DNA of 32,711 nucleotides, from positions 1 to 32,711 of the forward strand of contig JAMPXV010000010.1 in assembly GCA_023700985.1 (NCBI GenBank). The letters run 5' to 3'. A program made the translations under genes and the position numbers. Positions within the stretch are counted from its first letter, which is position 1; the number at the start of each line of letters is the position of its first letter. Below are positions 1 through 32,711 of this stretch, one piece after another. The notes under the pieces were generated by a model. That model was not told the DNA's origin. It saw nothing but the letters and a program-made list of their open reading frames with translations, and ran no database searches. This DNA is from Lysobacter sp. (GTDB lineage Bacteria > Pseudomonadota > Gammaproteobacteria > Burkholderiales > Usitatibacteraceae).

Positions 1-1
1 C

Positions 2-511
2 GAGTTCGGCCCGGTCGCGATCCTCGTGAACAACGCGGGAGTCACCCGCGACAACCTGCTCGCCCGCATGAAGGACGAGGAGTGGGACGACATCCAGGCG
101 ACCAACCTGAAGAGCGTCTTCGTTCTCTCGCGCGCGGTGCTGCGCGGCATGATGAAGGCGAGGGCGGGGCGCATCGTGAACATCACCTCGGTCGTGGGCC
201 ACACGGGCAACCCCGGCCAGGCCAACTACGCGGCCGCCAAGGCGGGGATCATCGGCTTCTCCAAGTCGCTCGCCCGCGAGGTGGGCAGCCGCAACATCAC
301 GGTCAACTGCGTGGCGCCGGGCTTCATCGAGACGGACATGACCCGCGCGCTGGCCGGAGAGCAGGTGAAGAAGCTAGTCGAGAACGTGCCGCTGGGTCGC
401 CTGGGCCGGGTCGAGGACGTCGCCGCCGCGGTCGCCTTCCTGTGCTCGCCCGGGGCGGCCTACGTCACCGGCGCCACCCTGCACGTGAACGGCGGCATGT
501 TCATGGACTGA
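2..511 (+). CDS. fabG: 3-oxoacyl-ACP reductase FabG, 5'-truncated by window edge
   Basis: NADPH-dependent reduction of 3-oxoacyl-ACP to 3-hydroxyacyl-ACP in type II fatty acid elongation, cytosolic. The reading frame is already open at base 2, so the true start lies outside; 169 residues are visible against about 245 for the family, and the missing part is the N-terminal Rossmann glycine motif. Visible SDR landmarks are the NNAG motif near the left edge, the catalytic serine in NITSVVG, the catalytic YAAAK (YxxxK) pair, and the FabG-typical ending VNGGMFMD. The GTG at base 26 is an internal valine, not a start. It is followed after 91 bp by acpP, which has its own likely promoter, then fabF. 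This context separates it from other SDR enzymes and makes the assignment close to certain. Confidence 0.96.
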   Translation, partial: EFGPVAILVNNAGVTRDNLLARMKDEEWDDIQATNLKSVFVLSRAVLRGMMKARAGRIVNITSVVGHTGNPGQANYAAAKAGIIGFSKSLAREVGSRNITVNCVAPGFIETDMTRALAGEQVKKLVENVPLGRLGRVEDVAAAVAFLCSPGAAYVTGATLHVNGGMFMD

Positions 512-543
512 GCGGTCCCGGCCGTCGGGGGCGCCCCGTATGG

Positions 544-549
544 TAAAAT
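544..549 (+). promoter_or_regulatory. Probable -10 box of an acpP promoter
   Basis: TAAAAT sits in the fabG-acpP gap, in an A/T-rich patch that stands out from the surrounding GC-rich DNA, 53 bp before the acpP start. No convincing -35 box is visible at the expected distance. A separate acpP promoter would fit the high demand for acyl carrier protein. Position and composition are seen; promoter function is inferred. Confidence 0.5.
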
Positions 550-602
550 GTGCCGTTTTTTCGCGTCACAAGCGAAGCCCTGAAAAATAGTGGAGGAACC
601 AG

Positions 603-842
603 ATGGAGAACATCGAAGCACGCGTCAAGAAGATCGTCGCCGAGCAGCTCGGCGTGGCCGAAGCGGACGTGAAGAACGAATCCTCGTTCGTCGAGGACCT
701 TGGCGCGGACTCCCTCGACAACGTCGAGCTGGTGATGGCCCTGGAAGAGGAATTCGAGTGCGAGATTCCCGACGAGGAAGCCGAGAAGATCACCAGCGTC
801 CAGCAGGCGATCGACTACGTGACGGCGCACCTCAAGAAGTAA
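603..842 (+). CDS. acpP: Acyl carrier protein AcpP
   Basis: Small acidic carrier that holds growing acyl chains on a 4'-phosphopantetheine arm for FabG, FabF and the other Fab enzymes. At 79 residues it has the standard length. The phosphopantetheine attachment site is Ser37 in the conserved [12 protein letters not shown] motif. A strong Shine-Dalgarno (GGAGGA) stands 6 bases before the ATG. It sits between fabG and fabF, the standard order, with its own upstream promoter candidate and a hairpin directly after its stop that could lower read-through into fabF. It is also the potential acyl-ACP donor for the acyl reductase encoded 11 kb downstream, since some bacterial enzymes of that type accept acyl-ACP; that link is speculative. 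Confidence 0.98.
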
Positions 843-871
843 GGAGCCGGGGGCCCGGCCCCTGGCAGGCG

Positions 872-898
872 CGGGGGCCGCTGCGACGGCCCCCGTTT
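872..898 (+). terminator. Hairpin after acpP, partial terminator or attenuator
   Basis: A perfect 9-bp G/C stem (872-880 with 887-895, 6-base loop) is followed by only three T residues. It lies 30 bp after the acpP stop and 42 bp before fabF. The short T-run suggests incomplete termination, which would keep acpP transcript above fabF. The structure is seen; the attenuating role is inferred. Confidence 0.55.
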
Positions 899-939
899 CA
901 CGTTCCCACTCCCATCCAGCCACGCCCCGGAGCGACTCC

Positions 940-2175
940 ATGACCAAACGCCGCGTCGTCGTCACCGGCCTTGGGATCGTTTCCCCGGTCGGGATCGGCA
1001 TCGCCCAGGCCTGGGACAACCTCCTCCACGGCAGGAGCGGCGTCGGGCCGATCACGAAGTTCGACGCCACCGCGCTCTCGACGCGCATCGCGGCCGAGGT
1101 GAAGGGGTTCGACGCCGCGCAGTGGATGCCTCCCAAGGAGGTGCGCCGCTCCGACACCTTCATCCACTTCGGCATCGCCGCCACGCGCATGGCGCTCGAG
1201 GACGCGGCGCTCACGATCGACGAGTCCAACGCCGAGCGCACGGGGGTCATCGTCGGCTCGGGCATCGGCGGGCTGCCGATGATCGAGGCCAACATCATCG
1301 AGATGGGCGCCAGGGGGCCGCGGCGCATCTCGCCGTTCTTCGTTCCCGGCTCCATCATCAACATGGTCGCCGGCCTCATCTCCATCCAGGTCGGGGCCAA
1401 GGGCCCGAACGTGTCGATGGTCTCCGCCTGCACGACGAGCTCGCACTGCGTGGGCGAGGGCGGGCGCCTCATCGAGTACGGCGACGCCGACATCGTGATC
1501 GCCGGCGGCACGGAGGCGACCATCTGCATGTCGGGCATGGGCGGCTTCTGCTCGCTCAAGGCGCTCTCGGAGCGCAACGACGACCCGGAGCGGGCCTCGC
1601 GGCCGTTCGACCGCGACCGCGACGGCTTCGTGCTGGGCGAGGGCGCCGGCATCCTCATCCTCGAGGAGTACGAGCACGCCCGCAAGCGCGGCGCGCGCAT
1701 CTACTGCGAACTCGCCGGCATGGGCATGAGCGCGGACGCGAGCCACATCACCGCGCCGGACATGGACGGCCCGCGCCGCGCCATGCTCGCCGCGCTCAGG
1801 AACGGCGGCGTGAACGCCGACGAGGTCCAGTACCTCAACGCCCACGGCACCTCGACGCCGCTGGGCGACGCCAACGAGACCGCGGCCATCAAGGCGGCCT
1901 TCGGCGACCACGCGCGGCGCATGGCGGTGAACTCCACCAAGTCGATGCACGGCCACCTGCTGGGCGCGGCCGGCGGCGTGGAGGCGCTCATCACCGTCCT
2001 CGCGATCCACCACCAGGTCTCCCCGCCCACGATCAACCTGGCCAACCCCGACCCCGCCTGCGACCTCGACTACGTGCCCAACACGGCGCGCGAGATGGCG
2101 ATCGACGTCGCGCTCTCCAACTCCTTCGGGTTCGGCGGCACGAACGGGACGCTGGCCTTCCGGCGCCTGCGCTAG
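940..2175 (+). CDS. fabF: Beta-ketoacyl-ACP synthase II FabF
   Basis: Condenses malonyl-ACP with acyl-ACP to extend fatty acids by two carbons and decides the long-chain profile with temperature in model bacteria. The 411-residue length is normal. The thiolase-fold Cys-His-His triad is intact: Cys164 in VSACTTSSHC, His302 in NAHGTSTPLGD and His339 in KSMHGHLLGAAGG, with the conserved Lys334 beside it. The FGFGGTNGTL C-terminal glycine loop is present. The start codon is ATG with GGAG eleven bases upstream. It follows acpP after a hairpin and is followed by pabC after 31 bp, the usual proteobacterial order. FabB or a secondary-metabolite KS is unlikely given this context. Confidence 0.97.
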   Translation: MTKRRVVVTGLGIVSPVGIGIAQAWDNLLHGRSGVGPITKFDATALSTRIAAEVKGFDAAQWMPPKEVRRSDTFIHFGIAATRMALEDAALTIDESNAERTGVIVGSGIGGLPMIEANIIEMGARGPRRISPFFVPGSIINMVAGLISIQVGAKGPNVSMVSACTTSSHCVGEGGRLIEYGDADIVIAGGTEATICMSGMGGFCSLKALSERNDDPERASRPFDRDRDGFVLGEGAGILILEEYEHARKRGARIYCELAGMGMSADASHITAPDMDGPRRAMLAALRNGGVNADEVQYLNAHGTSTPLGDANETAAIKAAFGDHARRMAVNSTKSMHGHLLGAAGGVEALITVLAIHHQVSPPTINLANPDPACDLDYVPNTAREMAIDVALSNSFGFGGTNGTLAFRRLR

Positions 2176-2206
2176 CGGGCCCGGGCGCGAGAGGCGCCGC
2201 GCGGAC

Positions 2207-3028
2207 ATGGCCTCCTTTCTCGTGAACGGGCAGCCCGCCCGGTCCGTCGACGCGGCCGACCGCGGGCTCATGTACGGCGACGGCGTCTTCCGGACGATGG
2301 TCGTTCGGGGAGGGCGCCCCCTCAACTGGGCCCGCCACTACCGGCTGCTCGCGCGCGACTGCGCGTGCCTCGAGCTGCCCTGCCCCGGCGAGTCCCTTCT
2401 GCTCGAGGAGATCGCCCGCGTCGCCCCCGAAGCGTCGGTCGCCAAGGTGACGCTCACCCGCGGCGCCTCCGGGCGCGGCTACGCCTGGCCCGTGGACTTC
2501 GAGCCCACCCGCATCGTCGCGGCCTGGCCGGGCGTGCCGGACTTCCCCGACGAGGCCGGGCGCGGCGTGCGCGTGCGGCGCTGCGACGTGGCGCTCGCCA
2601 TACAGCCGCGGCTGGCGGGCGTGAAGTCGCTCAACCGGCTCGAGAGCGTGCTCGCGCGCGCCGAGTGGCGCGACCCCGCCGTGCGCGAGGGCCTGCTCGC
2701 CGATTCCGGGGGCCGGCTGGTCGAAGGCACGACGAGCAACGTCTTCCTCGCCACCGGCGGCACGCTCGTCACGCCCGCGCTGGACCGCTGCGGCGTGGCC
2801 GGCTCGCAGCGCGAACGCGTGCTGGAGCTGGCCCGCGCGGAAGGCATCGCCTGCGAGGTCCGCGACGCCGGCTTCGAGGAGTTCGAGCGCTGCGACGAGG
2901 CTTTCCTCACCAACAGCGTGATCGGCCTGTGGCCGGTGGCCGCCTTCGGCGAGCGGCGCTGGGAGCCCGGCCCGCTCGCGCGCCGGTTGCAGCGCCTGAT
3001 CGAGGAGGACGATGCGCGCGGCGCGTAG
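2207..3028 (+). CDS. pabC: Aminodeoxychorismate lyase PabC
   Basis: PLP enzyme of fold type IV that converts 4-amino-4-deoxychorismate to p-aminobenzoate and pyruvate for folate synthesis. It has 273 residues, normal for the family. The PLP lysine is Lys140 in GVKSLNRLE, and the phosphate-binding and substrate-loop signature EGTTSNVFL is present. The N-terminal NG..DRGLMYGDGVFRT pattern is family-typical. It lies between fabF and mltG, the conserved location of pabC in proteobacteria, and overlaps the mltG start by 17 bp, so the two are probably translationally coupled. Branched-chain and D-amino-acid aminotransferases share the fold, but context favours PabC. Confidence 0.93.
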   Translation: MASFLVNGQPARSVDAADRGLMYGDGVFRTMVVRGGRPLNWARHYRLLARDCACLELPCPGESLLLEEIARVAPEASVAKVTLTRGASGRGYAWPVDFEPTRIVAAWPGVPDFPDEAGRGVRVRRCDVALAIQPRLAGVKSLNRLESVLARAEWRDPAVREGLLADSGGRLVEGTTSNVFLATGGTLVTPALDRCGVAGSQRERVLELARAEGIACEVRDAGFEEFERCDEAFLTNSVIGLWPVAAFGERRWEPGPLARRLQRLIEEDDARGA

Positions 3029-4016
3029 GCTTCTCGCGCTCCTCGGCCTGGCGCTCCTCGGTGCGGCCGCGGCCGCGGCCTGGCTCGCCTGGTTCAGCCT
3101 GCGCCCGCTCGAGCCGCCGCGCACGCCCTTCGACTTCACGGTGAAGAGCGGGGCCAGCCTCAAGTCCGTCGCGCGCAACCTCGCCGACCAGGGCCTCCTC
3201 GCGGAGCCGCACTCGTTCTGGATCGTCGGGCGCGTCCTCGGCAAGGCCGGGTCCCTCCATGCGGGCACCTACAGGCTGGCCGCGCCGCTCACGCCGCTCG
3301 AACTCCTCGACAAGCTCGCCTCCGGCGACGTCGTCCCGGTGGAGATCGTCTTCGTGGAGGGCACGACGTTCCGGCAGTGGCTGGCGCAGCTCCACGCGCA
3401 TCCCGAGGTCCGCCCGACGCTGCGCGGGCTCGCCGAGCCGGAGATCCGCGCCGCGCTCGGCGTGCGCGAGTCCTCCCTCGAGGGCCTCTTCTTTCCCGAC
3501 ACCTACCGCTTCCATGCCGGCACGGCCGACGTCGAGATCCTCAAGCGGGCCTACGCCGAGATGGCGAAGCGCCTCGCCCGCGCCTGGGAGGCCCGGGACC
3601 CGGCGGTCCCGCTCGCGAGCCCCTACGAGGCGCTGATCCTCGCCTCGATCATCGAGAAGGAGACCGGCCAGGCCGGCGAGCGGCCGACGATCGCCTCGGT
3701 GTTCGTGAACCGGCTGCGCCTGCCCATGCGCCTGCAGACCGATCCCACGGTGATCTACGGCCTCGGCCAGCGCTTCGACGGGAACCTGCGCAAGCGCGAC
3801 CTCCTGGCCGACACGCCCTGGAACACCTACACGCGCGACGGGCTCCCGCCCACGCCCATCGCCATGCCGGGCGAGGCCTCCATCGCCGCCGCGCTCAACC
3901 CGGCGGCCACCGGGTTCCTCTACTTCGTCGGCAAGGGCGACGGGTCGCACCAGTTCTCCCGCACGCTCGAGGAACACAACCGCGCGGTGGCAAAATACCA
4001 GCTGGGAAGATCATGA
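3012..4016 (+). CDS. mltG: Endolytic murein transglycosylase MltG
   Basis: Inner-membrane lytic transglycosylase that cuts nascent glycan strands and is thought to set their length. It has 334 residues. A single N-terminal membrane anchor spans about residues 6-29 (Leu/Ala-rich after MRAARR), followed by a LysM-like region (about 42-105) and the YceG catalytic domain. The catalytic glutamate is Glu215 in [22 protein letters not shown] and the [10 protein letters not shown]-like segment [10 protein letters not shown] are also conserved. Its start lies inside pabC and its stop overlaps the tmk start as ATGA, so it belongs to a tightly packed operon. Confidence 0.95.
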
Positions 4017-4630
4017 CGGCCGGCCGCTTCATCACCGTGGAGGGCATCGACGGCGCGGGGAAGTCCTCGCACCTCGAGTTCCTCGCCTCGACCATCCGCG
4101 CGCGCGGCGCCGGGGTCGTGGTCACGCGCGAGCCCGGGGGCACGCCCCTCGGGGAGCGGCTGCGCGAGCTCGTCCTGAACGAGGCGATGGACAGGACGAC
4201 GGAGGCGCTGGTGATGTTCGCGGCGCGCCGCGAGCACCTCGTGCGCGTGATCGAGCCGGCCCTCGCGCGCGGCGAGTGGGTCCTCTCCGACCGGTTCAGC
4301 GACGCGACCTACGCCTACCAGTGCGGCGGGCGAGGGCTCGACCGCACGGTCTTCGGCGCGCTGGAGGCGCTGGTGCATCCCGGGCGCCAGCCCGACGCGA
4401 CCTTCCTCTTCGACCTCGACCCGGCCGTCGCCTACGAGCGGCAGCGGGCGCAGAGCCGCACGCCCGACAAGTTCGAGCGCGAGGCGGCCGAGTTCTTCCG
4501 GCGCGTGCGCGAGGCCTACCTCGAGCGCGCGCGCGAGGCGCCGTCCCGGGTGCACGTCGTCGACGCCTCCGGGGGGCTCGAGGAAGTGCGCTCGCGGCTC
4601 GCCGATGCCTTCGCGGAGGCCTTCCCGTGA
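4013..4630 (+). CDS. tmk: Thymidylate kinase Tmk
   Basis: Phosphorylates dTMP to dTDP with ATP in the cytosol. It has 205 residues, normal length. The P-loop is GIDGAGKSS (residues 11-19), the substrate loop REPGG is at 39-43, and the DRF(S)DATYAYQ motif at 93-103 is the DRx signature with Phe in place of the commoner Tyr. A LID-type segment with Arg residues ([11 protein letters not shown]) follows. The ATG start overlaps the mltG stop (ATGA) and is the first position where the family N-terminus ([10 protein letters not shown]) fits; the same frame stays open further upstream but that part is not coding. The stop overlaps the GTG start of holB. Confidence 0.96.
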
Positions 4631-5637
4631 GCTCGCCTCCCTGGCACCGCGAGGTCCTCGAGCGGTTGATGGGTCGCCGGCCGCGCCTGCCGCACGCGCT
4701 CCTGGTATCGGGCCGGCCCGGCATCGGCAAGGTGGCGTTCGCGCGCGAGTTCGCGCGGAGCCTGCTGTGCGAGTCGCCCATCGACCTGCTCGCCTGCGGC
4801 GAATGCCCCTCCTGCCACTGGTTCGGGCAGTCGAACCACCCGGACTACCGCGAGATCGTCCCCGAGGCCGCGGAGGAGGGCGACGGCGAGACCCCCGAGG
4901 CGGAAGCCGGGAAGGACCCGGCCAGGAAGAGCCTCGTGATCAAGATCGACCAGGTGCGCGCCATCCGCGACTTCGTGTCGCTGTCGACGCACCGCGCCGG
5001 GCACCGGGCCATCGTGCTGCATCCGGCCGAGGCGCTGCAGCCGGCCGCGGCGAACGCGCTCCTCAAGACGCTGGAGGAGCCGCCGCCGGCGACGGTGATC
5101 CTGCTCGTGAGCGACCGGCCGGCGCGGCTCCTCGCCACGATCCGCAGCCGCTGCGAATCCGTCGTGCTGCGAGCGCCGGCGCGCGCGCAGGCGCTCGCCT
5201 GGCTCGCGGAGGGCGGCGCGATGGATGCGGAGGCGTCGCTGGCCCTCGCCGGTGGCGCGCCGCTCCTCGCCGCGGACCTGGCCCGGCCCGAGGAGCGCGA
5301 CTGGCGGCGCAAGGTCGTCGCCGAACTTTCGCGGCCCGACGGCGCGCACGTGTTCTCGTTCGCCGTCGGGATGGACCGGGCGAACCTCGACCGCACGCTC
5401 TTCGTGATGCAGACCTGGGTGCACGACCTCCTGCGCCTCAAGCACGACTCCGGGCCGCGGCACCACATCGAGGCGGCCGCCGCGCTCAAGGCCAAGGCCC
5501 GGCGCGCGCGGCTCGACCGGCTGCTGGCGCTCGACCGGGAACTGCTCGAGGCGCGGCGGCTCGCCGGGCATCCCCTCAATGCGCGCCTCGCAGCCGAGCA
5601 CTTGATGATGGCCTACAATCGCGCCACACTTGGCTGA
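4627..5637 (+). CDS. holB: DNA polymerase III delta' subunit HolB
   Basis: Clamp-loader subunit that helps load the beta sliding clamp on primed DNA. It has 336 residues from a GTG start that overlaps the tmk stop (GTGA). Features in order: degenerate Walker A GRPGIGK (about 29-35), a four-cysteine zinc module (Cys48, Cys57, Cys60, Cys63), the [11 protein letters not shown] helix, and the SRC motif in TIRSRCESV. An acidic insert of about 20 residues ([19 protein letters not shown]) separates the zinc module from the IKIDQVRAI segment; inserts here are variable in betaproteobacteria. It is followed by pilZ three bases after its stop, the classic holB-pilZ-tatD arrangement. Confidence 0.95.
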
Positions 5638-5640
5638 ACC

Positions 5641-6009
5641 ATGAACGACGCCGTCTCCGATCCCGCCATCGCGCGCCACGGGGTGTTCTCCCTCGTGATC
5701 CGCACCAAGGCCGCGCTCTACGCAGCGTGGATGCCCTTGTTGCGCGGCGGGGGCATCTTCGTGCCGAGCAACCGCGAGCACCAGCTGGGCGAGGAAGTCC
5801 TCGTGCTGCTGTCGCTCCTCGACGACACGGTGAAGATCCCGATCCAGGGGCACGTCGCCTGGGTGAACCCGCCGCATGCCGCCTCCAACCGACCGCAGGG
5901 GTTCGGCGTGCAGTTGCAGGACAGCGAGACCTGCCGCGAGCTCAAGAAGCGCGTCGAGGGCCTGCTCGCGGGGGCGCTGCAGTCCTCGCGGCCGACGAAC
6001 ACGATCTGA
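5641..6009 (+). CDS. pilZ: Type IV pilus assembly protein PilZ
   Basis: PilZ-domain protein needed for type IV pilus biogenesis in model organisms; this holB-linked PilZ subtype generally lacks the N-terminal RxxxR motif for cyclic-di-GMP. It has 122 residues, close to the usual 110-120. The first part is RTKAALYAAWMPLLRGGGIFVPSNREHQLGEEVLVLLSLLDD in pieces typical of the subtype, followed by the PilZ beta-barrel stretch ending in GFGVQLQDSE. No RxxxR/DxSxxG pair is visible, consistent with the non-binding class. The start lies three bases after the holB stop. No other pilus gene is in the window, so its function here rests on family and synteny. Confidence 0.92.
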   Translation: MNDAVSDPAIARHGVFSLVIRTKAALYAAWMPLLRGGGIFVPSNREHQLGEEVLVLLSLLDDTVKIPIQGHVAWVNPPHAASNRPQGFGVQLQDSETCRELKKRVEGLLAGALQSSRPTNTI

Positions 6010-6040
6010 GCCCCGGGCGCCGGCCCTCTCCGCGCGCCGG

Positions 6041-6046
6041 TAGAAT
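6041..6046 (+). promoter_or_regulatory. -10-like box directly ahead of tatD (possible leaderless start)
   Basis: TAGAAT lies 7 bases before the preferred tatD ATG, and no Shine-Dalgarno is visible between them. If active, transcription would begin at or next to the start codon. An alternative ATG at 6045 overlaps the box and would add three residues. Confidence 0.4.
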
Positions 6047-6053
6047 GCGCGCC

Positions 6054-6833
6054 ATGCTCGTCGATTCCCACTGCCACCTCGACTTTCCGGAACTGCGCGG
6101 CGACCTCCCGGCGCTCCTCGCGCGCATGGCCGCCGGCGGCGTGACCCACGCCCTCACGATCTCCACCACGCTGGCGGGCTTTCCCGGCGTTCTCGAGGTC
6201 GCGCGTTCCCAGCCGCACCTCTGGTGCACGGTGGGCGTGCACCCTGACGAGCGGCGCGACGGGCGCGAGGCGAGCGTCGAGGAACTCGTCGCGCTCGCCG
6301 CCGACCCGAAGGTGGTGGCGATCGGCGAGACCGGCCTGGACTACTTCCGCATCGAGGGCGACACCGGGTGGCAGCGCGAGCGCTTCCGCACGCACATCCG
6401 CGCGGCCCGGGCGTGCGGGAAGCCGCTCGTCATCCACACGCGCGAGGCGGCGGCCGACACGCTGCGCATCCTCGGGGAGGAAGGCGCGGCGGAGGCGGGC
6501 GGCGTCATGCACTGCTTCACCGAGTCGCTGGAGGTCGCCGAGGCCGCGATGCGGCTGGGCTTCTACATCTCCTTTTCCGGGATCGTCACCTTCAAGAACG
6601 CGCAGGCCCTGAAGGAGGTGGCGAGGCGCGTCCCGCTCGAGCGCATGCTGGTCGAGACCGACTCCCCCTACCTCGCCCCGGCACCGCATCGCGGCCGCAC
6701 CAACGAGCCGGCGTACGTCCGTCACGTGGCCGAGGAGATCGCGCGCCTGAAGGGCGTGGCGCCGGAGGCGGTCGCCGAGGCGACCACGGGAAACTTCTTC
6801 GCGCTGTTCAGGGGCGCCCGGCCCGCGGGCTGA
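6054..6833 (+). CDS. TatD family metal-dependent deoxyribonuclease
   Basis: TIM-barrel metallohydrolase of the TatD/YcfH group with 3'-5' exonuclease or DNase activity in characterised members. It has 259 residues. Metal ligands are all in place: His6 and His8 (DSHCHLDF), Glu92 (GETGLDYF), His128 (VIHTRE), His153 (MHCFTES) and Asp203 (ETDSPYLAP). It lies 44 bp after pilZ, the usual third member of the holB-pilZ-tatD set, but with a promoter-like box just upstream so it may also be transcribed alone. The start at 6054 was chosen because MLVDSHCHLDF is the standard N-terminus; ATG 6045 is possible. YcfH is the likely orthologue name. Confidence 0.93.
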   Translation: MLVDSHCHLDFPELRGDLPALLARMAAGGVTHALTISTTLAGFPGVLEVARSQPHLWCTVGVHPDERRDGREASVEELVALAADPKVVAIGETGLDYFRIEGDTGWQRERFRTHIRAARACGKPLVIHTREAAADTLRILGEEGAAEAGGVMHCFTESLEVAEAAMRLGFYISFSGIVTFKNAQALKEVARRVPLERMLVETDSPYLAPAPHRGRTNEPAYVRHVAEEIARLKGVAPEAVAEATTGNFFALFRGARPAG

Positions 6834-6853
6834 GCGCCGGGGCTCCCATTCCC

Positions 6854-7918
6854 TTGGACGCCGCCAACCTGCTCGCCTATTGCCGGGCGGGGTTCGAGAA
6901 GGAGTGCGCGCAGGAACTCACCGCGCACGCGGAAGCGGCGGGCCTGGCGGGCTTCGTCAAGGCACGCCCGGAAAGCGCCTTCGCGGTTTTCCACCCGCAG
7001 CAAGGCGACGCGGCGGGGTTCGCGCGGCGCCTCGACGCGACCAGCCTCGTGTTCCCGCGCCAGGTCGTGCGCTGCGGCGACGCCCTCGCCGACCTGCCGG
7101 TGGGCGACCGGGCCGCGCCCATCGCGGCCGCGGCGGCCGCGCTGGGCAGCCGCTTCCGCGACCTGTTCGTGGAAACGCCCGACACCAACGACGGCAAGGC
7201 GCTCGCGGCGTTGCTGCGCCCGCTCGAGCCGCACCTTCGCCGCGCGCTTTCCGCGGCGTCCGTCGCGGTGGACGATCCGGCCGCCCGCGAGCGGCTGCAC
7301 GTCTTCTTCGTGGGCGGCACGGCGTGCCATGTCGGCACCTCGCGCGTCGACGCGGGATCAGCGTGGCCGATGGGCATCCCGCGCCTGCGCATGCCGCACG
7401 GAGCCCCTTCGCGTTCCACCCTCAAGCTCGCGGAGGCGCTCCTCGTCTTCCTGGGCGACGACGCCGCGGGCACGCGGATGCGCGCCGGGATGACGGCGGT
7501 GGACCTCGGCGCCTCGCCGGGGGGGTGGACCTGGCAGCTCGTCCGCCGCGGCCTCATGGTCGCCGCCGTCGACAACGGCCCGATGGACGAGGCGCTGCTC
7601 GACACGGGCCAGGTGAAGCACCGCCGCGAGGACGGCTTCCGCTACCGGCCGCCGGAGCCGGTGGACTGGATGGTGTGCGACATGGTCGAGAGCCCGTCGC
7701 GCGTCTGCGCGCTGGCGGCGCGCTGGGTGGCCGAGGGCTGGTGCCGCGAGACCGTCTTCAACCTGAAGCTCCCGATGAAGAAGCGCTGGGAGGAGGTGCA
7801 GCGGGCGCGCGGGATCGTCGAGGAGGCGATGGCCGGCCGCCCGTACCGGTTGCGCATGAAGCACCTCTACCACGACCGCGAGGAGGTCACGGCGTGGCTC
7901 GCGGCCGGGCGCCGTTGA
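6854..7918 (+). CDS. rlmM: 23S rRNA 2'-O-ribose methyltransferase RlmM
   Basis: SAM-dependent methyltransferase that modifies C2498 (E. coli numbering) of 23S rRNA. It has 354 residues, matching the family (about 355-365). A THUMP-like N-terminal half (LLAYCRAGFEKECAQEL onward) is followed by the catalytic half, with conserved SRSTLKLAEA before the SAM motif DLGASPGGW (217-225), then VDNGPMDEAL, the D-M-V-E catalytic area and FNLKLPMKKRW near the C-terminus. The frame is open far upstream, but the family N-terminus begins at a TTG at 6854, which I take as the start; no ATG is available. It begins 20 bp after tatD. Confidence 0.92.
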   Translation: MDAANLLAYCRAGFEKECAQELTAHAEAAGLAGFVKARPESAFAVFHPQQGDAAGFARRLDATSLVFPRQVVRCGDALADLPVGDRAAPIAAAAAALGSRFRDLFVETPDTNDGKALAALLRPLEPHLRRALSAASVAVDDPAARERLHVFFVGGTACHVGTSRVDAGSAWPMGIPRLRMPHGAPSRSTLKLAEALLVFLGDDAAGTRMRAGMTAVDLGASPGGWTWQLVRRGLMVAAVDNGPMDEALLDTGQVKHRREDGFRYRPPEPVDWMVCDMVESPSRVCALAARWVAEGWCRETVFNLKLPMKKRWEEVQRARGIVEEAMAGRPYRLRMKHLYHDREEVTAWLAAGRR

Positions 7919-7926
7919 GCGCGTGC

Positions 7927-7932
7927 TAGACT
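7927..7932 (+). promoter_or_regulatory. -10-like box ahead of the hydroxyacid dehydrogenase gene
   Basis: TAGACT follows the rlmM stop by 8 bases. It would give a leader of about 35 bases carrying the GAGGAA Shine-Dalgarno at 7959-7964. No clear -35 box is seen. Confidence 0.35.
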
Positions 7933-7973
7933 CGCGCCGCCCGCCCGGGAACACTTCCGAGGAACCCCGAATC

Positions 7974-8924
7974 ATGCAAGGCATCGTCATTTCCGAAAGC
8001 ATGGACGCGCCGGCCGTGGCGCTGCTCGCCCGCGAGTTCGACGTCGACTACCGCCCCGCGCTCTTCGGGGACGAGGCCGCGCTCGCCCGCGCGCTGGGGC
8101 GGGCCGATGCGTGGATCGTGCGCAACCGCACGCAGGTGCGCGGCGCGCCGCTCGCCGCGGCCGCGCGGCTGCGCGTCGTGGGACGGCTGGGCGTCGGCCT
8201 CGACAACATCGACCTCGAGGCCTGCCGGGCGCGCGAGATCGAGGTGATCCCCGCCACGGGCGCCAACGCGGAATCGGTCGCCGAGTACGTGGTGGCCATG
8301 TCGATGGTCCTGCTGCGCGGGGGCGCCTACCTCTCGACTTCCGCCGTGGCCGCGGGGCGCTGGCCGCGGCAGATGCTCTCGCAGGGCCGCGAAGTGGCCG
8401 GCAAGACCATCGGGCTGGTCGGGTTCGGCAGCATCGGCCGCGCGACGGCCCTGAAGGTGCGCGCGATGGGGATGCGCGTCCTGGCCTACGACCCGGTGGT
8501 GCCCACCGACTCCCCGGCGTGGGGCGAGCACGGCGCCGAGCGGCGCGAGCTCGACGACCTGCTCGCCGTCTCGGACGTGGTGTCGCTGCACCTGCCGCTC
8601 GCCGACGACACGCGAGGGCTCATCGGGGAAGCGCGCATCGCCCGGATGAAGCCGGGCGCCGTCCTCGTGAACTCCGCGCGCGGCGGCATCGTCGACGAGG
8701 CGGCGCTGGCGAAGGCCCTGGGGGAGGGGCGCCTGGCCGGCGCCGCGCTGGACGTCTTCGAGCGCGAGCCCCTGGCCGCGGGCAGCGCGCTGGCCGAGGC
8801 GCCCAACCTCATCCTCTCGCCCCACATCGCCGGGGTGACGCTCGAGTCGAACGAGCGCGTGAGCAGCCTCATCGCGGAGCGCGTGGCGGCGTTCCTTCGC
8901 GGACGCGGCCCCGCCGGCGCCTAG
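7974..8924 (+). CDS. D-isomer-specific 2-hydroxyacid dehydrogenase
   Basis: NAD(P)-dependent oxidoreductase acting on a 2-hydroxyacid or 2-keto acid; the substrate cannot be read from sequence. It has 316 residues. The nucleotide-binding glycine motif VGFGSIGRA is at about 149-157, and the catalytic triad is complete: Arg236 (NSARGGIVDE), Glu265 (FEREP) and His284 (SPHIAGVT). The SerA-like segment GRLGVGLDNIDLEAC is present, but there is no ACT or ASB domain, so it is not a full-length SerA. Hydroxypyruvate/glyoxylate reductase or a sulfolactate-type dehydrogenase are alternatives. The start at ATG 7974 has a good Shine-Dalgarno; an upstream TTG at 7923 is rejected. Its TAG stop shares a CTAG with the stop of the convergent next gene. 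Confidence 0.9.
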   Translation: MQGIVISESMDAPAVALLAREFDVDYRPALFGDEAALARALGRADAWIVRNRTQVRGAPLAAAARLRVVGRLGVGLDNIDLEACRAREIEVIPATGANAESVAEYVVAMSMVLLRGGAYLSTSAVAAGRWPRQMLSQGREVAGKTIGLVGFGSIGRATALKVRAMGMRVLAYDPVVPTDSPAWGEHGAERRELDDLLAVSDVVSLHLPLADDTRGLIGEARIARMKPGAVLVNSARGGIVDEAALAKALGEGRLAGAALDVFEREPLAAGSALAEAPNLILSPHIAGVTLESNERVSSLIAERVAAFLRGRGPAGA

Positions 8925-10936
8925 CGCCAGACCTGCAGGATGTTGTTGTAGGCGTCCGTCCAGAGCCGCCAGCCGGGCTGCGGCGCCACCGGCTCGGTGG
9001 CCGTCACGATCTCCGGGCGCAGGATGAACGGCTTGTGGCGGGTGAGCAGAACCCAGTCGCTGGTGGTGCCGCCGTCGTCGCTCGTCTCGTGGACGTAGGC
9101 GTATTCCAGCCCGTGCCGCTCGGCGATGGCCAGCAGGACGGGCTTGAGGTCCAGGAAGCGGTTCGAGACGTGGAAGGCGATGACGCCCTTCGGATTCATG
9201 TGGCGCAGGTACGCGCCGACGGCCTCCACGGTGATGAGGTGCACCGGGATCGAGTCGCCGGAGAAGGCGTCGACCGCCAGCACGTCGAAGCCCTGCGGCG
9301 CCTCGCGCTCCAGGCTCAGGCGTGCGTCCCCGAGCGCGATCTCGATCTTCGCGGGGCTGTCGGAGAGGTAGGTGAACTGCTCGCGCGCGATGCGCGGCAC
9401 GGCCGGGTTGATCTCGTAGAAGCGGTAGGTGTCGTCGGCGTCGCCGTAGGTCGCGAGCGTGCCGGCGCCCAGCCCGATGACGCCCACCTTGATCGGCAGC
9501 CCCTCGTGGGCGAGGATCGCCTTGCCGATCCCCGAGGAGGTCTTGTAGTAGGTGGTCGCGGCGCGGCGGTACTTCTCGCTCATCCACTGCTCGCCGTGCA
9601 GGATGGCGCCGTGCACCAGCGAGCGGTAGCGCGTCTCCTGGTCGGTGTCGCGGGCGAGCGTCTCCTTCACGCGCAGCACGCCGTAGAAGTTGCGCTCGAC
9701 GAGCACGGTGTCCTCGGTGAAGGTCTCCACCCGCCAGGCAAGCGCCCCCGAGGTGAAGGCGGCCACGGCCGCGAACATCGCGATCACCGGTTTCGGCCGG
9801 TCGTGATTGAGGAAAAGGGCGAGGAGCGCCACGACGACCAGCGCGATCTCCAGCTCCAGGTAGCCCGGCAGGGTCAGGGGCGCCACCACCCCCACCAGCA
9901 CGCCGCCCGCCACGCCGCCCAGCGAGACGACGAGGTAGAAGAGGGTCAGGTGCTTCGGTCCGGGGCGCAGCCGCGCGAGTTCGCCGTGGCAGAACATGCA
10001 CACGATGAAGAGTCCCGCGGCGAAGACGCCGAGGTGCCAGCCGAGCTCGAACTGCAGGCGCTTGTCGGCGAGGAACCACGCCATGACGCACACGATCCAG
10101 ACCAGGAACCCGAGGTAGGCGTCGCGCCGGTACCAGCGCGTCCCCTCGAAGCAGAGGATGAAGGTGAGGAGGTAGATCGCGAGCGGCACCACCCACAGGA
10201 GCGGGATGGAGGACACGTTCTGGGTGAGGTGGTTGGAGACCGCGAGCAGCACGACCGACCCCAGCGAGGCGAGTGCCAGCCACACGGCGATGGCGCCGGC
10301 CGAAGGGCGCGGCTCCGCCTCCTCGCCGGCCGAAGGCGCGGCACGCTCGATCGGCGGCAGTTCCCGGCTGCGCCACGCGAGCCCGGCGCAAACCGCCACG
10401 AAGAGCGCGTAGCCGCCGGACCAGGCCCACGACTGGGCGGGGCTCGCGAGCCACGGCTCGAACAGGAACGGATAGCCCAGGAGCGCCAGCATCGAGGCGA
10501 GGTTCGACAGCGCGAAGAGGCGATAGGGGCTCGAGCCCGGGAACTCCCGCGCGAACCACGCCTGGATGAGCGGGCTCGTCGTGGAAAGGAGGAAGTAGGG
10601 CAGGCCGACCGTGGCGAAGAGCAGCAGCAGGATGCGCACCACCGGGTTCTCGTCGCCGGCGGGCTTCCACGTCTCGCCGGGGAGGATGGGCAGGAAGGCG
10701 AGGCTCGCCACGAGGAGCGCGATGTGGATGGCGTTCTGCCGGGGCGAGGGAACCCGGTTCGCCAGCCAGTGCGAATAGGCGTATCCCGTCAGCAGCACGA
10801 ACTGGAAGAACACCATGCAGGTGGTCCAGACGATGGCCGCGCCTCCGTACCAGGGGAGGATCTGCTTGGCGAGGACGGGCTGGACCAGGAAGAGCAGGAA
10901 CGCGCTCAGGAAGATGGTGGCGGCGTGAAGCAGCAT
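8921..10936 (-). CDS. Membrane-fused spermidine synthase-like protein
   Basis: The N-terminal part (residues about 1-410) is strongly hydrophobic with many membrane helices, beginning MLLHAATIFLSAFLLFLVQPVLAKQILPWYGG, of the type annotated as MFS-fused. The C-terminal part (about 430-671) resembles the spermidine/spermine synthase Rossmann fold, with VGVIGLGAGTLATYG near 483-497, the acidic cofactor contact YEINP, and VDAFSGDSIPVHL. Known relatives are common in proteobacteria but their activity is mostly untested; polyamine synthesis should not be assumed. The frame continues upstream, but the family N-terminus and hydrophobic start fit ATG 10936. It is divergent from the following hydrolase and convergent with the dehydrogenase, sharing a CTAG at the two stops. 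Confidence 0.88.
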   Translation of the reverse strand: MLLHAATIFLSAFLLFLVQPVLAKQILPWYGGAAIVWTTCMVFFQFVLLTGYAYSHWLANRVPSPRQNAIHIALLVASLAFLPILPGETWKPAGDENPVVRILLLLFATVGLPYFLLSTTSPLIQAWFAREFPGSSPYRLFALSNLASMLALLGYPFLFEPWLASPAQSWAWSGGYALFVAVCAGLAWRSRELPPIERAAPSAGEEAEPRPSAGAIAVWLALASLGSVVLLAVSNHLTQNVSSIPLLWVVPLAIYLLTFILCFEGTRWYRRDAYLGFLVWIVCVMAWFLADKRLQFELGWHLGVFAAGLFIVCMFCHGELARLRPGPKHLTLFYLVVSLGGVAGGVLVGVVAPLTLPGYLELEIALVVVALLALFLNHDRPKPVIAMFAAVAAFTSGALAWRVETFTEDTVLVERNFYGVLRVKETLARDTDQETRYRSLVHGAILHGEQWMSEKYRRAATTYYKTSSGIGKAILAHEGLPIKVGVIGLGAGTLATYGDADDTYRFYEINPAVPRIAREQFTYLSDSPAKIEIALGDARLSLEREAPQGFDVLAVDAFSGDSIPVHLITVEAVGAYLRHMNPKGVIAFHVSNRFLDLKPVLLAIAERHGLEYAYVHETSDDGGTTSDWVLLTRHKPFILRPEIVTATEPVAPQPGWRLWTDAYNNILQVWR

Positions 10937-11019
10937 CGAGCGAATCGTTCTTGTACGGGGGCGCGGCGTGGAGTGCGGCGAATGGTAGCACGCACCTCCC
11001 GGCCGTCCGGGCGCGCCGT

Positions 11020-11025
11020 TATACT
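11020..11025 (+). promoter_or_regulatory. -10-like box 8 bases before the hydrolase start
   Basis: TATACT lies 8 bases upstream of the ATG at 11034 with no Shine-Dalgarno between, suggesting a leaderless transcript. It sits in the 97-bp divergent gap shared with the spermidine-synthase-like gene. Confidence 0.45.
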
Positions 11026-11033
11026 CGCCGGGC

Positions 11034-11966
11034 ATGTTCGCCAACCTCGTCCGCGTCGCGCTGTTCGTCGAATTTCTCGCCTGGGCGGCGCTGTGCGCGT
11101 GGCTCGGCGCGGGGCTTCCCGCGATCGCCGCCGGCGCGCTCGCCGGGGTGCTGGGCGCGCGGCTTCTCGTGGTGGGCACGACCTTCGGGCTCTCGTGGCT
11201 GGCGCGCTCGCCGCGCGGGGCGGCCGAGCGGCTCGGGCCCGCCGCCACGGCTGCGCTGGTGGCCGGCGAGTGGCGGGCGATGCTCCTCAACAACCTCGTG
11301 TGGCTCCCGTTCGAGCGCATCGCGCTGCGTGCCGACCCGCCGCTCGCGCCCGTCCCGTGCTTGCCGGTGATCCTCGTGCACGGCTACCTCTCCAACCGCG
11401 GCACGGTCTGCGCCCTCGCGCGGGCGCTGGATCGCGCGGGGGCCGGCCCGGTCTTCGTGCCGAGCCTGCCGGCGATCCTCGCCCCCATCGGGACCTTCGC
11501 GGACCACCTGGACCGGGTGGTGCGCCAGGTGACCGAGGCCACCGGGCAGCCTCGTGCCATCCTCGTCTGCCACAGCATGGGCGGGCTCGCGACGCGCGCC
11601 TGGCTGGGCCGGCACGGCGCCGGGCGGGTCGCGGGCATCGTCACCCTGGGCAGCCCCCACCATGGCACGGCGCTCGCGTCGCTGGGCGCGGGCGAGAACG
11701 CGCGCCAGATGCGCCAGGGCAGCGTCTTCCTCGACGGGCTCGAGCGGGGCGAACGCGAGCGCGGGGCGCCGTGCCCGGCCCTCTCGGTGTACACGGTCCA
11801 CGACAACCTCGTGGCGCCGCAGGATTCCAGCCGGCTCGAGTGGGCGCGCAACGTGGCCGTTTCCGGCGTCGGCCACCTGGCGATGCTGGCGGACGCTCGC
11901 GTGCACCGCGAGGTGCTGGAGGAGATCGCGAGGCTTCGCGCCGCTGCGGGACAGGGCCCCGGCTAG
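11034..11966 (+). CDS. Membrane-anchored alpha/beta hydrolase (lipase/esterase-like)
   Basis: Probable serine esterase or lipase. It has 310 residues. Two hydrophobic segments near the N-terminus (about 6-27 and 28-50) suggest membrane anchoring. The hydrolase core starts at PVILVHGYLSNRG (HG at 116-117, oxyanion region), the nucleophile is Ser181 in VCHSMGGLA (GxSxG-like, with His before Ser and Cys in place of the first Gly), and Asp257 (VHDNLV) and His281 (GVGHLAML) complete a plausible triad. SPHHGTALA is typical of lipase and PGAP1-like families. It lies next to the lipid genes and might act on wax ester or triacylglycerol, but that is context only. Substrate unknown. Confidence 0.86.
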   Translation: MFANLVRVALFVEFLAWAALCAWLGAGLPAIAAGALAGVLGARLLVVGTTFGLSWLARSPRGAAERLGPAATAALVAGEWRAMLLNNLVWLPFERIALRADPPLAPVPCLPVILVHGYLSNRGTVCALARALDRAGAGPVFVPSLPAILAPIGTFADHLDRVVRQVTEATGQPRAILVCHSMGGLATRAWLGRHGAGRVAGIVTLGSPHHGTALASLGAGENARQMRQGSVFLDGLERGERERGAPCPALSVYTVHDNLVAPQDSSRLEWARNVAVSGVGHLAMLADARVHREVLEEIARLRAAAGQGPG

Positions 11967-12039
11967 GGGAGGGCGAGCACGTCCCCGAAGCGGGGCGCCG
12001 GGCGGCCGGGGCTGCGGCCGGCTGCCCTTGCGGTCCCCG

Positions 12040-14028
12040 CTACCAGTGGATGCCCTGGGTGATCTGGGCGAAGGCCACCTGCTCGGGCGTGAGTTCCACG
12101 TCCTTCGCGCCGTCCTTGCGGCCCTGGGCCGCCGTGGAATCGGGGAACATGCGGAACGCGGTGTTGAGGATGATCTGCGTGGCCTTCGGCGCGACCGCGT
12201 GCAGCAGCGCGCCGAAGATGCCCAGGCGCGTGGCGATGCGCACCGGCTTGTAGACGATCGCCTCGGCCACGAGGTCGGCCGCCTGCCCGGGCGTGAGGGT
12301 GGGCACGTGGTTGTAGAGCTTCGTCGGCGCGATCATCGGCGTCTTCACCAGCGGCATGTTGATGGTGGTGAAGGAGATGTTGCTGTCGGAGAACTCGCTC
12401 GCCGCGCAGCCGGTGAAGGAATCCAGCGCCGACTTGGAGGCCACGTAGGCGGAGAAGCGCGGCGCCTGCGTGAGCACGCCGATCGACGAGATGTTGATGA
12501 TGTGGCCGTGCCGGTGCTTCATCATCGACGGCAGGAACCCCATGATGAGGCGCAGGCTGCCGAAGTAATTGAGCTGCATCGTGCGCTCGAAGTCGTGGAA
12601 GCGGTCGAACGACGACGCGATCCCCCGGCGGATGGAGCGGCCCGCGTTGTTGACCAGGTAGTCGCAGCGCCCGAACTCCTTGAGCACGGCGGCGACCAGC
12701 CGGTCGCAGTCCGCGATGTCCGCGAGGTCGCAGGAGATGAACCTGCCCTTGCCGCCGAGGGCCTTGATCCTCGCCATCACGGGCGTGGCCTTCTGCGGGT
12801 CGCGCGCCACCACCACGACCTGCGCGCCGGCCTCCGCCATCTTGTAGGCGGTGGCTTCTCCGATGCCGGAAGTGCCGCCGGTGATCACGATCACCTTGTC
12901 CTTCACCTTGCCGGCCAGCGAGCGGTCGATGAAGAGGTCGGGGTCGAGGTTCCTCTCCCAGTAGTCCCACACGCGCCAGGCGTAGTCCTCGAGGCGGGGC
13001 ACCGCGATGCCCGAGCCCTTCAGGGCCCTGGCGCATTCGCGGTTGTCGAACCTCGTGGGGTAGTTCACGAACTTGAACATGTCCTTCGGGATGCCCAGGT
13101 CCGCGAGGAGCTGCTTCTGGATGCGGCGCACCGGCGCGAGCGACATGGCCGAGTCGACCACGAAGTCCGGGATGAAGCCGAACATCTTGGCGTTGAGCCG
13201 CATCGTCATCTGCGGCGCGTGCGCGGCCTTCGCGAAGAGGTTCAGGATCTCGCCGATGCGCCGCGGTTCCGGGTCCGTGAGGTGGAAGCAGCCGCCGTCG
13301 AGCCCCTTCCTGTGGGCGATGTGGTCGATGGCGTCGACCACGAAGTCCACCGGGACGATGTTGATGCGCCCGCCCTCGATGCCCACCGTGGGCATCCACT
13401 GCGGCAGGGCCTTGCGCATCTTCTGGATGAGCTTGAAGAAGTAGTAGGGGCCGTCGATCTTGTCGATCTCGCCCGTCCTCGAGTGGCCGACGACGATGGC
13501 CGGGCGGTAGATGCGCCAGGGCCGCCGGCACTCCTTGCGGACGACGCCCTCGGAGTCGTGCTTGGTGCGGAAGTAGGGGTGGTCGAGCTCCTCGGCCTCG
13601 TCGAACATGTCCTCGCGGAAGACGCCGTCGTAGAGCCCGGCGGCGGCGATGGAGCTCACGTGGTGGAAGCAGCCGGCCTGGATGGCCCCGGCGAGCTGCA
13701 CCGCGTGGCGCGTGCCGTCGATGTTGGCCTTCTCCTGGCTCGCGGCGTCGGCGGAGAGGTCGTAGATGGCGGCGAGGTGGAAGAGGTGCTCGACCTTGCC
13801 CTTCATCCGGGCGAGGTCGGCGGCGGACACGCCCAGCTTCGGCTTCGCGAGGTCGCCCACGATCGCCACGACGCGCTTCCCGTTGCTTCCCCAGCGCTCG
13901 CGCAGGGTGTCGAGCTTCTTCACCGAGCCCTTGCGCACGAGCACGTACACGGTGCCTTCGCGCTCGAGGAGGCGGTCGATGAGGAAGCGGCCGATGAAGC
14001 CGGTGCCGCCGGTCACGAAGTAGGACAT
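12040..14028 (-). CDS. Two-domain fatty acyl reductase (acyl-CoA/ACP to fatty alcohol)
   Basis: A 662-residue fusion of two short-chain-dehydrogenase domains. Domain 1 (about 1-360) has TGGTGFIG at 6-13, Tyr152-x3-Lys156 (YFRTK) and the extended-SDR acyl-reductase features. Domain 2 (about 375-640) has TGGTSGIG at 383-390, Ser515 and Tyr528-x3-Lys532 (YVASK). Length, both domains and segments such as GPYYFFKLIQKMRKALPQW, INISSIGVLTQAPRFSAYVA and the C-terminal IxW ending match, from memory, the Marinobacter fatty acyl reductase that makes fatty alcohols for wax ester, and more distantly mycobacterial acyl-CoA reductases. Both active sites look intact. It starts at ATG 14028 with GGAGAGAG upstream and is divergent from phasin 1 across a 212-bp regulatory gap. 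Wax ester use is supported by the WS/DGAT gene 3.3 kb away. Confidence 0.9.
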   Translation of the reverse strand: MSYFVTGGTGFIGRFLIDRLLEREGTVYVLVRKGSVKKLDTLRERWGSNGKRVVAIVGDLAKPKLGVSAADLARMKGKVEHLFHLAAIYDLSADAASQEKANIDGTRHAVQLAGAIQAGCFHHVSSIAAAGLYDGVFREDMFDEAEELDHPYFRTKHDSEGVVRKECRRPWRIYRPAIVVGHSRTGEIDKIDGPYYFFKLIQKMRKALPQWMPTVGIEGGRINIVPVDFVVDAIDHIAHRKGLDGGCFHLTDPEPRRIGEILNLFAKAAHAPQMTMRLNAKMFGFIPDFVVDSAMSLAPVRRIQKQLLADLGIPKDMFKFVNYPTRFDNRECARALKGSGIAVPRLEDYAWRVWDYWERNLDPDLFIDRSLAGKVKDKVIVITGGTSGIGEATAYKMAEAGAQVVVVARDPQKATPVMARIKALGGKGRFISCDLADIADCDRLVAAVLKEFGRCDYLVNNAGRSIRRGIASSFDRFHDFERTMQLNYFGSLRLIMGFLPSMMKHRHGHIINISSIGVLTQAPRFSAYVASKSALDSFTGCAASEFSDSNISFTTINMPLVKTPMIAPTKLYNHVPTLTPGQAADLVAEAIVYKPVRIATRLGIFGALLHAVAPKATQIILNTAFRMFPDSTAAQGRKDGAKDVELTPEQVAFAQITQGIHW

Positions 14029-14066
14029 GGTTCTCTCTCCCCGGTGTGCGCTAGGTTCGACCGCGA

Positions 14067-14072
14067 ATGATA
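14067..14072 (-). promoter_or_regulatory. -10-like box for the acyl reductase gene
   Basis: On the minus strand this reads TATCAT, 38 bases before the reductase ATG, leaving room for a leader with GGAGAGAG. The same spot on the plus strand contains TACACT (14071-14076), so it could serve either direction. Confidence 0.35.
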
Positions 14073-14117
14073 CACTCGCGCCCCGCGCCGCCGGACCGGC
14101 CCGGGGGAGCGCAAATT

Positions 14118-14147
14118 TAGTGTGCCCGCTCTAATCCTTTCGCCTAG
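14118..14147 (+). promoter_or_regulatory. Conserved three-block element, copy 1 (phasin 1 / acyl reductase)
   Basis: Three 7-bp blocks, TAGTGTG, CTCTAAT and CGCCTAG, separated by 4 and 5 bases. The same three blocks with the same spacing occur before the second phasin gene (19983-20012, minus strand). It ends 93 bp before the phasin ATG and lies about 90 bp upstream of the divergent reductase start. TAG-N10-CTA inside it is a partial dyad. Identity and spacing are read directly; a regulatory role is inferred. Confidence 0.7.
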
Positions 14148-14161
14148 CCTTGGTCGTGAAA

Positions 14162-14183
14162 CCGGGGGCAGTTCCGCCCCCGG
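14162..14183 (+). promoter_or_regulatory. GC-rich hairpin in the phasin 1 leader
   Basis: A perfect 8-bp stem (14162-14169 with 14176-14183) with a 6-base loop lies 57 bp before the phasin start and is not followed by a T-run. It may stabilise the leader or slow RNase attack. The second phasin gene has a hairpin in an equivalent place. Confidence 0.4.
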
Positions 14184-14240
14184 GGCCGCCGAACCGCAAG
14201 GGGAGGCGGCGGTCGGCAACGATTGAGGAAAGGAAGAACG

Positions 14241-14690
14241 ATGGCCACCACCCGCACCTCCCGCACCCGCAAGACCCGCACCCCGGCGGTGACGCCCGCG
14301 AGGGCCGCCCGCACCATCCGCGCCTCCGCGCAGAAGGCGTTCGAGGCCGGCGTGCAGGCCGCCTCCGGCGTCCGCCAGTCCGCCGTCGGCGCGTTCGACG
14401 CCCTGGTGAAGCAGGGCGCCGCCCTCGAGTCGCGCAGCCGCCGCGCCGCCATGGCGAAGGCCGGCAAGGCCCGCGACGCCGCGTGCGCCCGCGCCGAGGA
14501 AGCCCGCGCCCGGACCGTCGAGGCGGTGTCCCACCTCGAGAAGGTCTTCGAGCAGCGCGTCTCCAAGGCGATCGCCAGCCTCGGCGTCCCGACGGTGCGC
14601 GACGTCCGCGCCTTGTCGCGCCAGGTCGCCGAGCTGCAGGCCAGCGTCGACCGGCTGCACCGCGCCCGCGCGCGCGCAGCAGCCCGATAG
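14241..14690 (+). CDS. Phasin family granule-associated protein (phasin 1)
   Basis: Likely surface protein of storage granules or lipid droplets. It has 149 residues. A basic N-terminus (about 1-25, rich in Thr, Arg, Lys, Ala) precedes an amphipathic Ala-rich helical region with the PhaI/PhaF-type landmarks LVKQGAALESRSR, LEKVFEQRVSKAIASLGVPT and a terminal heptad-like coiled coil (VRALSRQVAELQASVDRL). It is homologous to the second phasin at 19414-19917 over the core. The ATG at 14241 has a strong GGAAAGGAAG ribosome site; a TTG 18 bases upstream is rejected. The patatin gene starts three bases after its stop, so coat protein and lipase are co-transcribed. PHA granules are the usual target of this family, but no PHA synthesis gene is in the window. 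Confidence 0.85.
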   Translation: MATTRTSRTRKTRTPAVTPARAARTIRASAQKAFEAGVQAASGVRQSAVGAFDALVKQGAALESRSRRAAMAKAGKARDAACARAEEARARTVEAVSHLEKVFEQRVSKAIASLGVPTVRDVRALSRQVAELQASVDRLHRARARAAAR

Positions 14691-14693
14691 GGC

Positions 14694-15989
14694 ATGACGC
14701 GGCGCCCGGCACCCGCAAGGTCCGCCGCGAGGAAGGTTTCCGCCCCGCGGCGGAAGAGGGCCGGCAAGGCAGCGAGGCCCCGGATGGGGCTTGCCCTCGC
14801 CGGGGGCGGGCCCTTCGGGGCGATCTACGAGATCGGCGCGCTGCTGGCGCTCGAGGAGGCCCTGGACGGCGTGCGCTTCCATGACCTCGACGTCTACGTG
14901 GGCGTGAGCGCCGGGAGCTTCCTGGCCGCCGCGCTCGCCAACGGCATCCCGATCTCCGAGATCTACGGCATCTTCATCGAGGGCGACGAGGCGGAGGGCG
15001 CGCTCACCCCCGAGGTCTTCATGCGTCCGGCGCTGCGGGAATACCTGCAGCGGGCGCGGACCGTGCCGCCGCTGCTCGCCCGCTCGCTGTGGCAGTACGT
15101 CCGGCGGCCGCTGTCCCGCGGGGCGCTGGAGTCCTTCGCGGCGCTGGGCCGGGCGATCCCCACCGGCGTCTTCGACAACGACACCATCCGCCAGTATCTC
15201 GCGGCGGTGTTCACGCAGCCGGGACGCACGGACGATTTCCACCGCCTGAAGCACCGGCTCTACCTCGTCGCCACGGACCTCGACAGCGGCGAGAGCGTGA
15301 GCTTCGGCCGGCCGGGGCACGACCGCGTTCCCATCTCGCAGGCCGTCCAGGCGAGTGCCGCGCTCCCGGGGCTCTTCCCGCCCGTGGAGATCGACGGGCA
15401 CTGCTTCGTCGACGGGGCCCTGCGCAAGACCCTGCACGCCTCCGAGGCGCTGGACGACGGCGCGAAGCTCGTGATCTGCGTGAACCCGATCGTGCCCTAC
15501 GACGCGGGCCTCGCCGCGGAGAAGGGCAAGGGCCGCCACCGCCGCCTCGTCGAGGGCGGGCTCCCCGTGGTGCTGTCGCAGACCTTCCGCGCCATCATCC
15601 ATTCGCGCATGGCCGTCGGCATCTCCAAGTACCGCGGCCAGTACCGCGACGCCGACGTCGTCCTGTTCGAGCCCGACGCCGACGACAGCGAGATCTTCTT
15701 CACCAACATCTTCAGCTACTCGACCCGCAAGCGCCTCTGCGAGCACGCCTACCAGCGCACCCGGCGCGACCTCCTGCGCCGGCGCTACGAGCTCGAGCCG
15801 GCGCTCGCCCGCCACGGCGTAAGCCTGCGCCTGGACGTGCTGCGCGACGCCACGCGCGTGATCACGCTCGGCACCGGCAACGTGGCCCGGCCGGCCGCCG
15901 CCGGGCTGTCGGAGTCCGCCGACGACCTGCGCGAGACCCTCGTCGACCTGCGCCGCTGGCTCGCCCGCAAATACCCCGCCCCGGCGTGA
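14694..15989 (+). CDS. Patatin-like phospholipase/lipase
   Basis: Ser-Asp dyad acyl hydrolase, 431 residues. The oxyanion hole GGGPFG is at 37-42, the nucleophile Ser72 in GVSAG (70-74) and the catalytic Asp240 in VDGA. After the core comes a C-terminal extension of about 150 residues (FRAIIHSRMAVGISKYR, then a charged helical part), common in bacterial cytosolic patatins. The first 30 residues are Arg/Lys/Ala/Pro-rich, resembling the basic tails on neighbouring granule proteins; Met31 (14784) is an alternative start but the ATG at 14694, three bases after the phasin stop, fits coupling. Co-transcription with a phasin suggests it mobilises the stored lipid or polyester. The exact substrate (wax ester, triacylglycerol, phospholipid or PHA) is unknown. 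Confidence 0.87.
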   Translation: MTRRPAPARSAARKVSAPRRKRAGKAARPRMGLALAGGGPFGAIYEIGALLALEEALDGVRFHDLDVYVGVSAGSFLAAALANGIPISEIYGIFIEGDEAEGALTPEVFMRPALREYLQRARTVPPLLARSLWQYVRRPLSRGALESFAALGRAIPTGVFDNDTIRQYLAAVFTQPGRTDDFHRLKHRLYLVATDLDSGESVSFGRPGHDRVPISQAVQASAALPGLFPPVEIDGHCFVDGALRKTLHASEALDDGAKLVICVNPIVPYDAGLAAEKGKGRHRRLVEGGLPVVLSQTFRAIIHSRMAVGISKYRGQYRDADVVLFEPDADDSEIFFTNIFSYSTRKRLCEHAYQRTRRDLLRRRYELEPALARHGVSLRLDVLRDATRVITLGTGNVARPAAAGLSESADDLRETLVDLRRWLARKYPAPA

Positions 15990-15995
15990 TAACCT
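15990..15995 (+). promoter_or_regulatory. -10-like box 8 bases before the TetR gene
   Basis: TAACCT lies immediately after the patatin stop and 8 bases before the TetR ATG, the same spacing as the boxes ahead of the 11034 hydrolase and nearly that of tatD. No Shine-Dalgarno is visible, which fits a leaderless mRNA or coupling to the patatin gene. Confidence 0.3.
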
Positions 15996-16003
15996 CTCCG
16001 GCC

Positions 16004-16684
16004 ATGGCGAAAGCTCCCGCCGGCCGGCCCGCCCTCGACGGCAACGCGGTGCGCACCCAGCGCACGCGGGAGCGCATCCTCGCCGTGAGCCTCGGCCTCT
16101 TCAACGACCGCGGCGAGGCGCACGTCACGACCGGGATGATCGCCGACGAGCTCGACATCAGCCCCGGCAACCTGTACTACCACTTCCGCAACAAGGACCA
16201 GATCGTCGAGCGCCTGTTCGAGCGCTACGAGGAGCGGATCTCGATCGAGCCCCCGCAGCCTTCCGGCGGCGCCGGGGCGATCGAGGACCTCTGGCTCTAC
16301 CTGCACCTGATGTTCGAGGCGATCTGGGACTACCGGTTCCTGTACCGGAACCTCGAGGACATCGTCGGCCGCAACCGGCGGCTGCGCGAGCGCTTCCGGC
16401 GCATCGTCGATGCGAAGCTCGACGCGGTGGAAGGGCTCTGCCGGGGGCTGGCGCGCGGCGGCTTCATGAAGGCGACGCCGGGCGAGGTGCGAGCGCTGTC
16501 GGTGAACGTGCTGGTCGTGGCCACCTACTGGCTCAACTTCCAGTCGGTGCGGGGCGACCGGGACGCGGGCGACGCCCGCGACCCGGGAAACGGCGCCTAC
16601 CAGGTGATGTCCCTCGTGGCGCCTTTCCTGGCGGGCGAGGCGCGGGCGCACTTCGAGCGCCTCGGTCGCGAATACGTGCGGTGA
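16004..16684 (+). CDS. TetR/AcrR family transcriptional regulator
   Basis: Probable ligand-responsive repressor, 226 residues. The N-terminal helix-turn-helix covers about residues 18-65 (TRERILAVSLGLFNDRG through ISPGNLYYHFRNKDQIVERLFE), very typical of TetR. The C-terminal ligand-binding part is helical with an aromatic stretch (IWDYRFLYRNLEDIVGRNRRL) seen in a TetR subgroup found near lipid genes. It starts 14 bp after the patatin stop, so it may be part of the phasin-patatin operon and report on lipid state. Its operator is unknown; candidates in the window are the phasin element and the palindrome at 26671-26690. Acyl-CoA as ligand is only a guess. Confidence 0.9.
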   Translation: MAKAPAGRPALDGNAVRTQRTRERILAVSLGLFNDRGEAHVTTGMIADELDISPGNLYYHFRNKDQIVERLFERYEERISIEPPQPSGGAGAIEDLWLYLHLMFEAIWDYRFLYRNLEDIVGRNRRLRERFRRIVDAKLDAVEGLCRGLARGGFMKATPGEVRALSVNVLVVATYWLNFQSVRGDRDAGDARDPGNGAYQVMSLVAPFLAGEARAHFERLGREYVR

Positions 16685-16785
16685 AGGCAATGGCCGAACT
16701 CGAACGAGCGAGCATTTTTTTTTGCGCGCTTGTTGCGCCACGGCGACGCAGAGTGGAGAAAGGCCGTTTTCAGAGTGAAATTCCA

Positions 16786-16815
16786 TTGACAAACGGTTTT
16801 TGGCGTGTGCATTCT
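16786..16815 (+). promoter_or_regulatory. Promoter of the SWIB gene with consensus -35
   Basis: A perfect TTGACA (16786-16791) is followed after 18 bases by CATTCT (16810-16815), a weak -10. The flanking 60 bases are unusually A/T-rich for this genome. Transcription would begin at about 16822, inside the following inverted repeat. Confidence 0.6.
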
Positions 16816-16844
16816 CTCGCCTGTCACGCCTCTCACAGGCGAGA
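16815..16844 (+). promoter_or_regulatory. Perfect 10-bp inverted repeat in the SWIB leader
   Basis: The arms 16815-16824 and 16835-16844 are exact reverse complements around a 10-base spacer, 41 bp before the SWIB start and overlapping the predicted transcription start. It could be an operator or an mRNA stem-loop. No T-run follows, so it is not a terminator. Confidence 0.6.
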
Positions 16845-16885
16845 TCCAGCTGAACCAACGTCACTATCTGATTGGAGGATCCTGA

Positions 16886-17278
16886 ATGGCAACTAAGAAA
16901 GCCAAGAAACCCGCCGCGAAGAAGCCCGCGGCCAAGAAGCCCGCCGCGAAGAAGCCGGTGGCCAAGAAGACCGCCGCCAAGAAACCCGCGGCCAAGAAGG
17001 CCGCTCCGAAGAAGCCGGCCGCCAAGCGCAAGCCCAACGCCGCCTTCATGAAGCCCCTCACGCCGAGCGCCGCGCTCGCCGCCGTGATCGGCTCCGCCGC
17101 ACAGCCGCGCACCGAGGTGACCAGCAAGCTGTGGGCCTACATCAAGAAGAACGGCCTGCAGGACAAGGTCAACCGCCGCAACATCAACGCGGACGACAAG
17201 CTCCGCGAAGTCTTCGGCGGCAAGAAGACCGTCTCGATGTTCGAGATGACCAAACTGGTTTCGAAGCACCTGAAGTAA
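16886..17278 (+). CDS. SWIB/MDM2-domain protein with histone H1-like Lys/Ala/Pro tail
   Basis: A 130-residue protein in two parts. Residues 1-50 are a low-complexity basic tail of eight KK(P/T/A)xx pentapeptides. Residues about 53-130 form a SWIB domain (NAAFMKPLTPSAALAAVIG, LWAYIKKNGLQDKVNRRNINADDKLREVFGGKKTVSMFEMTKLVSKHL). SWIB domains are eukaryote-type chromatin modules that also occur in Chlamydia and many betaproteobacteria; here a nucleoid-associated role is likely because of the tail, but it is unproven. The start has a strong ribosome site (GGAGG, 7 bases before ATG) and its own promoter, and a strong terminator follows, so it is probably a monocistronic, highly expressed gene. Confidence 0.92.
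   Translation: MATKKAKKPAAKKPAAKKPAAKKPVAKKTAAKKPAAKKAAPKKPAAKRKPNAAFMKPLTPSAALAAVIGSAAQPRTEVTSKLWAYIKKNGLQDKVNRRNINADDKLREVFGGKKTVSMFEMTKLVSKHLK
16904..17023 (+). repeat. Eight degenerate 15-bp tandem repeats encoding the basic tail
   Basis: Eight consecutive 15-bp units, each beginning AAGAA(G/A), encode the pentapeptides KKPAA, KKPAA, KKPAA, KKPVA, KKTAA, KKPAA, KKAAP, KKPAA. The codons vary between units, so slippage is likely old or constrained at the protein level. Copy number may vary between strains. Confidence 0.85.
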
Positions 17279-17315
17279 CGGGTGCGTGGCCGGCTCGCGC
17301 CGGCTGCAGACAGGG

Positions 17316-17347
17316 AAACGGGCCGGCGCAAGCCGGCCCGTTTCTTT
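17316..17347 (+). terminator. Intrinsic terminator after the SWIB gene
   Basis: A 12-bp perfect stem (17316-17327 with 17332-17343) capped by a GCAA tetraloop runs into TTTCTTTT. It is 38 bp after the SWIB stop. The A-rich left foot gives a short T-run on the minus strand too, so it may also serve the convergent WS/DGAT gene. Confidence 0.85.
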
Positions 17348-17360
17348 TCCGCGGTCGGGA

Positions 17361-18917
17361 CTAGGGCCCGCGAGGGCGCTTGCGGACCTTGCCCGGCTCC
17401 GCAACCTTCTTCCGCCTGGCCCTGGCTGCCTTGCCCGGCCTGGCCGGCGCGGGTGCCGGGGGGGCGGGCGCCGGGACCGCAGCCTCCACGCCCTCGTCCC
17501 CCCAGGGCGACATCAGCGTGAGCCACATGAGCTTGTCGAGCTCGCCCTGGAAACGCTCGACGATGCGGTCCGGATCGGGAACGAGGCCCGCGTCCGCGAT
17601 GAGCCCGAACTGGATGCGCCCGTTGTAGGAGAGGATCGACACGCCCATGCCGATGCCACCCGACTGCGGCACCCAGAAATCGAGCTCCTCGATGCGGCGG
17701 CCGGCGAAATAGATCGGGTACTGGGGCCCGGGCACGTTCGTCATCACGGCCGAGGCGTTCTGCGAGAGGAGGGCCGTGACCTGCTCCTGCAGGATCCTGG
17801 GCCCGTAGCCCACGGTGTGCAGCAGCCCGAGGACGATGAGGGGCTGGTAGGAGCCCTTGAGGGACTGCATCAGGCGCCGCACCTCGTAGAGCCGCTCGAG
17901 CGGATGGTCGATCCCGATGGGCAGGTCGAGGAACACCAGCCCGAAGCGGTTGCCGAGTTCCCGGCCGCCGCCGTTGCCGCGCAGGTTCACCGGCACGATG
18001 GCGCGGATGCCCAGGCCGTCGACCGCGTCGCCCTTGGAGGCGAGGTAGTCGCGAAGGGCACCGGTGGCCATCGCGAGGAGGACGTCGTTGATGGAGCAGC
18101 CCAGCGCCTTGCCCATCACCTTCACTTCCTCGAGCGGCACCGGCGTGGCCCACGCCACGCGCTTGCGGGCACCCAGGCGCCCCTTGAAGCGCGTGGGCGA
18201 GTCGCTGCCCATGAGGGCGAGGCGGGCCAACTCGCCCGCGAAATCCATCCCCTTGCGCGTGGCACCCTCGAGCGCCTCCTGCGCGGCTGCGGGGTTGGCC
18301 GCGATCTCGCGGCCCTGGTCGAGGAGGTTGCGGCCGACGCGCGAGGCGCTCTCGAGGGCTCCGGTCACCGGCCGAAGGATCTGCTCCCAGAGGTCCGCCT
18401 CGCCGCCGCGGTCCGCGTCGAATCGCTCGGCCCGAAGCGCGAGGCTGGCCCGCGCCGTCTTCTCGGTCATCGAGAGCATGACCTGCACCAGCGCGATGCC
18501 GTCGGCGTAGCAGTGGTGGATGCGCATCACCAGCGCGCTGCCGCCCGCGTAGTTGTCGACGAGGTGAAACTGCCAGAGGGGCTTGGAGAAGTCGAGCGGC
18601 GTGGAGGCGAGGTCGCTCACGAAGGCCTGCAGTTCCGCCTTGCCGGCCCCGCCCGGCAGCGCCACCTGGTGGACGTGCGAGTCCATGTCGAAGTCGGGAT
18701 CGTCCTCCCACCAGGCGCCGGTGGGGTCCTGGACGGCCCGTTGCCGGAAGCGCGGGAAGGCGAGGAAGCGCCGGTCGAGCGTGCGCCTGACCTGCTTCAC
18801 GTCGAGCCGCCCCTCGAACATGAGCACGCCGACGATCACCATGAGGTTGGTCGGCAGGTCCATCCTCAGCCAGGCCGTGTCCACGCCGGAAATGCGCTCT
18901 CTGCGGACTTCGGGCAT
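17361..18917 (-). CDS. Wax ester synthase / diacylglycerol acyltransferase (WS/DGAT)
   Basis: Joins fatty acyl-CoA to a fatty alcohol (wax ester) or diacylglycerol (triacylglycerol) at the membrane. It has 518 residues. The catalytic HHxxxDG motif is intact as HHCYADG at 134-140; PLW at 113-115 and the ND motif in SINDVLLAMATGALRDYL are also present, together with NRFGLVFLDLPIG, NVPGPQYPIYFAG and GIGMGVSILSYNG in the C-terminal domain. Typical family length is 450-480; the excess is a C-terminal tail of about 45 residues rich in Ala, Pro, Lys and Arg. The ATG at 18917 has GAGGAG upstream. It is divergent from the ACBP gene across 112 bp and convergent with the SWIB gene. The acyl reductase nearby supports wax ester as product. 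Confidence 0.93.
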   Translation of the reverse strand: MPEVRRERISGVDTAWLRMDLPTNLMVIVGVLMFEGRLDVKQVRRTLDRRFLAFPRFRQRAVQDPTGAWWEDDPDFDMDSHVHQVALPGGAGKAELQAFVSDLASTPLDFSKPLWQFHLVDNYAGGSALVMRIHHCYADGIALVQVMLSMTEKTARASLALRAERFDADRGGEADLWEQILRPVTGALESASRVGRNLLDQGREIAANPAAAQEALEGATRKGMDFAGELARLALMGSDSPTRFKGRLGARKRVAWATPVPLEEVKVMGKALGCSINDVLLAMATGALRDYLASKGDAVDGLGIRAIVPVNLRGNGGGRELGNRFGLVFLDLPIGIDHPLERLYEVRRLMQSLKGSYQPLIVLGLLHTVGYGPRILQEQVTALLSQNASAVMTNVPGPQYPIYFAGRRIEELDFWVPQSGGIGMGVSILSYNGRIQFGLIADAGLVPDPDRIVERFQGELDKLMWLTLMSPWGDEGVEAAVPAPAPPAPAPARPGKAARARRKKVAEPGKVRKRPRGP

Positions 18918-18979
18918 CGGGGGAATCTCCTCGTCGCGTGGCCGGATGCCCGTGCCGTTGCGGCCGGCGGGCGCTTTCG

Positions 18980-18991
18980 GCTAACTTTAGC
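18980..18991. promoter_or_regulatory. Short palindrome between WS/DGAT and ACBP genes
   Basis: GCTAA-CT-TTAGC is a perfect 5-bp dyad in the divergent gap, 39 bp before the ACBP start and 63 bp before the WS/DGAT start. It is short enough to be chance, but it is the only A/T-rich spot in the gap and so probably overlaps a promoter or operator. Confidence 0.35.
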
Positions 18992-19029
18992 ACCATCCCC
19001 CTGGGGGCAATGAGGCAAGGAGCAGCGCG

Positions 19030-19290
19030 ATGGCGGACGTGAAGAAGCAGTTCGAGGCGGCGGCAGCGGCGGTCCTGAAGGCGAAGAAGGATCCCGGCAG
19101 CGACCTCAAGCTGAAGCTCTACGCGCACTACAAGCAGGCCACCGAGGGCGACGTGGCGGGCGAGAAGCCCGGGTTCACCGACTTCGTGAACCGGGCCAAG
19201 TACGAGGCCTGGGCCAAGCTCAAGGGGATGGGGGCGGAGGACGCGATGAAGGCCTACGTGAAGCTCGTCGACCGGGTGACGCGGGAGTAA
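19030..19290 (+). CDS. Acyl-CoA-binding protein (ACBP)
   Basis: Small four-helix protein that binds medium- and long-chain acyl-CoA with high affinity and buffers or delivers it. It has 86 residues, the standard length. The classical signature LKLKLYAHYKQATEGD (Tyr and Lys ligand residues) and NRAKYEAWAKLKGMGAEDAMKAYV are unmistakable. AAGGAG lies 8 bases before the ATG. ACBP is common in eukaryotes and patchy in bacteria. Here it is divergent from the WS/DGAT gene and upstream of phasin 2 and fadD, which suggests delivery of acyl-CoA to wax ester synthase or reductase. A hairpin terminator shared with phasin 2 follows. Confidence 0.95.
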   Translation: MADVKKQFEAAAAAVLKAKKDPGSDLKLKLYAHYKQATEGDVAGEKPGFTDFVNRAKYEAWAKLKGMGAEDAMKAYVKLVDRVTRE

Positions 19291-19322
19291 AAAAAGGCCC
19301 GCGAGGTTCTCCCGCGGGCCTT
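19289..19322 (-). terminator. Intrinsic terminator between ACBP and phasin 2 (best on minus strand)
   Basis: A 10-bp stem (19294-19303 with 19313-19322) followed on the minus strand by seven T residues, a strong terminator for phasin 2 transcripts. On the plus strand the stem follows the ACBP stop at once but has only two T residues, so it would terminate ACBP less well. Confidence 0.8.
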
Positions 19323-19382
19323 GAACATCCTTCGGTCCCCGGCAGACGCCGGGGCGCAGACAAGGATGAGGAGGAGCCGGTT

Positions 19383-19407
19383 GCGGGGAGGGCATGGCCC
19401 TCCCCGC
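19383..19407 (-). promoter_or_regulatory. Hairpin directly after the phasin 2 stop
   Basis: An 11-bp perfect stem (19383-19393 with 19397-19407) with a 3-base loop lies 7 bp past the phasin 2 stop and has no T-run. It probably shields the mRNA 3' end, or pauses polymerase before the true terminator 60 bp further on. Confidence 0.45.
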
Positions 19408-19413
19408 GTCATG

Positions 19414-19917
19414 TCATTTCGCCTTGCGACGCGCCGCCTTCTTCGCGGGGGCCTTCTTCGCGGGGGCCTTCTTCGCGGGGGCCTTGCGGGCACGCCTGGG
19501 CGCCGCGCCGCCCATCAGGGCGCGCACGCTCTCGTTCAGGTCGGAGACCTGGCGGGCCAGCACGTCGACGTCCTTGCTGGTGAGCACGCCCAGGCGGTTG
19601 AGCGAGCGCGAGACGCGATCCTCGAACACCTGCTCGAGCTTGTCCCACTTGCCCTGCGCCGAGGAGAGGGTGACGTCGGCCTGCGTGCGTACGGACTTCA
19701 TCGCCTGGTCGGCGGCCTTGCCGCTCTTCGTGCGGATCGTCTTGCCCTGCTCGACGAGCAGGTCGAACAGCTTGTCGCCCTCGGTGCGGGCGCGGGCGAA
19801 CGCGCCGAGCCCGGCGAGCCAGATCTTCTGCGCAGACTGGGTGACCGCCTGCGCGAGCTGGTTGTCGGCGGCGGACTTGCGCACCTTGGCGCGGGTTTTC
19901 GTCTTCCGGGTTGCCAT
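19414..19917 (-). CDS. PhaF-like phasin with Lys/Ala/Pro C-terminal tail (phasin 2)
   Basis: A 167-residue granule-associated protein. Core landmarks match phasin 1: KIWLAGLGAFARARTEGDKLFDLLVEQGK (PHA-granule family N-terminus), KLEQVFEDRVSRSLNRLGVLTSKDV and the coiled-coil ending VLARQVSDLNESVRAL. Residues about 140-167 form a histone-like tail with three KKAPA-type repeats. This core-plus-tail plan is that of Pseudomonas PhaF, where the tail binds DNA and helps distribute granules to daughter cells. The ATG at 19917 has a GGAGGAAG ribosome site. It is divergent from fadD and carries the second copy of the three-block element upstream. PHA or lipid droplet target is undecided from sequence. 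Confidence 0.9.
   Translation of the reverse strand: MATRKTKTRAKVRKSAADNQLAQAVTQSAQKIWLAGLGAFARARTEGDKLFDLLVEQGKTIRTKSGKAADQAMKSVRTQADVTLSSAQGKWDKLEQVFEDRVSRSLNRLGVLTSKDVDVLARQVSDLNESVRALMGGAAPRRARKAPAKKAPAKKAPAKKAARRKAK
19441..19485 (-). repeat. Three perfect 15-bp tandem repeats in the phasin 2 tail
   Basis: Three identical 15-bp units (19441-19455, 19456-19470, 19471-19485) encode the repeated AKKAP pentapeptide. Unlike the SWIB repeats they are identical at nucleotide level, which points to recent duplication and possible length variation. Confidence 0.9.
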
Positions 19918-19941
19918 GGCTTCCTCCTTGAACGTTCGGTC

Positions 19942-19958
19942 CCGCCCACCGCGGGCGG
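19942..19958 (-). promoter_or_regulatory. GC-rich hairpin in the phasin 2 leader
   Basis: A 6-bp G/C stem (19942-19947 with 19953-19958) with a 5-base loop, 24 bp before the phasin 2 start on the minus strand. It matches the position, though not the sequence, of the phasin 1 leader hairpin. Confidence 0.35.
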
Positions 19959-19982
19959 ACAGCCGTCATCACGATTGCCATC

Positions 19983-20012
19983 CTAGGCGCGAGAATTAGA
20001 GGAATCACACTA
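19983..20012 (-). promoter_or_regulatory. Conserved three-block element, copy 2 (phasin 2 / fadD)
   Basis: Read on the minus strand: TAGTGTG (20012-20006), 4 bases, CTCTAAT (20001-19995), 5 bases, CGCCTAG (19989-19983). All 21 block bases and both spacings equal copy 1 at 14118-14147, while the spacer bases differ. It ends 65 bp before the phasin 2 start and sits 122 bp upstream of the divergent fadD start. Confidence 0.7.
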
Positions 20013-20134
20013 TTCTTCGCCGGGACGGGCGTGAGGTAGACTTGACCCGCCGTCGCCGGCAGCCCGCCCGACGCTGCGGCAAGCCGAGAACCCGGACCCG
20101 GGGACGACGATTCCCGGGCCGCCGAGAGGAGAGC

Positions 20135-21814
20135 ATGGAAAGACCCTGGATCAAGTCCTACCCGCCCGGCGTGGGCGCCGACATCGACATGGGGGCCTAT
20201 TCGAGCCTTCGCGACATCCTCGAGTCGAGCTGCGGCCGCTACGCCGACCTTCCGGCGTTCACCTGCATGGGCGCCACCATCACCTACCGGGAGCTCGACC
20301 GGCTCTCCACGGACTTCGGAAGCTGGCTGCAGAACTCGGCCGGCCTCGGCAAGGGGGCGCGCGTCGCCCTGATGATGCCCAACCTGCTGCAGTACCCGGT
20401 GGCCATCTTCGGCCTGCTCCGGGCGGGGCTCGTGGGCGTGAACTGCAACCCCCTGTACACGCCGCGCGAGCTCGAGCACCAGCTGGTCGACTCCGGCGCC
20501 GAGGCCATCGTCATTCTCGAGAACTTCGCGAAGACGCTGGAGGAGGTGCTGCCGCGGACGAAGGTGAAGACGGTCGTCACCACCCAGATCGGCGACATGC
20601 TGGGCTTCCCCAAGTCGCTCATCGCCAACTTCGTCGTGAAGCGCGTGAAGAAGATGGTGCCGCCGTTCAGCCTGCCGGGCCGGGTGAGCTTCCCCGACGC
20701 GCTCGCGGCCGGCAGGTCGCACCGCCTGGCGCCCCCCCCGATCGGACTGGAGGACATCGCCTTCCTGCAGTACACCGGCGGCACGACCGGCGTCTCGAAG
20801 GGTGCGATGCTCACCCACGGCAACCTCGTGGCGAACCTGATGCAGGTCTCGAACTGGGTCGGGACGGGCCTGGAGGAGGGCCGCGAGACGGTCATCACCG
20901 CGCTGCCGCTTTACCACATCTTCGCGCTCACCGGGAACTGCCTCACCTTCATGAAGATCGGCGCGAAGAACGTGCTGATCCCCAACCCCCGGGACCTGCC
21001 GGGCTTCGTGGCCGAGCTGGGCAGGCACCGCTTCACGGCCATCACGGGCGTGAACACGCTCTTCAACGCGCTCATGAACACGCCGGGGTTCGCCAACCTG
21101 GACTTCTCGGGGCTGAAGATGACGCTGGGCGGCGGGATGGCCGTGCAGCGCGCGGTGGCGGAGCGCTGGATGGAGGTCACCCGGACGCCCCTCGTCGAGG
21201 CCTACGGGCTCACCGAGACTTCCCCCGGGGCGTGCATCAACCCGCTGGTGAAGGACGCGCGCTACAACGGCTTCGCGGGCCTGCCGCTGCCCTCCACCGT
21301 CGTCACCATCCGCGACGAGGCCGGCACGATTCTTCCGGCCGGGGAGTCGGGGGAGATCTGCATCGCCGGCCCGCAGGTGATGAAGGGCTACTGGAACCGC
21401 CCCGACGAGACGGCCAAGGTGATGTTCCCCGACGGGGCGTTCCGCACCGGCGACATCGGCCTCATGGACGAGCGCGGCTACGTGAAGATCGTGGACCGCA
21501 AGAAGGACATGATCCTGGTCTCCGGCTTCAACGTGTACCCCAACGAGGTGGAGGACGTCGTGGCGATGATGCCGGGCGTCCTCGAGGTGTGCGCCGTGGC
21601 CTCGCCCGATGAAAAGTCCGGCGAGGTGGTGCGGCTCGTCGTGGTGAGGAAGGACCCGGAGCTCACCAAGGAGGCGGTGCTCGAGCACTGCAGGAAGCAC
21701 CTGACGGGCTACAAGCTCCCGAAGATCGTGGAGTTCTGGAAGGAGCTGCCGAAGACGAACGTCGGCAAGGTGCTGCGGCGCGAGGTCAAGAACGCGCCCC
21801 TTCACACGGACTGA
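20135..21814 (+). CDS. fadD: Long-chain fatty acid-CoA ligase (FadD type)
   Basis: Activates free fatty acids to acyl-CoA with ATP through an acyl-adenylate. It has 559 residues, matching E. coli FadD (561). The N-terminus (ERPWIKSYPPGV) is FadD-like. The ATP-binding P-loop motif YTGGTTGVSKGAMLTHGN is at 213-230, followed by YGLTETSPG, FRTGDIG, and the FACS signature region IVDRKKDMILVSGFNVYPNEVED, with the C-terminal catalytic lysine in TNVGKVLRRE. The frame is open further upstream, but ATG 20135 has a GAGAGGAG site and the right N-terminus. It is divergent from phasin 2. Its last 29 bases overlap the end of the convergent aminotransferase gene. It could feed beta-oxidation, wax ester synthesis or both. 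Confidence 0.94.
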   Translation: MERPWIKSYPPGVGADIDMGAYSSLRDILESSCGRYADLPAFTCMGATITYRELDRLSTDFGSWLQNSAGLGKGARVALMMPNLLQYPVAIFGLLRAGLVGVNCNPLYTPRELEHQLVDSGAEAIVILENFAKTLEEVLPRTKVKTVVTTQIGDMLGFPKSLIANFVVKRVKKMVPPFSLPGRVSFPDALAAGRSHRLAPPPIGLEDIAFLQYTGGTTGVSKGAMLTHGNLVANLMQVSNWVGTGLEEGRETVITALPLYHIFALTGNCLTFMKIGAKNVLIPNPRDLPGFVAELGRHRFTAITGVNTLFNALMNTPGFANLDFSGLKMTLGGGMAVQRAVAERWMEVTRTPLVEAYGLTETSPGACINPLVKDARYNGFAGLPLPSTVVTIRDEAGTILPAGESGEICIAGPQVMKGYWNRPDETAKVMFPDGAFRTGDIGLMDERGYVKIVDRKKDMILVSGFNVYPNEVEDVVAMMPGVLEVCAVASPDEKSGEVVRLVVVRKDPELTKEAVLEHCRKHLTGYKLPKIVEFWKELPKTNVGKVLRREVKNAPLHTD

Positions 21815-23006
21815 TCGCGGCCAGGGCCTGCTCGATGCGGGGAAGGGCCCAGTCGAGTTCTTCGCGGCCGATGACCAGCGCCGGCGCCAGGCGAACGACC
21901 TGGCCTTGCGTCTCCCGGGTGAGGATGCCGCGCTCGCGCAGGGCCGCCGCGAACTGCGCCCCGGTTGCCACGGACGCCTCGATCTCCAGGCCCACGAGCA
22001 GGCCGAGCCCGCGCACCTCGCGCAGTGCGGGCGAATCGATCGCGCGCAGCCGGCCGGCCAGGTAGTCGCCCAGTTCGGCCGCGCGCCGGGGGAGCCCTTC
22101 CTCGACGAGGAGCTCGAGGGCTTCGAGCCCGACGGCCGCCCCCAGCGGGTTGCCCCCGAAGGTGCTGCCGTGGTCGCCCGGCTGCAGCACGCCCAGGACA
22201 TCCTCGCGGGCGAGGAAGGCGGAGACGGGAACGAGCCCGCCACCCAGCGCCTTGCCGAGCACCAGGGCGTCGGGCCGGACGCCCTCGTGATCGCATGCGA
22301 GGAGCCGGCCGGTCCGGCCCAACCCCGTCTGGACCTCGTCGGCGATGAGGAGCACGCCGCGGCGGCGGCAGATCGCCGCGCACTCGGCGAGGTAGCCGGG
22401 TGGCGGCACCCGCACGCCGGCCTCGCCCTGCACCGGCTCGACGAGAAAGGCCGCGGTGTCCGGGCCGATCGCGGCCTCCAGCGCCCGAGGGTCCCCGAAC
22501 GGCACGACCCGGAATCCGCCACCGAAGGGGCCGAACCCCGTGCGGTACTGGGGGACCGTCGAGAAGCCGACGATGGTGGAGGTCCTGCCGTGGAAGTTGC
22601 CTTCGCACACGATGATCTGTGCGCGGCCGTCGGGCACCCGGCCGGTGACGTGCGCCCACTTGCGCGCGACCTTGATCGCCGTCTCGACGGCCTCCGCGCC
22701 GGTGTTCATGGGAAGGGCGCGGTCCATTCCCGTCAACTCGCACAGGCGCGCGAGGAACACGGGCAGGCGATCGTTGTGGAAGACGCGCGAGGTCACCGCG
22801 AGCCGCTGCGCCTGCCGGCACAGCGCCTCCACGAGGCGGGGATGGGAGTGCCCGAAGCTCACTGCCGAGTAGGCCGAGAGCATGTCGAGGTAGCGGTTCC
22901 CGGCGGTGTCCGTGAGCCATGCACCGCGGCCCTGTGCCAGGACGATCGGCACCGGGTCGTAATTGCGCGCCGCATAGCGGCGCTCGAGGGCGATCATGTC
23001 GCTCAT
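21786..23006 (-). CDS. rocD: Ornithine--oxo-acid aminotransferase-like class III aminotransferase
   Basis: PLP enzyme that likely moves the delta-amino group of ornithine to 2-oxoglutarate, giving glutamate semialdehyde. It has 406 residues. Typical RocD segments are ERRYAARNYDPVPIVLAQG, LPMNTGAEAVETAIKVARKW, GNFHGRTSTIVGFS, the cofactor aspartate in LLIADEVQTGLGRTG and the PLP lysine in LVLGKALGGG. The start at 23006 has GGGAAGGGA upstream; the frame continues 16 codons further but without family similarity. It is convergent with fadD and overlaps its 3' end by 29 bp. No other arginine or ornithine genes are near, so its link with the lipid genes is unclear; acetylornithine or another omega-aminotransferase is a lesser alternative. 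Confidence 0.88.
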   Translation of the reverse strand: MSDMIALERRYAARNYDPVPIVLAQGRGAWLTDTAGNRYLDMLSAYSAVSFGHSHPRLVEALCRQAQRLAVTSRVFHNDRLPVFLARLCELTGMDRALPMNTGAEAVETAIKVARKWAHVTGRVPDGRAQIIVCEGNFHGRTSTIVGFSTVPQYRTGFGPFGGGFRVVPFGDPRALEAAIGPDTAAFLVEPVQGEAGVRVPPPGYLAECAAICRRRGVLLIADEVQTGLGRTGRLLACDHEGVRPDALVLGKALGGGLVPVSAFLAREDVLGVLQPGDHGSTFGGNPLGAAVGLEALELLVEEGLPRRAAELGDYLAGRLRAIDSPALREVRGLGLLVGLEIEASVATGAQFAAALRERGILTRETQGQVVRLAPALVIGREELDWALPRIEQALAAISPCEGARS

Positions 23007-23102
23007 GCGCGTCCCTTCCCGCTCGTGGCAAGTCAGGCGCCCGCGTGCGTGCACGGGCTTCGGAAGCGAAAGTATAGGCGCCCGTGGGCGCGAAGGCGGG
23101 CC

Positions 23103-24704
23103 CTAGGCCCGGGAGCGGGGCGAGAGCCCGGCCGCCAGCTCGCTCGCCATGCGCGCGGCCTGCGCGTAGATCGAGAGCTGCGGATTGGCGCCGATGCTGG
23201 TCGGGAACACGGACCCGTCGTGCACCGATAGGTTCGCGATGTGGTGGTGGCGTCCGCGCTCGTCGACCAGCGCATGCCGGGGATCGGGGCCCATCGGGCA
23301 GCCGCCCATCACGTGCGCGCTCACGACCCGGGGGTGCAGCGGGACCATGGAAAGGCCCGCGATCGCGGCCTTCGCCGCCGGCCAGCCGGCGACCGGCGCG
23401 GCGTCCTCGTGCAGCGGCATCACGGTCGATGCGCCCGCCGCGAACTGGATCTCGGCCATCGCGAGGTACGCGCGGCGGATGCCGTCCTGCAGGAATGCGC
23501 CGATCGGGTAGTCGAGCTCCGGCGAGCCGTCGTCCCGCAGCCGCACGCGGCCGCCGGGCGAATCCGGGTGGAAGCCGTCGCGCAGGAGCGCGATCACGAC
23601 CTGCAGGTTCGCGAACTCCTTCATCCATTTCGCGTGCCCCGCGCCGTGGCCCGGGAGCGTGATGCCCGCGAGGATCGGGTGCAGCGGGGGCGCCTCGAGC
23701 TTGAAGCCGACCGGCCCGTCCACGGGCACCGCATCGAGGAAGTGGTCCGAGTAGATCGTCTGCGGCGCGCCCTCGTAGCCCTTCACCGGCGCCGGCATGA
23801 GGGCGGCCGACACGACCGTCGGGTGCAGGAAGGTGCGCCGCCCGACGAGCTCGCCGGGATCGGGCAGGGCGCTGCGCATCAGCACCGCGGGGCTGCCGAT
23901 GGCGCCGGCGGCGAGGACGAAGTGGCGTGCCACGAGGCGGACGCGGTGCACGCCCGGCGGGGAGCCGGACCCCGCCACGCCTCGCGCCTGCGCCTCGACG
24001 ATGCGGTCGCCGGAGGCGACCAGCCGTTCCAGGCGCGCGCGATGCACGAGGACCGCGCCTTTCGCGAGCGCGGCCGGGATGGTGGTCACCAGCATCGACT
24101 GCTTCGCGTTGGTGGGGCATCCCATGCCGCAGTAGCCCAGGTTCCAGCAGCCCTTCACGTTGCGCCGGATGGCGGCGGCGGCGATGCCCAGCTTCTCGCA
24201 GCCGCGGCGAAGGATGTCGTTGTTCTCGTTCGGCGGGACGGGCCACGGCGCGATCGACAGCCGTTCCTCCATGCGCGCGAACCACGGGGCGAGGTCGGCC
24301 TCGCCCATGCCCTGGATGCCGTGCACGGCGCGCCAGTGCGCGAGCGTGGTGGGCGGGGTGCGGAAGCTCGAGGTCCAGTTCACGGTCGTCGACCCGCCCA
24401 CGCAACGGCCCTGCAGGATCGTGACCGCCTTGTCGCGCGTCTGGCGGCCGGCCGACTCCTGGTAAAGCTGCGGATAGGCCTCGCGCTCGCGCATGCGGAA
24501 GTCCGCGGACGACTTGAGCGGGCCTTCCTCCACGATCACGACGGCGAGCCCCGCGTGCGCGAGGATCTCGGCCGTCACGCCGCCCCCGGCGCCGCTGCCG
24601 ACCACGACCACGTCCGCCTCAAGGCGCAGGTCCGAATCGAGCGTCGCCGCGTCGATCGTCTTCCAGCCGGCCGCGATGCCTTCGCGGAACGGGTCGGCGA
24701 TCAT
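23103..24704 (-). CDS. GMC-family FAD oxidoreductase, probable long-chain alcohol oxidase
   Basis: Flavoenzyme that likely oxidises a primary alcohol to the aldehyde. It has 533 residues. The FAD-binding GSGAGG is at 36-41 (VVVVGSGAGGGVTAEILAHAG), followed by the GMC patch GRCVGGSTTVNW. A cysteine cluster Cys186-Cys192-Cys196 (GCWNLGYCGMGCPTNAKQ) resembles the pattern of long-chain fatty alcohol oxidases. The C-terminal active site includes SAHVMGGCPMG and GANPQLSIYAQA. It has no signal peptide of its own. Its ATG overlaps the stop of the Tat-signal gene (ATGA), and an aldehyde dehydrogenase gene lies upstream in the same operon, together making alcohol to acid. Choline- or other alcohol-dehydrogenase activity cannot be excluded; fatty alcohol is favoured by the neighbouring wax ester genes. 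Confidence 0.87.
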   Translation of the reverse strand: MIADPFREGIAAGWKTIDAATLDSDLRLEADVVVVGSGAGGGVTAEILAHAGLAVVIVEEGPLKSSADFRMREREAYPQLYQESAGRQTRDKAVTILQGRCVGGSTTVNWTSSFRTPPTTLAHWRAVHGIQGMGEADLAPWFARMEERLSIAPWPVPPNENNDILRRGCEKLGIAAAAIRRNVKGCWNLGYCGMGCPTNAKQSMLVTTIPAALAKGAVLVHRARLERLVASGDRIVEAQARGVAGSGSPPGVHRVRLVARHFVLAAGAIGSPAVLMRSALPDPGELVGRRTFLHPTVVSAALMPAPVKGYEGAPQTIYSDHFLDAVPVDGPVGFKLEAPPLHPILAGITLPGHGAGHAKWMKEFANLQVVIALLRDGFHPDSPGGRVRLRDDGSPELDYPIGAFLQDGIRRAYLAMAEIQFAAGASTVMPLHEDAAPVAGWPAAKAAIAGLSMVPLHPRVVSAHVMGGCPMGPDPRHALVDERGRHHHIANLSVHDGSVFPTSIGANPQLSIYAQAARMASELAAGLSPRSRA

Positions 24705-25231
24705 CCGCGCCTCCCGTCGAGCGCCGGCGGGCCGGGATAGCCGATGCGCTCCCAGGACGCCGGGTTGCCGTACCACGCGGCGAGGAGGAGCTGCGTGAGC
24801 GCCTGGCAGCCGGCGCGCAGCAGCCCGAAGCGGCTGGTGCGCCAGCGGCGCAGGAAGGCGTGCACTTCGTCCGGCGTGGCCTCGTGCCAGGCCGAGCGCA
24901 CGCCCGCGACGATGAAGCGCCCCGCGGCCAGGCCGAGAAGCGCGAAGAGCTGGGCGATTTCCTCCTGTACCGCCGGGGAGAGCCCCGAGACGGCACGGTC
25001 GAAGGCCTGGACCACTTCCTTCACGGCCTCCTTTCGCGCCGGGCCGTCCGCGGGCAGCGCATCCTCGAGGACCACGGGGACGAGGGCCGCGACGATGGCG
25101 GCCGCGCGCTTGTCCAGCCACTGGAAGCCGGGCGCAGGCGCCCGGCCCTGCCGGAGCGCGAGCCACCCGGCGCCGGCGAGGACGGCGCCGGAGGCGAGGC
25201 CGACCTTGAGGAACTGGCGCCGGGTGAGCAT
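24701..25231 (-). CDS. Tat-signal small subunit-like protein (gluconate-dehydrogenase subunit 3-like)
   Basis: A 176-residue protein starting with a twin-arginine signal, TRRQFLK at 3-9, then a hydrophobic segment (VGLASGAVLAGAGWLAL). The mature part is helical, with an acidic region around VPVVLEDALPADGP, in the style of small Tat-exported partners of GMC dehydrogenases. No metal or cofactor motif is visible. Its stop overlaps the start of the GMC gene, so the two are made together, and it may carry the signal-less flavoprotein across the inner membrane. It starts 6 bp after the aldehyde dehydrogenase stop. Subunit 3 identity is tentative; partnership with the GMC enzyme is well supported by context. 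Confidence 0.75.
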   Translation of the reverse strand: MLTRRQFLKVGLASGAVLAGAGWLALRQGRAPAPGFQWLDKRAAAIVAALVPVVLEDALPADGPARKEAVKEVVQAFDRAVSGLSPAVQEEIAQLFALLGLAAGRFIVAGVRSAWHEATPDEVHAFLRRWRTSRFGLLRAGCQALTQLLLAAWYGNPASWERIGYPGPPALDGRRG

Positions 25232-25237
25232 GGCGCG

Positions 25238-26689
25238 CTAGCGCAGGAGCAGGCGCACGAGGCTTTCGAAGCGCTTGCCGTAAGGCGCGCGGAAGAGCTT
25301 CAGGCCGTTGATCCGCGACTGCCGGAAGACGGCCTTGCGCTTCGAGAACGTGTCGAACCCTTCGCGGCCGTGGTACTGGCCCATCCCCGAGGCGCCCACG
25401 CCGCCGAAGGGCAGGTCGTCCTGCGCGATGTGCAGGATCGTCTCGTTCACCGTGACCCCGCCCGAGACGGTGCCGGTGATCACGCGCTCCACCGCCTCGC
25501 CGTCGTGCTCGAACACGTACAGCGCGAGCGGACGGGGCCGCGCGTTCACGAAGGCGATGGCGTCCTCGAGGCGGCGGTAGGGGATGACGGGCAGCAGGGG
25601 GCCGAAGATCTCCTCGCGCATCACCGCCATCGCCTCGTCGACGCCCACGAGGAGGGTGGGGGCGCGCTTGCCCGCCGCGGCGACGTCCTCGCCGGCCGGG
25701 TTGATCTCGATGGCCTTCGCACCCTTCGCCACCGCGTCGGCCAGGAGGCCCGCCAGGCGCTCGCGATGGCGGGCGTCGACGATGGCCGTGAAGTCGGGGT
25801 TGGCCGCGAGCGTCGGATAGAGCGAGGCGACGGCGGCGCGCGCGCCTTCCACGAAGGCGTCGACCGACTCCTCGGGGACCAGCACGTAATCCGGCGCCAC
25901 GCAGGTCTGCCCGGCATTGAGGCACTTGCCGAAGAGGATCCGGCTCGCCGCCTCGTCGACCGAAAAGCCGCGCCCGACGATCGCCGGCGACTTGCCGCCC
26001 AGCTCCAGGGTGACGGGGGTGAGGTTGTCGGCGGCGGCGCGCATCACGTGCCGCCCGACGCCGGAGGACCCGGTGAAGAGCAGGTGGTCGAAGGGGAGCC
26101 GGCAGAAGGCCTGCGCGACCCCCGCGTCGCCGTTCACCACGTCGACCTCGCCGCCGGGGAAATGCCGTTCGACGAGGCGGGCCAGCAGCCCGCCCGTCGC
26201 CGGCGTGGTCTCCGACATCTTCACCATCGCGCGGTTTCCCGCCGCCAGCGCCGGCACCAGCGGCCCGATGGCAAGGTACAGGGGGTAGTTCCAGGGCACC
26301 ACGATGCCGACCACGCCCAGGGGCTGCGGCACCACGGACGAGCGCCCGGGCAGGAACCACAGGCTCGTGGGGCGGCGTTGCGGCTTCATCCATCGCCGGA
26401 GGTGGCGCCGGGCGTGGCGGATTCCCTCGAGCGACGGGAAGATCTCGAGGAGCTGCGTCTCGTGCGGCGAGCGGCCGCCGAAGTCGCGGGAAATCGCCTC
26501 CGACCACTCGCCGGCGTGTTCCTTGACGAGGGCCTCGAGCCGGTCGAGCAGGTCCATGCGCTCGGCAGCCGGAGGAAAGGGCTGCCGGGCGAAGGCATCG
26601 CGGTGGCGGGCGAACCGGGCGTCGAGGTCGGGGAGCAAGGGGAGGAAGCCGGGGCGGGGCGTTGACGAAGATTCAAACGCTCGTTTCAA
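25238..26689 (-). CDS. Aldehyde dehydrogenase, coniferyl-aldehyde-dehydrogenase type
   Basis: NAD(P)-dependent oxidation of an aldehyde to the acid. It has 483 residues as called. The catalytic residues are Asn133 (VPWN), Glu229 (LELGGK) and Cys263 (NAGQTC). The FFGPLLPV-like EEIFGPLLPVIPY and DLPFGGVGASGMGQYHG are family-typical. It resembles Pseudomonas coniferyl aldehyde dehydrogenases, but this subfamily also acts on long aliphatic aldehydes, which would fit the operon partner. The start is uncertain: no ATG is near; TTG at 26689 gives the usual family length but lies inside a palindromic operator, and the first 10 codons look unlike this genome's usage. TTG 26638 is an alternative. It leads an operon with the Tat protein and GMC oxidase. 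Confidence 0.88.
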   Translation of the reverse strand: MKRAFESSSTPRPGFLPLLPDLDARFARHRDAFARQPFPPAAERMDLLDRLEALVKEHAGEWSEAISRDFGGRSPHETQLLEIFPSLEGIRHARRHLRRWMKPQRRPTSLWFLPGRSSVVPQPLGVVGIVVPWNYPLYLAIGPLVPALAAGNRAMVKMSETTPATGGLLARLVERHFPGGEVDVVNGDAGVAQAFCRLPFDHLLFTGSSGVGRHVMRAAADNLTPVTLELGGKSPAIVGRGFSVDEAASRILFGKCLNAGQTCVAPDYVLVPEESVDAFVEGARAAVASLYPTLAANPDFTAIVDARHRERLAGLLADAVAKGAKAIEINPAGEDVAAAGKRAPTLLVGVDEAMAVMREEIFGPLLPVIPYRRLEDAIAFVNARPRPLALYVFEHDGEAVERVITGTVSGGVTVNETILHIAQDDLPFGGVGASGMGQYHGREGFDTFSKRKAVFRQSRINGLKLFRAPYGKRFESLVRLLLR

Positions 26690-26690
26690 T
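26671..26690. promoter_or_regulatory. PsrA-like palindromic operator at the start of the alcohol/aldehyde oxidation operon
   Basis: ATTCAAACG-CT-CGTTTCAAT is a 20-bp palindrome with a single mismatched pair. It contains CAAAC-N4-GTTTC, which fits the published form of the PsrA site in Pseudomonas ([C/G]AAAC, 2-4 bases, GTTT[G/C]), a TetR-family regulator of fatty acid genes. It lies in the divergent region between the aldehyde dehydrogenase and the 26738 gene and could control both. The regulator is unknown. Confidence 0.65.
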
Positions 26691-26697
26691 CACTCGT

Positions 26698-26703
26698 TAG
26701 AAT
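26698..26703 (+). promoter_or_regulatory. -10-like box ahead of the 26738 gene
   Basis: TAGAAT lies 7 bases right of the palindrome, so a bound repressor would cover the -35 area. On the minus strand the adjacent bases 26699-26704 read TATTCT, a possible -10 for the aldehyde dehydrogenase operon that would start transcription near 26690, next to its TTG. Confidence 0.45.
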
Positions 26704-26737
26704 AGCTTCGGGTCCTTCCCGAGGCAACCGCGAGGCC

Positions 26738-27439
26738 ATGTTTTCAACCGTCGCCAAAGCGCCGGAGTCGCTGCGCCGCCACCTGGAGCGGTTGCGCGAG
26801 ATGCGCGGGCGCGAAGCCCACGGCCACACCCCGCCGCGGCTGGCGGAGGTGAAGGCCTGGCAGGCCGCGCGGCTGGAGCGCACCTACGCCGACCTGTCGG
26901 CCGACCCCCGCTATGGCCGGCCGACGGCGTTCTTCCTCGACGACCTCTATGGTGCCAAGGACTTCAGCGGCCGTGACAAGGCGATGCTGCGCATCTACCC
27001 GGTCATGGTGCGCACGCTGCCCGACATGGCGGTGGAGACGGCCGCCCTCGCGATCGAGGTGGACGCGCTGTCGGAGGAGCTGGACCGGCGGGTCGCCGCC
27101 TGCCTCGACCCGGGACCGATATCGGAGGCGAGCTACGCCAAGGCCTACCGCGAGGCGGGCACCCGCGCCGAGCGCGAGAGGCAGATCGGGCTGATCGACG
27201 AGGTCGGCCGCCGGCTGGACCGGCTGGTCGCGAAGCCGTTCATCTTCACGACGCTCAAGCTCATGCGCCGGCCGGCGAAGCTCGCGGGGCTCGAGGATCT
27301 GCAGACCTTCCTCGAGCACGGTTTCGAGGCCTTCCGGCACATGGGCGGGGCGGACGAGTTCCTCGCCACCATCGGCGGGCGCGAGACGCGGATCCTCAGC
27401 CGCCTTTTTTCCGGGCACCCGAGCCCGTTTTCGGGCTGA
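26738..27439 (+). CDS. Conserved uncharacterised protein with FFLxxLYGxKDFSxRD motif
   Basis: I recognise the general type as a conserved proteobacterial protein but not its function. It has 233 residues, mostly helical by composition, with no signal peptide or membrane segment. The clearest feature is the stretch FFLDDLYGAKDFSGRDKAM (about 67-85) followed by LRIYPVMVRTLPDMAVETAALAIEVD, in which Asp, Arg and Pro positions look conserved. A GAGG site is 4 bases from the ATG. It is divergent from the aldehyde dehydrogenase operon and shares the PsrA-like palindrome, so it may belong to the same regulon. Its last 44 bases overlap the end of the convergent granule-region gene. Confidence 0.82.
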   Translation: MFSTVAKAPESLRRHLERLREMRGREAHGHTPPRLAEVKAWQAARLERTYADLSADPRYGRPTAFFLDDLYGAKDFSGRDKAMLRIYPVMVRTLPDMAVETAALAIEVDALSEELDRRVAACLDPGPISEASYAKAYREAGTRAERERQIGLIDEVGRRLDRLVAKPFIFTTLKLMRRPAKLAGLEDLQTFLEHGFEAFRHMGGADEFLATIGGRETRILSRLFSGHPSPFSG

Positions 27440-27752
27440 CGGCCTTCTTCTTCGCCGTGGGCTTGTCCGCGGCCTTCGAGGAAAAGAGCATGTCGAGCTC
27501 CTCGTGGACGGCGCGCTCGATGGAGCCGCGCAGGGCCTTGAGGAGGAAGCCCAGCGTCACGGAGAGGTGGAGGTCCTTCTCGGTGAGCACGAGCTTGCCG
27601 GAGACGCCGGGGCGGTCGAAGTGCAGGGTGTTGCCGGCCCAGCTGCCGGAGAGCCCGAACTTCTTCCCGAGGTCGGCGGCCATCTCGTCGGCTGCGTGGC
27701 GCGCGGCCTTCATGCCGAGGTGGTGGACGCGCTTGAGGTCGATGTCGGCCAA
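27396..27752 (-). CDS. Polyhydroxyalkanoic acid system (PHA granule region) family protein
   Basis: A 118-residue protein of the family often found next to phasin or PHA genes; its function is not established. The N-terminal pattern IDLKRVHHLGMKAARHAADEMAADLGKKFGLSGSWAG, then FDRPGVSGKLVLTEKDLHLSVTLGFLL, is characteristic. A Lys/Ala-rich C-terminus (KAADKPTAKKKAVSPKTGSGARKKGG) adds another basic tail to the set in this region. The start is a TTG at 27752 with GGGAG 8 bases upstream; no ATG fits. It is convergent with the 26738 gene (44-bp overlap). Its stop-proximal tail lies wholly inside that overlap. Confidence 0.85.
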   Translation of the reverse strand: MADIDLKRVHHLGMKAARHAADEMAADLGKKFGLSGSWAGNTLHFDRPGVSGKLVLTEKDLHLSVTLGFLLKALRGSIERAVHEELDMLFSSKAADKPTAKKKAVSPKTGSGARKKGG

Positions 27753-27774
27753 GGGGAACTCCCTGAGCGGGGAC

Positions 27775-29091
27775 TCAGTGCCCGGGTCCCATGACGGTAT
27801 CGGGCAACCACGTGGCGATGCCCGGGAAGAAGCACAGCAGCACCATGAACCCGATCATGATGAAGACGTAGGGTAGCGAACCCCGCAGCACCACGCCCAG
27901 GGGCACCTCGGGCGCGACGCCCCGCAGCACGTAGAGGTTCAGCCCGACCGGCGGCGTGATGAGGCCCACCTCGAGGTTGATCGTGAGGAGCACGGCGAAC
28001 CAGATGAGGTCGAACTCGTTGGCCTCCAGCACCGGCGTGAGGATGGGCATCAGCATGAGGATGATGGCCACCGGCGGCAGGAAGCAGCCCATGAGCAGCA
28101 GGAACAGGTTGAGGATGAAGAGCAGCACCCACTTGTTGAGCGCAAGCGAGACGAGCCACTCCGCCGAGGCCTGCGAGACGTAGAGCAGCGACATCATGTA
28201 GGAGAACAGCGCCGCCGACGCGATGATCATGAGGATCATGCTCGACTCGCGCACGGTGTCGCGGAAGATGTGCTGCAGGTCGGACATGCGCCACGTCTTG
28301 TAGATGACGATCACCAGGATCAGCGCGAGGAAGGCCCCGATCGCCGCGATCTCCGAGGGCGTGGCGAGCCCGCCGTACATGAAGTAGGCGATGGCGGCGA
28401 TGATCGCGAGGAACGGGCCCACGCGCACCATGCCCTCCATCTTCTCCTTGAACGTGAAGTGCTCGTCGACGACGATCAGCTCGCGCTGCGCCACGAGCGT
28501 GGCGAACCACGCCCAGACCGAGAAGAGGAAGACCAGCAAGATCCCGGGGACCACGCCCGACAGGAAGAGCCTGCCGATGGAGGTCTCCGTCGCGATCCCG
28601 TAGAGGATCAGCGTGATGGATGGCGGGATCAGGATGCCCAGCGTGCCGCCCGCGCAGATGGCGCCGGTGGCCAGCGCCGGCGGCACCCCGCGGCGGATCA
28701 TCTCCGGGACGCCGGCCTTGCCGATAGCCGCCGCCGTGGCGGGCGAGGACCCGCACACCGCGGAGAACATCCCGCAGGCAAGGATGTTGGCGATGATGAG
28801 GCCGCCGGGCACGCGCGCGAGCCACCGGTAGAGCGAGTTGTAGATGTCCTTGCCCGCGGCCGATACCCCGATGGCCGCCCCCAGCAGGATGAAGAGCGGG
28901 ATGGTGAGGAGGGCGAAGGAGTTCAGCTCGTCCATGAACTGGACGGCCACGACGCCGAGGCTCGCCGGCCCCTTGAAGGCCACCAGGAAGACGACCGCCA
29001 CGAGGGCGAGGCCCCACGCGATCGGGAAGCCGGAAAACAGCACCGCCGTCGTCACGACGAGGATCAGCAGGCCGATCTGCAGCTCGTTCAC
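27775..29091 (-). CDS. dctM: TRAP transporter large permease (DctM type)
   Basis: Large membrane subunit of a sodium-driven tripartite transporter. It has 438 residues and about 12 hydrophobic segments. Typical DctM patterns are FALLTIPLFILLGAAIG, CGMFSAVCGSSPATAAAIGKAGVPEM, AICAGGTLGILIPPSI and NLEVGLITPPVGLNLYV. It begins with a GTG that overlaps the dctQ stop (GTGA), so the two are translationally coupled. The substrate is probably a carboxylate, but nothing in this subunit specifies it. It ends 22 bp before the start of the convergent-oriented granule gene's own frame on the same strand. Confidence 0.95.
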   Translation of the reverse strand: MNELQIGLLILVVTTAVLFSGFPIAWGLALVAVVFLVAFKGPASLGVVAVQFMDELNSFALLTIPLFILLGAAIGVSAAGKDIYNSLYRWLARVPGGLIIANILACGMFSAVCGSSPATAAAIGKAGVPEMIRRGVPPALATGAICAGGTLGILIPPSITLILYGIATETSIGRLFLSGVVPGILLVFLFSVWAWFATLVAQRELIVVDEHFTFKEKMEGMVRVGPFLAIIAAIAYFMYGGLATPSEIAAIGAFLALILVIVIYKTWRMSDLQHIFRDTVRESSMILMIIASAALFSYMMSLLYVSQASAEWLVSLALNKWVLLFILNLFLLLMGCFLPPVAIILMLMPILTPVLEANEFDLIWFAVLLTINLEVGLITPPVGLNLYVLRGVAPEVPLGVVLRGSLPYVFIMIGFMVLLCFFPGIATWLPDTVMGPGH

Positions 29092-29633
29092 GCCTCGGCC
29101 TCCTTCCCGGGGATCGCGGCGCGGGCCGGCGGCGCGGAGTCGTCGCGGAACATCTCGGCCACGTACTGCAGTGCCGTGAGCCCGAGCCCGATGGGCATCG
29201 TCGCGAAGAGGGGCCAGCGCGGCGGGTTCCAGAGCGAGCCGCTGCCCTCGTTCTTGTGCCAGGCCTCGAGCGCGAGCTGCAGTCCCTCCCACCCCAGGTA
29301 GAGGCAGACGGCGAGGCCCATCGCGGCGATGATGCGCGCGAGCACCCGCTTGCCGCGCGCCGGCAGCCACTCGGAGACGAGGTCGACGCCGATGTGGCCG
29401 CGCGTCTTCAGGCAGTACGGCGAGCCGATGAGGACGGTGCCCACGATGAGGTAGGTCGCGGCCTCGATTTCCCAGTAGGTGGAGTTGCCGAGCGAGCGAT
29501 AGACGACCATCCAGACGACGATGAGCATCGCGGCGACCAGCATGGCTGCGGCGGCGATGCCGCAGAGGTCGGACACGCGATCGACAAGGCGGACGAAGAG
29601 ACGCACGTGGCTTTCGGGCGGCCGTCGGGCCAC
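29088..29633 (-). CDS. dctQ: TRAP transporter small permease (DctQ type)
   Basis: Small membrane subunit that docks with DctM. It has 181 residues with four hydrophobic segments (about 24-45, 60-80, 98-116, 144-163) and the family phrase TYWEIEAATYLIVGTVLIGSPYCLKTRGHIGVDLVSEWL. The start is taken as the GTG at 29633; a GTG at 29606 is equally possible and neither has a clear ribosome site. It lies 48 bp after dctP, with an intercistronic hairpin between, and overlaps dctM. Confidence 0.92.
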   Translation of the reverse strand: MARRPPESHVRLFVRLVDRVSDLCGIAAAAMLVAAMLIVVWMVVYRSLGNSTYWEIEAATYLIVGTVLIGSPYCLKTRGHIGVDLVSEWLPARGKRVLARIIAAMGLAVCLYLGWEGLQLALEAWHKNEGSGSLWNPPRWPLFATMPIGLGLTALQYVAEMFRDDSAPPARAAIPGKEAEA

Positions 29634-29649
29634 CGGGAGGATTTCCGGG

Positions 29650-29675
29650 AAAACGGGGCGGCCGGAGCCGCCCCG
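29650..29675 (-). terminator. Intercistronic hairpin after dctP (attenuator)
   Basis: A 9-bp perfect stem (29654-29662 with 29667-29675, 4-base loop) followed on the minus strand by four T residues, placed 6 bp after the dctP stop and before dctQ. It would yield excess dctP transcript over the permease genes, as expected for a binding-protein operon. Confidence 0.65.
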
Positions 29676-29681
29676 CGAGCC

Positions 29682-30677
29682 TTACTTGACCTTGGCGATC
29701 AGCTCCAGGAGCTCCTTCGCGTCGGCCGACTTGGCGCTGTACTCGGGCCAGGAGGTCTTCTTGGCCAGCTCGATCCAGGCGTCGAACTCGGCCTTGGTGA
29801 GGGCGCGCACCTTGGCGCCGGCCTTCACGTAGGCTTCCTCCATGCGCTTGACCGCCTCGCGCTGCCCGGCGGCGAAGAACTCGTCGCTCTTGTTCGCCGC
29901 TTCCTCGAAGATCTTCCTCTGGGCGGGCGTGAGCTTGTCCCAGGCCGCCTTGGACATCACCAGCGGCTGGAGCAGCCACCACAGCGTGTAGTCGCCGCCG
30001 ACGGTGGCGAATTTCGTCTGCTCGTAGATGCGCATGCTCACGAACGTCTCGGCCGAGGTGAGGGTCGAGGTGAGCACGCCCGACTGCAGGGACGGGTAGA
30101 TCTCGTTGGAGGCGATGTTGATCACCGAGGCGCCCGCGGCCTTGAGCATGCTCTCGAACGTGGGGTCGGCGGCGCGCATCTTCTCGCCCTTGACCGTGTC
30201 CGGGCCGCCGATCTCGCGCACCTTCGAGGCGAAGCCGCCCGGCGTCCACCACCAGGTGACGATGTGCACGCCGTTCTTGTTGGCGACTTCCTGCAGCTTC
30301 TTGTGGAAGGGCGTGCCCTTCAGGCGCATGGCGTGGTCGACGCTGGTGATCGTGCCCGGCATGATGGTGATCGACATCTCCGGCACCTTCCCGACCGCGT
30401 AGGACATCGGGAAAACAGCCATCTCGAGGGTGCCGGCCTGCAGCGCGTCGAACTGGGCGACGGGCTTGATGTTGAGCGAGCTGCCGGGGTAGATGCGGAA
30501 CTTGAGGCTCGGGTCCTTCTTGTTCACCTCCTCCACGAAGAGCCGCGTGGCCTTGTCGCGTCCGTCGGTGTTGGCCTTGAACTGGTGCGAGATCTTGATT
30601 TCCTGCGCGAGCGCGGGCAGGGCCAGGGCGGCCGAGGCGATGAGCGCAAGGGCGCCCTGCCGGATGCGGCTGTTCAT
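29682..30677 (-). CDS. dctP: TRAP transporter solute-binding protein (DctP type)
   Basis: Periplasmic ligand-binding protein that delivers substrate to DctQM. It has 331 residues with a classical Sec signal (MNSRIRQGALALIASAALALPALA, cleavage likely before QEIKI, about residue 25). DctP-fold landmarks include ISHQFKANTDGRDKATRLFVEEV, FDALQAGTLEMAVFP, and VNE-equivalent SIINIASNEIYPSLQSGVL-like VINIASNEIYPSLQSGV. The start at 30677 has GAGGAG upstream; an upstream start in the same frame is rejected because it precedes the signal peptide. It is the first gene of dctPQM. The ligand is unknown; the adjacent glyoxylate aminotransferase and GlcD-type genes make a small hydroxy- or keto-acid plausible. 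Confidence 0.95.
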   Translation of the reverse strand: MNSRIRQGALALIASAALALPALAQEIKISHQFKANTDGRDKATRLFVEEVNKKDPSLKFRIYPGSSLNIKPVAQFDALQAGTLEMAVFPMSYAVGKVPEMSITIMPGTITSVDHAMRLKGTPFHKKLQEVANKNGVHIVTWWWTPGGFASKVREIGGPDTVKGEKMRAADPTFESMLKAAGASVINIASNEIYPSLQSGVLTSTLTSAETFVSMRIYEQTKFATVGGDYTLWWLLQPLVMSKAAWDKLTPAQRKIFEEAANKSDEFFAAGQREAVKRMEEAYVKAGAKVRALTKAEFDAWIELAKKTSWPEYSAKSADAKELLELIAKVK

Positions 30678-30771
30678 GGTGGGTCTCCTCTTTGGCAATT
30701 CGAACGGATGCCGTCTCGTGCGGCAGTGCCGGCAACTTACGCGATGGCCGCGGGGCTGTAAACCGCCCCGG

Positions 30772-31965
30772 TCAAGCGGCCTTGGCCGTGCCGGCCGCCG
30801 GGCGTCCGCAGGATGCGAGGTAGTCCATCGCGGCCTGGGCCCCGCCCTTGCGGTGCGGCACCCCCGCGAGTTCCAGCCCCATCTCCACCCCCGAGAGCGT
30901 CCCCATGAGCGTGAGGTCGTTGAAGTCGCCCAGGTGGCCGATGCGGAAGACCTTGCCCGCGAGGCGCCCCAGGCCCATGCCCAGCGACATGTCGAAGCGC
31001 TCGAGGATCGCGCTGCGCAACCGGTCGGCGTCGTGGCCGGCCGGCATGATGAGCGCGGTGAGGGAGGAGCTGTATTCCTCGGGCACGGCGCAGAGCACCT
31101 CCAGGCCCCAGGCGGCGGCGGCGCGCCGGGTGGCCTCGGCGTGGCGGTCGTGGCGGGCGAAGACGTTCGCCAGGCCTTCCTCCTCCAGCATGCGGATGGC
31201 CTCGCGCAGGCCGTAGAGCAGGTTGGTGGCCGGCGTGTAGGGGAAGAAGCCCTTCTCGTTGGGCGCCAGCATCTCGCTCCAGTCCCAGTAGGAACGCGGC
31301 AGCTTCGCGCCCGCCTGCGCGGCCAGCGCCTTCGGGGAGAGCGCGTTGAAGGACAGGCCCGGGGGCAGCATGAGGCCCTTCTGGGAGCCGCCCACCGTCA
31401 CGTCCACGCCCCACTCGTCGTGGCGGTAGTCGATGGAGGCTAGCGAGGAAATCGTGTCGACGAGTAGGAGGGCGGGGTGCCTGGTCTCGTCGATGGCCTT
31501 GCGAACGAGCGGCACGCGCGTCGTGGCGCCGGTCGAGGTCTCGTTGTGGACCACGCACACGGCCTTGATCGCGTGGGCCTTGTCGGCGGCCAGGCGCTCG
31601 CGGATCGCGGGCGCCTCCGCCCCCCGGCGCCAGTCGCCGGGGATCAGTTCGACCTCCAGCCCCAGCCGCCCGGCGAGCTTGCGCCACAGCGCGGCGAAGT
31701 GCCCCGACTCGTACATCAGCACCTTGTCGCCGGGGGAGAGCACGTTCACGAGCGCGGCCTCCCAGGCGCCCGTGCCGGAGGCGGGATAGATCACGACAGG
31801 GTGGCGGGTCTTGAAGATGCGCCTGATCCCGGCCAGCACGTCCTGGCCGAGCTCCTGGAACTCCGGACCGCGGTGGTCGATGGTCGGGCGGTCGATGGCG
31901 CGCAGCACGCGGTCGGGCACGTTGGTGGGGCCCGGGATCTGCAGGAAGTGGCGGCCGGCTGGCAT
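30772..31965 (-). CDS. Serine/alanine--glyoxylate aminotransferase, class V
   Basis: PLP enzyme that likely converts glyoxylate to glycine with serine or alanine as amino donor. It has 397 residues. Typical segments are the N-terminal GRHFLQIPGPTNVPDRVLRAID, HRGPEF, YPASGTGAWEAALVN, the VHNETSTG motif and LVDTISSLASIDYRHDEWGVD before the PLP lysine in GGSQKGLMLPPGL. The ATG at 31965 has GGAGGA 9 bases upstream; the frame extends 46 codons further without family similarity. It lies 94 bp upstream of dctP on the same strand and may share its regulation. It is divergent from a GlcD-type dehydrogenase, a pairing that suggests glycolate/glyoxylate or other 2-hydroxyacid use. Confidence 0.93.
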   Translation of the reverse strand: MPAGRHFLQIPGPTNVPDRVLRAIDRPTIDHRGPEFQELGQDVLAGIRRIFKTRHPVVIYPASGTGAWEAALVNVLSPGDKVLMYESGHFAALWRKLAGRLGLEVELIPGDWRRGAEAPAIRERLAADKAHAIKAVCVVHNETSTGATTRVPLVRKAIDETRHPALLLVDTISSLASIDYRHDEWGVDVTVGGSQKGLMLPPGLSFNALSPKALAAQAGAKLPRSYWDWSEMLAPNEKGFFPYTPATNLLYGLREAIRMLEEEGLANVFARHDRHAEATRRAAAAWGLEVLCAVPEEYSSSLTALIMPAGHDADRLRSAILERFDMSLGMGLGRLAGKVFRIGHLGDFNDLTLMGTLSGVEMGLELAGVPHRKGGAQAAMDYLASCGRPAAGTAKAA

Positions 31966-32083
31966 GGGAAATCCTCCGTGGTGTTCGGTTCGGTCCACGC
32001 GCGTCATTGCGGCGGTCCGGCATTTTCCCCTCATAATGCCGCAGGCCGCCCCGGAGTCCAATCGCGGCCAGGTAATAGCACTG

Positions 32084-32711
32084 ATGACCGCCACGCACCC
32101 CATCCGCTTCTCCCCCGACCGCGAGTCGCCCTCCCACCCCCTCGCCGAGCGCCTGCGCCGGGAGATGGACGGCGACGTCCTCTTCGACCGGGCGAGCCGC
32201 GGCCGCTATTCGACGGACGCCTCCATCTACCAGATCGAGCCCGTGGGCGTGGTCGTGCCGCGCACCGCCGAAGCGGCGGCCACCGCGCTGGCGATCGCCG
32301 TGGAGGCGGGCGTGCCGGTCCTGCCGCGCGGCGGCGGCACCTCGCAGTGCGGCCAGACGGTGGGCGCAGCCCTGGTCATCGACGCGAGCAAGCACCTGAA
32401 CCGGGTGGTCGAGGTCGACGCCGCAGCGCGCCGCGCGGTCGTGGAGCCGGGGGCGGTGCTCGACATCCTCAACGCGCGGTTGCGCCCGCACGGGCTCTGG
32501 TTTCCCGTCGACGTCTCGACGGCGGCCCAGGCGACCTTGGGCGGCATGGCCGGCAACAATTCCTGCGGATCGCGCTCCATCGCCTACGGCTACATGGTCC
32601 ACCGGGTCAGCGCCATCGACGCGGTGCTGGCGGACGGCACGCGCGGGCGCTTCGGCCCGGCGGCGGAGATCGCGCACCCGGTGATCCGCGAGATCTCGGC
32701 GCGCGCCGCCG
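32084..32711 (+). CDS. FAD-linked oxidase (GlcD / D-2-hydroxyacid dehydrogenase type), 3'-truncated by window edge
   Basis: The frame is open from ATG 32084 to the window end (209 codons). Residues about 45-209 form a PCMH/FAD-binding-4 domain: SIYQIEPVGVVVPRT, VLPRGGGTSQCGQTVG (FAD contact), VEPGAVLDILNARLRPHG and the conserved TLGGMAGNNSCGSRSIAYG. The NNSCGSRS form is usual in the long proteins that fuse this domain to C-terminal Fe-S (CCG) domains, so the whole gene is likely about 1000 codons; that part is not visible. It probably oxidises D-lactate, glycolate or D-2-hydroxyglutarate. It is divergent from the aminotransferase across 118 bp, which carries a CATAAT -10-like box. Confidence 0.87.
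   Translation, partial: MTATHPIRFSPDRESPSHPLAERLRREMDGDVLFDRASRGRYSTDASIYQIEPVGVVVPRTAEAAATALAIAVEAGVPVLPRGGGTSQCGQTVGAALVIDASKHLNRVVEVDAAARRAVVEPGAVLDILNARLRPHGLWFPVDVSTAAQATLGGMAGNNSCGSRSIAYGYMVHRVSAIDAVLADGTRGRFGPAAEIAHPVIREISARAA

Follow-up and report, generated by a model that had tools for sequence, protein, structure and literature searches.

A probable wax ester storage locus in a betaproteobacterium: proposed granule regulon and phasin coat, and a candidate TetR operator

Introduction

Do the lipid genes grouped in a 32,711-nucleotide stretch of contig JAMPXV010000010.1 (hereafter, the window) serve to make and store wax esters, and if so, what coats the product and what controls the genes? 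Most knowledge of wax ester synthesis in bacteria comes from Acinetobacter and Marinobacter, and we know of little in either on the coat proteins or the transcriptional control of the process. A first-pass annotation of positions 12040–26689 had proposed a closed cycle of synthesis, storage and recycling. The analysis presented here points to a wax ester storage locus as the likely reading, with a putative granule regulon, phasins as its probable coat and a candidate operator for TetR.

Results

Gene content and conservation of the locus

Profile searches and reading frames located every gene named in the first-pass annotation, intact and at or very near its assigned position between 12040 and 26689. 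The inventory was nonetheless incomplete: three further members, encoding an alpha/beta hydrolase, a FFLEELY-motif protein and a PHA_gran_rgn protein, lie just outside this span, and two likely passengers within it, encoding a SWIB protein and an ornithine aminotransferase, had been overlooked. The features are as follows, with the strand in brackets.

11034–11966 (+): alpha/beta hydrolase, lipase/esterase-like, candidate ester hydrolase; Pfam Abhydrolase_1, CHSMG at the nucleophile
12040–14028 (-): FAR, two-domain alcohol-forming fatty acyl-CoA/ACP reductase, MA-ACR type; NAD_binding_4 and adh_short, PRK07201
14118–14133 (no strand): candidate operator 1, TAGAG-N6-CACTA, in the FAR/phasin 1 intergenic region; pattern scan
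14223–14690 (+): phasin 1; PF05597, opens the phasin-patatin-TetR run
14694–15989 (+): patatin-like hydrolase, candidate neutral-lipid lipase; GVSAG and DGA visible in the sequence
16004–16684 (+): TetR regulator, candidate binder of both operators; PF00440 and PF13972
16886–17278 (+): SWIB-domain protein ending in a Lys/Ala-rich tail, likely passenger; in 4 of 80 named loci, all of them from the same family
17361–18917 (-): WS/DGAT acyltransferase, HHCYADG clade; TIGR02946 at 403 bits
19030–19290 (+): acyl-CoA-binding protein (ACBP); PF00887
19414–19917 (-): phasin 2; PF05597
19997–20012 (no strand): candidate operator 2, TAGAG-N6-CACTA, in the phasin 2/FadD intergenic region; pattern scan
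20135–21814 (+): FadD long-chain acyl-CoA synthetase; profile matches
21786–23006 (-): ornithine aminotransferase, probably a passenger; TIGR01885, in 1 of 80 named loci
23103–24704 (-): GMC oxidoreductase, LaoA-like long-chain alcohol dehydrogenase; profile matches, operon order as in lao
24701–25231 (-): small Tat-signal protein, LaoB-like partner; weak Pfam TAT signal
25238–26689 (-): aldehyde dehydrogenase, LaoC-like; profile matches
26738–27439 (+): FFLEELY-motif protein, all-helical model; NF047641, 236 bits
27396–27752 (-): PHA_gran_rgn protein; PF09650

The cluster is conserved in the source family and also, in rearranged form, across beta- and gammaproteobacteria. Sister genomes retain most of the gene order and parts of the cluster recur in other families and orders, which argues against a chance grouping and supports conservation of much of the neighbourhood. 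Among 80 named loci containing FAR, ACBP was found in 51, TetR in 50, a counterpart of phasin 2 in 43, patatin in 35, the FFLEELY-motif protein in 28, the PHA_gran_rgn protein in 24 and the alpha/beta hydrolase, again in other families also, in 13; all counts across genomes and loci in this work are raw and ignore kinship.

The annotation knew of no described single locus holding these steps together, especially with ACBP and phasins, but the core has in part been published. The scaffold descriptions of Galvan 2023 (PMC10351704) include a betaproteobacterial WS/DGAT adjoined by ACBP on Burkholderiales-like scaffolds, as in the window, and two scaffolds that carry an SDR reductase approximately 59% identical to MAQU_2507 together with a PHA-system protein. 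The phasin described there belongs to a different scaffold within the same cluster, and those descriptions include no patatin, TetR, FFLEELY or LaoABC-like genes and no operator. New here are the palindrome in the reductase/phasin and phasin/FadD promoters, and the retention of a phasin with FAR in the absence of PHA synthase in the Silanimonas family.

The reductase is of the alcohol-forming type

FAR matches NCBIfam PRK07201 over its full length (residues 1–657 of 657, 993 bits), with an NAD_binding_4 domain at residues 5–234 followed by an SDR domain at 378–568. The YxxxK motifs of both domains (Y152/K156 and Y528/K532) and the dinucleotide motifs G7-G10-G13 and G384-G388-G390 are invariant in all 11 aligned sequences, and orthologues are 61–99% identical. 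Judged by this match, which bears out the original assignment, the window reductase is a member of the proven alcohol-forming MA-ACR type, represented by the two-domain Marinobacter MA-ACR and Methylibium MT-ACR (PMC8492656). In 13 Marinobacter loci the reductase is 64–65% identical to the window FAR, but in contrast to the window no other window gene was detected in the flanks examined.

A palindrome is shared by the reductase, phasin and FadD promoters

The palindrome TAGAG-N6-CWCTA occurs in the promoter regions between FAR and phasin 1 and between phasin 2 and FadD. A scan of the window allowing up to two mismatches returned two sites, both exact, against 0.05 expected, and a stricter form at up to one mismatch found only these two in the 3.45 Mb assembly. 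Seven of eight genomes of the genus have the palindrome, with 12 sites in total (six at FAR/phasin 1 and six at phasin 2/FadD) versus one for the reversed pattern. A matrix trained on the family was then applied to 73 of the 80 named loci, leaving out the family members L055–L060 and L067 because relatives had trained it. In 42 loci the best site lay no more than 300 bp upstream of a phasin gene or of FAR, and in 31 it lay elsewhere; such upstream stretches make up 2.8% of the sequence, and 40 permuted matrices gave between 0 and 18 such loci. Other families, too, have the palindrome in front of phasins or of the reductase. Among them is Marinobacter, where it lies 171–276 bp upstream of the reductase in 12 of the 13 loci and no TetR was detected near FAR.

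The palindrome before the phasin and reductase genes, present in many relatives, suggests that these genes are switched on together. Shared regulation of the opposed units, which the annotation had set as the point to test, is supported for the FAR/phasin 1 and phasin 2/FadD promoters but not for the WS/DGAT-ACBP promoter, which is without the site and has a different conserved stretch, GCTAAAGTTAGC. The site is also absent before the lao-like unit in the window and from the examined stretches of the source genome's PhaC contigs (L159 and L160). The linked TetR protein is the most likely binder of the candidate operator, though the Marinobacter loci, with the palindrome but no TetR detected near FAR, speak against it. 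Among the papers listed by literature searches, none dealing with a TetR operator of reductases of this kind was apparent. A candidate parallel is PhaD of Pseudomonas putida, a TetR-family protein encoded with a phasin gene and reported to bind the phaI phasin promoter (PMC9049629, PMC7204398); in those accounts PhaD activates PHA synthase and phasin genes, whereas the window site also fronts the fatty acyl reductase and FadD.

The LaoABC-like unit probably acts at the envelope

The aldehyde dehydrogenase, small Tat protein and GMC genes follow one another in this order with a gap of 6 bp and an overlap of 4 bp. LaoABCR of Pseudomonas aeruginosa comprises a GMC dehydrogenase, a small Tat-linked partner and an aldehyde dehydrogenase in the same order; unlike it, the window unit has no TetR gene directly beside it, and the likeness rests on gene order and families. 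The small Tat protein scores 21.2 bits with PF10518 (cut-off 22.7; E 2.6e-4) and 14.6 bits with TIGR01409 (cut-off 16.7), both sub-threshold. A plasmid search for LaoA relatives returned 211 records, all below 60% identity and all distant GMC proteins.

In the cycle first proposed, these genes re-oxidised alcohol within the cytoplasm. LaoAB is described as Tat-dependent (Panasia 2021), so alcohol at the cell envelope is a likelier substrate of the window unit than the cytoplasmic pool, and the closed cytoplasmic loop is doubtful. An explanation to which we give an even chance, and which is compatible with wax ester storage, is that the unit is an importer arm, through which outside alcohols (from alkanes, detergents or plant waxes) would enter this storage pathway, instead of recycling stored ester. 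The role of LaoAB in growth on long-chain alcohols and the same gene order in P. putida PP_5120–5122 are consistent with import; on the other hand, the P. putida homologues are dispensable when C16 and C20 alcohols are the growth substrates, and in a genome of a sister genus (G009) the palindrome is also present in the promoter of the lao-like unit (L042:4265), which ties the unit to the storage genes.

The acyltransferase and the nature of the ester

WS/DGAT carries the HHxxxDG motif as HHCYADG, and both its catalytic and C-terminal domains exceed the curated cut-offs, in agreement with the first reading of 17361–18917. Its presence alongside a FAR of proven alcohol-forming type backs the proposed synthesis from acyl-CoA via alcohol to ester. 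In a tree of 47 rows including the window (five duplicates and one locus-end row, L069, omitted), the enzyme falls in a clade of 39 rows with support of 100/100, well apart from the Marinobacter copies that strongly match the solved structures 6CHJ and 7NXG and served as stand-ins for characterised enzymes. This separation counts against a firm assignment of the ester type, and no characterised member of the window clade was found.

Only 23 of the 80 named loci have WS/DGAT near FAR, and it was not found in four family loci with 11–18 kb in view (L041, L043, L045 and L048). When 18 FAR-bearing named genomes, representing 18 of the 80 loci, were tested for WS/DGAT at any position, however, it was detected in 17, the exception being a Competibacter MAG. 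This makes it less likely that FAR cassettes lacking WS/DGAT close by, as in the Lysobacter group, make another product. The clade separation would also accommodate synthesis of triacylglycerol or another ester by the window clade, with FAR supplying free alcohol or ether-lipid precursors. We regard this as unlikely: exactly one WS/DGAT was found in 11 of the 18 genomes, the seven of these placed in the tree all belong to the window clade, and the link to an alcohol-forming reductase points to the alcohol as acceptor.

Phasins are retained with the reductase where PHA synthase is absent

The two window phasins score 87.9 and 123.2 bits with PF05597 (cut-off 28.8). Of 28 source-family genomes, 25 have PHA synthase, that of the window among them, so these phasins could serve PHA. 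In the 13 source-family FAR genomes tested, PF05597 matches lie at the FAR locus, apart from one of the two matches in each of G002 and G006, which sits next to fadD on a different contig. Phasins of the PF09361 family lie elsewhere than the FAR locus, and at least 9 of 14 source-family genomes have them no more than 10 kb from phaC.

The family of Silanimonas lenta was examined through 80 genomes drawn from a larger group, with 95% completeness requested but no completeness values displayed for them. All 49 genomes with FAR have PF05597, within 6 kb in 46. Among the ten without PHA synthase, PF05597 is present in six of six with FAR, as a linked phasin, and in none of four without, which supports a coat role for PF05597 proteins at this locus. 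Silanimonas lenta DSM 16282 itself combines FAR and a linked phasin, and a PHA synthase was not found in it. PHA synthase was called here with TIGR01836 at E 1e-3, a setting that also caught class I enzymes among the 18 named genomes. An earlier count of 11 of those 18 as lacking PHA synthase, from PF07167 above cut-off, was wrong for most, since TIGR01836 found class III synthases; only G063, G064 and G078 have no match to either model.

That the locus is a PHA accessory, its phasins, PHA_gran_rgn protein and TetR serving PHA granules with FAR and WS/DGAT merely among them, is likewise unlikely in our view: the likeness to PhaD and PhaI/PhaF of Pseudomonas, the naming of PF09650 as a PHA-system protein and the PF05597 phasins in 19 of 27 Silanimonas-family genomes with PHA synthase and no FAR speak for it, but the division between PF05597 and PF09361 phasins, the six genomes just described and the palindrome before FAR itself speak against.

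The FFLEELY-motif protein

The FFLEELY-motif protein, linked to FAR loci, is predicted with confidence to be entirely helical (pLDDT 90.6). Foldseek returned no match to the model at E 0.001, a second structure comparison gave no clear match (best Z 5.1), results that mark the fold neither as new nor as known, and a literature search on the FFLEELY or FFLEE motif found no paper.

Discussion

The wax ester storage reading can be drawn as a putative pathway based on the protein families. FadD would generate acyl-CoA, with ACBP as its probable carrier; FAR would reduce acyl-CoA to aldehyde in its C-terminal domain and then to fatty alcohol in its N-terminal domain, an activity known from relatives; and WS/DGAT would join the alcohol to a further acyl-CoA to form wax ester. 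The resulting droplets may be coated by the two PF05597 phasins, and perhaps also by the PHA_gran_rgn and FFLEELY-motif proteins, and the ester may be mobilised by patatin and the alpha/beta hydrolase. The LaoABC-like unit would oxidise long-chain alcohols, probably at the envelope. The one palindromic site common to the FAR, phasin-patatin-TetR, phasin 2 and FadD promoters would most likely be bound by the linked TetR protein, which would then regulate itself and might respond to acyl-CoA or another fatty intermediate.

More broadly, and tentatively, beta- and gammaproteobacteria could share a wax ester granule regulon governed by a TetR-family sensor at TAGAG-N6-CWCTA. PF05597 phasins, PHA_gran_rgn and FFLEELY proteins would in that case be wax ester droplet proteins, not (or not only) PHA proteins, and Marinobacter would have kept the operator at a lone reductase gene. 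If this is correct, it would provide a coat-protein candidate and a testable operator for wax ester storage, and would explain the occurrence of PHA-type phasins in bacteria without PHA synthase; a match to a phasin or to PHA_gran_rgn would not, on its own, signify PHA.

Gene content and conservation of the acyl reductase neighbourhood

Gene calls and profile matches confirmed that every gene listed by the first-pass annotation as part of a wax ester set is real and intact, within a source genome of 3.45 Mb (319 contigs, 86% complete). The features referred to by position are the following.

12040-14028 (-), two-domain fatty acyl reductase (hereafter, FAR)
14223-14690 (+), phasin 1 (PF05597)
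16004-16684 (+), TetR regulator
16886-17278, protein with a SWIB/MDM2 domain and a histone-like tail rich in Lys and Ala, encoded between TetR and WS/DGAT
19414-19917 (-), phasin 2 (PF05597)
23103-24704 (-), GMC alcohol oxidase
24701-25231 (-), small Tat-type protein
25238-26689 (-), aldehyde dehydrogenase (ALDH)
26738-27439, FFLEELY-motif protein (NF047641)

The SWIB protein and an ornithine aminotransferase, both inside 12040-26689, had not been listed before, and the flanks of this span hold an alpha/beta hydrolase, the FFLEELY-motif protein and PHA_gran_rgn. The predicted structure of the FFLEELY-motif protein is all-helical and confident, and comparison of the model with the PDB gave no clear match. 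In Marinobacter, a gene of this type was also seen close to a WS/DGAT-like gene (L145:6103-6852). Two convergent pairs overlap at their 3' ends: fadD and ornithine aminotransferase by 29 bp (21786-21814), and FFLEELY and PHA_gran_rgn by 44 bp (27396-27439). Positions 27775-30698 and 30772-32710 hold a TRAP transporter, its DctM subunit recognised by Pfam and its DctQ- and DctP-like subunits by eye, next to genes for an FAD-binding protein and a class-V aminotransferase; this is probably a separate organic acid unit.

In a search of 61 genomes, FAR was found, whole or broken by contig ends, in 25 of 28 genomes of the family (it was not seen in G005, G016 and G020) and in 5 of 33 from other families of the order. 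Across 20 loci fetched around FAR, most of the family loci with enough sequence follow the order FAR, phasin, patatin, TetR, WS/DGAT, ACBP, phasin, FadD. Patatin was not seen near FAR in the three g4 loci, the SWIB gene occurs in the family's g1 and g4 loci, and L041, L043, L045 and L048 showed no WS/DGAT within the 11-18 kb of sequence available. The GMC, Tat, ALDH, FFLEELY and PHA_gran_rgn genes come after FadD in genomes G001 and G009, with GMC at the edge in G010, and L054, from another family, holds FAR with almost nothing else from the window set.

A broader sample comprised the best 80 of at least 586 confirmed FAR relatives from named genomes; seven of the 80 are of the window's family, and many loci end at contig ends. 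Near FAR in these best 80 were ACBP (51 loci), TetR (50), phasin 2 (43), patatin (35), FFLEELY (28), PHA_gran_rgn (24), WS/DGAT (23), hydrolase (13), phasin 1 and FadD (7 each), GMC (5, all outside the window's family), Tat (5), SWIB (4), ALDH (3) and ornithine aminotransferase (1). The counts therefore divide the genes into a widespread core of FAR, ACBP, TetR, phasin, patatin, FFLEELY and PHA_gran_rgn, and local members, SWIB and ornithine aminotransferase. FAR stands alone in the 13 Marinobacter loci of this best 80, and a WS/DGAT was present somewhere in the genome in 17 of 18 FAR-bearing named genomes tested.

Acyl reductase and WS/DGAT

A PRK07201 match of 993 bits covers the full length of FAR, and both of its domains carry catalytic and dinucleotide motifs that do not vary among the 11 aligned sequences. 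Points of reference are MA-ACR of Marinobacter, which we take to be MAQU_2507, and a relative from Methylibium, a betaproteobacterium. MA-ACR is reported as a two-domain enzyme in which the C-terminal domain converts thioester to aldehyde and the N-terminal domain aldehyde to alcohol, and alcohols are likewise made by the Methylibium relative (PMC8492656).

The window WS/DGAT matches TIGR02946 at 403 bits, with both Pfam domains and an HHCYADG motif. In a tree of 47 rows it falls within a clade of 39 (support 100/100). The eight rows outside that clade include three of the five Marinobacter xestospongiae copies, two of which were matched against solved structures: L141 scored 751 bits against 6CHJ and 461 against 7NXG, and L142 scored 340 and 356, whereas the window protein reached only 102 and 125 bits, respectively. 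The remaining two Marinobacter copies, L144 and L145, join the window side of the tree, on long branches that leave their placement unsure. A non-exhaustive search found no characterised WS/DGAT in the window clade. The second WS/DGAT of the source genome (L158, G000:C248:1-7123) carries HHAALDG and belongs to the other clade; its contig showed none of the other window genes.

A candidate operator

Two divergent promoter regions, one between FAR and phasin 1 and the other between phasin 2 and FadD, have an imperfect inverted repeat in common, TTAGAG-N4-CACACTA. There are exactly two matches in the window at up to two mismatches, versus 0.05 expected, and at up to one mismatch these are the only sites in the source assembly. 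Eight genomes of the genus hold 12 sites, six in each of these two promoter regions, against one for the reversed control pattern. The general form, TAGAG-N6-CWCTA, occurs 23 times in the 20 fetched loci, in all but one case within 450 bp upstream of phasin, FAR or FadD; the exception, in G009, has the aldehyde dehydrogenase gene on one side and FFLEELY on the other. This form is missing from three of the fetched loci: L040 (a family locus), L052 and L054.

The best 80 of at least 586 named loci contain 38 sites of the general form in 1.44 Mb, of which 20 are within 400 bp upstream of FAR, versus 0.84 predicted from density. Twelve of these 20 belong to Marinobacter (12 of its 13 loci: L080, L094, L097, L099, L102, L105, L109, L116, L118, L121, L132 and L133), each with the complete palindrome, TAGAG-N6-CTCTA, at 171-276 bp upstream of a FAR orthologue that stands alone. 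When a site matrix trained on the family only was applied to the 73 other loci, the top-scoring site fell no more than 300 bp upstream of a phasin or FAR gene in 42 of them, with related loci counted more than once; such stretches account for 2.8% of the sequence, and 40 control matrices with permuted columns gave 0 to 18 of the 73. The best site lies elsewhere in 31 loci. Good sites in, for example, L072, L081, L101 and L103 precede genes left unplaced by the phasin model used; the gene beside the L072 site matched a phasin in a separate comparison, and the open reading frames adjoining those of L101 and L103 are phasin-like by eye.

Median matrix scores were 16.6 in the 45 loci with TetR versus 11.2 in the 28 without (p 8e-5, uncorrected for kinship). 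PhaD is reported to act on the phaI phasin promoter (PMC9049629, PMC7204398), and by analogy the linked TetR would be the likeliest binder of the candidate operator.

The divergent WS/DGAT-ACBP promoter (18918-19029) has a conserved near-palindrome of its own, GCTAAAGTTAGC then CGAAA, and some sister genomes have closely similar versions of it.

Phasins and PHA

Because PHA synthase (PhaC) is present in 25 of the 28 family genomes, the possibility that the phasins serve PHA, rather than wax ester, is a real rival. Their placement argues against it: of 14 family genomes examined, the 13 that carry FAR are those with PF05597 phasins, and these lie at the FAR locus (in G002 and G006 one is on a different contig, next to fadD and a site), whereas PF09361 phasins lie away from that locus; by the listed coordinates, at least nine of the 14 genomes have them no more than 10 kb from phaC. 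A sample of 80 genomes from the family that includes Silanimonas lenta points in the same direction. In it, 49 genomes have FAR, all of them with a strong PF05597 phasin, which is within 6 kb in 46; in the 10 genomes without a PHA synthase match, the linked phasin stays with FAR, being found in 6/6 with FAR and 0/4 without (Fisher p 0.0048, uncorrected for kinship). A PF05597 phasin is also present in 19 of the 27 genomes with PHA synthase and no FAR, which favours the PHA role, and therefore this phasin can serve PHA too.

G005, of the same genus and 98% complete, has neither full-length FAR nor PhaC, and also lacks PF05597 phasins and the candidate operator; it keeps one PF09361 phasin. This is an apparent loss of both storage systems.

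The lao-like unit

The ALDH, small Tat-type protein and GMC genes are tightly packed in the window and follow the same order as P. putida PP_5120-5122. The last two of these are reported to share 55% and 70% identity with LaoB and LaoA, respectively, and their deletion left growth on C16 or C20 alcohol unimpaired (PMC13291428). In the Pseudomonas long-chain alcohol oxidation system, LaoA is described as an alcohol dehydrogenase, LaoB as its membrane partner and LaoC as an aldehyde dehydrogenase (PMC7318663, PMC10045523), and the title of Panasia 2021 names LaoAB a Tat-dependent dehydrogenase. The Tat signal of the small protein (24701-25231) is borderline in profile models. Likeness to LaoABC, together with the Tat-dependence of LaoAB, would place this arm at the cell envelope and casts doubt on the closed cytoplasmic re-oxidation cycle first envisaged.

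Relation to described gene sets

The core of the gene set is already reported from betaproteobacterial scaffolds (PMC10351704), so the initial statement that no described single locus was known to hold all the steps is not supported in that form. What is added here is the wider cassette and its spread, a candidate operator common to several of its promoters, and a phasin that is kept with FAR where PHA synthase is absent.
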